Shown piece by piece: positions 1-64,000 of a stretch of DNA of 64,000 bases (position 1 is its first letter; each line of letters opens with the position of its first letter). Location of the stretch: the NCBI RefSeq assembly GCF_000485595.1, contig NW_014577625.1, positions 116,647-180,646 of the forward strand, in the 5' to 3' direction. Source of the DNA: Priapulus caudatus. Taxonomy: Eukaryota; Priapulida; Priapulimorpha; Priapulimorphida; Priapulidae. The notes under the pieces are model-generated. The model ran no database searches, was not told the DNA's origin, and worked only from the letters and a program-made list of their open reading frames with translations. The translations under genes were made by a program, and so were the position numbers.

Positions 1-45
1 CACGCACATATATATATAGAGAGAGATTTATTGAATAATTTCTAT

Positions 46-330
46 ATGTAGACATGTTAGATTATTTAGAGATGTATATGGCATATGCTGGCGAGCGACA
101 ATGATGATTGTAAAGGTGAAGGTCAGTATGTCACGGCTTCTGGTTATTTACAACGTGTACGTATCACATCATGCAACACACGCACTCGCACGTACGTATA
201 TATATATTTATTTATTAATTGATTGATGCATTGATTTATTTATTCATTAATTGAGTTATTTATGTAGACATGTTAGATTATTTAGAGATATATATGGCAT
301 ATATTGAAGGACGGCAATGATGATGCGGTG
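46..330. repeat. Two-copy tandem repeat, about 220 bp
   Basis: GTAGACATGTTAGATTATTT followed by AGAGATRTATATGGCATAT occurs at about 48 and 268, with similar AT-rich and CGCAC-rich flanks in each copy. Confidence 0.75.
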
Positions 331-355
331 TCTGATTATTTATAGTGCTCGCTCG

Positions 356-409
356 CACGCACGCACGCACAGACACGCACAAACACACACGCATACACAC
401 GCACGCACG

Positions 410-459
<50 letters not shown>

Positions 460-462
460 TAC
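356..462. repeat. (AC)n / (ACGC)n microsatellite
   Basis: Uninterrupted AC run of about 44 bases flanked by ACGC/ACAC mixtures. The open frames across it encode only His/Thr or Cys/Val repeats. Confidence 0.97.
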
Positions 463-989
463 ACCTGGTGAACATACCACGCCGTATCACCGCCACCTTG
501 ACAACCACCAGATTCGAGTGATCGAAAGTAGGAATCGCGGCTTACCTAAAAATATGATATTAATACGGATATCGTTAACATAAATAAAAAAATAATTGAC
601 ATAACATGAAAAAACATTTAAATAACATTTTAATATACAATACGTTGATAAATTTGGCTACAAATATTACACTATAAATGCGAAAATATTGAGCATAACA
701 TATCGAAGTAAATAATTCCAGTACACTTATGGAAAAATCTTGGTACATTTAGGCTACTATTGACAGGATGCGAATGCAAAAATGAGCAAAAAAATTATAA
801 CAATATTATTATAGTGCAGCTATGACAGTGTTTGGGACAATTAGAATTAATGCAACATAATATCAATGCTAAAATAATTAAAGCCGCAATATGCGCATCC
901 AAACGCTAATTTCTCCAGTAGGCCCTACTAGACTAGCAAATACTTCGTTTCATGCATAATCACACTACCTTATGACAAAATAAACTCTA

Positions 990-1250
990 GTTCCTCCCAT
1001 TTCACTGAGCGTTTGCCCACAAGAAAGAGGTGCGAAATCTGGAAATCTGGCGCCAACGCCGAATTGTTTGCCAAACAATTGAGCCCCGAATCGGTTAGGT
1101 GACGTCACATGTTGCTACGGGTTGCACCCGCTGTACGGTTGCTTTGCAGAGCAACGCGAACGTGTCAACAACATATCGGAGAATTTGAACAACATTGGAG
1201 GTATTTTCAAATTCCTTTTATAAGACAAAGCGCAGTGAAATAGGAGGAAC
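990..1250. mobile_element. Short MITE with TA target duplication
   Basis: The element is 261 bp. Ends are GTTCCTCCCATTTCACTG and, inverted, GTTCCTCCTATTTCACTG, flanked by TA (988-989 and 1251-1252), compatible with Tc1/mariner-type insertion. No coding capacity. Confidence 0.75.
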
Positions 1251-1286
1251 TAGATAAGATGAATTGTTGGTAACATAGAGATCAGT

Positions 1287-1720
1287 ATGGTGGCCGAGGG
1301 TTGCACTACAATTTTACCTCTGAAATAAATAAAAGCAAATAAACAAAAATATGAAAATCGAAATCAAAATCAAAATCGTTTTCAAACTCACTAGTAAAAT
1401 CAGTTTACTAGTGAAATCAGTTTACGCGTTGGCCGAGGGCTGCCACTAAAGTGAAATCAGTTTACGCGTTGGCCGAGGGCTGCCACTACCATGATTAGCA
1501 GAGTAATACCGGTCGTGTATCCGTGTGTACCCGCGGGTACACGCACGTACACGCACGTACACGCGGGTACACGCACGTACACGCGGGTACACACAGATAC
1601 ACGCGCATGTACACGGATACACGACCGGTATTACCAGGTATTACTAATAGCAAGCATTGTGGGATAGCCTGGATCGCAATGAATCATGGTAGTACTTTTC
1701 ATGTAGCCCTCGGCCACCAT
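1287..1720. mobile_element. MITE with 8-bp target duplication and internal palindrome
   Basis: The element is 434 bp. Ends are ATGGTGGCCGAGGG and CCCTCGGCCACCAT, flanked by exact AGATCAGT (1279-1286 and 1721-1728). Internally a 38-bp unit containing TTTACGCGTTGGCCGAGGGC is repeated twice, followed by a palindrome-bounded minisatellite at 1504-1637. Confidence 0.85.
1504..1637. repeat. Palindrome-bounded GTACACGC minisatellite
   Basis: GTAATACCGGTCGTGTATCC at the left and its inverse GGATACACGACCGGTATTAC at the right enclose repeated GGGTACACGCACGTACACGC units. Confidence 0.88.
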
Positions 1721-1915
1721 AGATCAGTCAGCGTAACTAGTATAATATTATTTCTATGGCTTACACACACCGCAAACGTTTACAAAGTATCCTGCCACCT
1801 ACCGGCCCAAATAATAATCCAGATGAGACGAGATACCAGAGAAGTGTTGCCGAAAGAAGCATACCCAATACTTCATCATACACTAACCGCATACTTCAGC
1901 ACCCGCGAAATGGTC

Positions 1916-2014
1916 CGTCAAGGCAGACGTCAAGTACCACACAAATATCGTCAAGGCAGACGTCAAGTACCACACAAATATCGTCAAGGCAGACGTCAAG
2001 TACCACACAAATAT
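1916..2014. repeat. 33-bp tandem repeat, three identical copies
   Basis: Unit beginning CGTCAAGGCAGACGTCAAGT repeats exactly at 1916, 1949 and 1982. As 33 is divisible by three, it leaves long open frames, but nothing suggests a real gene. Confidence 0.95.
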
Positions 2015-3264
2015 CGTCAATGTTGTATAGAGTTACAGCTAGCTGCAAACAAAACATGAATGACAACGAATGAACACCATTTCTCAGCTTTGTGCAATAT
2101 GAACAGAAGGCTATAATGAAATGTTACATATATACCACTGACAATAACGTTATGATGCTGCTCATGCTGTGTGCAGATAGGCTAGTTCCCATTTCAGTTT
2201 GTCTTTCCAGTTGGCTTTCTAGACTGGTACGCGTTCGCCACCTTCCCTCCGGCAAGTATCTTTCGCTACACTGAAGTTAGTTAGTGTAGCGTGTGGAACT
2301 GTCGACTGGGTACGAGTCTAGGTTATAGTCGCCTGAGCCGTCTGCAGGAAAAGTGCTAGGGAAGTGCTATGCATATAGCCTCGTTGCGCCATCTATCGCA
2401 CGCCATATGTACTACACTGATGGGGGGGCCTCAACTAGTCGCTGGCACAAAAAAGTTCAACTCCGTTTTTTACAGCAAACCAAGCGCGCCGAGTAGCGAA
2501 CCAAGAATTACGACAATTTCTAGGAAATCTCTAGCCACGTGGGTAGTCAAACCCATCGTGTAATCGCAAGAACTGCTTAATTCAGGGATTGCCCCACAGT
2601 TACGCTATATAGTAAACCCGTTGAAATTGCTATTCAATGAGTGCAGCGTTGTTGTTAGTGTGCCGCTACGCAGCGTTTTTCGCGCAGGCTGCCGATCGTC
2701 TCGTAATCTATCACCTATCTAGAGATACCTATATTATTTCTATAAATCTATCACAAATTATTTTTAATGGTTTTTCCTAGGCGTAGAGAAAGATGTAGAC
2801 GTAGAGTAAGAATAGTAGCATATAGTCTACAAAGAAATTATGGTGTCGGAAGAAGTGAAGTGACGAGAGTCGAGTTTAGTGCATGTCTTAGATAGGGTGA
2901 TGAGAGAAGGACGAGTGTCTGGGAAGAAGGTTGCGGGGTGGAGAAACAGAGAAGGGGTTTAAAAGAGGAGAGGGATAGGTTTAACATTCTTTATTATAAT
3001 TATATAGTTTCGGTTTTGAAATACATGCAACCAATTTCCTCCCACTGCAGCATGTTCAGGAACTCTTGTTCACAAGTTGAACCGTGTGCAAAGCTTGGTA
3101 TGTCACTTTGTTTAAATCTCACAAATATTGCAAAGAACTAGTATTACGTCAGGCCTAATAATCAATCTAACGTTATTAGCAGCAATTTTAATTCAATGAT
3201 AACAAAAATAACAAAAGACTGTTTTAAAATGAACCTACATTGTGTTTATTGTTTTATCATTCAA

Positions 3265-3291
3265 TAAAAATAATAATAATAATAATAATAT
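3265..3291. repeat. (AAT)n microsatellite
   Basis: AATAAAAATAATAATAATAA followed by more ATA units. Confidence 0.9.
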
Positions 3292-5249
3292 TAACTCATC
3301 GTAGTGGTGTTCATACAGGTACAAAAACTACAAATAAGAATGAGATTCTATAAGGCACGATAACAAGGACCAAGCACAGTTGAACACGCTGTGGTGCAAC
3401 TCGTTTCTCGCCGCATCTTCTTGCAGAGACGCAGCGAGCGCCATCTAATGGCAGGCAATCCATTCTCACTGAGGCCGTTACGCATTAACATGATCATCAA
3501 TGTATCTGTCGTCTGCCATGATACCACGGAGCTCACAACCACCACAAACACGCATTTACACATACAAATTTTGCATCTGTTTCATTGCTATGAGTAACAC
3601 TGTTAAACTCATAATATATGAATGAAAAAATGACATCGTGATAAGCTTGTGAGGATGATGCATATGCAGGCTGGATGAGAACTCGTTCAAAACACTAATC
3701 TCAACACTAAAGGTTTCCTTCAAAAACGAAGGAAAACATTCAAAAATTGTCACTTATAAAATAGTGTCCAAATTAAATTATCAACACAGCAACTCAAAAT
3801 CAGTCGATTATTTTCACGGTATATGACAGTCACAAAAGAACAGTAATAGAAAGGTTACAAAAAAAGGGTCTAAAAGCTGCAGCAACCCAACCGCTTTCCA
3901 GACCTCAACGCATAATTGCAGAACACAACATAGCATAGAACTGTGGCGAGAACAGTTGTAATAACAAAACTGAGGATACTATAGAGCAGAATTCAACATC
4001 GTACATCATTTGGCTTCCACTGACACTCCTTTTTACTTCACCCGCACAATCATATCAATTAGGCAAGACTATTCAGATGCAGATTATAACTCGGACGTAA
4101 CATTTTGACCAAATGTACAAATTTCGATGTACACAACAAGGCACATAAAAAATACTGCAATTTCCCCAACATATTACATGATGCATTAATTAATTACGCG
4201 TGTTTGTTACATTATTATAATGGTCCGTTTTAAAGACTTTATACAACACTCAAACTTATTTGAAGCCAGCTTCTGCATAAGCATCTGAGATGAAATTGAC
4301 TAATATCCTACAAAATATAAAATACTAGAGCCACCTAGTCTTCGAAGCTGTTCCGAGCAAAAATTACAGCATAGCCGGGGTTAATTTAGGAAGTGTTAAA
4401 TAGATGAGCTAGAATTGCTATCAACACATGTACAATATGCATACGGTATTTCTAAAAACGTTTTTATGCATATTAAACCAGTAAAATCTATAAAAACATA
4501 CAACTTGCCGATTTACATGTAGCAAAAATAACAAGAAGCATGGGGCAACAGAAAACACCATATACGATTGCATACGGTCTTTGGTAGCAGCTAGATGGCA
4601 GCACTGACTTAAATGATGAATATTAACTGTCTATTTGCGGTACACGGTCTATTTGCATGTGAAGTAATAATATTAGTATCAGCCGAATAGGTTTTTGCGA
4701 TTGAAATAACAATTATTATCATCAAAATGCAACAACACTACATTATTGAGCTACACCATATTAGGCAACACATATTTACACAAATGTACAATGCAGCCTA
4801 ACATAACAAACACAGATATCTGCATTTCACAGAATGCAAGTAACTAACACGTAACAATTGGGTCCAAAGTTGAACAACTAAACAAAAACCTATTCCGACA
4901 GAACATACAGCATTCGCCAGCACCAAATCTCAACAGTGTTCTCGCTAAGGGACACCGGAGAGGTGGGAGGTGGGTGCCAAGTAAAGGCGCCATGTAAGCA
5001 GCTACCGTTTACAGCGCAGACGGAGAGACGCAATCGATTTCAACCACGAGATTCAAGCTTCGCTTTCTTCAACTCTCACAGTACGCCACTACTGTTAATG
5101 CAAGCGATAAAACCAATGACAAGCAAAAAATAAAGCCCCCCCCCCACAACAAGCAGCTTAGCCGAAGTTGCACAACTGCGGGCCGTATTCCAGTGATCGC
5201 CCTAGAAGTGCATTCTGCCCGTGGCACGCTGCTGGCACGCTGTTCACAC

Positions 5250-5440
5250 ATAGGGGCAGCAGCAGTCGTAGTAGCAGTAGAAGTAGCAACAGCCCTAGTA
5301 GCAGCAGCGGCAGCAGCAGCCATAGTAGTAGTAGTAGCAGGTGTATATTATATACTATACGTATATATTATATGTCTTATACACACTCCTGGTAGCGGTA
5401 CTAGCAGCTGTAGCAGGAGCAGGAGCAGCAGCAGCGCGGA
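5250..5440. repeat. (AGY)n trinucleotide-rich tract
   Basis: Irregular GTAGCAGTAG and CAGCAGCGG units with a TA-rich interruption at 5343-5372. It yields poly-Ala/Ser/Val frames on both strands that are not considered genes. Confidence 0.85.
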
Positions 5441-7679
5441 CAGCAGTGGGCACACGACGAACGTCGCCCAGCCAACAACTGTTTCAACGTGCGCGCCCAC
5501 AGAAGAAGCATTAACAAAAAGCCGGACTACGAAAAAACTCACACAAAGCACTATCTGTGTTGTACGAGGACACATCGCAAATGTCTGCACGCCAACGCTC
5601 TCTACCTGGTTATCCTCTAATAGGCCTCCCATCGCTTTGTACGAACAAGGTGTATGGGATCTGCACCCCAGAGCTCTCGTTTGTATAGCTGCATAGCTGT
5701 AACATTCCCCAGACTACTACCGCTAAAATATGAATATCGTTACGGTAACACCTGCGAAAAACCACCACGAATTGCTCTAATCGCCGTTTTTTTTAGTTAG
5801 GGGCTTTTCGCTCACAAACCAAAAGCTGCAAAGAGTGGACGATATGAAGTAAGACAGACCAGTAGTCCAGTAGTTCACGTCTAGCCACCACTGCCACTGC
5901 CTGCGAATTTCCCCGACCCCCGCGTCCGCGCGCATGCCCCTGCATCCGATTATTATATATCAACGTAGAGATATGTCAAACCAGCTTTAGCAAGTCTACA
6001 TGCTGATCAGTACGCTGAAAAGCGTAGCATGCGTAGCTTATGTTGCTCCGACAAGACCACACCTGCACTGCTTATTCAGAATGACAACATGCACAAAACG
6101 CTCGAATCGGACGCACAGATATCATAGCGAGAATTCCTACCTATAGTAGAATGCTGACGGTTATCACTATCGCCTGACTTGATTATTAATTTGAAAAAAA
6201 TGCAACCAATTCCTGCCAATAGCTGAAGTCAAGCATTTACAAAAGTATGGTGAGTGTGTTTCAGCTAGATAGAGCAAAGTGCTCAAGCTAATGCATCCTC
6301 TCGTCAGTGCGTTGTATTGCTCATTGTGTACAAGGAACACAATTTTGTCTACATGTTTACTAATTTACAGAATTAACAGGTGGCTTACCGCTGTCTCTCA
6401 CGCGCAACCAATCAATCCATCTTCCTTAACGATTTTTTTCGCCCTTTTAATTTGCTGCCAACAATAACAGCAGAAACTAATGACAAAATGCAGATTCCAG
6501 CAAACGTAGCGAGCACCTAGTATACAGCTTATGACTAGTCACCCGGGACACCCACTGCTCTCTAGAAGCGCCAACTAGTTCTACTCCTACGTTCCAGCCA
6601 GACAGTCAATTTGCACCCCAAACATCGTTTTCAAAGCTTTGGTATAAAAAAGAAATATGTCACAGTTTATACCATATAGGGATAATGATTGTCAGAGATA
6701 AATCAGTTGTTTGAGCACAACAGGCCATTATCATAGCAGGATGGGTGCTCACAGACAGCTGTGCGCGTTAACGGCTCTGAATATTAAACACCCTGAATGA
6801 GAGCCGACAGCTCTTTCATTATACGAGATCTATACTCAAAGATAGCAATATTTTAAACATCACTAAATATTGTCGTGTTTGGCCATGCTAGATGCTCTGG
6901 CAATAGTGCCAGAGCGCCTCTAGGTGCCATGTGGACATAAAGCTAGTTGTCATATATTATACTAACAGGTTAGCAGTCATTGCCAGGATAAGATCTTATG
7001 TAGGCATAGTGTTGAAATCTCTGCTAGACACTACTAAGGACTACCGAGCATTGGAAATGTCTGGTTTCACTACTTACTTACACAAAAGTTCATTACTTTT
7101 TGTATATTCACACATAATATAAAAATTATGCTAGCCATATCACCTACATCAAATTACCTACGAGTGTAATGTACAGCATTAAAAGCAGTATGTGGGTAGA
7201 ACGTGTTCTAAAACAACATCCATAGCAATTATCTCCCAACATACAAGTAATAACTTAAATTGGTGTCTTTGCAACCAGCTACTTTAACCTCCATTGGTAG
7301 TGTCCTTCACACTGTTACTCGCTGATTTCCAACCAGCACTCTGGCATTCATCTCACAAACCTGTGCCATGCTGATTTTAGACGTGCTCAGTTCACAACAG
7401 TTAGCCACCATCCCACACTGACACAGTAATCCGTAACCACTGTAGCAGGCAGGACCAAGTGGGAGACGTGCGGCTCTGTAATGCCTGCCAACATGCCAAT
7501 CGCAGCATCACTGCACACGTCAACTACTATACGTCGTACGTATACGTCTGTGAAAGCCTCGCGCGCCAGCGAATGCTCTTCACAGGGTGCGAGCAGCGTG
7601 CCCTGCGGTAGGCGTGCGTCCCTGCACGTGTGCGTGTGTGCGCAGCGCGAGAAGAGGCACGTTTCATAAGGCACTGTCC

Positions 7680-7805
7680 ACCACGCGAGCATGTGAAGCC
7701 CCGTCGCGGAGCTTCACAGCCGAAGTGAAACCCAGTCGCAAGCTTCCGCTTACTGAAATCCCGCCGAGGGCTTCAGCTTAGCAAAGCACCGTCGCAGGTT
7801 TCAGC
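7680..7805. repeat. Diverged short repeats just beyond the PSKH1 stop
   Basis: Repeated GTCGCRRGCTTC / GAAGTGAAACCC-type words of about 25-35 bp (for example CCGTCGCGGAGCTTCA and CAGTCGCAAGCTTCC). It would fall in the PSKH1 3'UTR. Confidence 0.6.
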
Positions 7806-7926
7806 TCATGATAGGCAGCTGCTGTCGACCGCCCGGTTCTGCAGCAGCTCCTTCTCTATCTCGTCGAGATCTTGCGGCTGCACGCGGCCGTGCTGCGATC
7901 GTAGCGACTTGGCGCTCTTGCTTGAT
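7806..7926 (-). CDS. PSKH1: PSKH1 coding exon 3 (C-terminal tail and stop)
   Basis: Acceptor TTTGCAG|ATC joins in phase 2 to exon 2 and continues the Ser/Lys-rich tail (RSSKSAKSLRSQ), then an acidic/leucine stretch (DLDEIEKELLQ), ending ...SSCLS and TGA at 7806-7808. It was found by following the frame from the exon 2 donor; no other acceptor nearby keeps an open frame. Human PSKH1 has an Arg/Glu-rich tail of similar length here, but residue identity is low, so this exon is less certain than the other two. Confidence 0.78.
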
Positions 7927-9642
7927 CTGCAAAGATGAAGCCGCTCAGCATATAGGCAATTGCCGGTACCCTGCAAACGCTCTACTGCTACAAAGCTCTT
8001 CTATCATAATTAAAATGCGATACGATTGGGCAAAATTGCAGTTACCTTTCACAAATCCACCAAAAAGCTATACCTATGCAACGGTTTCATTGGGATCCAA
8101 CGCACAGCTGCGTACTTTGGCTTGTACGCCGGGTATTTTACAACGTATTGTCCTGCAGCCCACAGGTGCTTAATAGGTACCCCTTTGGGCATCACCTCAT
8201 CTCTCCTGATCTTTTTACTCATGGGCCTATTATAATCATATTTATAGTAACAACTTTCCCCATTGATTATATTTACTTCCCTAACTATCCAGCTTTCTAT
8301 TCTTGCCCCATCCTCACTCGTCTTTTCACCTAACCCCACGTTTACTCACTCACTTTCCCTATTCTCAGTTTGTCTAACTTCACTCCCCTCACCCTAACCT
8401 CACTTACTTAAACCTCACCATGCCTTTACTCCCTCACAAAAACACTCACGCCTTGCCCCCTCCCACCTTCACCCAACGTCCACTCCCATAACCTCTAAGA
8501 ACCCTCTCTCCTCCCCAGCGTGGCCTGGCGGCGCGCGGCGGCGACCGGCGCTCAACCCACCTGTTCGATCGCGACGAGCGGCTGGACTTGGAGCTTCGTA
8601 TCGACTGCCGCTTCATGAGATTCTGACTGATGGCGCGGTGCAGGTTGCGCAGGTTCGACTGCGCCGCGTTGCTCTTCACCCACGGGTGCGTGAGCGCGTC
8701 TACGGCGGCCAGACGCTGCTCCGTCGCCACCGTCAGCAAACGCTCGATGAAGTCCTTCGCCTGCGGCGAGATGTCCCGCCAGTGCTGCAACAGGAAACGT
8801 GACGAACAATGTAAGCCAACCGCTCGGGGGGGGGGGGGAGCTGTAACACTTGGCTGCACGGATGAGCAACAATGCTGGGAAAACCTCCTGGCTGGAAAAA
8901 CACATTGCATGATCGGCATCACACGACGACGAACGCACACAACACATACAACAGTAACAAACAACCAGTGGCATAGTTAGGGGGGGAGCCATGGCCCCCC
9001 TGTTGAACCGAAAGGAAAAATAAAAAGAATTGTTCTACTAAAAAGAGAATTGTCGTAGTCAGAATGAAGGCTGTACACATGTACTTCAAAGTGCTTCAAA
9101 TACCATCTCCTGCGATCTACATTGTCACAATTTTCTGGGGGAGAACCCCCATACCCCCCGCCTGTTTTCACTCTGCCTTGGAATCCCGAACAGTTACATA
9201 TCTTGGGAGCAGAGAACAACGAATAAAAATGTTGCCTTTTTTGCTAGCGCCCAAAACAAAAATTGCAGAGCTGAGAGGTGGGGAGCGTAGTGTGTGGAGA
9301 GGGAGGCGGAGGGACCATTCAAATATTAAGTATATCCACTATTTTGCGCAGTTTGCTGTTTTTGCCCCCCCCCCTGTTAAAAAATCAACGTGGTGACAGA
9401 CCACATTCAGATGTACAATGAAAATAAAAATGTGACTGCGAATGTGCTGTGAAGATGTAATGGTGAGTTCTGTATAAAGCTAAAGGTGTAAACGGTAACA
9501 GTTGGTATGTGATTGTTACCCCTTGGTAAGGGCTTTAGCGAGGTAATGTAGGTATGAATAGGCTGGTAGAATTCCCAACTGCTTCAGGCAGGACATGACA
9601 CCTTGCAGACTGATATCGGCTCACACAATTTATATAGATGTG

Positions 9643-9686
<44 letters not shown>

Positions 9687-10347
9687 TGGGTATTAAAGCT
9701 TCAGTTCATTCAGCTTCAACATAATGCACCAAAAACAAATAAAAATGCGTGTTTAGTAACGAACCTTGTAAAAACCACTAATGGGTCTGATGGTAGGATG
9801 AAGGGCCAAAACATTAAGAAACATAACACATTCTCCTATCAGTAGCTAACTTATTCATACAATAAAATATTAGCTAGTTATACCATGCACCTTTGAAAAG
9901 CACTACTATATAATTCCATCACGTACATCCTACATTCTTCTTTATTTTTCCATTAAATTTGATGTTAACCCGCTAGAAGTCACTAACATTTATATATAGT
10001 TTTACAAGCCTTCCACATGAGTGGCACTAATGTGCATCCACCATATACCAACATTGCTGATTACATTAACCGTGTCTCACAACACTTGAACCGAAAACAA
10101 TCGCCTGATTTGTCAATGCTTCATTTACTGTGCCAGAGCACACTATATATAGCGCCAGATATATACTGAAATGGGAATACGCACGCAGACATCATTACAC
10201 TCTTCTTAGAGTAAACATAATGTAAGCACCCTGCGAAGTAAAACGCGACAGAAGAACAAACAATTCCATTCTAATATGTATAGTGTATAACATACCCTGT
10301 GTTACACGTAGTATCTACCTACATGCACGCGCGCACACACACGCACG

Positions 10348-10393
<46 letters not shown>

Positions 10394-13300
10394 TGGAGAG
10401 AGCAAGAAATTCACAGGCCACGACACGAACATTCGAAGCAATGCTGATGTGAACACCCCCTCCCCCCGCACGCACCGCACACGCACACACGCACGCACAC
10501 ACCCATCCACCCACACCCCGCTCACAGGTCCCACCGATGCTGCTATTGCTGCCAGGTTACTTATAGCAAGCCCCACTCTTAAGCCCAAGACAGCACCAAA
10601 GATATGCCCTTTGTTTCTCCACCCCTTCAGACAGCCTTGACTGACAATTGGAATTAATATCTCCCATTCACAGGATAATGGTTACCACGCACGGGTGACT
10701 GGTTTAGAAAATGGATGGGCCGAGTAATAGGATAGCCGCGAGCGCTGTCAACAAAGATGGCTCTGTGTGCTCGTAGCTAAAGACGCTGCACGGAGATTGC
10801 AAACAGAAACGGTGCAGACGTGAAACGAGGCTGGAAGAGAGTCTGAATGCGAGCTATACGGTGTGCGCTCTATACCAATTTGTGTACGTTAACGAGTTTT
10901 CAACAAAAACAACAATCATAAGTATAACACGGACTTGCACCACGGTGCAGCCGTCGATGATCGATCACACATGTAAAAAAAAAACACAAAGCTACGTTGT
11001 TAACCCTTCCTAGAAACACAATGTATATATTTAAGTTAACGGAAACTGCGTAGGTTCGGTTTGTACACAATCGCAGCCCGCGCGTCATTACTATCATATA
11101 TAATAATAGTACGTCTCACAAAAGATGGGCCATTATCACCACGCCGTATCTACAAATCGCCTGCGAGCGAGAAGGAACGAGAAAAGCGTTATCGCTGCCG
11201 AGCGCAAGACGGGTTTCTAGTGTTCACACTCGGAATACTAACGAGGTGAAAACCGCAAGAGTCTGCGCTCTCACCGCAGACCGAGCCGGCGAAACGCAGC
11301 ACGCAGAGTGCCTCCTCCCCCGCCACCTGCACGCGTACGCCAGCTACTACTAGCTGGTGTCGAACGCTGCCGATGCAAATCGAAAGGAGAGTTTGATGGG
11401 TGATCAGTAGGAGAGATAAAACCCTTTCAGGTGGTGTCGGGGAAGAATGTGACTGCGCGAAGATCAAGTCTATCGTACAGCAGGCGTATCTCACGCAGGC
11501 AGCAGTAGCAGTAGCAGTAGCAAGCAGTAGCAGCAGCAAGCAGTAGCAGTAGCAGTAGCAAGCAGTAGCAGCAGCAAGCAGTAGCAGTAGCAGTAGCAGT
11601 AGCAGTAGCAAGCAGTAGCAAGCGGTAGCAGTAGCAGTAGCAGCAGCAACAGTAGCAGTAGCAGTAGCAGCAGCGCTAGCCCCCACTCCCACGCGCCCAC
11701 CTAATCTTTCGTTCGTAGCAACAGTGAACGACATGCAGTCAGACTCGGGCCGGCGCACTGTGCGTCGAGCGCCAGTTGAACGAACCACACAGGTGGATTA
11801 GCGGCGTGCATTGTGTCGCCCTCACAATCGAGTGGGAATCGAGCACGTCACTGAGCATCCTCGACAGAGGTAGAAACGAGTTTTTGCCTCGGCGCCCGCA
11901 CTCCGGTCCTAACCTACCCCCACCCTCCCCTGCGCTCGCTCTCCCGATCAATAGAACAGAGTACTGCTGCGCCTTTGCGCGTAGGTACCCGCGCCTCAGG
12001 TGAGCTGAGGTAGCCGGGATCGCGCGCGCACGCTGCGCCCGCGTCGTTCTGCGGCGCGCCAGGAAACGTGTAGTCAGTGGCCCAGGGCCACGGCTCGCTA
12101 GCGTTGCTGCAACAATGAGCACACTGTGTCGGTATCTAATCAAAAGCCCATGCGATGTACAATGGCGACTAATAAACTATCAATTACACGACAGCGGTTG
12201 CTGTTTTCGCCGGTGGGGAAAGCACGGCAAAACGACGCACCCCCGCTCGGCTACGTGTAGTTCATCAGTACTCATTTTTAAGCAGAAATGTGAGCGCTAG
12301 CTACACAATGCAGGTCGCCTGTGCACGTACCCCACACCCAGTTTACCTCTAATCACTATTATATAGGGATACTGGTTGTTTGACGAGCATATCCACAGGA
12401 GGTGTAGTGAAACCGCTTTTAAGTGGCACGATCCACATGTTTTACTTCAGAACGACATGCTTTATATGCTTCCATAAAAATACCAGCTTTGCGAGCACCT
12501 GCAATAATTGGGGAGAAGGTGATAAATTGCAATTCCTAGAGAGCTTCACAATTTTACTTAAGTTACTGTGAACCAATGTCGATAAGTGCACGCGTATCCA
12601 TGCATATTACATGCGATTTCACGCAGGAGATAAATATTAGATGTGTTACTTACCCTGCTACTGACCACACCTAGGCCGATAACTCACAAGCTTCCCCTAT
12701 CTCGCGCACAGTAAGCAGCGAGAGAATGCAAGTCAATACTATACAAGAGTAATACAGTGGCGAGCACTATTTAAGGGCTCGGGCACCGAGTAATTAAAAC
12801 AGTCTGGAGGAATTTCACGATGGCGGGACAGCGAATGGTGCAGTCGCATGCCAACCCGGAATTTGTGTTAGTGTGCTAACCTGATTTATTCCCAAACCGG
12901 CCATCGCTGCGACAGCGTATTTGCATCCAATGACACGCTTGCTTGCTGCATTTACTCTGTTGTTTCGTTTCTGCCTTCCACAACGCACTATGCTAACTAC
13001 TTCTATTCATTAGCATGGAGGATCGAACTACCCAGCAACTCTAATATAAGGGAAACCCTAAGCGAGGATGGTAAGTAGCCCTGCATCTGCCTTGACACTT
13101 TCCAGATATTTGTTACATGCCACTTCCTGCAAGCCCTGATGCCAGCTGCTAAATATACACCACCGGCTGATGATAGCGGGCGAAAAATAAACCGAGCTAT
13201 GCGAGAAATGTTACTCGAACCCACATTACGTGCACCCGCAGTCAGTGGTTCTCCCCGCGTGATGTCATCAACCTCCGCCGGCAAGCACTTTTAATTGAAA

Positions 13301-16300
13301 ATATAAACTCGGGGCACCTGCGCTGCGAGCGAAGAACGCGAAGTCGAAAAGTACTTTGACAAAATTATGCGGTGCAGACGGTTCCGAGGGAGGCGGTTGA
13401 GTCTAATTATCACAGAACCTCATATCACCTAATTCAAATTCTCTGTTAGCAAATATGGAAGTGTAGTCGAGAATTTGAATGATTAATTCGGGTGCAGTCA
13501 GTTTCCTAACTAAGTTACTATATTACATCAACCTTACACGGTTTATGATATTTGCCTCTGTAAGTGTGTTATTGCCTCTGTAGTGTTTTGACAGTTTCAT
13601 GCACACCTCTTCCTGAGATTTTAATATTTTGTATTATGCCGCTGTCCATCTTTTTAGGTCCAGAAAGTAGTTAACCTGACATAAAAGTTTCGGCACTTTG
13701 TCGATTCGATTTCTGTCTTTAAAATTCACGTTTTATTACAGCTTAGCCTATACCATATAACACTGTCACTTGTTTGCACTTCAGCATAAAATAAACGCGT
13801 CGGCTACCTACCACAAAACGCGATGTCTGTGCGCACTCATGCAAGTTAACTCACGTGCAGTTGGCACCTTGTACATTCAAATTCCTGCAGTGCACAAAGG
13901 CTAGCGGCTGTACAAACAATAACTAAGCATTTCAAAAACTTGTTCCCATCGCACCGCGTTTGTGTGTTATGACCGTGTATGTGTACTCACGGCAACCTCG
14001 CTCTCACTGCCATTTTTAACAGCACCGTGACAAATCCATACACGGCTTTATGTCGGGCTATAGCCGCTATACAGCAGCCACTGTCGTGCACGTATGTGTG
14101 CTCTACACAGCTTTGAGTAATTACATACAAACGGACGCTTACTGCACACGCACACTAGCCTACATGATCATTTTAAATTTTATTATTTCCTTTGTAAGCT
14201 TCTTCGTTTAGTTTTACACGCGGCGCCAAAAAAGAAATTACCTTCGAAAAGAAAAAAGTTTATAAGAAGCTCATTCCTAAACCTAATACACTATACGAAC
14301 ATGTAATGTTTATAAATTTATAATTTGTATAAAACAAAATAATGTAATCATTGTTTAATACGATAAAATATGTAATTTTTCTTAATCTTAAATTTTATAC
14401 TTTTATTATTTCTTATTAAGTTTGGAGGTCAAATGTAAGGGTATCCTAGAACCTTTTTAACAGGAAATTGATAGACACATTTAAACTTTAACGTTAAATT
14501 TGTAAACATTAATACGTTTAACTTGGTGCATGTGCACAGTAGATTTAGATAATATTTAGATTTAAAGATGCGTGCATATATATACGCACCTTTAAATCTA
14601 AATATTATCTAAATCTACTGTGCACATGCACCAAGTTAAACGTATTAATGTTTAAAAATTTTACGTTAAAGTTATCCTGTATATTCTGTGTATCCACGAT
14701 TATAATTTTATATCACACCTAAATAACTGCCAGGAACTCTGTCACTCTTACTTCCTGTACTAACTACGTCATTTTAGCCATGGATACTTTCAAGAGCGTA
14801 TAAAGAAGAGCGTATACCTTCTTAATATAATACGCTCTTGATACTTTCGATAGAATGCACTGGCATTACACTGCATGGTCAGTGATGACTTCAACTGAGA
14901 GGGAAACGTCGGGATTTCATAATGTTACCACATGTAGAGCCTTAAATTCACATATTCTTTCATATTTGTGTTAAAATGTAGGCTAGCATTACATTCAAAA
15001 GATAGGAGAACTAACTTAATATCCTGTCTACGAATTCTATTCTGTTAACGAACGCAAGTTATAACGTTCGGCCACTCACAGGCTTCTACGCGATTCGACT
15101 TGGCCGTGCCTCGGGGTAGTAAGAATGCCGTCATAGTAGGTGAAATTCACCCACGTCACGTCTGCCTGAATGAATAGGACTCGGCAACACTTTTGCAAAG
15201 GCATTCGGCAGTTTTTCATCACACTACGGAAAACCTGTTCATCACACTGATAGCTATCAAACTACAAAGCCTTTAAGATTAGGAACACAATAGACCAGCG
15301 TGGCCATCTTTTCTTCAGCGATTTCATAAATGTTACACTCTGAAGGTATATATAATATATACTTAAAAATATGAATAATTCATGAACTTAAAGCAGCCGC
15401 AGAGCTGCCAACATAAAACCTTTGTGTATAATAGGAATTTGAATCTTTACAGGTAGGAATATTCTTCACCAAGTAGGAATTGCATGGGCAACAAGTCATT
15501 TAATCACAATACTACATAATTTTTAGTTCTACATCGATTAATAAATAAAATGCAATCATGTGCATACTCATTGTAGTGTAACAACAAACACAAAGACACA
15601 GGCATAGACAGTATAAGAATATTCTTAGTCTATGATACAGGCTATGAGAACAAAAATAATACAACGTACTGTACACTACATGCATAATCATTGGCCGAGT
15701 CTCCATTCCTGGACTAATAAGAACGCGTGTTGGTTACGTTATAGGTTACGTTCCTTAAGGGCCGAACACACTAGGCGATTTAATCGGGCGACTTTATCAC
15801 CCGATAATATCGCCCGATTCTATCGCGCGGGTCGAGTGGACACATCACGCGATTTTTGACGGCGAGTTCCTACTTCTTTATGTACGCTTTTGATATTATA
15901 TCCCTAATAGCAAGACTAATGTTCACAAGTCTATGTACCACGAAGTGGTATGTGTATAGGTATGTACTTACAAACTGTTTATACATGTAACATTCTGAAA
16001 AAAAAGTTTTAAAAAAAAAGTTCGAGTTGTACTCGGTCGTCCGATTTTCTACTCGATTAAATTAATCAACTCGGCAGCCCAAACGAGTAATATGATCGAC
16101 GAACTCGATTAATCGGAACACCACTAGTACAAATATAATGGGATCGTGACGACTTGTAGCGAAGCAACTTGTATTTTTGTACTAGTGCTTAATTTAGGCC
16201 TACAGTACGCGTGTATTGTTTATCAATTTTCCCCGGTCAATTACCGGTGACGCCGAGCTTCGCCGCCATCGAAACCTTCACAGCCTCCTTCTTCGTTCTG

Positions 16301-16710
16301 TCCCTGTACTCAGACAGGGTCATATCGTACAAGAGGGGCTTCGCCTCCCACAAAGTGATCAACTCTGCCACTTTGTCGTAGGACCACAATAGCTCCATGA
16401 AGTCTGCAATTAATTTTGTCTAATTACGTCAGTATCATTGAACAACTCTGATTGGCTGATGAATACTACAGACAGAATTGTACAATCGGGCGACTTTATC
16501 GCCGACCCGGACACACTAGGCTATATTTTATCGGGCGACTGAAATAATCGCCCGATAATATCAAAACGTTTTGATCGTTGCGATTAAATCGGGCGACTAA
16601 ATCGGCGGCGACTGACTGGACACACTAGCCTAGGCGATTTTCACCGCGATTTAGTCGCCCGACTAAGTCGCCCGATAAAATCGCCTAGCGTGTCTGGCCC
16701 TTTAGAAGTA

Positions 16711-16742
<32 letters not shown>

Positions 16743-19089
16743 GTACTTAAGCTTCCAGTAAAATGACCACTAGCTCCCATGGCAGGAGTGGCAATAATTA
16801 ACCAGGCAGTTTTTAAATCGAGATTGAATTGTTTTCTACTCATAATGGTCCAAAACCGTAGTGTGAGTGAATCGTGATGGCAGTATCATAGACTAAAATC
16901 GTACAAATTCCACCGAAATCAGAAAAGTTGGCAGCTCTGGAGCAGTATAGACGCACGATCTTGAAATAGTTAGCATTTACCGTATACATGTCTTAATTTG
17001 TTCATTTAATATATATAATACTGCCTAAGAAGGTCTTTCTATACAGTCACTCAGACTCCTGGGGCCCATATTCCGAAACAAAATTAGTCTTTTCCCATTG
17101 TCAGAAACAAATTTTAACATTAGCATGAACTTTTTCTCGCACACCAGAAACTTGTAACTTTACGATGTTTCTGTCAACAATCTACGAGAAAAGGGCAATG
17201 TTAAGACTAATTGTTTTTGATAATGGGCCCCTGTTAATTGCAAATCAAGGACTCTGACAGTAAAACACCACTGACCATTACTGACCACTGAACTAATTAA
17301 TAAAAATAAGACCGAAGCTATGTTGCTACTATTCTGCAGCTAATGCTGCAGCTCTGCAGCTAGTTCTGTAGCTGGTGCTGACGATGGTGTTATTTGCTGC
17401 TGTTGCGACACCCACTCGGCTTACTGCTGGTCCTATCTGTGATCATTCGCAATGCATGATACAACTAGAAAGGGCAGTTGTCGCCAACTACATGTATACC
17501 CCGTGTTCTCCCCAAGATGTGTAAGTATACGAAGTTTGGTCGCGCTAGGTCAATTAGGGCCCCGAGTTATAGAGTAGAAAGGAAAGATGATGAAGGTCAA
17601 GGTCAAGGTCAAGGTCAAGGTCAATGTCAAATAAAAGTTGCAATGCCCTGGTTTCGGTACGCGACACACCTTCTCCCCAAGATGTGTAAGTATACCAAGT
17701 TTGGTCGCGCTAGGTCAATTAGGGGCCCCGAGTTATAGAGCGGAAGGGAAATATGGTCAAGGTCAAGGTAAAGGTCTAATAAAGGTCGTAGTGACCTGGT
17801 TTTGGTACGCAACACACCTTCTCCCCAAGATGTGTAAGTATACCAAGTTTGGTAGCACTAGGTCAATTAGGGGCCGAGTTATAGAGCGGAAGGGAAATAT
17901 GATCAAGGTCAAGGTAAAGGTCAAATAAAGGTCGCAGTGACCAGGTTTTGGTACGCTGCGCACCTTCTCCCCAAGATGTGTAAGTATACCAAGTTTGGTA
18001 GCGCTAGGTCAATTAGGAGCCGAGTTATAGAGCGGAAGGGAAATTGTCTGCGGCGTCGACTGGGGAGACATGAAACCATATAGTATACCTGCCGACTTCG
18101 TCGCGGGGGATACAATTATATCTCCTTTTTGAAAACGTCAGCTGAGCTGCAGGGTATTATGAATTTAATGAACACATAATACACAAGGTATGTGGTTTAC
18201 ATACTGGCACAACAGACAGCACCTAAGCCCGGATATATACAAAAAGTTACTCATGAAATGGTACTCTGCAGTGTACCGATATCTTATTCAAATGACATTT
18301 CATTGTTCGATTTAATTGTAAAACTGGCACGTTCAAGTTTTCTATTTTTAGTTAAATACAGTCAACATTGAACTCTCCTAAGACTGACCATGCACTTAGT
18401 TCAGTTTTATGTGATGTTCGGTTTATAGGAAGCCTATTCCAGGCATATCTTACATATGTCTCAGATAGTGTTGGGACTTAAAAATCGTCCGGTTTAACGT
18501 CAGATTTGGTTTGGAGAGCTGACTACTACTACTACTTTTTTTAGATTCCCCCCTCATCTGCCTAGTATAAACACCATAGCGAAATCCTTATAGATTTCTG
18601 CCTCTTTCGTTGGCGGACACGCTATACAGGCGAGCAGACGGACCTTTGCACCATTCTACTAGCTACATCTGACCATGTCAGACGAGCTAAAAATTAAAGT
18701 ATTTAAAACTGTAAAACTGTACTGACAACGCATGTTCAATAATGGCTGAACATGCATGCACCCACGTGGCTGTATGCACACGAGGATACACATGCAGATT
18801 GCAGACACACGCAAGCGCGTCCATCACATTTAGAGAAGCCGCTATGGTTATATGCACTCGCAATGATGAGGTGGTAATTGCGAATTGGTTGGGAGTTATG
18901 GTGTTATAACAGACAGAAAACACTTAAACCAATAAGTCCCAGTCTACCAACGCGCGCCATGCAAACCATGGTAGTAACTCATTTTCGCGATATAACGCGT
19001 GTGCACGAGAGATAGATTGGAGGGTGGAAGGAAAGGAGGGAAGTAGGGGTGGGGGCGAGAGAGAGACGCACGTACAGACAGACATACAG

Positions 19090-19132
<43 letters not shown>

Positions 19133-22100
19133 CACACACGGCAGCACAGTCACTACGGGTAAGGGGGATTACAGTTTAAATTCAGATGCAATTTAACTTA
19201 CTGCTTACCTAGACTATGTTAACGAGGAAAGCTGGAACAGTATTTGTGAAAGTCTGAAGATCTTTTTTTGAGATATAAAATGTGATACGATAATGTAGAC
19301 AGGATTAAAAAAGCGCAATTAAACCAGAGTTTATTGGTTATTTTAGCTATGTAATCTATATGGCTCATCATTTAAATATGACTTTTACTACAATTCCAAC
19401 TTACCAAGTACAGCCTACTGATTTTTAGTTCAGACCAAAATAACTGGTTAACAATTCTAAATTACTTACGTACATAACAATATTATGTTACACTTTAAGT
19501 AAAATAAAGATTGAAAATTTAAATAATAATTTATTTAATAATAAAAATGCATTTTCAAATGTCAATGTCACTCATCTTAAGAACTACTACGCACTTCTAA
19601 TATGAGCCATTAGTATGAGCATTACAAACAAATAGAAACAATGAATAGCGAGGGTGTGAAAAGTTTACAAAGAATAATTTTCAAGGGAAAGTATAATAGA
19701 GATATATTGTGTTATAACTTATAAGTTATATATTGTGAGCAAAACAAATCCATACATAACAGCTGCAGCTGATTAATGAGAGAATAGTCTATTACACTAG
19801 TTACAGACAATACCATACAGTCAAGACATACAATACAAAAGGCCAGTACTGTGACACAACATAAAGTGAAAATTGTGAAAAGAAACATAGAATTAAAACA
19901 GATATTGTTACTTATTCCAAAATATGGTAATCTGACTTTTGACTCATGTTTGATCAGTGATCAATGAGTTTTCACTAAAAGTTTAATACTGCTAAGTTCT
20001 TGAACTCGCTATTTTACAACTCTCTGGCTTCTTTACAGACCATACAGAATGGCATAATTATATAATAATAACAATTAACAAGTTTAACGTATCATTGTGC
20101 CCAACCACAGTATATCATAATTGACATATAATCAATGAGTTTCACATTTTTAACAAAAGCCCCATAACATAAGAAAAGCAGAAATTGTCCTGAATTCTAC
20201 AAAGGAGACAATAGAGTGGGCTGAAATGAAAGTGGGCACTACAATTAACATTTCGATGGTGCATATATGCCTTTTGAAATTCATACCTATGCATTACACT
20301 ATCACCTCCATTACACAGATGCTTGCAAAATTAAGCCTCGATCGCTATCATTTTGCTACTTGAGAAAATAAAACTCCTTTCAAAGCAATTGTGAAAGGCA
20401 GAATAATAGACCTATTCAGCCCGTATTGTTATCCTAGGAAGCTTAAGCAGGATGGGAAGAATAGCGGCTGAAATACTGGTTTGGCAACTAAGAATTTGTA
20501 GCACTGAACATAAAAGCAGCAACCTCTGCGCTTTGTATTATATCTACAGTACGTTGAACATTCGCCTTTCTACTAATGGCAGGGTGGTGTGTTCTCACAA
20601 ATTGGGTGTGGGGCCGGCATATGACCATCAGTGTTCAATTAGCCGTGGTCATCCTCTATCTAAATTATTAAAATCTCATGTAACTCTAGATAGTACTGAC
20701 AGACTGTAATACATTGTAGTCCATCAAACATTTAAAATTTAAAATTCGTTGAGACACTGAGTGAATTAAATATGATACAAAGACGGTCTTTGTATAATAT
20801 TTAAGCTGCTTAAAAATAAACACTTACGGGCCATCATACACTTATCTCCTTCAAGAGCCCACTTTTATGAATTCTACAGGGAATGACGACCTAGATATAT
20901 AGAACACTATGTACAAAGTAAAATGGTAATTTAAGAGATGGTACACATTCAAATATACTACTGGACAAAATCTTGATAGTGTGATGAGATTAGTGGCATT
21001 AGATGAATATTAGTTGGTAATAATTACTGTATTTCATTCAATAGATTGTTAGTTGTAACATTCACAGTATTGTACAGATGCTACAGTGCTTGACACTCGG
21101 GCCAAAATGTTTTTTTGGGCCACCAGAAATTTATTTCTTTTGGCCCAAAATGAAAAGTGGTAGCCCAATTTTCCATTGGTATTTTTTTGGTTAAAATATA
21201 AATCATAACCATAACGACACAGTAATAAAATTATATGATACATCATACTTGTATGTATTGTGTATATGCAGTATTTGTATAGATGTGGCGCCAGCAACTT
21301 GTATGTATTGTATTGGTGATATGGGCCGGTGGCCTTCTTTACCTGAATAAAGAAAATTTAGTTAAACCGGTAACACGGCGTCCCATCGTCACATGTAACA
21401 CGGCTACACATCATGACATGTAACATGGCTTCACATGTAACACGGCTTAACCGGTAACACGGCTCACAGAAACACGTCACAGGTAACATGGTGTCGGAGG
21501 TAACACGTCATCACAGGTAACATGGCTTCACATGTAACACGGCTTCACCGGTAATACGGCGTCGCAGGAACACATTGCACAGGTAACACGGCGTCACAGG
21601 GAACATGGATCGTGGAGACGGCCGATGGTACGAATGTCAGGCGAGCGAAACGTGTTTTGTTCGACAGGGAATGCATGCCTCCTGGATCTGTCATTGTTGA
21701 TCAAGAACTCCCTAGAAGAAAGTCACAAATTCACAATAACTGGATATTTTTTCAAACCATATGAAATTATTTGTATACAATTTGTACAGAAGATCCTTCA
21801 TCTGTGGTAGTAAGGGTAGCGCAGGGTATTTTCCCCACAGTTCATCAGCGGAGCTCAATAAATGAATTCGCTGAGCGCAATGTATCACTATGGGTAAAAC
21901 AATTTAAACAAAATATATCAGTGCACAGTGGTAGTTAGATAAAGTATGTTGAAAACTATACCCGGAAGCATGATATAATTATATATTTATATACGTGATT
22001 GTAAACAGTGCTAGCAAGCACTACATGAATAAAACTATTGCCAGTATTGGCATTGCAACAAAACAGGTTGGAAGAATTTGCGGAGCAACGTGGACAAGAG

Positions 22101-25100
22101 AAGCGCCGGGAAACAATATACAGGAATGGACTACTGAAGGATATATATATGACTGAAAACATGATCCACACAGAGTATACAGGGGGAGAGTGATGATCTG
22201 CATAACATCGCTATACACTGACTGTGTGTTGGTACTGTCCTTTACATGCCATAGGCATAAAACATGAACTACCTCTCAAATGGTTTTGTGAAACTATATC
22301 ATACCTTTCAGGGTACTTTGGTAAACGAAAAAAGTGAACATTGCATGTTTATTCCTGACAATCGATTGTTACAATTTACGAAGAACAGTAGGCACCACCA
22401 TGGTTTCTCTAGTGCGGTGCCATGACGGCGTGACCACAAACTATAGATGGCGCTACCAGTTCAATTAAAAAATGGCTGCCAAATAGGAATTGCACTGAGT
22501 GACTATGCTCGTTGATTTTATTTTATATGCTCTGATCTCCCTTTACATAGGAAAGCAGTGTCCGCCAAGTGTTGCGATAAATCAAAATCTGAGCACTTGT
22601 TTTGCGCTGTGTTAACGCCGAACAGAAATTGTACTCGCCCAAAGATTTTATTTTGGGCCTGTAATATTTTGTTTTTGGTATTTTTTAATCGCCCAGCAGA
22701 GGTTTTGGTCGCCATTGACGACCGGGCGACCGGCTGTGTCGAGCACTGCAGCTAACATTCTTAATTTTACACAGCTGGGGTATATTATAATAAGCAACTT
22801 TGCAGGGAGTGCTGCTCTCTATACTTACAAGGGTTTCAATAAATATTACTGAGGTCAAGGCCTATTAGTATAAAAGTAGTAGGGAATACAAAACGAGGGC
22901 CACCAGGCCTCATGTAACGTTAAAAGCAACTACAGGCTGCAGGACAAATATCTGGCGTACAATTCAAGGAACTGAACTGACACAGCTGAAATCACTGTGC
23001 GCTGATAAATAAAACCACTGTAATCATCCCGGGTATAAGTAATACCCTGCATTAACTCTGGTCACGTATATTCAACCATTTATATGTAATTTGTTGATTA
23101 TTAACAATTTTCACATGTTATGACACAGAAAACCACACAGAACCCAATTCTTTTAAAGAATGAATATAGGGGTTTCTACCCCAAATCCCCTTTCCTGTGT
23201 TACATGATTTTAAATAATCAAAAACCAAGATTGACAGTGTGGTTGCACTCATATGCACATATTTACACCATGTTTACTGTAATCCAATTTGTACTCTGAA
23301 TGCCCTTATACCCATGTGAGATATTATATACAGACCTGTAATGTTTGCCATTCTTTACTTATATATTAGAGAAGATTTATGGATTACCTACATTTTTTGG
23401 CAGAGAAACCTTTTGCAGGAAGGCATCTAATTATGAGTTAATTGGACAACGTAATTTATGTAACAGAATGTCACATTACGAAGGTTTTTTTAAAGGAATA
23501 TACAGTATTTTCGTTATGCAAAGCAAATTACTGTACGAAAGTCGTGAGGTTAAAACATTGTAACATATTCAGCATAATAAATATATGTACATATAAGACA
23601 TATTCATTATACTGAATGTGTTACAACAGGGGTAGAAATTAACTTTTGAACACTGATGTCCAACGGACTCCCTACCCTCAAAAAGAGGGAGTCCGCAGTT
23701 TGAGGTTTAAAATTAAAGATATTTTAGCAATAACGCATGTGCTTATTTTTAAGATTCATGCAGTTGCACGTCTGCCAAATTTTCTTGGGACATTAGCTGA
23801 AAAAATACGGTAATTCCGCGAGGCCGTGCTCTGGAACGAACTAGTCAGTATCGCAGAATTTTCAGGGAGTCACACGGACACCTGCATGTGTCAAATCAAG
23901 GGAGTATTTGACTTCAGACTCCCGTTAATTTCGCACCCTGTTACAATGTTTCAACCTCACGACTTTACGTACAGTAATTTACTCTGCATAACGAAAATAC
24001 TTCTACACTAACGGCCATAAATCCAATGTACATATAAATATAAGACATTGGATTTATGGCCGTTAGTGTGGAAGCTCCAACATACATTTTGCACAAATTA
24101 CCATTGTTTATTTAACCCTACATGTCCATACTTATGAAAAGATAATATGTTTAGTGAAGCAGGGTAAACACGTGGAGAGAGTCGGATGTATGTGGAACGG
24201 GCCTTGGAGTGTCATATTTCATTTTGGCTGCTGTACATCATTGAACATCACAGCTGCACACAAGGTTGGAGAGAGAGCAAGGATCCCCAAAATACAGTTT
24301 GCACACAGCATGCCAGATTCCATAGACTGTAACTGACAATATAACTTACACATGTCACCAAACGTTTATGACTTTTTAAAATTTTGGGCATTAGAATTTA
24401 TGCCATAATATTGAAACATTGTATCAACACTTGGGAAACCTACCTATGTTTAAATTGGAGCTTTGCATGCATGCTAACGTAATTCTGAAATCTGTGATAC
24501 TCGGAGTATTAGCACGCAAACAAACATTTACTACAGAAGCAAATATACAAGCCAGGATGATCGCTACTTTTATAAATTTATGTTAATTAATAAGAAATAA
24601 GCTAGCTCTATTTTATGTAATTTTAAAACCCGGAATACCTATATGGACTAATTTTTGTTACAGAAACATACACACGATTGATACTTCTAGAGACTATTCA
24701 CGTGAATGAGTAATAATCAAGTTTTATCATCACTATGTAGTTTTTAGCCTGTATGATAGCAGTTTGCCTCCTCTGCTGAATTTATTATCAAAATGTACCG
24801 GCTATAAATTTATAATTTACATCCAAACATAACCATATCAATTAATATGAATTTATATGGTAACTGTTTATATAGAGCATTGTTGATGTTTTGATATTAG
24901 GGCACCCATAACACCACTGTTGTTGTGTACGTGACGGTGTTCTTAATTACATTGATATACACATATAGATCCATCACACTAATTAGGTAATATTCAACTG
25001 CTACATATTTAACTTACTAGGCATTTGCTGTATAATATAAAGTTCAGCACACAACCCTAAGATATGGGCTCTTCACTCCAGGAAATTCATGGGAACACTA

Positions 25101-26117
25101 TGAAATTCAATAGTAGTGCTAATCATATGTTATAGCCTCTTGAATTGAATTGAATATGTATACTGATCTTACCTCTCCTGAAAAGTTGTAATTTGCTTTG
25201 AGAATCAGCCTGTACAATCGGGTTTTACTTTCTTCATCGAATGGCATCTCGCCACTCAATAGAATATATGTTATCACTCCAATTGCCCACATGTCCACTG
25301 CATTAGTGTATGGCTTTCGTAACAGTATCTCAGGTGCAATGTACTCGGGTGTCCCACACGTAGTTTTCATGGTGACATCGTCACCAGCCTTCCTAGTGCT
25401 TGCTAATCCAAAGTCAGTTATGAGTATTTTTGAGTCATATCCTGGGTGATAATACAATAGGTTTTCTGGTTTTAAGTCTCTATGAGTAATTCCTAAGCTA
25501 TGGAGGTATCGAACACCATCTAAAACCATTTGCAACACTCTCGTAGCATCGCGCTCAGTGAAGCTACCTTTTGCAACTATGCGATCAAATAGCTCGCCAC
25601 CCGTGGCAAGTTCCATGACCATGTATATTCTGTCTTTCGATTCAAATACCTCAACCATGTGAACAATGTATGAGTGTAGAACACGCCGTAACACTGCAAG
25701 TTCTGTTTCAAACACTTCTCTTCCTTCGTGGGCATCTATCATTTTGATTGCATAGGGTTGTCGCGTGACACGGTGTTCCACACGTACCACCCTACTAAAA
25801 CTTCCTCTGCCGATTAACGCTTTAATGTCGTATTTGGCCGTCACTCGAGGATCAAATGTCGCCCGATACTTCTGTATCTTTTGTCCTGAAGGCACGGTTT
25901 TCGTAGACATTTCTCTGCTGCTCTGTCCACTTTTATTTGTCTTCTGAACAAACTTCCATTTGTTTTTCGACTTCCTACCATTGCCGGAGTCGTGACCCTG
26001 TTGACTTTTCAACTTCTCTTTTCCAGGGTCTGACGAGGAAAGAGAAAATATGGATTTTATATCTTTTTTGTCCTTTGAGCAACCATCGGGAGCTGTCTTG
26101 CTGTTGCCACACCCCAT
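7806..26117 (-). CDS. PSKH1: PSKH1 gene, protein serine/threonine kinase H1 (3 coding exons)
   Basis: Coding exons are 26117-25173, 8784-8561 and 7926-7806; they join in frame (945+224+121 nt) to 429 residues, against 424 in human. The start was chosen at 26117 because it gives MGCGNSK, the N-terminal Gly2 myristoylation and Cys3 palmitoylation signal known for this family; an in-frame ATG at 26171 would bury it. The kinase domain begins near residue 96: glycine loop GRGSFSRV (103-110), ATP lysine K125, helix-C glutamate E139, catalytic HRDLKPEN with D214, DFG D235-G237 and APE 261-263. All catalytic residues are present, so the kinase should be active. The C-terminal tail is Ser/Arg-rich, as in vertebrate PSKH1, which acts at Golgi and plasma membrane. 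Intron 1 is about 16.4 kb. It faces DNAJA2 head to head. Assignment to PSKH1 rests on near-identity through the kinase core; the last exon is less conserved. Confidence 0.95.
8561..8784 (-). CDS. PSKH1: PSKH1 coding exon 2 (end of kinase domain, Ser/Arg tail)
   Basis: Encodes 74 codons plus 2 nt, from HWRDISPQAKDFIERLLT through HPWV, NLHRAISQNL and a run of Ser/Arg/Lys. Acceptor is TTTCCTGTTGCAG|CAC and donor is AACAG|GTGGGT. The exon is much more GC-rich than surrounding intron. Reading past the donor gives an Arg/Gly-rich tail that does not resemble the family, so the splice is preferred. Confidence 0.93.
8965..9395. repeat. Degenerate MITE-like G/C-homopolymer region
   Basis: CCAGTGGCATAGTTAGGGGG, then GGGGGAGAACCCCCATACCC, resembles the interior of the MITE at 28494 (GGGGAGGACCCGCATACCCC). 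The right terminus is not recognisable. It lies just inside PSKH1 intron 1. Confidence 0.5.
9640..9688. repeat. (GTGC)n microsatellite
   Basis: About 11 GTGC units without interruption. Confidence 0.97.
10325..10392. repeat. (AC)n microsatellite
   Basis: Pure AC run of about 40 bases preceded by ACGC units. Confidence 0.97.
11500..11675. repeat. (AGCAGT)n / (AGC)n array
   Basis: Mixed AGC and AGT triplets with periodic AAGC interruptions. It sustains a 199-codon minus-strand frame of Ala/Thr/Leu/Cys repeats that is not supported as a gene. Confidence 0.95.
14484..14673. repeat. Near-perfect long palindrome
   Basis: Perfect 64-bp inverted arms at 14504-14567 and 14590-14653 with a 22-nt centre that is itself partly self-complementary (GCGTGCATATATATACGCAC). 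Imperfect extension outward to 14484 and 14673. No target duplication seen. Confidence 0.95.
14791..14840. mobile_element. Micro-palindrome with 7-bp duplication (instance 1)
   Basis: 50 bp, starting CAAGAGCGTATA and ending TACGCTCTTG. Flanked by exact ATACTTT at 14784-14790 and 14841-14847. Confidence 0.85.
15758..16701. mobile_element. PIF/Harbinger-like element with MADF remnant
   Basis: The element is 944 bp in PSKH1 intron 1. Terminal inverted repeats begin AGGGCCGAACACACTAGGCG on the left and, inverted, AGGGCCAGACACGCTAGGCG on the right. The target duplication TTA lies at 15755-15757 and 16702-16704. The subterminal region is dense in TCGGGCGAC / GTCGCCCGA words in both orientations. 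The only coding remnant is the MADF-like exon at 16237-16398. Confidence 0.85.
16237..16398 (-). pseudogene. MADF-domain exon remnant inside transposon
   Basis: Encodes about 53 residues beginning MELLWSYDKVAELITLWEA, then KPLLYDMTLSEYRDRTKKE and a stop at 16237. The LI-x-LW-x-KPLLYD-x(5)-YRDR-x-KK pattern is the core of MADF (Myb/SANT-like DNA-binding) domains, which Harbinger elements often encode as their second protein. An acceptor-like TTGCAG lies just upstream of the ATG. There is no nuclease frame nearby. Confidence 0.7.
17061..17231. mobile_element. Short MITE, GGGGCCCAT ends
   Basis: The element is 171 bp. Arms begin GGGGCCCATATTCCGAAACA on the left and, inverted, GGGGCCCATTATCAAAAACA on the right, both reaching AATTAGTCTT. 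No target duplication is clear. Confidence 0.7.
17507..18045. repeat. Satellite-like array, about 147-166-bp unit, four copies
   Basis: CTCCCCAAGATGTGTAAGTA recurs near 17507, 17673, 17821 and 17967. Each unit continues with AAGTTTGGTNGCGCTAGGTC, a GAGTTATAGAG word and a (GGTCAA)n stretch. The small open frames here are products of the repeat. Confidence 0.93.
18046..21083. other. PSKH1 intron 1, middle part
   Basis: AT-rich, with one microsatellite at 19091. No coding or RNA gene recognised. Confidence 0.5.
19091..19139. repeat. (ACGC)n-(AC)n microsatellite
   Basis: About six ACGC units followed by about ten AC units. Confidence 0.96.
21084..22748. mobile_element. hAT-like element in PSKH1 intron 1
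   Basis: The element is 1665 bp. Ends are CAGTGCTTGACAC and GTGTCGAGCACTG. Subterminal sequence resembles the GGGCCACCA-type words of the element at 47696. No transposase frame and no clean target duplication. It contains the GTAACACGG array at 21367-21608. Confidence 0.7.
21367..21608. repeat. Diverged GTAACACGGC-type tandem array
   Basis: At least ten irregularly spaced GTAACAYGG units, each followed by CTTCACA- or CGTCACAG-like spacers of roughly 10-20 bases. It lies inside the hAT-like element. Confidence 0.85.
23503..24001. repeat. Inverted repeat with about 63-bp arms around a MITE
   Basis: Left arm about 23503-23568 and right arm about 23939-24001 share TTTTCGTTATGCA, TTACTGTACG and GTGAGGTT words as reverse complements. 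The family 1 MITE sits in the loop, with its TTACAA duplication in the right arm. A further perfect 25-bp palindrome follows at 24005-24069. Confidence 0.8.
23627..23940. mobile_element. hAT-like MITE, family 1 copy 1
   Basis: The element is 314 bp. Ends are CAGGGGTAGAAATTAAC and GTTAATTTCGCACCCTG, flanked by exact TTACAA (23621-23626 and 23941-23946). The same family in inverse orientation is at 46773-47115. It is inserted at the apex of a larger inverted repeat (23503-24001). Confidence 0.88.
24005..24069. repeat. Perfect 25-bp-arm palindrome
   Basis: Arms ACACTAACGGCCATAAATCC... and its exact inverse, separated by a 15-nt AT-rich loop. There is no 7-bp flanking repeat and no CAAGAG end, so it is distinct from the micro-palindromes. 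Confidence 0.93.
25173..26117 (-). CDS. PSKH1: PSKH1 coding exon 1 (N-terminus and most of kinase domain)
   Basis: Encodes residues 1-315, from the lipidation signal MGCGNSK through a Lys/Ser-rich linker to the kinase C-lobe, ending at SGE in phase 0. The donor on the minus strand reads GAG|GTAAGATC, so the open frame beyond 25173 is intron read-through. Upstream of the ATG, a pyrimidine-rich stretch ending TTTCAG near 26193 could be the acceptor of a 5'UTR exon. Confidence 0.95.
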
Positions 26118-26639
26118 GGTTTCATATAAAAATACTAGTAGTTCGCAATGGAACAATATTATCACTAACAACGAACAACACAGAAAAGTTTCTGAAACAC
26201 CGACATTTCTTCATCACTTCCACCGCACAACAGATACAAGCAGGTAAATTGCTCCGAGAAAAGTAGTTTAGATTGTAATTGATTTAAAGTAAGATTCTAC
26301 AGTTGATGCTGTCACTTTTTGCTATAACCATTCTAGTAATGTATCACAAAAATAAAAATGCGTATAAAATGCCACGTTATCCAATTTATTAAGAAAGTGA
26401 TACTAATTTGGTTCTTCGCCTGCATCAGCCTGCATGTTCGCCTGTTTCGCGCATGAATACAAAAGCTACATAGATGCTCATTTGTTAAAATTCTTCTAAA
26501 GCACATCTATCGCCACCTGTTGGAAATAATGCTTATAAATGTTATGGCATCATAGCTATCATTATATACACATAATTATATCATCAAGAGCTAATCATTA
26601 TATATATATATATATATATATATGATATCTATGGGTTAA

Positions 26640-26732
26640 TGGTTAACCCATATATATCATTATGTCATATATATATATCAGTAGTAGATAATAGGGAATT
26701 CTTATTATCTACTCCTGATATATATATATATG
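26640..26732. repeat. Cluster of AT-rich hairpins
   Basis: GTAGATAATA and TATTATCTAC arms extended by CAG/CTG and TA-dinucleotide stretches, following a GGGTTAATGGTTAACCC palindrome at 26632-26648. Together with 26735-26771 this makes several hairpins within 140 bp. Confidence 0.75.
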
Positions 26733-26734
26733 CT

Positions 26735-26771
26735 GAAGAGCGTATAAAGAAGCCTTCTTAATACGCTCTTG
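26735..26771. mobile_element. Micro-palindrome with near-exact 7-bp duplication (instance 2)
   Basis: 37 bp, GAAGAGCGTATAAAGAAG paired with CTTCTTAATACGCTCTTG; nearly the same arms as instance 1. Flanks are ATATGCT (26728-26734) and ATATGAT (26772-26778). Confidence 0.75.
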
Positions 26772-26781
26772 ATATGATGTA

Positions 26782-27241
26782 CAGGCCCGTAGCCAGCTTT
26801 ATATTGGGGGGGGAGGGGTTCGTTTTTCAATGTTGGCAATTTGCTCGGCAGGGGCGTGTACAGGATTTGTACCAGGGGGGTCTGTAAGCCAAAGTTGCGA
26901 GCACGCGAAGGGGGGTCTGGGGTCTTAAATTAGACCCCCTCAGATGCGTTTTCTGCGCGAGGCAAAGGGGTGGTCCGAACTCCCTGGACCCCCCTGTACA
27001 CGCCCTGCTCGGCGCGAAGCGACCAGGCGAGGGAGCTAAGCGACCGAGCGGGGGGAGGGTGTGGGAGGGGGGTGTTCACTGTTCACCCTCCCGCACGATG
27101 GATATTTTTGCAATTATTACACTAAATGGAGCGACCTGAGGTGAAATTCTTGCAAATTAAAAAAAAAAAAATTTTTTTGCTTGGGGTGGGGGGGCTCGGG
27201 GGGGTTCGTTCGAACCCCGAACCACCCCTGCTACGGGCCTG
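26782..27241. mobile_element. hAT-like MITE with 6-bp target duplication
   Basis: The element is 460 bp. Ends are CAGGCCCGTAGC and GCTACGGGCCTG, flanked by exact GATGTA (26776-26781 and 27242-27247). Internally it holds one unit of the G-rich repeat tandemly arrayed at 56880-57245. It abuts the micro-palindrome at 26735. Confidence 0.85.
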
Positions 27242-27263
27242 GATGTATATATACATATCATAT

Positions 27264-27304
27264 CAAGAGCTAATAATAAGGTATTATATAATTATTAGCT
27301 ATTG
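27264..27304. mobile_element. Micro-palindrome with near-exact 7-bp duplication (instance 3)
   Basis: 41 bp, CAAGAGCTAATAAT paired with ATTATTAGCTATTG. Flanks are ATCATAT (27257-27263) and ATGATAT (27305-27311). A duplicate is at 37284 in copy B. Confidence 0.7.
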
Positions 27305-28371
27305 ATGATATATATCACGGGACGGAATATATATATATATTATTACGGACGGTAACCACTGCCTTACTTTGCATCGGAATACTTGGATACTTGGAAAATT
27401 AAGTATCTAGTTGTAGGGTCGTAGCCTAAAGTAAAGCCCTAGGGAGGTAGTATGTAATATGTGACATTGATGAGTATAATGACGGGGGAGGGCGTAGGCC
27501 GCGTAGCTCAAAGTTCCAGTGTACAGTGTGACAGAGTTGGTGTGCGATGACGATTCACTGCTGACTATATATTTTACATATCATACGACGCTACGCTTAT
27601 AGGCCCTACTATAAAAATTATAGTTATTCGCATTTAATGGGCTTTTATTTTAGTTAAAAAAATCTAAGGAGGTATATAGCTGCCTCCGAGGCCACATTGC
27701 CAGCATAATGTGCCTAGTCGAACCAATACAGAACTGCAGAAATAATTAGAAAAAACGTGCAATAGATAGGTCTACCACAACTGTCGTGTTAGTAAGATCA
27801 TCGCCCCGGCTAACATTTTGGCGCATCACGATAATAATTTACGATAAGAATATAGAAATCATTATTATACTTTTCGCGACACAAATGAGATAAAATTTTA
27901 ATATAACGCATTTGGTATTTATTATTTATTATTATTATTATTATAAAAAATATCAAAAGTCATAGCTGTGATGTGACTGCGGTAATCACTAGCCATAAAA
28001 TTTTATAAGACGTCATATATGCACTTTTGATACAGCCGAAACAATTAGTATAGTAGAAATTAAAAAGGTACGATAAGGATATATATGACGTTGCTAATAT
28101 TGCAATTATATTGGCGCGATGTAAATGCGGTACAACAAATTAGCACACGTCTTGCGAATGTAATTATCATAACTACAACTGACAAAATGAACACACGGCG
28201 CGCGCCGCGCATGTAAAAGAGTCGTGAAGTGCTTACGTCATGCGCGTATACCCTACTGATCTCATCTATTTTTCATCATCTACATCATCTACTGATCTCA
28301 TCTTCATGTCGCAACAATCTCATAATAAGTTTAATATATAGAGATCAGTGGTATACCCCACAGACGCACGC

Positions 28372-28494
28372 CCATGCATACGCGCGAGCGCAGGCACGCA
28401 CTAAACGCGCACGCACGCACGCACGCACGCATGCACACACAGATACACACACACACGCACACACACACACCGACACACAACACAACACACACAC
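28372..28494. repeat. AC-rich microsatellite (copy A)
   Basis: Mixed ACGC, ACAC and ACAG units; its counterpart in copy B is at about 38360-38488 with a longer pure AC run. Confidence 0.95.
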
Positions 28495-28728
28495 CAGGCG
28501 TAGAATAGCGGGGGGGATGGGGGATGCATCCCCCACTTATTGACGTGGGGATGGCGTGTACAATCATTCCCCCTACTTTCAGGAGGAAAATGGGGGATTC
28601 AACATTTTCTGGGGAGGACCCGCATACCCCCGCATGTTTCTTACCACCCTCCTCGAAATCCTGCATTGCCACTGTCGAGCGTAACAAATTTAGCACCCCC
28701 CCTTCAAAAATCGTTCCGCCGCGCCTGT
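28494..28728. mobile_element. CAGGGGCGTA-type MITE
   Basis: Starts CAGGCGTAGAATAGCGGGG (CAGGGGCGTAGATAGCGGGG in the copy at 38488) and ends CCGCCGCGCCTG. A related half copy is at 28803-28900. It is inserted at the end of an AC microsatellite, so target duplication is unreadable. The X'/Z' misjoin falls inside its second copy. Confidence 0.75.
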
Positions 28729-30470
28729 AGAGTACTGCTAACAAAATTATGATTATGAATATTTGTATGCATATCAAAGTCACATTTGAGTTCATCTGAC
28801 AAGGGGCGTAGATAGCGGAGGGATGGGGTATATCCCCACTTGATTGAGGTGGGGTGGCTTTCATCACCCCCTACTTTCAGGAAGAAAATGGGTGGGAAAA
28901 ATTTATATTTTACAGACAATAAATACTGGATATTTATCTACAAATCCGTCATCGCTATTCATACTCTCCTAATGTATTATTACAGAAATGGAATTTGAAA
29001 TACATCGTACTGTAAAATGGCTGTAATTCGTTCAAGAATGACATTATTTTACTGAAACTCAGACGGTTAATTTTGGACGCATTCCCCATATACGATTTTT
29101 TTTTCCAATTCCTAAATCACGTCGTTGCTCACTGCTCCACGAGGTTAAAATCGCTTGCTTTATCAAAATTAGGAATAGACCTATTAGGGAGTCGCTGATC
29201 GGGATATTGCATTCGCTTCACGGCCGCCGGGGGTGCCTCTGACCATGCGGCAACAATTCACGATTTCAGGTCCTCATCTCTTTGGGAGGGCCGGATGGCG
29301 ATCGCGGGCCGGGCTGAGACGGCCATGCCACCTTGACAGACTACCCGTATCCTTCCCGATTTTATACTACAGGCGCGTGAATACATGCACCTATTGGTTT
29401 CAAATCTTGCGCTTGTTTTCCGCTGGCTCTCATATTCTTTTTGGCCAGTTTAAGGTTGCTCACTTCTCAGTAAAAATATACGTTTTATCAAAATTTCAGG
29501 GGCAGACTGATTCTAGTGCTGAAGTTCGTCAACGGGGTCGGTAAAGTCAAGAGCGCGGCTGGTCGCCCCCTTCCGCCTAGAAATTTTCAGGGTAAAACCC
29601 TATTCTAGCCTAGTAAGTTGCCTGCACTGGCAACCCCAGTGCGGGACATGTACATGTACCCGTAGCAGCCAAGATCCCGTGTAGTGAACCGCCATTTTTA
29701 CTCTTTGGTGTCCCAAGGTAAAAAAATACTCAATCAACAAGTGATGTTATTGCGTGATGTAATTGTTTTAATAGTGCTGCCTCATTAAGTGCAGGAAATT
29801 GCATCGAGAGGTGTTACTTCAACAAGAATTTCCGGGGGAGGTCTCCCACCTGGACCTCTCCTAAACAGGAGGGGACACCAACCTGAAGGGAGGAAAAATC
29901 CTGAACTCATTTTATGATAGAAGAGTGTCGCAAAATTGAAGTTGCTTTGTAGATTGCAAGCTGTTTTAGACAATTCCACACAGTGCGCGCCTTCGTGCCC
30001 TGACTCGCATAATGTCCCCCCGCGCCTCCCGCCCCCGCGCCTAGAATTTACTTTCTGATCCGCCAGGTGGTTAATTGGTTTCTGTTGTGCTGGGGCCGTC
30101 GCGTGTTCCTCCTGCACTCCAAAGGAAAAAAATTACCCTCGAATTCCAGCAATAATGGCAGCTTACAATGTCAATTTGTTCAATTACCTCAAAAACGACC
30201 ATCTTGAAAGTTTCTAAATTGCGGGTAAAAACTAAGAGCCCGTGCCCGCGGGCTCCGCCCCCTGGACCCCGGGCAAGGGCTCTGCCCCTGCACACGTCAG
30301 GGCCCCTACGCGCGGGCCCTGTCCCAGGTACCCATTAAGGGATTTGCGCGCAAGGCTGTTCGCGTGTGTCGCTACTCGCACACCGTTTCATAATACATTA
30401 TATGGCAGGGTACCAGCGAAATCAATTCCCCCCCCCCCCACAACTGAGGACCTGTCTACGCCCAGCTGAC

Positions 30471-30545
30471 ACACACACACACACACACACACACAACACA
30501 ACACACACACACTACACACACACACACACCACACACACACCACTA
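30471..30545. repeat. (AC)n microsatellite upstream of exon 1 duplicate
   Basis: AC repeats with occasional CT/AA interruptions. The counterpart at 45064-45142 differs in length and interruptions. Confidence 0.95.
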
Positions 30546-30736
30546 CACTGGTGAGCTTAGATATTTTTTATTTTCAAAGAGATCAGTTTACACGGCCAAG
30601 TAAAATTCAGCCAGTTCGCGACATGTTACGGCTTATCGTTAAAAAGGATTATCGAAGTATACCGCAGCGTTTGCCCGAACGCGAGTTGATTCGTCTCACT
30701 TTACCGAAGCGCCCTCTGTCCCCATATGCTGGCATA

Positions 30737-30812
30737 ATGGCCGACAGCCGTACAGCTGCTACGATCTTCTAAGGAGTCTCCGAAGTGCCAGCCGTAATGA
30801 AGTATAAAAAAG
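30737..30812 (+). pseudogene. Damaged duplicate of DNAJA2 exon 1
   Basis: Starts ATGGCCGACAG like the exon at 45329 and shows the same 5' context and donor region (AAAAAAGGT), but it is 76 nt rather than 69 and is frameshifted by several small insertions. It belongs to the duplicated block 28725-31835 / 43225-46455. It is more likely a noisy assembly copy than a real pseudogene. Confidence 0.7.
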
Positions 30813-31515
30813 GTTACATGTATGCAATGCTTCAAGTTTGTACATTTCGCTAGCGTAATATACCCCGTTCTTAATGGAAATTTTGTAGAGTTATTAATTT
30901 TCAATGTCACTGCGTACGTAAACCACGTTGCTCCTTTCTCGTGTCCTCATCCATGATGAATCATGATTCCATTGTGACTGTCAAATATACATCATGTGAT
31001 GTGCAAGGCAGGTCAACAGAAATGACGCAATGAGTAGTTTAGTGTGGTACGTCTTGCATACAGATTGAACCTACTTAATAAACTATTCCATCTCCACATT
31101 CCACATACACTGCTTTCCATGCAGAAGTTGCAGGGCTTTAATTGACGATTGTGCAATTATGTAACTTGTAAAATCACAGGCACTTGTATCTTGTATCCTG
31201 TATCTTGGGCCCGGCGTCCCTCTCTAGTATTTCATAAGGCACTGATTTCTCTTGGAATGTGCGGGCGGAATGCCTGTAGATAAGGAAATTCTGTCTACAA
31301 GTTAGCATTAATTCTTTTACTTTCTCTAATTGATAAGGCAGTGGCTACGGGTACGGTAGCCGTATCTTAATGTCTCGAGGCTACGGTCGACGGGAGTCCA
31401 TTCGCTTTCATAGCTTAACCGCAGACAAAGATGCGGCTGGCGGTGCGTAGATTTCGAAATAACGCCTTGGCGAGAATAAATTCACGATTTGACGAGTTTA
31501 GATGAAGCTAGAACG

Positions 31516-31547
31516 CCCTAACCCTAACCCTAACGCCTAAACCCTAA
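31516..31547. repeat. Interstitial telomere-like tract
   Basis: Three CCCTAA units followed by variant CGCCTAAA and CCCTAA units. The degraded counterpart is near 46136-46170. CCCTAA is the animal telomere repeat. Confidence 0.8.
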
Positions 31548-31696
31548 CGCAAAAAAGGGGCTTGAACGACCGACGGCTACCGTACCTCCAGCCACTGCGA
31601 ATTGATAATGCCTTTCTAACATATTCTAACCTCATAACCTCATAAGTGATCATCTTGAAAAGTCCTGGGGACTATAACGAAGATGGAGAGAGTGGA

Positions 31697-33849
31697 TCAA
31701 GTCGGTAGATCCACACTGCGGATCGCAGCGGAAAAAGTTGTAAATTTGCTATTTACTAAGGATGAAGGCAGTGAATTCCAATACGGAATCACAGAGACAA
31801 AGAAGCTAAACTTAAAAGAATCCTTAGAAGTTTGTACATGCCGAAAACTGTGATCACGCTCAGATGAGCGGGTGCAGCGAACAGGCTTCATTAAGCAAGA
31901 AGGAATGCCAATTTTCATCTCACCATGATAAATTTTATAGAAAGTTATGAGTTTTGAATGAAGAAAGCGGACACGAAGAGGAGGCCATTCAAGACGAGCC
32001 AAAACAACATCAGCACTATCATCATAGTTTCTGGAAACCCATCTCGCAGCTTTATGCTGAATGGTGTCAAATCTAGAGCAGTTCTATAGGGGCACCAGGC
32101 TGGCGAAGCATATTCTAATATGGGCAGAACCATAGTTTTGAAAGCTAGGGACCGAGTTTTAGAGTCAGCAAAGCTAAGATTACGCCGTAGCATGCTGAAA
32201 GATCGGGACGCTTTCTTACAAATGAAGTCCATGTGGGCATTCCAGCGAAGATCGTTACTAATAATAACACCCAAATATTTGTAAGTAGGGGTAAGAGATA
32301 GATATTTATGATACAATGAGTAAGTAAAAGTCAAGGGTGATTTGGAGCGAGTAATGCGAAGAATTTTACACTATTCTGCATTGAATGACATACCCCATGA
32401 TGTTGCCCACTTCTCAGTACGAGTAAGGACCCTCTGGAGGGCTAACTGGTCACTCTTATTGTAGATCAGGCCTCGAATTAAGCGACGAGAGGGGCAAGGC
32501 AATTTTTTGGGGGCATGTGAAAAATTGCCTTGAATTTTCTCTAAAATGGATGGGCACCGAGGCAATTTTAAAAGGCATCAAGGCAACTCTCACAATTTGA
32601 GAAGGGCACCAAGGCCATTGTTATGGAAAACTTTGTATCATCGTATGAATTCTACTAAAATTTCTCTAAATTTACTGCATTTAGCAAGCTACACACCGTA
32701 CAGATCACTGGCCATTCTTGCGCGAGCGTCGTTTCCCGCGCTTTAAATCGCACGCGGGCCGAGTCCGGGCGTGCAGCATTTAAATATTCGTGTTCTACCA
32801 CGCGCATACACAGGTGCACTATTTATCGATCGTCTACTGGCAGCGGTTGGCAGCAATACCACGTTATTGTTTTTGCCGCCGGGTAGACTGGTATCCGGCC
32901 TCACGCTCTGCTAGAGATTGTACACGCTCTGCGACAAACAGTGCGGCCGCGAACCAGTCTAGCCAGAGGCAGAGGCACCGACGGCAATTACAGAAAAGGG
33001 CAAGGCAGGTGACTGCCGTCGGTCGGGTTGGATTTTCAGGGGCAGTACGGCGATTGATAGGGGCACCGCCGGCAATTGCCGTCGGTGCCGTCGGTTAATT
33101 CGAGCCCTGTTGTAGATGGTGTGGTACAGAACAGCGTCGTCAGCAAAGAGGCGAATAGAAGTAGAAGGGTCAGTTTCCGCCAACAAATCATTTATAAAGG
33201 ATAAGAACAGCAGTGGACCAAGCACTGAACCTTGGGGTATACCCGATGTGACAGCGGCCACATCTGACATGCTGCTGTTAACACAGACAATTTGAGATCT
33301 ATCCTTCAAAAAGTCAGAGATCCATTTTAACGTAGTAGTATCCAAACCCAAGTGACCAAGTTTGAAGATTAAAAGGTCATGAGGAACCCTATCAAAGGCC
33401 TTACTAAAATCTAGGAATACTGCATCAACCTGCTGAGATTTGTCGAGACTTAGTGTCCAGTCATGAAAAACGTTGATTAACTGGGTAACTGTAGAAAACC
33501 CGTGCCGAAACCCATGTTGATGATAGGACAGGATATCATGCCTATCGAAATGGTACATAACAGAAGAGTAGATTATATGCTCAAATGCCTTAGAGCAAAG
33601 GGAAGTCAAAGATATTGGGCGATAATTTGACGCAAGGGAAGATCCACCACCTTTATAAACTGGGGTTATAAGAGCCTTTTTCCAATCAAAAGGAAGAGAA
33701 CCTAGATCGTATTCTAGTGCTGGTTTTAGTATTTTTGGGTTATCACTTTTCCAATCTTCTACTCGTTCCCCTTTATTGTACCCTTTATATACCTTACGCA
33801 AGTATAAATGTTCGGGAAAAAAATGAGTATAAATGTTCACTTGAAGCAT
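31697..33849 (-). pseudogene. Degenerate non-LTR retrotransposon reverse transcriptase (jockey/CR1-like), 5'-truncated
   Basis: Reading right to left, the sequence encodes successive RT landmarks: SNYRPISLTSLCSKAFE, VFLDFSKAFDRVPHDLL, SGIPQGSVLGPLLF and the catalytic FADD box (near 33150), then after an insertion the thumb and C-terminal region (YLGVIISNDLRW, ILEYASPAWCP, VIPYWNSLP). The reading frame is broken by the MITE at 32467-33109, by a TAG where Lys would be expected after FNAE (near 32370), and by a frameshift near 32090. No endonuclease domain is present upstream, so the copy is 5'-truncated and dead. Clade assignment is from motif wording only. Confidence 0.9.
32467..33109. mobile_element. 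hAT-type MITE inserted in the RT gene
   Basis: The element is 643 bp with imperfect 15-bp terminal inverted repeats: left CAGGCCTCGAATTAA, right end TTAATTCGAGCCCTG. It is flanked by an exact 8-bp duplication TTGTAGAT (32459-32466 and 33110-33117), the hAT target-site length. Removing the element and one duplication copy restores the RT frame through IYNKSDQ. It has no transposase. About 200 bp of its interior matches, inverted, the element in DNAJA2 intron 3. Confidence 0.9.
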
Positions 33850-34858
33850 TTCAATAAAATATAATGCTAAATAAATACGAAATCTAATACTAGTACTACA
33901 AAATTCTTAATGTTTCTATACTCTCTTTCACCTGTTATTGCCGACAGTTTCCTGTAAATTCCGTGTAAATGCTCTATGCACACACACTACCCGGCCGCCA
34001 TTGTCGACAGTGCACAGTGACAGTTAAATGTATAGCAGGTAGGAAAGCGCTCGACTCAAATCCGCTCGACGCTCGATGGATTTCACACGATTACAACACA
34101 AAGACACAACCATTCTACTCCATCTTTGTTTCAATTTCAACAGCAGTGTTCACTTGTTAGAAATACAGATTGTCTCTGTTGGTAACCGAGCTCTGTCACG
34201 CGAAATCACAAAAACATTGGCGAAATTCGAGCGTTCGCTAACGTTGCGCAGTCAATGTAAATGTCTGCAAGTACATGGCTATAGGCGGCGCATTGCATTT
34301 TGGGAAACTACCACGCTGCTTTCCACCTCCCGTACGAGCCTCGCCATTGGAGCGTTGCAAAAACGTTGCAGCGTTGCGGCGCAAAAATGACATCACGAAT
34401 AGCGCCGCTAGGTGTTTCCTGATTCCGGCAGACATTTACATTGACTGCGCAACGTTAGCGAACGCTCGAATTTCGCCAGTGTTTTTGTGATTTCGCGTGA
34501 CAGGGCTCGGTTACGAACAGAGACAATCTGTATTTCTAACAAGTGAACACTGCTGTTGAAATTGAAACAAAGATGGAGTAGAATGGTTGTGTCTTTGTGT
34601 TGTAATCGTGTGAAATCCATCGAGCGTCGAGCGGATTTGAGTCGAGCGCTTTCCTACCTGCTATATATTTAACTGTCACTGTGCACTGTCGACAATGGCG
34701 GCCGGGTAGTGTGTGTACATAGAGCATTTACACGGAATTTACAGGAAACTGTCGGCAATAATAAGTGAAAGAGAGTATAGAAACATTAAGAATTTTGTAG
34801 TACTAGTATTAGATTTCGTATTTATTTAGCATTATATATTATTGAAACGCTTCAAGTG
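33838..34858. mobile_element. Foldback element with about 430-bp inverted arms
   Basis: Left arm about 33838-34267 and right arm about 34429-34858 are reverse complements with only scattered differences. Ends read CACTTGAAGC and GCTTCAAGTG. The 160-bp centre is GC-richer. Both arms contain the same short open frame (starting MDFTRLQHK) in mirror image, which is a by-product of the symmetry. No transposase and no clear target-site duplication. A degraded copy lies in Z' (about 39540-40660). Confidence 0.85.
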
Positions 34859-34947
34859 CCTGTGTGTAAAATGATGGGGTAAAATACGTGTCGTTAGTCT
34901 TTCTGTGCAATAAGTTGAGTAACATAACTTTGCATCTATCACCTATC

Positions 34948-35839
34948 CAGTGTTTGCCACTGAGCAGTAATTTAAGCTGTAGTCCTGCAGGGCCTATAGC
35001 TCCTAAAAGTTGCAGGCCTGCCAGCAAAGCTATAGGCCCACCAATTTTGGAGCAAATTACAGTAATAAAACAGCATATCATGACATCCTTGAGATTCTTC
35101 CTTGTGTTTATTAGTCATTATCAATGTCCATAATCATAATCCCACTGTTTTTCCTTTCTTTCGTCGGATGACTGTTTATGCTTCTTTGCCGGGGGCTCAC
35201 AATTAAGGAAACGCCACATCGTTGTTATATGTAGCTCCTTGGTAACTACGACTCTCTACTTTGACAGCAGAGAGACAGACTGGTAGTCTGGTACACATCG
35301 GTAGCAACGTAGTAGCATCTCATAACATTACGAGTGGAGCCGTCATACGTACACCAGTCTAATCCTGTGTCGATCATACAGTCATGTCGATTGGTCGAAA
35401 TCTGAGACACTTGTTCTGGCCAGACCCATGGTCACCCACCAATGAGAAACGATTTCATGTTACTCGCAGCTAATTCCGCACTCGACTGGCAACTTGCCCT
35501 TTAGTTTACTACACTGTGGTGCGCAGCTTGGAACAGGGTTCCACTTCCAGGCTATCGCCTTTTCATTTACAATCAGGCTGCGCGAATATGCAGTGGGCGA
35601 ACGCATTGTTTACATGTATGTCACGGTTTATCACGGATTAGTTTTCAAATAAATGCCCCTGGAAGTTAATATGCAAGAAAAGATTTCTACAGGTAATAGA
35701 CAAATAGTTTCTCAGTGTTTCGAATTTTTGGTGATCAAATAGCTGTAGGATCAGCGGGCCTGTTTTATCAAGAAGCTGTAGGCCCGGCATCGAAACTGTT
35801 GGCGGCGGGCCGACGGGCTGACGTGAATTTCGAACACTG
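34948..35839. mobile_element. hAT-type non-autonomous element
   Basis: The element is 892 bp. Ends are CAGTGTTTG and CGAACACTG, flanked by an exact 8-bp duplication CACCTATC (34940-34947 and 35840-35847). No transposase frame. It also has looser internal inverted segments around TATAGG/TGTAGGCCC. Confidence 0.8.
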
Positions 35840-36101
35840 CACCTATCACCTGTTTTTGGGGCCAAAAATAGAAAGCCTTAGGCTTATTATAAGTATTAAC
35901 CCTTCGTTATTGTTGAAACTATACAACAATTTCTTACAAGCAATCTCTTACAAACAATTTTTATGCAATACAATGTCAATAGTCTTCTTTAAGTGCTGCC
36001 CCAGGTGCAACTGAACAGGCTGCAGCGTGTCTACATGAAGCTGCTCGGCTTATCTGCAATGTACCTAAGTTTGGTCACATATCGTCTGTATTATATCGTT
36101 T

Positions 36102-36127
36102 CAAGAGCACATAAGATTGCGCTCTTG
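36102..36127. mobile_element. Micro-palindrome with near-exact 7-bp duplication (instance 4)
   Basis: 26 bp, CAAGAGC and GCTCTTG around a 12-nt centre. Flanks are ATCGTTT (36095-36101) and ATTGTTT (36128-36134). Confidence 0.6.
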
Positions 36128-36244
36128 ATTGTTTGCATTTGGCTGCCAGTCAATTTCCGTATAGTGTTTAAAATACTTCTTATCACTTTTTTAAAAGGCA
36201 TTGCATTGTATGTAACCAGATTAAGTCGGTGAATATTGGTCATA

Positions 36245-36953
36245 TTAAAAAGAGAACTGGTCTGTATAGACTGAACTCTGGAAGATACCAAGTAAGTCTG
36301 ACAGCAGTTTGCTGTCTGCCTCCTCATGGCCGTTCAAGATGTTATAGACTCTAATCATATCCCCGCTCTTTCTACGGTAGGCAAGTGAGTACAGCTTAAG
36401 ATGTTCTAGTCTCCCTCTATAGCTTAGTTCCTTGATTTCTGGTGTAAGTCTGGTCACTCTCCTTTGGACTCTTTCCAGGGTATCAATATCCTGTCTCATA
36501 AAGGGAGCACAGGCTGAGTTCGCATATTCCAGGTGTGGTCTTACGAGGGCTGAGTAGAGTTTGTCAGATCACTGTGGCGGAGTCTAGGTAGTCAAAGCTC
36601 CTTCTGATGACACCCACTATACTGTTGGCTTTATTGGTGATGTTAATGATGTGTTTTCTGAACTTTAGTTGGTGGTCTACTACTACACCTAAGTCATCTT
36701 GAAGAGTGTTGCAGTCTGTAGGACTAGATAGTGTTCTATACATTTTTGTGTCATCTGCAAAGAGTTTGCATACACTGTTGATTACCTCCAGCATGTCGTT
36801 GATGAAAATCATGAACAATATTGGCCCAAACACACTTCCTTGCGGTATCCCGCTGGTGACATCTGACCATTCAGAGAATGTTCCATTTATACATACATGT
36901 TGCCTGCGATTTGACAAGATGTATATATATATATATACGTGTTTCCCCTGCAT
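36245..36953 (-). pseudogene. Second degenerate non-LTR reverse transcriptase
   Basis: Encodes VTSGIPQGSVFGPILFMIF, KLFADDTKMYRTLSS and, after a frame break near 36560, LERVQRRVTRL and YRRKSGDMIRVYNILNG. TLQDDLG is joined straight to VVVDHQLKF, so roughly 50-60 residues normally between the FADD box and that motif are deleted. It starts abruptly next to a TA microsatellite at 36918-36938. A noisy copy lies at about 42085-42913. Confidence 0.87.
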
Positions 36954-37268
36954 TGAGACGAGCGAGGTGGGCCGCTTCGCTCAAATTCTCAGCCGCCACA
37001 GAAATTTGTCCAAAACACCGCCTCGATGACGAAACCTTTGACAACTTGAAAAAGAGATTCAAGAGTCTCATACAATGTGTTCAGAACTTCAGAATAGCTT
37101 TGAATGCACCAAATTGCACCATTTTTTCACAAATTTTCCCCAGACCCCCTAGCTTGGGCCAGCACCTGTGCTGCTCGCTTTGCTAGGACCTCGAAACACG
37201 CAAACACATAACACACAAAATTCACCATCTCACAGACCTTTTTGGCCAAGGGAAACTGTCAAACACTG
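36940..37268. mobile_element. MITE related to the nested element at 53478
   Basis: Shares GTGTTTCCCCTGCATT, GCCGCTTCGCTCAAATTCTC and AGAGTCTCATACAATGTGT with 53478-53792. It ends AAACACTG. It lies next to a TA microsatellite, so no target duplication can be read. Confidence 0.75.
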
Positions 37269-38451
37269 TATATACATATCATATCAAGAGCTAATAATAA
37301 GGTATTATAATTATTAGCTATTGATGATATATATCACGGACGGATATATATATATATTATTACGGACGGTTAACCACTGCTTACTTTGCATCGGAATACT
37401 TGGATACTTGGAAAATTAAGTATCTAGTTGTAGGGTCGTAGCTAAAGTAAAGCCCTAGGGAGGGTAGTATGTAATATGTGACATTGATGAGTATAATGAC
37501 GAGGGAGGGGCGTAGGCCGCGTAGCTCAAAGTTCCAGTGTACAGTGTGACAGAGTTGGTGTGCGATGACGATTTCACTGCTGACTATATATTTTACATAT
37601 CATACGACGCTACGCTTATAGGCCTACTATAAAATTATAGTTATTCGCATTTAATGGGCTTTTATTTTAGTTAAAAAAATCTAAGGAGGGTATATAGCTG
37701 CCTCCGAGGCCACATTGCCATGCATAATGTGCCTAGTCGAACCAATACAGAACTGCAGAAATAATTAGAAAAACGTGCAATAGATAGGTCTACCACAACC
37801 TGGCTTTAGTAAGATCAGGCTAACATTTTGGCGCATCACGTAATAATTTTACGATAAGAATATAGAAATCATTATTATACTTTTCGGACACAAATGAGAT
37901 AAAATTTTAATATAACGCATTGGTATTTATTTATTTATTATTATTATTATTATAAAAAATATCAAAAGTCATAGCTGTGATGTGACTGCGGTAATCACTA
38001 GCATAAAATTTTATAAGACGTCATATATGCACTTTTGATACAGCCGAAACAATTAGTATAGTAGAAATTAAAAAGGTACGATAAGGATATATATGACGTT
38101 GCTAATATTGCAATTATATTGGCGCGATGTAAATGCGGTACACAAAATTAGCACACGTTGCGAATGTAATTATCATAACTACAACTGACAAAATGAACAC
38201 ACGGGCGCGCCGCGCATGTAAAAGAGTCGTGAAGTGCTTACGTCATGCGCGTATACCCTACTGATCTCATCTACTTTTTCATCATCTACATCATCTACTG
38301 ATCTCATCTTCATTCCAAAATCTCATATAAGTTAATATATAGAGATCAGTGGTATACCCACAGACGCACGCCCATGCATACGCGCGAGCGCAGGCACGCA
38401 CTAACGCGCACGCACGCACGCACGCACGCATGCACACACAGATACACACAC

Positions 38452-38488
<37 letters not shown>

Positions 38489-38719
38489 AGGGGCGTAGAT
38501 AGCGGGGGGGATGGGGGGATGCATCCCCCCCACTTATTGACGTGGGGGATGGCGTGTACAATCATTCCCCCCTACTTTCAGGAGGAAAATGGGGGATTCA
38601 ACATTTTCTGGGGGAGGACCCGCATACCCCCGCATGTTTCTTACCACCCTCCTCGAAATCCTGCATTGGCCACTGTCGAGCGTAACAAATTTAGCACCCC
38701 CCCTTCAAAAATCGTTCCG
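37267..38719. repeat. Duplicated block, segment X' (copy B)
   Basis: Second copy of 27242-28727. It ends abruptly at ...GTTCCGC, where copy A continues into segment Y, and is instead joined to segment Z'. Confidence 0.9.
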
Positions 38720-41700
38720 CTTACAGAAAATGGGCAATGCAGGTTACTGCCGTCGTCGGTGGATTTTCAGGGGCAGTACAAGCGATGATAGGGCCACCCG
38801 CCCGCAATTGCCGTCGCGGTCGGTTAATGTCGAGGGCCGTGTTTAGATGGTGTGTACAGCGAACACCGCGCGCAGCAAAGATCGAATAGCAGTAGAGAAT
38901 GGGTCAGTTTCCGCCAACCGAATTCATAAAAGAAAGAAAGCATGACCAAGCACTGAGCCTTGGGTGTACGCGTGTGAACCAGGCGCCACTCATCTGACAT
39001 GCCTCTTTAACAACATACAATTGCGATCTATCCTGAAAAAGTCGAGATCTCATTTTAACGTAGTAGTATCCAAACTCCATGCCAAGTTTGAAGATTAACA
39101 GGTCCATGAGGAACCCTATCAAAGGCCTTAGCTAAAAGTCTAGACTACTGCTCAGACTGCTAATGTCAGATTAGTGTCCAGTCTATGAAAACGTTGATAC
39201 TGGGTAACTGTTAGACAACATCCGTCGCGCGAAACCACATTGAGAAGGCACAGGATATCAGGCCTATCGACATGTAACATAAGCAGAAAGTAGATATTGC
39301 TCAAATGCCTTAGAGCAACAGAAGTCCAAAGATATTGGCCGAAATAATTTGACGCAAGGGGAAGATCCACCACCTTTATAAACCGGGTTATAGAGAGCCT
39401 TTTCGCATCAAAAGAAAGAGACCTAGATCGGGATCTAGTGCTGGGTTTTAAGCATATTTTTTTGGGTTATCACTTCCAATCTTCTACCTTCCTGAGCTTT
39501 CCCTAGTACCCTCTATAAATCCTACGGCAAGTTAATGTTCGGGACAAACTGAGTATAAATTATGTACACTGAAGGTGCTTCATAAAATAGATAGCTAAAT
39601 AAAAATACGAACTAATACTATACACAAAATTCTTAATGATTGCTCTACTCCCTCTCCTGTGTGCTGACCTGTTATTCGCAGACAGTTTCCTGGCTCATAT
39701 TCCAGTTAACCATGCTCTATGCACACATCACCTACCGCGCCGCCATGGGTCGACAGTCGCAGCAGTGACAGTTTAAAATTTAATCGCAGTATGAAAGCCT
39801 CGATCTCAAATCCGCTCCCGCCGCGTCAGATTGATTACCACGAGTGTGTACAACCACAAACGACCACCATTCACTCCATCTTTTTCAATTCAACGCAAGG
39901 TTCACGTGTAGAATACAGATTGTCTCTGTTCGAACGCGACGCTCTGTCCACTGTCGAAATAACAAAACAATGGCGAAATTCGAGGAACGCGTGCGTCGCT
40001 AACCGGTTGCGCAGTCAATGTAAAGGTTGCAATACATGCGTATAGGCGCCGGCATGCCTCTGGGGAACTATCCCCGTACCGCTTTCCACCTCCCCGTACA
40101 GCCTGCGCCATTGGAGCGTCTGCAAAACCGTTGCCAACGTGTGCGAAGCGCAAAAGACACTCTGCACGATAGCGCGCCGGCTAGGATGTTCCGATCGGCA
40201 GACCATTTAACATTGACTGCGCACGTAGGGAACGCTCGGATAGTCTCGATATTCGCCAGGTTTTGCTCCGACTCTCTCGCAGTGACAAGTCGGGCCCGGT
40301 TACGAACCTGAGACGGAAGGACGCACTGTAACTAACAAGTGAACACTGGCTTGAACTTGAAACAAGTGGAGTAAATGTTGTGTCTTTCTGTATGTAATCT
40401 GTGACATCCACTCGAGCCGGTCGCAGCGTATTCTGGAGTCGAGCCGCCCTTTACCTACCTCGGCTTATTATTTTAACTGTCACTGTGCCTGTCGACAATG
40501 CGCAACGGCGTATGCTTGTAGTACAATAGAGCATTACACGGATTACCGCAGACTGTCGCAATAATAATGAAAGAGAGTATAGAACAATTAAAATCTGTAG
40601 ACTATATTCAATTTCGTATTTATTTAGCATATATAATTATTGACACGCTGCAAGTGCCTGTTGTAAAATATGGGGTAAAAGACGTGCTCTTCGTCTTCTG
40701 TGCAATAAAGTTGAGTAACCATAACTTTGCCATTTCTATCACCTATCCAGTCGGTTTGGCCCACTGCGCAGTGTAATTAAGCTGTGTCACTGGCAGGGCC
40801 TATACTCCTACCCAATTGCAGGCCTCGCCAGCAAAGCTATAGGCCCAGCGCATTTGTTGGCAGCAAATGGTAAGTAATGAGGGAATAGGCAGCAAATCAT
40901 GACATCCTTGAATCTCTCCTCGTGCTGTTAAAGCCTAGTCATCTATCGAATGTCTAATCATAATCCACTGTTTTTCCTTGTCTTTCGCGTCGAGCATGAC
41001 ATGTTTATGCTTGCTTTGCGGGCTCATACAATTAAGGAAACGCCAGCAAGAGTCCGTGTTAATACTGTACTCGCTTGGCTCACATACACTCTCTACTGTG
41101 ACATGCAGAGAAGACAGACGAGTACTGGTAGCACATGCGTAGCAACGTAGTAGCTCTCATAACATTCGCAGTGTGGAGCGTCATCAACGTACCCATCTAT
41201 ATTGCCCTGTGTCGATCATACAGTCCATTGTCGATGGTGGTCGAAAGTCTGAGACACTTGTTCTGGCCATACCCCTGGTCACCCAGCCAATGAGAAACGA
41301 TTTCAATCGTTACCGACTAATTCCGCACGGTCGCCGCCCGCTGCCCTTGCTAGTATACTACATCGTGGTGCGTCAGCTTGGAACAGGGTTCCACCTTCCA
41401 GGCTTCGCCTTTCCATTTACAATCAGGCTGCGCGAATCTGCAGGGGCGGAACGCTGTTTTACTGTAATGTCAACGGTTTATCACGATTAGTTTTTCACAA
41501 ACTGCCCCTGGAAGGTACACTGCATAGAAAAGATTTCTACAGTCATACGAGCCAATAGTTTCGCTGCAGTGTTTCGCAATTTTCGTCTCAAATAGCTGTT
41601 AGGATCAGCGCGCCTGTTTTCATCAAAGAAGCTGTAGGCGCGGCACGAACTTCGTTGGCGCTGGCCGACGGCTGACGTGATTTCGAACACTTCGCCCCTA

Positions 41701-43140
41701 TCCCCATGTTTTTGGGGCGCTAAAATAGAAAGTCCATTAGCTTATTATAAGTACTCACTTCGTTATTGTTGGAAACTATATCAACAATTTCTAGCAAGCA
41801 ATCTCTTTAACACAACAATTTTTATGCCATACACATGTCCAATAGGTCAGTCTCTTTAACGTCCTGCCTCCAGTGCACCTGACAGGCTGCAGCGTCCTAC
41901 ATGAAGCGCCGGCTTATCGCATCGTACGCTAAGTTTGGTCACAATCGTCTGTACATATCGTTTTCACAGAGGCACATAAGATTGCGCTCTTGATCTGTTG
42001 CATTGCTGCAGTCACTTCGTACTAGTGTTTAAAATACTTCTTAATCAGCTTTTTTAAAAGGCATTGCATTGTCTTAACCAGGAATTAAGTCGGTGAAGTA
42101 TTGTCATCATTAAAAAGAGAACGTCGATCACACTGCAACTCTGGAAGATACCCCAGTAAATTCTGACCGCAGTTGCTGTGCTGCCATCCTCTGCCTTTCA
42201 TGATGTATAGACTCCTACTCATAACCGCCTTCATACGGTGGCACGTGATACAGCTTAAATGTTCTAGTCTCCTCATCCACGCTTAGCTTCTTTGATTCTG
42301 TGTAAGTCTGGTCACTCTTCCTTTGACTCTTCCCGGGTATGATATTCGCTGTCTCATTAAAGGGAGGACACAGGCTGAGTTCTGCATATTCCAGGTGCGT
42401 CTTACAGGGCTGGAGTAAGTTTGTCAGATACCGTGGCGGCGTCTAGGCGTATCTAAAGACTCTCTGATGACACCACTATACTGTTGGCTTATGGTGATGT
42501 GAGATGCGTGTTTTTTGCTGACTTTAGTTGTGCGTCTACTACTACACCTAAGCATCTTGAGAGTTGGCGTCGTAGACTAGCTAGTGTTCTATACCTTTTT
42601 GGTGTCATGCTGCAAAGAGTTTGCATACACTGTTGATTACCGTCCAGCTGTCGTTGATTGAAAAATCATTGAACAATATTGGCCCACTCACCTTCTTGGC
42701 GTATTCCCGCGGTGCCATCTGACCATTCAGAGAATGTTCCATTATACATACAGCCTGTTGCCTGCGATTGACAAGATGTATAATATATATCATAACCGTG
42801 TTTCCCCTTGCCTGGACGAGCGACGGTGCGCCGCTTCGCTCCCCAATTCTCAGCCTTGCCACATCGACATTTGCTCCAACCAACACGCCTCGAATGACGA
42901 AAGCCTTTGACAACTTGAAAGAAGAGACAAGAGCTCATACAATATCTCAAACTTCACCAATAATGCTTTGAATGCAGCCAAATTGCACCATTTTTTTGCA
43001 ATTTCCCCAGACCCCTAGCTTGGCCAGCACCTGTGCGCTGCACTTTGCTAGGACCTCGAAACACTGCAACACATAACACCCAAAATTCACTCATCTCACA
43101 GACCTTTTTTGCCAAGGAAACTGTCAAACACCTGTATACT
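38720..43140. repeat. Duplicated block, segment Z' (copy B, very noisy)
   Basis: Error-rich version of 32987-37270, including degraded versions of the LINE, the 1-kb foldback, the hAT element and the second RT. Indels every few bases, often in homopolymers, resemble unpolished long reads. Confidence 0.88.
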
Positions 43141-43189
43141 ATATATTATATACGATATATATTATATATATAGTATATATATTATATAT

Positions 43190-43224
43190 NNNNNNNNNNN
43201 NNNNNNNNNNNNNNNNNNNNNNNN
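43190..43224. other. Assembly gap (35 N)
   Basis: Run of N between AT-dinucleotide sequence and the start of segment Y'. It marks an unresolved scaffold join. Confidence 0.99.
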
Positions 43225-45062
43225 CCGGCTGTAGAGTACTGCTAACAAAATTTATATCTTATGAATATTTGTATGCATATCAAAAGTCACATTTGAGTTC
43301 ATCTGACAAGGGGCGTTAGATAGCGGAGGGATGGGGCTATATCCCATACACTTATTGAGGTGGGTGGCTTTTCATGCACGCCCCTACTTTCAGAAGAGAG
43401 AGATGGGGTGGATAAAATTTATATTTTACACGACAATAAATACTGATATTTATCTACAAATCCGTCATCGCTATTCATACTCTCCTAATGTATTAGTACA
43501 GAAATGGAATTTGAAATACATCGTTACTGTAAAAATGGCTGATAATTCGTTCAAGAATACATTATTTTACTGGGAAACTCAGACGGGGTTAATTTTGGAC
43601 GCATTCCCCATTACGATTTTTTTTCTCACAATTCCTAAATCACGTCGTTGATCACTGCTCGACGAGGTTAAATCGTTGCTTTATTCAAAATTAGGAATAG
43701 ACCTACTTGAGGGAGTCGCTGGGATCCGGGGGATATTGCAGTTTTCGCTTCCCCACCCGGCCCGCCCGGGCGCGGTCTGCCCCTTCCGTGACCCTCGCGG
43801 CAACAACCTTCACCCGATTTCAGGGTGCGACTCATCTCCTTTGGGAGGGCCCATCGGCCATCCGCGCGGCCGCGGCTGCTGCCATGCCCACCTTTGACCA
43901 GACACCCCGGTATTCCATTTCCCGATTTTATACTACAGGCCGCCCGTGAGATACATGCACCTATTGGTTTCAAATCTTCGGCCCGCTTGTTTTTCGCCGG
44001 GCCGCTGGGGTTTCCTTCTCATATTCTTTTGGCCCAGTTTTAGTTCTCACTTCTCAGTAAACATATACGTTTTATCAAAATTTCAGGGGCAGATGATTCT
44101 AGTGCTGAAGTTCGTCAACGGGGGTCGGTAAAGTCAAGAGCGCGGCTGGTCGCCCCCTTCCGCCTAGAATTGTTTCAGAGGTAAAGCCCTAATTTAGCCT
44201 AGGTAAGTTGCCGCACTGGCAACCCCAGTCGGAGACCATGTCATGTACCCCGTTAGCACCAAGTCCCGGGTAGTGAGGACCGCCATTTTTACTCTTTGGT
44301 CCCAAGGTAAAAATACTCAATCAACAAGTGATGTATCTGGGTGATGTAATTGTTTAATAGTGCTGCCTCATTAGTGCAGCGAAATTGCATCGAGAGGTGT
44401 TACCAACAAGACATTCGCGGGGGAGGCTCCCACTGGACCTTCCTAAACAGGAGGGGGACACCACCTGAAGGGAGGAAAGAATCCGTGATATTTTAATGAT
44501 AGAAGATGTGTCGGGCAAAATTGAATTGCTTTGAGATTGAATGCTGGGGGTTTGAGACAATTCCACACAGTGCGCGCTTCGTGCCCTGAGCTGCGGCATA
44601 ATGTCGCGCCCCCCGCGCGCTTCCCGCCCGCCGCGCCCCTAGGAGCATGTTTATCTTTCTGATCCGCCAGGTGGTTAATTGGTTTGCTGTGTCTGGGGCC
44701 TGCGTGTTCCTCTGCACCTCCAAAGGAAAAAAATTACCCTCGAATTCATGCAATAAGCACTTTACAATGTCAATTTGTTCAATCTACCTCAAAAACGACC
44801 ATCTTGAAAGTTTCTAAATTGCGGGTAAAACAAGAGGCCGCGGCCCGCGGCTGCCCTGGACCCCGGCAAAGGGCCTCTTGCCCCTGCACACGGTCAGGGC
44901 CCCTACGCGCCGCGGGCCCTGTCCCAACCCATTAAGGGATTTGCGCGAAGGCTGTCGCGGTGTGCCGCTACTCGCACACCGTTTCACTATACATTATATG
45001 GCAGGGTACAGCGAAATCATTCCCCCCCCCCCCCCACAACTGAGGACCTGTCTACGCCCACT

Positions 45063-45063
<1 letters not shown>

Positions 45064-45114
<51 letters not shown>

Positions 45115-45142
45115 ACACACACACACCACACACACACACACT
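45064..45142. repeat. (AC)n microsatellite upstream of DNAJA2
   Basis: AC repeats about 190 bp upstream of the DNAJA2 start codon. Confidence 0.95.
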
Positions 45143-45328
45143 ACCTGTCGTGAGCTTAGATATTTTTTATTTTCAAAGAAGATCAGTTTTACACGCAAGT
45201 AAATTCAGCCAGTTCGGACATGTTACGTATCGTTAAAAAGGATTATCCGAAGTATACCGAGGTTTGCCGAACGCGAGTTGATTTCGTCTCACTTTTACCG
45301 AAGCGCCCTCTGTCCCCATATGTGCATA

Positions 45329-45398
45329 ATGGCCGACAGTAAGCTGTACGATCTTCTAGGAGTCTCCCGAAGTGCCACCGATAATGAAGTAAAAAAAG
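45329..45398 (+). CDS. DNAJA2: DNAJA2 exon 1 (start of J domain), one extra base
   Basis: Encodes [23 protein letters not shown]. It is 70 nt where 69 are needed to join exon 2 in frame. The run after GAAGT has seven A; six would give AAG|GTACAT, a good donor that joins directly to GCT TAC of exon 2. The exon lies in sequence with many homopolymer and indel discrepancies against its duplicate, so an assembly error is the likely cause. Confidence 0.88.
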
Positions 45399-48300
45399 GT
45401 ACATGTATGCATGTGTAGTTATGTAATTTCGCTAGCGTAATATCCCGTTTATGGAAATTTTGTAGAGTTATTAATTTTCAATGTCACTGCGTACGTAAAC
45501 CACGTTGCCTCCTTTCTCGTGTCCTATCCCACTGATGAATCATGATTCCATTTGTGACTGTCAAATATACATCATGTGATGTGCAAGCATGTCGAAACAA
45601 GAATGACGCCAATGAGTTAGTTTCAGTGTGGTACGTCTTGCATACAGATTGAGAACCTACTTAATAAACTATTCCAATCTCCACATTCCACATACACTGC
45701 CTTTCATGCTAAAGAAGTTGCAGGGCTTTTAATTGACGATTGCTGCAATTATGTAACTTGCTAAATCACAGGCACTTGTATCTTCCGTATCCGCTATCTT
45801 GGGCCCGGCGTCCCTCGTCTCAGTATTTCATAAACGGCACTCGATTTCTCTTGCGCAATGTGCGGGGCCCGGAACTCCTGTAGATTACAGGAATTCTGTC
45901 TACAAGTCGAGCCATTAATTCGTTACTTTCTCTAATTGTGTAAGCAGTGGGGCCTACCGGGTACGTGAGCCGTAGTCTTAATGTCTCGGCAGGCTGACGG
46001 TCGACGGGGGAGTCCATTCGCTTTCATAGCTTAACCGCAGACAAAGGATGCGGCTGGGTGCCCGTAGATTTGAAATAACGCCTTGGCGCAGAATAAATTC
46101 ACGATTTGAGAGTTTAGCATGAACTAGAACCGCCCCTAAGCCCTAACGCTAACCGCCTAAACGCCTAACGCAAAAAAGGGCTTGAAGACCGGACGGCTAC
46201 CGTACCTCCAGCCACTGACGAAATTGATAATGCCTTTCTAACAATATTCTAACCTCATAACCTCATAAGTGGATCATCTTCAAAAGTCCCTGGACTATAA
46301 CGCGAAGGATGGAGAGAGACTGATCAAGTCGGTAGGATCCACCGTGCGGGATCGCAGCGGAAAATTGTAAGATTTGCTATCTTGACGAAGATGAACGGCG
46401 TGAATTCCACATACCGGATCACAGAGACAAACGAAGCTAAACTTAAAGAAATCCTTTAGGAAGGATATATAAGGTTAAAGTTTAAACTAAAGCCTTTATA
46501 TACTGATAAAACTTAGTTGCTTAGAACTGCTTTTGTTCCTTTTGCCCTATAATAAGACACATGTATTCATTTTTTTTATTCAGGCTTACAGGAGATTGGC
46601 CAAAGAATATCATCCAGACAAAAATCCAGAAAATGGTGATATAGTAAGTACCAGTTCAGGGTTCCAGCCAGGAATTTTAGAAGCCATGTTGTTCAGGGAC
46701 AGATAGCGGAGGGGCCCGGTAGAGTGTTGGACCAATTGGAGTCAATCGCACGTGTCATAAGCTATCCTATTACAGGGTGCAAAATTAACGGGAGTCCGGA
46801 GTCGAATACTCCCTGATTTATTGTCGGACTCCCTGATTTGACATATTTGCAGGAGTCCGTGTGACTCCCTGAAAATCCTGCCATACTAACTAGTTCGTTT
46901 TCGGAGTACGGCCTCATGGAACCGTACTTTTTTCAGCTAATGTCTAATGAAAATTTGCCAGACGTGCAACTGCATGAATCTTAAAAATAAGCATATATAT
47001 GCGTTATTGTTAATATCTTTAATTTTGAACCTCAGACTGCGGACTCCTTTATTTTGCTGCGGACTCTCTCTTTTTAAGGGTAGGGAGTCCGTTGGAAAGT
47101 AAATTTCTACCCCTGCTATTACATATGTACACTTGATCAATTTCGAGACGCATGAATGTGAGATGTGTCACTGTGAAAACGGCAAGATTTTGTCGGGACT
47201 GTCAAAAAGTAAACGCAGCTGGAAATTAATGCATGTAGATTAGGAAATTAAGGGATGTCGTAGGATTTTTGAAAAGGTATGTCAGATCCGAAATGCATTA
47301 AAAGCCTAGAGAGGACTCTGTGCAGTTAAAAAAAGACACGTTACAAGTAATATTTAAGAAGGTAGATGCATGTGTGTGTCTGTGTGTAAATTGCATACAT
47401 GGTATGTTTCAGTTTGAGCAGTTTATATTCAAGTGTACAATCTAGATCATTATTACAATGTAATATCATGCTCAGTGGCGCAAATGTCATTCTGGGGTGA
47501 TACTATCTGGTCTCGCGCATATCTGGGTGGTATTCATATAGTTACATTTAATTTGTTCTAGTTTAAAGAGATATCATTTGCATATGATGTGTTGTCAAAC
47601 CCAGAGAAGAAAGGAATATATGACAAGCATGGTCTGAAAGGTTTGCAGGAAGGGGCTAGTGATCATTCTGGTAAGTAATGTCTGGTAGTATATAGCAAGG
47701 CTCGACACTAACTTTTTTTTTCAGTGGCCCGATCGGGCCACCAAAATTATTGATTTTCAATTTTTGGTGGCCCGAAAATGAAATCTGGTGGCCCGGAAAA
47801 AAAACAAAGAAAAACATTATAAATCTTTATTTCAATCTCGTATTGTATATTATTTGAAAATTGGGCTGTCTGATGCACTTGCACAAGTCTTTAAACGAAC
47901 CCCACACAATGGCACACACTGACATTGATGATTGAGGCATACATTTGAATTATCCATTCCACGGCATCATATTTTCACCAGAATCTTGCATACCATTTTT
48001 CTACTTTCACTCATTATTTATCTAAACACGCGCGTGCACATGCTATCGATCAGTTCAGACGTTCAAGAAGATCAAAGTCACCGAGCATGCAAATATTAAA
48101 ACAAGTAACTGTAATAAAACAACAACACATTGGCTTTTCATGTTAAAATAAAACATATACAGTTAATCTCAAGAAAGTTAAAATGTCTGGCAGGCTTTGA
48201 AACTGTAAAAATAAAATATTGCAGATTTAATAAGATAAAGTAGAACCATAATTATATCAACAAAGTAGCCTGGGTACGCATGCATTTAAAAAGAAAAAGC

Positions 48301-51300
48301 AGCCATGTCTAAGACTAAGTTCAATATTTCGTTGCATAAAGAGACAGAGAAAATGCATAAATAAACTTACAAAGCACTAATAGTAATATTACACTTCGGA
48401 TTAAAATACTGATCATCTTCATGGAATAGTTCAGTTATTCTACGCGAACTTTCGAACGCTGGCAGTTTCGCTTCGGATCTGAAACAGTGAGCACCAGTGC
48501 AGCTAGCTAGCAATCAGGGTGACCAGACGTCCCGTATTTTGCCCATGGTGTCCCGCGTCCCTACCGACCTTCCGCGGGACGCATGTGTGTCCCGTATTTT
48601 TAACATTTTTAAACAAAATACATCAAAAAAGGAAGAAATTTTATCATTTTTTTATTACAATGTTTGCCTTCCGAAACTCATTCATCGCTCGCGTTCATTT
48701 TACATACGCCTCCACAGTACATTGCAGACAGGCGTATTGTCTAGACGCATTGTCTGGTTCGCTTGATACAATGTAATCACATGTATGCTGGCGCTTGCAA
48801 ATATGCCCCGTCAGATTTTGACCTCTGGCTAGACTGGTTCGCGGCCGAACTGTTCGTCGCAGAGCGTGTACATTGTCTAGCAGAGCGTGAGCCGGATACC
48901 AGTCTAACACAATAACGTGGCTTTGTTGCAGCCGCAGTAGACGGATAAAACCGTGCGCGCCCGTGTATGCCCGCGTAGAATGCTGCACGTGCGTACGTGT
49001 GCCCTCGCTCCGCGAATTGCTCGCTCTCTTTTGAATGAGATTAGCACGTAACAATTAGAAACAATTATTTTTATCACATAGACACTTTGAAATTTAGTGC
49101 CCGATCGGGCCACCAAATTTTAACTTTTGGAAATTTTGGTGGCCCGACATCAAGTTTTGGTGGCCCCGCATCTCGGCCTAGGAGTATCGTAGAGACAAGC
49201 GGTTGGTCTTATTTTAGAGAGCAAAGAATGCTGCTTAACGCAAATACCATGAACTTAGTCTAGAACCGCATACAAAGTAGAATAATATTGCCGTGAAATA
49301 GCACTATTTTCCCGTTGTACACTCTAAGTATTTTTAGCTCTTGAATATAAATATAATATATATTATATATATTTTATATATTAATTATATATATACTGAA
49401 TATATGCTGAATCTAAATTTTCACAGTCAAAGAATTTTGCAGAATGCATCTCGGAGCGTCTAAAATCAAAACCCAGATCCCCCCTCCCCCCCCTCCGCAA
49501 ATGGCAAAATTGTGCTCACTGCGTAGCCTCAGCGCGGCACTTCAGAAAAGTAAGGGCTGGTAGCTATTTTTAAGGGCTAGTAGATTTTACAGGTCACTAG
49601 CCCTGCTGGCTAGTGAACATTTTACGTTAGTTTCAAGCCCTGTACACAGTTATCATGTATTTTCAGGATTTTTTGCAGATGACCTATTCTCACATATCTT
49701 TGGAGGTGGGATGTTCGGAGGTATGGGGGGAGGCATGGGAGCGATGGGTGGTGCCAGGAGAGCTCGCAGACAACGGGGCCAAGATACCCTACATCCTCTC
49801 AGGTACTTGCAGCTGCATCTGTAACGTGTTGTTTTATAATAGTGGTTGAATGTGGCAATGTATAGTGCAACCATTTAACCACAAAGAGTGGATAAAAATA
49901 AAAATGTATATCCATAGTTTGTCAACAAATATTGTTAGTATTACTTACAGTGATACAGTCACATTAAATGTTGTCCATTTATAAGGCTGTGTGTGTGTTA
50001 GATCAGTTGGTGTGTGCATGTGTCTGTATGTGTATGCAATTATACTTTTGAAGGCAATCATATGTATGTCCATTTGTGATTGTTCTTGATTTGCTTACTA
50101 TGTGTAAGATTAGTGTCCATCTGGGATTGTACTTTACTTGCTTACTACATGTAAGATTAATGTAAAATTAAATAGTAGAGTTGGTTGGTTCTCATTTTCT
50201 GTTATAGTTTCTGTGTGGGGGTGTGATATTTGTTAAATTGGAGTTAGTTTACTCATTCATTACCTGGGTACAAATTTTTCATTGCAAGTTACCACAGTAT
50301 AATAAACAGAAGATTGAGTGTAACATGCATAGGTGTAGAATTGAATTTTATTTGAATTTTTATGTATTTTTCAGAGTCACTCTAGAAGATCTCTATACTG
50401 GAAAAACAGCCAAGTTGCAACTCAGCAAAAATGTCATTTGCCTTGCATGTAAAGGGTATCGTATTACTAATGTTTATTTTTCTCAAGAATCATTACATCA
50501 GAGTAAAGATAGACATGCATTCATTATGCAACTTTAGGGTTTATCATATTGAGACATTGTGTAACACGTCACAGGTGTGTTGCAAACGTGGTAATTATTG
50601 GCGTATTATATTCAATGATTTATGTTATCTCCATTTTCACTATGTTAGCTGCACACACTGTGTTTTACATTGAAACCTATAGCACTTCACGCTCACTCCA
50701 AACACCATAATCACATGGTCGTGTTGATTGGCACATGGCATTTTAGTGTGTGTCACACGTATCTAATGGCCCAGTCACACATACGCGACGCACGGCCCGC
50801 GCATTGAAAAAATGGAAAATAAGATCAGTGCGTCGTTGTGCGACCAACTTTTGTCAGGATTTGGGAGAAGCTAGCGAGTTGACAACGAATGCACAGTGTG
50901 TTGCTAGCACGCTGCGCGTATACAGGGCGCATACAGAGTGCATACAGAGCATATACAGGGCGCACATGTTGAAAAATCCAACGAATGCACAGCGTGTTGC
51001 TAGCGCACGAAACGAATGGTCCGCGCATTCAACGCACAGCCAGCGAACGGCAGCGGTCATGCATGCTGTGACAATGAGCTTGACGGTCTCGGGCTGCTGC
51101 TGCATCGTGCTCAGGAGAACTTGGAAATGGTTGGCCAGGATTCCGAAGGCATTTTCTACGACCCTCCTGGCTCGGGAAAGCTGGTAGTTCAAGATGCGCT
51201 CTGGCCGCGTCATACCCCGGAGGCTGTACGGCTGCATCATGTTGGGTCGTAGGGCGAAGGCATCGTCGCCGATGAAGAAGTAGGGCACATCCTGGTTGTC

Positions 51301-54300
51301 GTTGGGAAGAGGATCGGGATCAGGGAAGCCTAGACTACCATCTTCAATGCATTCATTCAGCTCAGAGGCATTGTAGATCTGAGCGTCTGATGCTGATCCC
51401 ATACCGCCGATGTCTGTCCAGATGAACTTGTAATCAGCATCCACGAGCGCCATGAGGACAACGGAGAAGAACCCTTTGGAATTGTAGTATAGGGAACCAC
51501 TGTTTGGAGGACACTTGCAGTTGACGTGCTTGCCATCAAGTGCACCACAGGTATGGGGGAAGTTCCACCTCTCCATGAACTTGTTAGATATGGCACGCCA
51601 TTTCTCAGGAGTGGTGGGACACTTCATCACCTCATCCTTGTACTCATCGATGATGGCCTGGCAGTGCTGGCACACTTCTGGGATGAGCAGTGATATGGTG
51701 TTGTGAGGCACCCTCCACCCATAGGACATTTAGTGATACTTGGTCCCAGATGCAAGATGCCGCAGAGTGAGGGCAAGCTTCAGGCCAGGGTCGAGGGCCT
51801 CTCTGTAGGCTGTATTCTGCTTGGTGATCCTCGGACCCATTCTGGTTAGCAGCTCGTCGAACATCTTGGGGGGGGGGTGTCATCCGCATGAAGTTCTTGA
51901 AGGCTGCCTGGTCTTCGTTACGGAGTTCAACAAGTAGCTGGTCATACAGGCCAAACTGTCGTCGCCTACCGATCCACGGTCGGACCCAGAACCTCCGTTG
52001 ACTTCTTCTCTTTCTCCTTCTCCTGATGACATGGACTTGGGGAAGTGCCAGTTCCATGAGGTTCTGCTGATGTTGGAGAACCGCGATTTCGTATTGTAGT
52101 CGCAGCCTGTCGGGATCCTCCTTCTTCTGAGGTGGTTCTTCTAGACACGATCAGCAGGAACCTCTGTCATCACCCATGAGGGTCGGAGGAGAAGTGATGA
52201 TGAGGAGGTGGGGGTGGGACCCGTTTATATACCCCATGGCTACACGTTGCGTACACGCTAGGAACACGCCAGAAGAACGCTGGACGTGCTACAGACTCGT
52301 TCAGCACTCGTTCAGCACGCCCATATTCGGTGCATGTTCGCTGGACATGCGTTAGAAGCACGCTAGGTGTGCGCTAGGTGTTCGCTACACCTCAGCCGAC
52401 GAACATACAACGAATACCCAGCGTGTGCTCCGCGTGTGTCTGGCGTTGGTCCAGCGCGTGTCTGGCGTCCTTCTGGCGTGTACATTCATGCGTCGAGCCC
52501 CGCGCACATTTTTGTGCATGCACAAAAATCTCGACGCACACAGCGAATGACAACGAATGAATAGCGTTGGTCCAGCGCGCTTGACGAACGAGTAACGAAT
52601 GCTGACACACACTCAGCGAAAGACACTGCAAAATTGCACAGTGCACAGGCCAAAATTGCTAATTTTTCAGTGCGTGGGCCGTGCGTCGTGTATGTGTGAC
52701 TGGCGCATAAGGTATGGTCAATATGCTGCCTGTAGTTATAACTATGCAATTTCTTGTACACACTCTGAAGGGGTTCTCGTTGCACCTTTGCACCTGACAG
52801 TCATAATGTAATCGAATAATTAGGGAATCGCAAGTCACCACCATCCTAATTTTGACTCTGAGCAAGTCATGTAATATATTGCACAAGTGGCACCAGAGGG
52901 GTTAAGGGTGCTACAGTCGAATCCAGTTAGAAAAAAATGAGCAAGTTCGCAGGAAACGACTCGTAAACAAATTCGCAGTCGCCCTTCATCAATAGTAGTT
53001 GCAGTCGCAGTCGGTTTTACTTAAAAAAGCAATCAGCAGGATCAAGGACTGATTTATTTGTTCGTATGATATATTACAATATATTAATAGTTATAGATAT
53101 ATAAATTATTTCCTGCTGAATATGCTGAAGACGCCATTTTATACTTTGATTTTTGTTAAATCGAATCCCCTGGTTCTAGACATCCCTCGAGCCTCTATTA
53201 GCATCCCCCCTCACGCACGCACGTACAGTGCTGCCACTTTATACTTTTTATTAAGAAAATGTACTTTTTTCATACTTTTTTCATGCATAAATACTTTTAA
53301 ATACTTTTTTTTGCCAAAGATGGTCAAAACTCTTCGGACTTACATTTAGGTACACTGTATTTGATGAAATTAAAGATGTGCTTTGCTAGTCTTGTTGCAG
53401 GAGTGATGTGTGCTCTGTTCAGTGGAGTGTTTTTGCTCTCAGCTCTCTGCTGTCAGTGACCAAATGACAGACCATTGCAGTGTTTCCCCTGCATTAACAC
53501 GAGCGAGGCGGGCCGCCTCGCTCAAATTCTCAGCCGCCACACAGAAATTTTTCCAAAACACCGCCTCGCTGACGAAACTTTTGATAACTTGAAAAGGAGA
53601 TACAAGAGTCTCATACAATGTGTCTAGAATAGCTTAAAATGCACCAAATTGCACCATTTTTTCGAAAAATTTTCTGTGGGAGCATTCACCCAGACCCCCC
53701 CCCCCCCATAGCTGGCTAGGACCTCGCAACACACAAACACATCACACACAAATTTACCACCTTACAGACCTTTCTGGCAAAGGGAAACACTGCATTGAAT
53801 TATTCCAAACTGAGAGTTCAAGAGACAACTCCTCATGACATTGCACACATCATTCCTGAAGCTTGTTGACATTCTGCACATAGGCTATAATGTATTCGAT
53901 AATAAGGTATAAGGTAACAACTCATGATAGGTTGATACAATTTTATACTTTCTTTACACTTTTTTTAGGCAATTTTGATACTTTTTTTGTAATATCCTTA
54001 GTGGCAGCACTGCACGTAGGCACACACGCACACACATAGTTGGGGATTTTGCTCCCCTCCTTTCATCGGTGACTTTAGCGTGCAATTTCTTTGACCAACA
54101 AGCTGGTCTCACCCCTATACATGATTATTATCATAGTCCATGTGCGAGCACTCTTTCTGTTGAGTAGACACTTAAAATTACACAAATATTAATTGGATAA
54201 GTACAGAGTCAATGCTGTACTTGTGAGACTATGCCCCGATTTGCATATGTGCATGTTCCAGTGTGTTTGATAACAAACTGCTGCAGCTATACCTTTGCTG

Positions 54301-57300
54301 TATTATGGTTGAGGATAAGCTAACCCCAAAAATAATCAAGTAATGTAATTCACACTCAGTGGTAATGAACAGAGGCTGAGAATATGAAAAGTATATTATT
54401 ATAAAAAAAATTAAATTGTGCGTATTTCAGGATGGGTGGGCGACCAGGAGCGATGGTGAATTGCAAATCTTGCCATGGGCGTGGAATTAAAGTTACCGTA
54501 CAGCAGTTAGGTCCAGGAATGGTACAGCATTTCCAGACAGTGTGTCCAGACTGTCATGGGGAAGGTAAATGTTGAGAACTAATTAAAGTGGTGTATAAAT
54601 TCATGATAGCAGTGCGACTTACCAGTGAACAGAAGAGTAAATAGGCATATAATGTATGTGTTGTACTCTTGTTTTGGAATGTTTAGCACATTAAGTGAAA
54701 TTACCAAACAAACTAGGTTGCTCTTTTATATTCTTTTTCTATAGTTATCAGATCAAATTGAAAGTTAAACGTCATTGCAACAATTTATTATGAGTTGTTA
54801 AACAGAGAATGAATACAGACATGGTGACTCATTATTTATGCTACCCTAGCAATATGCAATTGCAGTATTTGAAAAATGTGTGTTAACCTTATATCAAATA
54901 CAACACTGTGCGACTGTTTTGTAACATGGGTTGTGTGTGTGTGCGTGCGTGCGATACACATATTATATAGTGCTCAGTCATTTCATTCCTGCGTTTCCTG
55001 CGATTGTATTAGGTGAATACATCAATGAGAGAGACAGATGTAAAGACTGTCTCGGGAAGAAAGTGAAAAATGAAACCAAAGTATTGGAGGTGCATGTAGA
55101 CAAAGGCATGAGAGATGGCCAGAAGATATACTTTTATGGGGAAGGTGACCAGCAGGTAAGTGTTTGTATTCTGTTAGCTGTGGTGAGCAGTTGGTGGTGG
55201 GGGTAGTTGTAGAAGAGGGTGAATGCGCTTCATGGTGCATAATATATATATATATATATACATTAGCATATATATATATATATATATATATAAATATCGA
55301 ATCTGCGAATCATGATGCAATCTATCAGAAATGCCATTAGAGACGTGGCATTCTAAGAATTTAGTATGACCATTTCTATATTGCTGGATAGGTTTACTTG
55401 TATTTAGCATATACAAACTGCTTTTAATTTGGTGATTTTCGCCACCTTGAACATGGGTTTATTTTGAAATATAGTATTAAGTGTATGTGCGTGTGGTGAT
55501 GTTTGTGTTTATGTCTGTGTGCACGCACGTGGGTGTCGTCACACATGACTGTGTCTAGGTTGACATCTGTGTGATTACTTCAGTGTGTGGTATGTGAGCA
55601 CACGTGTCTATATGTGGTGGGTGGCAAAGGTCTGCATATGAATCTCTGCAGGGTGGTGTGTGCACGTGTGTGTTACTGCTCACAGTATGTTTTTACCTTT
55701 TTGCAGAATTTCTGTCTGCACATATTTCTAATGTGTATGTGCTTGTGCGTGTGTGTCTTGCAGCCAGGTATAGAACCCGGTGACATCATTATAGTGCTGC
55801 AGCAGAAAGACCATGAGGTTTTCCAACGAGACGCGTCAGACGACCTGTGGATGACTCACACAATTGGCATCACTGAGGCTCTCTGTGGTGGCCAATTTAC
55901 AGTGACGCACTTAGACAACCAGACACTACTGGTTACTATTACGGCCGGGCAGGTTCTAAGGCCAGGTAGTGATTTCACATGTATTTTTGTGTTTGAAAAC
56001 ATGCATAACATTTGTCACATTATTTATGGATTTTTTCTGTGTGTTTTTCTGTTTCTATGTGTTATTATCAGGAGTGGATAATAGAGAGGAGTATGACAGA
56101 CTCGAAACACAAGATATTCAACATTTCCATGCCCATATTTACCTATGATTGATAACGTGAAATCCAATAACAATAACATCATGACTATAGCGCTGAACAT
56201 CCAACTTGACCTCACACTTTACTGTGTATCGATGCCTCTTCTTATTATGTAGTTATAGCTTCGAACGTCAGATGTGGTTTCACTCATAAATATCGCTAAG
56301 AGTCTATCATTCGCATCCGATAGTTCAACAAGAGGCAGCTTTCATATCTGTTGGCGTGGTTCGGCGGGGATTACTATATACATCAGCACTCTTGATATCA
56401 GTAATAGTAGCGACCCTCGCACGCCCGCCGCAACGGCACCGCAACGGCGAGTGGTGGGACCGGCTAGTTTTTGTGAAAGCTAGTTGATATACAGTGACAC
56501 AACTCTAGTGTAAGTGTAAAAAACGGGTAGTTTTTGTGAATGGGCCGCGTTCATGTTAGTTTCAGTTTTTACTGACTGTCCCAAGTGCCTGTTGACTGGC
56601 ATGCTCAGCGTAACTGTGGTCTCTGACTCAGCCAGCCTCAGCGACCGTCTCGGTGTTATTAAGCTTACCTCGGCCAAGGAGGTTATGGTTTCGCCCCTGT
56701 TTGTTTGTTTGTTGGTTTGTCTGTCAACAAGATATCTCAAAAAGTTCTGAAATCTCTATCTGTACTAGCCGTGCCATGGGTTAGATCCAGCGTTCGGAGC
56801 TAGTTGCGAGTTGCAAATCCTCGCCGAACCCCGCCAACGGGTATCTTAAGAGAAAGCCCTCCCCCAGAAAATTTTTGAAATTAGACCCACTCAGATGCGT
56901 TTTCTGCGCGAGCAAGGAGGGGTGGTCCGGACCCAGACCGAGCACACGAAGGGGGGGTCTGGGGGGCCCTCCCCCAAATTTTTTTGGAAATTAGACCCAC
57001 TCAGATGTGTTTTCTGCGCGAGCAGGGGGGGTCCGGACCCAGACCGAGCACGCGAAGGGGGGATCTGGGCGGCCCTCTCCCAAATTTTTTTTGAAATTAG
57101 ACCCACTCAGATGCGTTTTCTGCGCGAGCAAGGAGAGGGGGGGGGTCCGGACCCAGACCGAGCACACGAAGGGGGGGTCTGGGGGGCCCTCCCCCAAATT
57201 TTTTTTAAAATTAGAACCACTCAGATGCGTTTTCTGCGCGAGCAGAACCCCCCCCCCCTAAATGCAAACTGACGGGGGAAAAAAGGGAAAGAAGCCAATC

Positions 57301-58825
57301 GTTGACGCACTATCACACACAATAAAAAGGTTCTCACTTCACAACACACACACACACACACACACACACAACACACACACTTACACACAAAATCATGGTG
57401 ATCCAAAATCGTGTGGGGGGGACATTTGATATGATGTCCCCCCTCTGAAAATTCGTGGGGGGGACATGTCCCCCTGTCCCCCCCTGGATTTGCGCCCCTA
57501 AGTGAAACCACGTCTGACGTTCGAAGCTATAACTACATAATAATAAGAGGTATCGATACACAGTAAAGTGTGATGACAAGTTGGATGTTCAGCGCTAGTT
57601 CTGATTAATTTTTATTGGATTTCACATAATCAATCATAGGTAAATATGGGCATGGAAATGTTGAATATCTTGTGTTTCTAGCCTGTCATACTCCTCTCTA
57701 TTGTCCATTCCTGTTATTATTTATATTTATTATACAACTCAATATTTTCTATATATAGTCATAATGGAATATAACATTATTTGAAATGCATGTTTTATAA
57801 TTGGGAATTTTTTAATAGTTTGTCAAGAAACGAGCATACTGGTCTTTATGTGAAAAGTGTTATTTGACCTTTTTCTGTATTTTACAGGTGTGGTCATGAC
57901 AGTAGAGCGCGAGGGAATGCCATTCTATAAAAATCCATTTGAGAAAGGCAATCTGCACATTAGATTTGACGTTAGGTTTCCTGAAAATGGTTTTGCTGAC
58001 AACAGTGCGCTTGTGGTGAGTTCACTAATTATAATTTCAGCAGAATTTGATACTCTGTGAAAGACTTCAGGTCTGAATATTGTGTTTAAGAAGTATGAAT
58101 TGTGGAAAAAAAATCTGTGTTGCTGATTTGTAACTGAATCGATTCACACATGCATGATTCGTAGCTCATCTGTATGGTTAAATTGTAGCAATAGTCATCA
58201 TATTTTCTTTTCATCATTTTTTGAGAAATGTTGGTCATAAGCAGGTTTTGTGTATCTGCAAGCGTATGTCCTATGATCATGATGGGCAGCGCTTGTGCCG
58301 AGTTGCAGTCCATATAGATATAGTAATAGATCTAACACTGATTTGATTGTATATAATTTTAAGCATATAGCAGCAAGTTGCTGTCAGTCGTGCATCATCT
58401 GCAATATCTGTTCACTGATGCAGGCGTTATTAGGTGTCAGCACACGTATCAGCAGCTTATGTTGTCTAGCAACGTAGAAAAAGTTGCTTCAGATATTCAG
58501 AAATCATTCTCTAGTTAAATTTATTTTGATTCATTCATTCAACCCAGATGTTTCTGTTCCATTTTGTAAGAACCCATCAAACGCTTGCCTGCAGCATAGG
58601 TACGCTATACAGGTGTACATGGTATGAGCGTGTCGTTTACCTGTGCAGGAATTGGAGGCGATGTTGCCGCCGCGTCCACAGTTCATCATGCCGACCGGCG
58701 AACACATGGAGGAGGTGAACCTGCACGACTACAACCCTCACGACGAGCGTGGCAGCGGCAGGACCGACGCCTACCACGAGGATGAGGAGGAGAGTGGTGC
58801 CGGGGTGCGCTGTGCTCACCAATAG
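45329..58825 (+). CDS. DNAJA2: DNAJA2 gene, type I HSP40/DnaJ co-chaperone (10 coding exons)
   Basis: Ten exons join to 412 residues, the same length as human DNAJA2. Order: J domain with HPD at 33-35, which stimulates HSP70 ATPase; Gly/Met/Phe-rich linker (about 80-110); four zinc-binding CxxCxG motifs at Cys147/150, 163/166, 190/193 and 206/209; two beta-rich client-binding domains; acidic tail ending CAHQ, a CaaX-type farnesylation box at Cys409. It is a cytosolic co-chaperone of HSC70. Every junction is GT-AG and phase-consistent, except that exon 1 as written has one surplus A before its donor. Introns are loaded with transposons. A damaged second copy of exon 1 lies at 30737-30812, within the duplicated block. 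The C-terminal motif and zinc-region wording match DNAJA2 better than DNAJA1 or DNAJA4. Confidence 0.96.
46584..46643 (+). CDS. DNAJA2: DNAJA2 exon 2 (J domain helix II, HPD)
   Basis: Encodes 20 codons, [20 protein letters not shown], containing the HPD loop that contacts HSP70. Acceptor is TTTTTTTATTCAG and donor is GTAAGT; phase 0 on both sides. It lies in clean sequence just after the noisy block ends near 46455. Confidence 0.95.
46773..47115. mobile_element. hAT-like MITE, family 1 copy 2
   Basis: The element is 343 bp in DNAJA2 intron 2. Ends are CAGGGTGCAAAATTAAC and AAATTTCTACCCCTG, flanked by exact CTATTA (46767-46772 and 47116-47121). It aligns along its length with the inverted element at 23627-23940. 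Confidence 0.88.
47562..47670 (+). CDS. DNAJA2: DNAJA2 exon 3 (end of J domain)
   Basis: Encodes [21 protein letters not shown] and [10 protein letters not shown], the conserved J-domain helices III/IV. Acceptor ends TTGTTCTAG, donor is G|GTAAGTAA. It ends in phase 1. Confidence 0.95.
47696..49178. mobile_element. hAT-like element in DNAJA2 intron 3 (right end unclear)
   Basis: Begins CAAGGCTCGACACTAAC, followed by GGCCCGATCGGGCCACCAAA; a second block GCCCGATCGGGCCACCAAAT and GGTGGCCCGACATC lies at 49098-49170. An interior stretch (about 48800-49010) matches, inverted, the MITE at 32467-33109. No matching right terminus or target duplication is visible, so the boundary is approximate. Confidence 0.65.
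49667..49802 (+). CDS. DNAJA2: DNAJA2 exon 4 (G/F linker)
   Basis: Encodes the [11 protein letters not shown] motif followed by a Gly/Met-rich linker and a basic run (ARRARRQRG), ending DTLHPLR. The acceptor is TATTTTCAG and the donor [18 protein letters not shown]-type wording is characteristic of DNAJA2. Confidence 0.94.
50375..50455 (+). CDS. DNAJA2: DNAJA2 exon 5 (first zinc motif)
   Basis: Encodes [20 protein letters not shown] then CLACKG, the first CxxCxG. Acceptor is TATTTTTCAG, donor GG|GTATCG. The intron that follows is about 4 kb and contains the PIF/Harbinger transposon and nested MITEs. Confidence 0.94.
50767..52707 (-). mobile_element. PIF/Harbinger DNA transposon, complete ends
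   Basis: The element is 1941 bp with long imperfect terminal inverted repeats of about 45 bp: left starts TGGCCCAGTCACACATAC, right inverted TGCGCCAGTCACACATAC. Target duplication is TAA (50764-50766 and 52708-52710), as expected for the superfamily. It encodes a DDE nuclease on the minus strand. It lies in DNAJA2 intron 5, antisense to the host gene. Subterminal regions are rich in repeated ACGCTG/GCTAGC-type words. Confidence 0.92.
50854..52057 (-). pseudogene. Harbinger (HARBI1-like) DDE transposase, inactivated
   Basis: Starts at 52057 with a basic segment containing [16 protein letters not shown], typical of Harbinger transposases, then the DDE_Tnp_4 nuclease with ALDGKHV (first Asp), FIGDDAF (second Asp) and [12 protein letters not shown] (Glu). 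Two lesions are visible: a run of ten G at 51868-51877, where nine would keep frame, and an in-frame TAA about 50 codons later, just before [10 protein letters not shown]. The end also looks lost: after LIVTACM (near 51060) the frame runs into subterminal DNA instead of the usual VCLHNYL-type tail. The first lesion could be a sequencing error, the other two not. Confidence 0.9.
53226..54012. mobile_element. hAT-like MITE carrying a nested MITE
   Basis: The element is 787 bp in DNAJA2 intron 5. Ends are CAGTGCTGCCACT and AGTGGCAGCACTG, flanked by CACGTA (53220-53225 and 54013-54018). Both flanks of the interior contain repeated TACTTTTT words. The nested element is at 53478-53792. Confidence 0.85.
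53478..53792. mobile_element. hAT-like MITE nested in another MITE
   Basis: The element is 315 bp. Ends are CAGTGTTTCCC and GGGAAACACTG, flanked by CATTG (53473-53477 and 53793-53797). A related copy forms the end of segment Z (36940-37268). Confidence 0.82.
54431..54564 (+). CDS. DNAJA2: DNAJA2 exon 6 (zinc motifs 2 and 3)
   Basis: Encodes [19 protein letters not shown], then a stretch ending [21 protein letters not shown]. It carries the second and third CxxCxG motifs. Acceptor is TATTTCAG, donor G|GTAAAT. Confidence 0.95.
55013..55155 (+). CDS. DNAJA2: DNAJA2 exon 7 (zinc motif 4)
   Basis: Encodes [17 protein letters not shown] through [13 protein letters not shown] to GEGDQQ. It completes the zinc domain and returns to client-binding domain I. 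Acceptor is GTATTAG, donor CAG|GTAAGT. Confidence 0.95.
55764..55965 (+). CDS. DNAJA2: DNAJA2 exon 8 (client-binding domains)
   Basis: Encodes [20 protein letters not shown], then [18 protein letters not shown] and AGQVLRP. The wording matches DNAJA2 client-binding domains I/II. Acceptor is GTCTTGCAG and donor G|GTAGTG. The next intron carries a 1.6-kb foldback element. Confidence 0.95.
56880..57245. repeat. Tandem array of about 107-bp G-rich unit
   Basis: Four diverged units containing TTAGACCCACTCAGATGCG, TTTTCTGCGCGAGCA and GGTCCGGACCCAGACCGAGC. A single related unit occurs in the MITE at 26782-27241. It lies inside the foldback element. Confidence 0.85.
57343..57384. repeat. (AC)n microsatellite inside foldback element
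   Basis: AC repeats between the G-rich array and the right arm of the intron 8 foldback element. Confidence 0.93.
57888..58015 (+). CDS. DNAJA2: DNAJA2 exon 9 (client-binding domain II)
   Basis: Encodes [20 protein letters not shown] then [15 protein letters not shown]. The EGMP-NPFEKGDL-like motif is a hallmark of DnaJ C-terminal domain II. Acceptor is TATTTTACAG, donor GTG|GTGAGT. Confidence 0.95.
58649..58825 (+). CDS. DNAJA2: DNAJA2 exon 10 (acidic tail, CAHQ, stop)
   Basis: Encodes [11 protein letters not shown], then an acidic tail (YHEDEEESG) and GVRCAHQ followed by TAG at 58823-58825. The CAHQ ending is identical to vertebrate DNAJA2 and is a CaaX-type prenylation signal. Acceptor is CCTGTGCAG. 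The exon is markedly GC-richer than its surroundings. Confidence 0.95.
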   Translation, partial: ELEAMLPPRPQFIMPTGEHMEEVNLHDYNPHDERGSGRTDAYHEDEEESGAGVRCAHQ

Positions 58826-59533
58826 ACCACCCCTCCCCCTACTGCTGGGTTGCAGTCGTGCGTTCCTGTCTTTTCATGCTCCTAGTGAATATTTATTTGT
58901 TCCGTGTTCCGGCAGTATACAGTTTGGCATCCGACGTTCATCGCGCTGCTTTTCGGCCACGTGTGGTTCAATCCACGTGGGTACACACACGTACACGTAA
59001 TTTGTGCTCTGGTCGAAATCTACGTTTCCTACCGTTTCTAATTAATGTTCTTTTAATGCATTCGGCCCGTGTTGTCTCGCTTGTTCTTCATTGGTTGATG
59101 TTTGACGTGTTTTGTCCTCACGCGTTGTTTGTCGGATGGTGTTTAGCATGCCTTCTCCTGTACGTGTGAGCATGTCTTAGTGAGGCACGTGTTGTTCGTT
59201 TTGTGTTATTGGGAGTGCACAGCCGTGTGTAAGCTCAATCACGTATTTTGTGCAGAATGTGGTAGCAAAAGCATCTATTTATGGTAACAAACTGTACTCA
59301 ATATACTGCAGGTTCTTCACTGTGGAATCTTTTACTACAAAGATTTGAGAATCTGAAGTAACAATATGTGCACATTCGTGTTATAACTGCACGCATACAC
59401 AGCTTCAACAATCTGACCAATTAACGAAATAGTGGTCAAAACCCTACTACTTTCAAACTTCCCCAGTTTGTCATATACATCATATATAGTATTAGGCTAA
59501 GCAAAATTATAGTTGTGTTTCCGGTTACAGTGA

Positions 59534-59539
59534 AATAAA
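59534..59539 (+). other. Candidate DNAJA2 polyadenylation signal
   Basis: AATAAA lies about 710 bases after the DNAJA2 stop. It would give a plausible 3'UTR. No transcript evidence is available and the hexamer is common in AT-rich DNA. Confidence 0.35.
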
Positions 59540-60293
59540 AGTTATTGTCTGTGAAAAACTTTTTTAACAACGTTTCATTGCTAAATTTATAAAGACGATG
59601 GGCAGTTTAAATATTTTTACAGTCAGTGAAACTCGTCGTTATAGAGAATAATTGAACCCAATCATTCACCATGCCTGCCTCACGTGTACGCAGGCAAGCA
59701 GACATTCACCCGCCTGCACACATACAGACACGATGCTGAATTTCTGCCTTGCAATTTGGCTACCTGAAGGTACAGGCACAGGGGTTCATGATCCGTTAAA
59801 CATCTGCCAAGTGACCAGAAACGAGGGCCGTGCTCGTGTCTTAAAACACGTGAGGCCGGGAACGGCCTGAAATTTTTTTTTATTGGAGAATGCAATGCAA
59901 ACGCTATGTTCGGCCGACTGGAAACAGGTCTTTTTGGCCTTGAGTTTATTTTATAGTCAGCCAATCCATTGCGTAGTGTTGCCAATCTATTGCAGAGTGC
60001 TTTGCAGGGCCTAGTGAAATTGATAGTCCTATCCATGGCGGTCTCCGTTGCCCAAAAATAGAAGTGGCTGACCAAGCACCCATTTAAATGCTGCTTGTCT
60101 GTGTTACTTCGTTGGAAGACGATAGCAGCTGGTGTGTGGAGTGGTTGTAGGGAACACTGACATTTGTTTTCCAGTGATGTCCGTCGCACATTGCTTTCCT
60201 CTTTACGCTTAATGGTCACAGTGGTAGCATGTAGTCATGGTGCTAGCTTCCCTTCCGGTGCACGCGCTGATGATGATGTAACTCGGGTTAGAT

Positions 60294-60490
60294 CAGGGGC
60301 GGATCCAGAGGGTTTGGGTGACCAGTTTCCATAGTTCTAGTCTCAGCTAGGGGGGTCCGGCGGCATGCCCCCCCCCGGGAATTTAAAAAAAATTAGGCTA
60401 TATTTGGTGCATTCTGGTGGATTTTGAGGGTCAATTCTGAAGATACCCAGCCTGTGACCGGTTTCCTAAATCCGCCTAAATCCGCGCCTG
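60294..60490. mobile_element. Short hAT-like MITE
   Basis: The element is 197 bp. Ends are CAGGGGCGGATCC and AAATCCGCGCCTG, flanked by TAGAT (60289-60293 and 60491-60495). It lies downstream of DNAJA2. Confidence 0.8.
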
Positions 60491-62140
60491 TAGATAGTCT
60501 ATAAAGCAAGACGAGTGATGGATGCCGCGAAGAAACTAACTGCTGTTTACATCGACGAAATCTGCGCGGGTGCTGTTAGGCTGTGCGGGAAAGGCGATAT
60601 CACTTGTATAGTGTATGTTCTGTGTATTGCATCAATCCGGCTAACATGCAAATACCCTCGCTAAATGATGGAGAAACAGCTCGGAAGAGCTACACGTTAC
60701 TTAAGAGAAACAAACCTGTAGCCTAATAACAATTGCACTCGTCTCCTTACTCGGGTGTAGAATTGATTTGGGGTGCTTTTTCGGCGTGCGTGTTTTACAC
60801 ATTATCCAGTTGGCATGTATGCATGGGTTGATTAATCCTCACTACTCTAAATATCCTGACTATGTTGTCATATAGCAGCAGTCGGTCAGTACTTGTGGAG
60901 CACCGTGGTCTATTTCACCTCACAATAGATGACGGGATGACTTAATCGCTAGCATTAGTAAATGTCAGTGTTGGATTCAGCAGGACATCCATGAACATAC
61001 CCTGGACGCTGGGCGATGCATCCTAAAGTGTGATACAACGTTGATATAGCGGTCACGAGAATATAGGCCCTTTCACCCGGTCTTGCTCATCTCGTCCCCA
61101 AGATCTCGCCAATGTATTGGTGGTTCGGCCTGCGCACTTGGTAGTAATCTCTTGAGGTTTTTGGCACAGGTTAGAGTAAATAGGTCTGTGAGGCATTCAG
61201 AATTTGCAGTGATGACATTGCCGTTTGCTTAATCGGTGACGGCTGTAAGTGCGCGCATGGTATTAGAAGTAAATATAAACAACCCGTGTTTTTATTCGCT
61301 CCGGGTAGTATGGCAATGGGAAAAGGCCAGTGTAGTTGTTGTCGCATTGCAATGACTATATTACCAAATGCACGACAGTCATAACACCTATGATCATTCT
61401 CTATTGATACATCTCTATTATTCACTCTTGATCATATGTTTACGTGTCGATTCATGCCGATGCGAGCGGATTTATTAATCAGCTCTCCACACCGTATATA
61501 ATGTTAGTTTATGTTTTAGGACAGCCCAACAGGTCTGTGATAAGTCATGATTTTGTGACAGACGCGCCACGAAACTGTAAGTTGTGCGTTAATCGCTGGG
61601 TTCACGTGTTACCTTTGCGGCTATGTAATCTGTGAGAATTGTCTATGTGTGTATAATTGGTCAGCTAGTGAGAAGTGATTATAGATTACTTCAGTATGAA
61701 TACAGCTTCGTGCGGAAAAAGGTACCGAAGACTGTAATGTAAAGATGTAAAGAAGAGTTGAGACATGGAAAAATTTACGAGCTGTTTTTGATAACAGTAT
61801 CTCACCAGTTAAGACTGAGAATCCCGTATTTTCATGATGATTTAATGATAACAGCAATTTAATAGGTCTTCAGTCACGTGTAGGGTATAAATAAACCTGC
61901 AGTGACAGTGCAGTGCAAATGACAAATTTAATAACCCTACATTGTGTTGAATGTCTTCGTTTAGTTAAATGGTTATCGGCAAACATAATGAATGAGTCTT
62001 TAGCCTAATGAACATGTTAGTATCCGACAGCGTTTTGGAAAGTTCGAGTTGAGTGTTGCAGTGCTACCTACTAAACTGTATCATTCTGTTAATTTTCCAT
62101 GGCTGAACTGTCACGGTTTTACATAATATACGCATATTAT

Positions 62141-62184
62141 CAAGAGTCTATCAATAGATATGAGAGATTATTGATAGACTCTTG
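62141..62184. mobile_element. Micro-palindrome with exact 7-bp duplication (instance 5)
   Basis: 44 bp, CAAGAGTCTATCAATA paired with TATTGATAGACTCTTG. Flanked by exact ATATTAT at 62134-62140 and 62185-62191. Confidence 0.85.
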
Positions 62185-63574
62185 ATATTATCTGACACAT
62201 GCAAATGCCAACATGTGGTTTCCCTATGAAGTAAATACACTTCAGAAAAGTTTTAAATACTTGATACGAATATAAATTCATTATATAGTTAAATTCCAAC
62301 GTTTGTGATGACGGCTGAAGATCGATAGGCACGAACACTGGTGGTACCTGCTGTTACTGCATTGACTATTGTCGAAGAGGGGCCAGAGTTGGAGCGTATC
62401 GTATGGTCGTGTGACGGCTAGTGAATATATAGATTGCATAGCTTTTGGGAAAAATTGGGTTTCGAATTAACTTAATCTGTTGAAGTAACAACTCTAGCCA
62501 CTGTCACGAATACTGAATATATTTCGAATGGCGCGGGTGTCTATTCTTTCTGGAGTTAGGTGGTTGTGTGTCTGGTTATACATATTGACATTGTCTCGTA
62601 GCAATAGATACGGCGCATTGCGTGATGTACAAAACTGTGTAATGAATGGTTCACCTCAAATATAATTGCTATGATAGTCACTTTAACTTTATATTGTCAT
62701 TATTCATTTCGATATGTTAATTGTCGTCCGTCTGATCTTGGTGATGAACAGTCAAAATCATAGAGCACGATTTTAAAGTGATAAAACACTCGCAGCCGAT
62801 AAATTGTGTGTATTTCTTTACCGACTGAAGTTAGATCACAAGTTTATTGCGTCTTTAGCGTTATCCATTCTTTGTGATTATAATGTTCGGCATGGCTACT
62901 ATCTTCTAACAGCGATCATATTTTATTAGAATTAGGTATTTAAAAATTAAAATGCATACTCCGGAATAGGTTACTATAAAAAAAATCAAACGCATTGTCT
63001 CCCTCGCAGAAGAATATGGAGCCCAACCTTCTCAACGTCCCGAGTCCGCACATTTTCGTGTGTCGAGTTTACCCGCCTGTAGGTCAATGTCCGCGTGAGT
63101 CAATTAAGATGACCCGCCTGGAGATCGGGCAGCTCAACTCACCAGCTAACTCATGTGAGATTGAAAATTGAGATTGATCATGTGGGACAAAATTATACTC
63201 TACGCATAATTAAAGGTTATTCCCACAAAAATACCACACACTTATATTTATATACAAGTACATCAACCATCATAACAAACCAGACAGAAATGATCCCCTG
63301 CCGTACCTTGAAATTATTGCACTCAAATCAAGTAATTTTATTATTTAGCTCAACACTATTGCGTCCATCAGATTTGTTCTCCATGTAAAAGACTGCTTTC
63401 GGTACATTTGAATGTGAATTATATGCAATAAAGATTTAATAATAATACGAATAGACGTTCTGACGTCCGAATGTGTAAAACATCCTAAATGAGTGAGATT
63501 AGATTTGTATTTTTACCACGGTTGGAGAGGAAGAGGTAGGCCTACTAAGGGTGCTTAAAAACATGAATACGTGC

Positions 63575-63783
63575 AGGTAAAGCTAATGGGTTAGATAACA
63601 ATATCAAGATAATATGCCTGCAAAATTTATAAAAGATGGATCAAATATTATTTGCTCAGCTGTTACACGTGTAATCAACATGTCAGTCATCCAAGGAAAA
63701 ATCCCCGATGACATGAAGGCAGCAAGAGTCATCCCAATACATAAAAAGAACAGCAAAACAGAACCCTCAAACCTCAATAAATG
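63575..63783 (+). pseudogene. Non-LTR reverse transcriptase fragment
   Basis: Encodes a short stretch typical of the region just before the RT core: a KANGLD-like motif, MPAKFIKDGSN, then MKAARVIPIHKKNSKTEPSN, ending in LNK and a stop where NYRPIS would normally follow. A small indel separates the first motif from the rest. The element is truncated on both sides. The palindrome at 63821-63863 follows 38 bp later. Confidence 0.75.
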
Positions 63784-63820
63784 AGCATATAAGAAAACTA
63801 GTAATATATAGGCCTACGGA

Positions 63821-63863
63821 CAAAGAGCTTATAATGATTATTATTATCATTATAAGCTCTTTG
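63821..63863. mobile_element. Micro-palindrome with exact 7-bp duplication (instance 6)
   Basis: 43 bp, CAAAGAGCTTATAATGAT paired perfectly with ATCATTATAAGCTCTTTG. Flanked by exact CTACGGA at 63814-63820 and 63864-63870. Confidence 0.85.
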
Positions 63864-64000
63864 CTACGGATCAAAAAACAAAAACATTAACAAGCAAACT
63901 AACCAAATTTGCGAGCAAGACATAAATAGGCAAGTAAAGGAATAACTCACAAGAATTATATGGATAAAGCATTTATACAAAATAAAATGATAAAATGTAG

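Follow-up and report, generated by a model that had tools for sequence, protein, structure and literature searches.

Among described systems, the closest to the short palindromes reported here is the P element of Drosophila, whose transposase makes a staggered cut of 17 nt, a feature described as setting P apart from the other characterised cut-and-paste transposons (PMC7776569). When excisions of P{wa} are end-joined in Rad51-deficient (spn-A) flies, 17-nt tails are brought together and AAC(AT)GTT is the commonest short-microhomology class in the published table (PMC2895639, Table 1). Galileo, another member of the P superfamily, is reported to have target-site duplications (TSDs) of 7 or 8 bp with the consensus GTATTAC (PMC4168063). 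Outside this superfamily, one survey describes the Dada-U6 and Dada-U1 families as having no terminal inverted repeats (TIRs) and finds Dada elements whose termini are clear within snRNA or tRNA genes, while giving about 8 bp for the TSD of hAT (PMC3706591).

The Priapulus caudatus palindromes analyzed here, six of which had been noted in a 64,000-nt stretch of contig NW_014577625.1 (the window), have the same layout as the fly P excision footprints, namely TSD, TIR tail, microhomology or insert, inverted TIR tail and TSD, with AT microhomology as the commonest short class. They differ from the fly footprints, which have 17-nt tails and an 8-bp TSD and come from a laboratory assay, in having arms that run to ~20 nt, TSDs of 7 or 8 bp and CARGAG ends, and in being natural and numerous; the fly table also contains many losses at long microhomologies, after which no palindrome is left (PMC2895639). 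The likeness to Galileo, as described in PMC4168063, lies in the 7- or 8-bp TSDs, the palindromic target (GTATTAC in Galileo, ATAWTAT here) and the long inverted repeats. Anopheles P-MITEs are likewise non-autonomous copies with TIRs and target duplications, but they measure ~205-675 bp judging by their names and are reported with 8-bp TSDs and internal sequence (PMC1562414), whereas the Priapulus palindromes have no interior. Dada elements have a similar TSD of 6-7 bp, and the original prediction rightly set them aside: the Priapulus copies have inverted ends, which Dada-U6 and Dada-U1 lack according to PMC3706591, and ARAGORN (bacterial setting) found no tRNA gene in the window. We also set hAT aside, the duplications being mostly of 7 bp. 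Among the titles and abstract beginnings searched, we found no description of such footprints in Priapulus.

Palindromes and target duplications in the window and the genome

All six noted palindromes are present with the positions and ends claimed for them (Table 1), and their 7-bp flanking repeats are, as had been reported, perfect at three sites and identical at 6 of 7 positions at the other three. Summed over the six sites, the flanks are identical at 39/42 positions for length 7, all other lengths from 3 to 15 giving 0.17-0.42, and AT-matched null p-values for the 7-bp repeats combine to ~2e-10 (Fisher). When the window was scanned for palindromes of any sequence, five were flanked by exact 7-bp repeats, three of them among the six, and the same scan of 150 locally shuffled windows gave a mean of 0.13 and a maximum of 2. 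The 50-bp palindrome lies within an intron of PSKH1 (exons on the minus strand at 26117-25173, 8814-8611 and 7928-7809), and its left-arm AGCGTATA is repeated in its centre. The 26-bp footprint sits inside a degenerate frame resembling a non-LTR retrotransposon; with its flanks read joined, the retrotransposon-like motif is closer to continuous than at the filled site, with the frame change still present.

Table 1. Palindromes and related features in the window
Feature	Position	Strand	Ends and flanks
Footprint palindrome, 50 bp	14791..14840	.	TSD ATACTTT at 14784-14790 and 14841-14847, perfect
Possible further footprint	26679..26717	.	CAGTAGTAGATAATAGGG...CTCCTG; 8-bp AT-repeat flanks, uninformative within AT microsatellite
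Footprint palindrome, 37 bp	26735..26771	.	Left end GAAGAG; flanks ATATGCT/ATATGAT (6/7)
Footprint palindrome, 41 bp	27264..27304	.	Flanks ATCATAT/ATGATAT (6/7)
Footprint, 26 bp	36102..36127	.	Flanks ATCGTTT/ATTGTTT (6/7)
Copy of 27264-27304	37285..37323	.	Within duplicated block
Indel-rich copy of 36102-36127	~41965..41992 (left coordinate approximate)	.	Within duplicated block
Long relative, 1645 bp	56069..57713	.	Left end CAGGAGTGGATAATAGAG, right end CAGGAATGG; TSD TTATTAT, 7 bp, perfect
Footprint palindrome, 44 bp	62141..62184	.	TSD ATATTAT, perfect
Footprint palindrome, 43 bp	63821..63863	.	Variant ends CAAAGAGC; TSD CTACGGA, perfect

Two of the tabulated palindromes lie in duplicated blocks and were not scored as new events. 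The copy of the 41-bp palindrome is most likely an assembly duplicate, its block (27248-28719) matching 37269-38720 with 7 mismatches and 56 gaps of indel type. The copy of the 26-bp footprint belongs to a gap-rich, more diverged pair (32988-37321 and 38721-43189, 81% identity) and is probably an assembly or haplotype duplicate. We dropped these duplicates as independent copies or as an empty site; the 27264 pair differs mainly by indels. The other two block pairs are more diverged, one with 124 mismatches and 321 gaps and one with 372 and 521 respectively, and may also be assembly copies. The CAGTAG...CTCCTG palindrome seems to be a variant of the noted ones. A single 187-bp element running from CAAGAGC at 26585 to the right end at 26771 was considered and set aside; its flanks agree at 6/7, but the AT microsatellites make the pairing undecidable. 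The long relative, which the original prediction did not mention, has terminal inverted arms of ~215 bp with 92% identity, its borders placed by eye; another long relative, L019:1191-1872, also has a perfect 7-bp TSD.

Across the P. caudatus genome, CAAGAG...CTCTTG gave 2386 matches versus 262 for the reversed control. For the genome-wide flank test, 44 places were retrieved of 50 listed, a set not chosen by flanks. Perfect 7-bp repeats were found at 21/44, repeats with 6/7 at 9/44 and perfect 8-bp repeats at 2/44, with a mean flank identity of 0.747 at length 7, 0.18-0.40 at lengths 3-6 and 8-12, and 0.60 at length 2. Fourteen places fall below 6/7 at length 7, including the two with a perfect 8-bp repeat, one with 7/8 and one nested match. 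Where palindromes have exact flanking repeats, the ends are CARGAG in 17/23 at length 7 and in 0/44, 1/20, 1/13, 0/8 and 0/11 at lengths 5, 6, 8, 9 and 10. Some copies outside the window have 8-bp duplications, and in a catalogue of 67 copies, which admitted solely those with 7- or 8-bp repeats and at most one mismatch, 39 are perfect at 7 bp and 7 at 8 bp. The target consensus is ATAWTAT. These counts and the genome-wide excess of 7-bp flanking repeats over controls strongly support the insertion with 7-bp target duplication originally proposed. An empty paralogue exists for a 695-bp relative, the sole empty-site case, with none obtained for a micro-copy. Additional arm fragments are present in some compound copies, L024:2404-2475 and L073 among them.

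Joints between the arms

Joints were read in number in one end-subtype only, GTGC (GTGCATAATA), with 50 listed of 59 places and 0 in the control; outer ends and TSDs were read in 4 of these 50 copies. The listed joints comprise 33 with inserts, 13 with microhomology (11 of them GAG(AT)CTC) and 4 that are blunt. Distinct joints account for 38 of the 50 and for 32 of the 33 with inserts, one insert occurring twice, at C437 and C541. Inserts of at least 3 nt (n=27) have a mean longest match to the tail of 5.89, compared to 3.80 when the inserts are shuffled and 3.66 when the tail is, and 0 of 2000 shuffles reach the observed mean. Applied to fly P excisions, the test responds alike (5.2 versus 4.1).

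At the joints, the arms of this subtype extend to ~20 nt, a ceiling that is partly by construction since a 20-nt tail was the chosen reference length. The 21st position varies (G13, T10, A5, C4), leaning to G. One of the 50 listed joints, C149:384497, follows an L019-like arm for 23 nt; in the others no run of more than 20 nt into the long arms was seen, and none contains the GTATGA or GAGTAT of those arms. The parent of the GTGC subtype is not among the long relatives read, because position 20 in these is A, C or G and differs from the T that the joints imply.

One exact centre, GAGATCTC, recurs in 11/50 of the GTGC-subtype joints and in 32/50 of the listed ATAATAGAGA joints; it is common across end-subtypes and is found with different flanks and TSDs. 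Short fillers also recur among the 18 fillers of the ATAATAGAGA listing (A or T three times, C or G three times, TAA/TTA twice).

P-type transposases in the genome

Full end-motif matches at 20 loci around P-type genes were limited to the 695-bp insertions in L053 and L057, with one one-mismatch match in L047, and in the part of the gene surroundings that was read, CARGAG ends did not enclose any transposase gene. The 1.6 kb of sequence downstream of L049 contain one CTCTTTG, an end of the 63821 type with no ATAA extension, and nothing better. Aligning copies of the P-type genes to locate their ends yielded no convincing element, and a TIR scan of C408 returned four candidates, all weak and lacking CARGAG ends. 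The P-transposase HTH domain has 14 matches in the genome, and four P domains lie in a single frame, which includes a 688-aa open stretch and matches 6p5a. The parent transposon of the palindromes likely belongs to the P superfamily, of which the 7-8-bp target duplications observed are expected, and its CARGAG ends may resemble the 1360/ProtoP end. With the ends of zebrafish Pdre2 and fly P, as given in PMC10983969 and PMC2895639, CAAGAG has the initial CA alone in common.

Origin of the palindromes

We think it quite probable that the micro-palindromes are excision footprints of a cut-and-paste transposon that was cut ~20 nt inside each end and whose remnants were then end-joined. A parent transposon with ends CA(A/G)GAG(Y)nnATAA... 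would insert at ATAWTAT-like targets, duplicating 7 (sometimes 8) bp. On exit, its transposase would place its cuts at the element's border on one strand and ~20 nt inside on the other, a stagger that would leave a 3' tail of ~20 nt from each inverted repeat. Both tails would then be joined by the host, often once they had been trimmed or filler had been copied from them, as in polymerase-theta-type end joining, to give a near-perfect palindrome made up of TSD, at most ~20 nt of TIR, the joint, at most ~20 nt of inverted TIR, and TSD. The distinct joints, ~20-nt arms and arm-matching inserts of the GTGC subtype argue for such a repair scar, which predicts them, and not for an amplifying micro-element, which does not. 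Arms would also vary between copies and yet remain symmetric, since the two ends retained in a scar would be those of the particular transposon that departed. Similar ends are present in the long relatives. Tails of ~20 nt fit the arms, but the cut itself we infer; 20 nt was the reference length, and one joint reaches 23 nt. For the same reasons of distinct joints, arm length and arm-matching inserts in this one subtype, the second part of the original prediction, in which the palindrome itself is the inserted mobile unit, is probably wrong, and the palindromes probably do not make up a MITE family.

An explanation near that earlier view has self-mobile micro-MITEs, TIR-only elements of ~38 bp in several subfamilies, transposing in trans. 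The abundance of pattern matches, the recurrent short fillers and the exact centre in varied surroundings all speak for it, as amplification of a 38-bp unit would also be expected to give the shared centre. However, microhomology at AT between two 20-nt tails would yield that centre too, AT being the most frequent of the short-microhomology classes tabulated for the fly (PMC2895639), and the near absence of repeated insert joints in the GTGC subtype, together with the match of the inserts to the arms, stands against amplification. A shared interior amplified at many sites, the trait by which we would recognize a classical MITE family, is not what the GTGC joints display, and such a family was set aside; the exact-centre class alone could pass. 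A length of 26-40 bp also seems too short for ordinary looping and end pairing, and we consider mobile micro-MITEs decidedly unlikely. Internal deletion through abortive gap repair in longer foldback elements, with no excision, could draw on the existence of long foldback relatives, on the arm fragments within compound copies and on the 23-nt joint. It is highly improbable given that the remaining listed GTGC-subtype joints stop by 20 nt, with neither long-arm motif, when the inverted-repeat identity of the window's long relative spans ~215 bp.

Excision by a transposon outside the P superfamily, with a long staggered cut evolved independently, is a variant of the footprint proposal, and the probabilities of the two overlap; taken by itself we regard it as rather unlikely. 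The end sequences and the lack of a P transposase within CARGAG ends are in its favor, but the genome has P transposases, TSD length and target are Galileo-like, and a long stagger is the very property by which PMC7776569 distinguishes P. Chance palindromes or replication-slippage cruciforms in AT-rich DNA would account for AT-rich flanks, for the ~262 of 2386 matches expected from the reversed control and for the 14/44 places below 6/7, but the specific end motif, the 7-bp flank repeats and the shuffle tests make this explanation practically negligible.

Taking the palindromes as excision footprints, we lean toward the broader view that the genome may hold some ten thousand heritable scars with a ~20-nt stagger, left by a P-like or a convergent unrelated lineage, as a natural record of germ-line theta-type end joining and of the frequency and sites of transposon departure, neither of which we found described for this animal. 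If so, stagger length, known biochemically for the Drosophila P cut (PMC7776569), would be readable from genome sequence alone, and any animal genome carrying elements of this kind would allow a test of whether the P superfamily shares it. Such scars would also supply many natural break-repair junctions from an animal distant from the flies in which repair was studied. Very short palindromes with target duplications could then be misread as miniature transposons, and the fillers in the putative scars resemble those ascribed to polymerase theta in flies.

Palindromes and their seven-base flank repeats

All six CAAGAG...CTCTTG palindromes of the original prediction are present in the window as described, and the 7-bp duplication claimed for their flanks holds: with flanks aligned for each hypothetical duplication length, 39 of 42 positions agree at length 7, and identity is 17-42% at all other lengths from 3 to 15. 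The window contains five palindromes with exact 7-bp flank repeats, including three of the six sites, compared with a mean of 0.13 in locally shuffled windows (n = 150). The palindrome at 14791 is intronic in PSKH1, given the exon positions (see table); the protein read from a PSKH1 exon has 100% identity to one of Priapulus caudatus. Two seeming extra palindrome copies fall inside three blocks that recur in tandem within 27248-46456, a region with an N gap (43190-43224), and were left out of the counts because these blocks are probably assembly or haplotype duplicates.

The proposed genome-wide search, with a check of 7-bp flanks, was run on the P. caudatus assembly (385 Mb, 2952 contigs), where CAAGAGN{10,38}CTCTTG matched 2386 places versus 262 for the backwards-read control pattern. 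Among 44 places fetched from the 50 listed, in contig order and unselected for flanks (the set includes a match nested in another, L015, and one or more duplicate pairs, such as L005/L006), the 7-bp repeat is perfect in 21 and 6/7 in nine; the other 14 include two with perfect 8-bp repeats and one with 7/8. Their mean flank identity shows an excess at length 7 (0.747, versus 0.18-0.40 at lengths 3-6 and 8-12), and the 0.60 at length 2 probably arises because the preferred target has AT at both termini. In the window and twenty stretches of about 10 kb, picked for such palindromes and not for flanks, CARGAG ends occur in 17 of 23 palindromes with exact 7-bp repeats, versus 0/44 at 5 bp, 1/20 at 6, 1/13 at 8, 0/8 at 9 and 0/11 at 10. 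The consensus of 38 non-duplicate perfect 7-bp repeats (TSDs) is ATAWTAT, with a self-complementarity of 0.70 versus 0.45 in letter shuffles; perfect 8-bp repeats flank seven copies of the catalogue, in two cases as plain AT repeats. Eight further copies were met in ~199 kb surrounding index copies, a small, non-random sample that extrapolates to roughly 15,000 copies genome-wide.

Features of the window and of fetched P. caudatus stretches (L numbers); positions without an L number are those of the window
Feature	Position	Size	Description
PSKH1 exons	26117-25173, 8814-8611, 7928-7809		minus strand; mapping of P. caudatus protein
Inverted repeat in PSKH1 intron, near 14791	14484-14673	190 bp	head-to-head, 95% complementary
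Duplicated block 1	27248-28719 ~ 37269-38720		7 mismatches, 56 gaps, almost only indels
Duplicated block 2	28722-31825 ~ 43226-46456		gap-rich, more diverged, 87% identity
Duplicated block 3	32988-37321 ~ 38721-43189		gap-rich, more diverged, 81% identity
Long relative	L019:1191-1872	682 bp	TSD GTACAAT on both sides
Long relative	56069-57713	1645 bp	TSD TTATTAT on both sides
Long relatives	L053/L057	about 690 bp	inside AT repeat
CATAGA...TCTATG palindrome	15603-15634		flanks 6/7
CATAGA...TCTATG palindrome	L016:709-744		flanks perfect 7-bp
Inverted arms	24000-24074		30-bp arms, 97% complementary, 15-base loop
Sequence with inverted ends	50909-50995	87 bp	perfect 9-bp flank repeat GTTGCTAGC

Joints between the arms

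A search pattern in which only GTGCATAATA...TATTATGCAC was fixed (the GTGC subtype) matched 59 places (control, 0). At the joints where the two arms, or tails, meet, the 50 listed copies have the centre GAG(AT)CTC in 11 cases, one-base microhomology in two, blunt joins in four and inserts in 33; 38 of the 50 joints are distinct, as are 32 of the 33 with inserts. Scored against a 20-nt tail, a reference length that we set (pattern minimum, 15), all 20 nt are kept at 56 of 100 ends and 15-19 at the remainder, with 22 of the 56 belonging to exact-centre copies that would also be compatible with blunt 19-nt tails. A complete tail is followed by G in 13 cases, T in 10, A in five and C in four, an excess of G with no fixed 21st base. 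Tail lengths of 19, 20 and 21 nt are not firmly separable by these joints; one joint (C149:384497) follows an arm like that of L019 for 23 nt. Outer ends and TSDs were read in only four of the 50 copies.

For the 27 inserts that are 3 nt or longer, the mean match to the tail or its complement is 5.9 nt, versus 3.8 for shuffled inserts (0/2000 reach the observed value) and 3.7 for a shuffled tail (0/1000). The 14791 palindrome behaves likewise, its centre AGCGTATA being a repeat of the left arm.

A second pattern, ATAATAGAGA...TCTCTATTAT, matched 205 places (control, 0) and requires 19-nt arms, so it is biased to complete tails: among 50 listed matches, 32 have the exact centre and 18 have fillers, of which A or T (three), C or G (three) and TAA/TTA (two) recur. 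Of 20 exact-centre copies fetched for flank reading, nine have a perfect 7-bp TSD, in eight cases at the 38-bp borders and in one case flanking a 61-bp compound, and two more agree at 6/7. Repeats of 8 bp flank another six, perfect in four (one of them within an AT repeat) and 7/8 in two; the last three lack a flank repeat.

Comparison with P-element excision

P transposase is described as cutting one strand 17 bp inside the P element (PMC7776569), and donor ends after P excision as bearing 17-nt 3' overhangs (PMC2895639). In Table 1 of the latter source, junctions from spn-A (Rad51-deficient) flies consist of two tails, joined through microhomology or an insert and bordered on either side by a TSD, with AAC(AT)GTT the commonest short-microhomology class; the same table has many long-microhomology joins without a resulting palindrome. 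When the templating test was rerun on the table's ten inserts of 3 nt or more, the mean was 5.2, versus 4.1 for shuffled inserts (0/1000) and 4.0 for a shuffled tail (13/1000).

The priapulid palindromes have the same anatomy, with a tail of ~20 nt whereas that of the fly is 17 nt. Each would comprise, after excision, a TSD, a ~20-nt tail, the joint, the inverted tail and the second TSD. Such an anatomy would explain why the palindromes are symmetric, why arms differ between copies that have only the ends in common, why lengths often fall near 36-40 bp, why centres are odd and why both TSD copies are present. We consider it quite likely that the palindromes are footprints left by excision with a long, P-like stagger, a reading that replaces the miniature transposons of the original prediction.

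Long relatives and P-type transposase genes

The long relatives (see table) all have long inverted arms and the left end CARGAGTnnATAATAGAG in common, and L054 is a paralogue of L053/L057 without the insertion. The position-20 base implied by GTGC-type joints is absent from these relatives, so the exact parent of those joints is unseen among them.

The P-transposase HTH domain has 14 matches in the genome. Four P domains lie in one frame of L049, which is open across the 688 residues read: the HTH, the two RNase H parts and the GTP-binding insertion. This frame also matches 6p5a, the Drosophila transposase of solved structure. There are several P-type gene families (L045, L047, L049 and relatives); the L046 copy has an inverted segment and is rearranged or misassembled. 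At 20 loci read around P-type genes, the full end motif was found only at the L053/L057 insertions, two copies of a foldback element that share a contig and each adjoin a P-type HTH exon; L047 has a single one-mismatch match, and a lone CTCTTTG lies about 1.5 kb downstream of the L049 gene. No P-type gene was found between the ends in the loci read, so P-superfamily membership is based on other grounds, namely the inferred chemistry, TSD length and target, and we apply the P label to the excised transposon with lower confidence than the footprint reading.

Palindromes with CATAGA...TCTATG ends are perhaps footprints of a second family. The 50909-50995 sequence lies inside the span of a long minus-strand frame that may resemble a Harbinger-type transposase.
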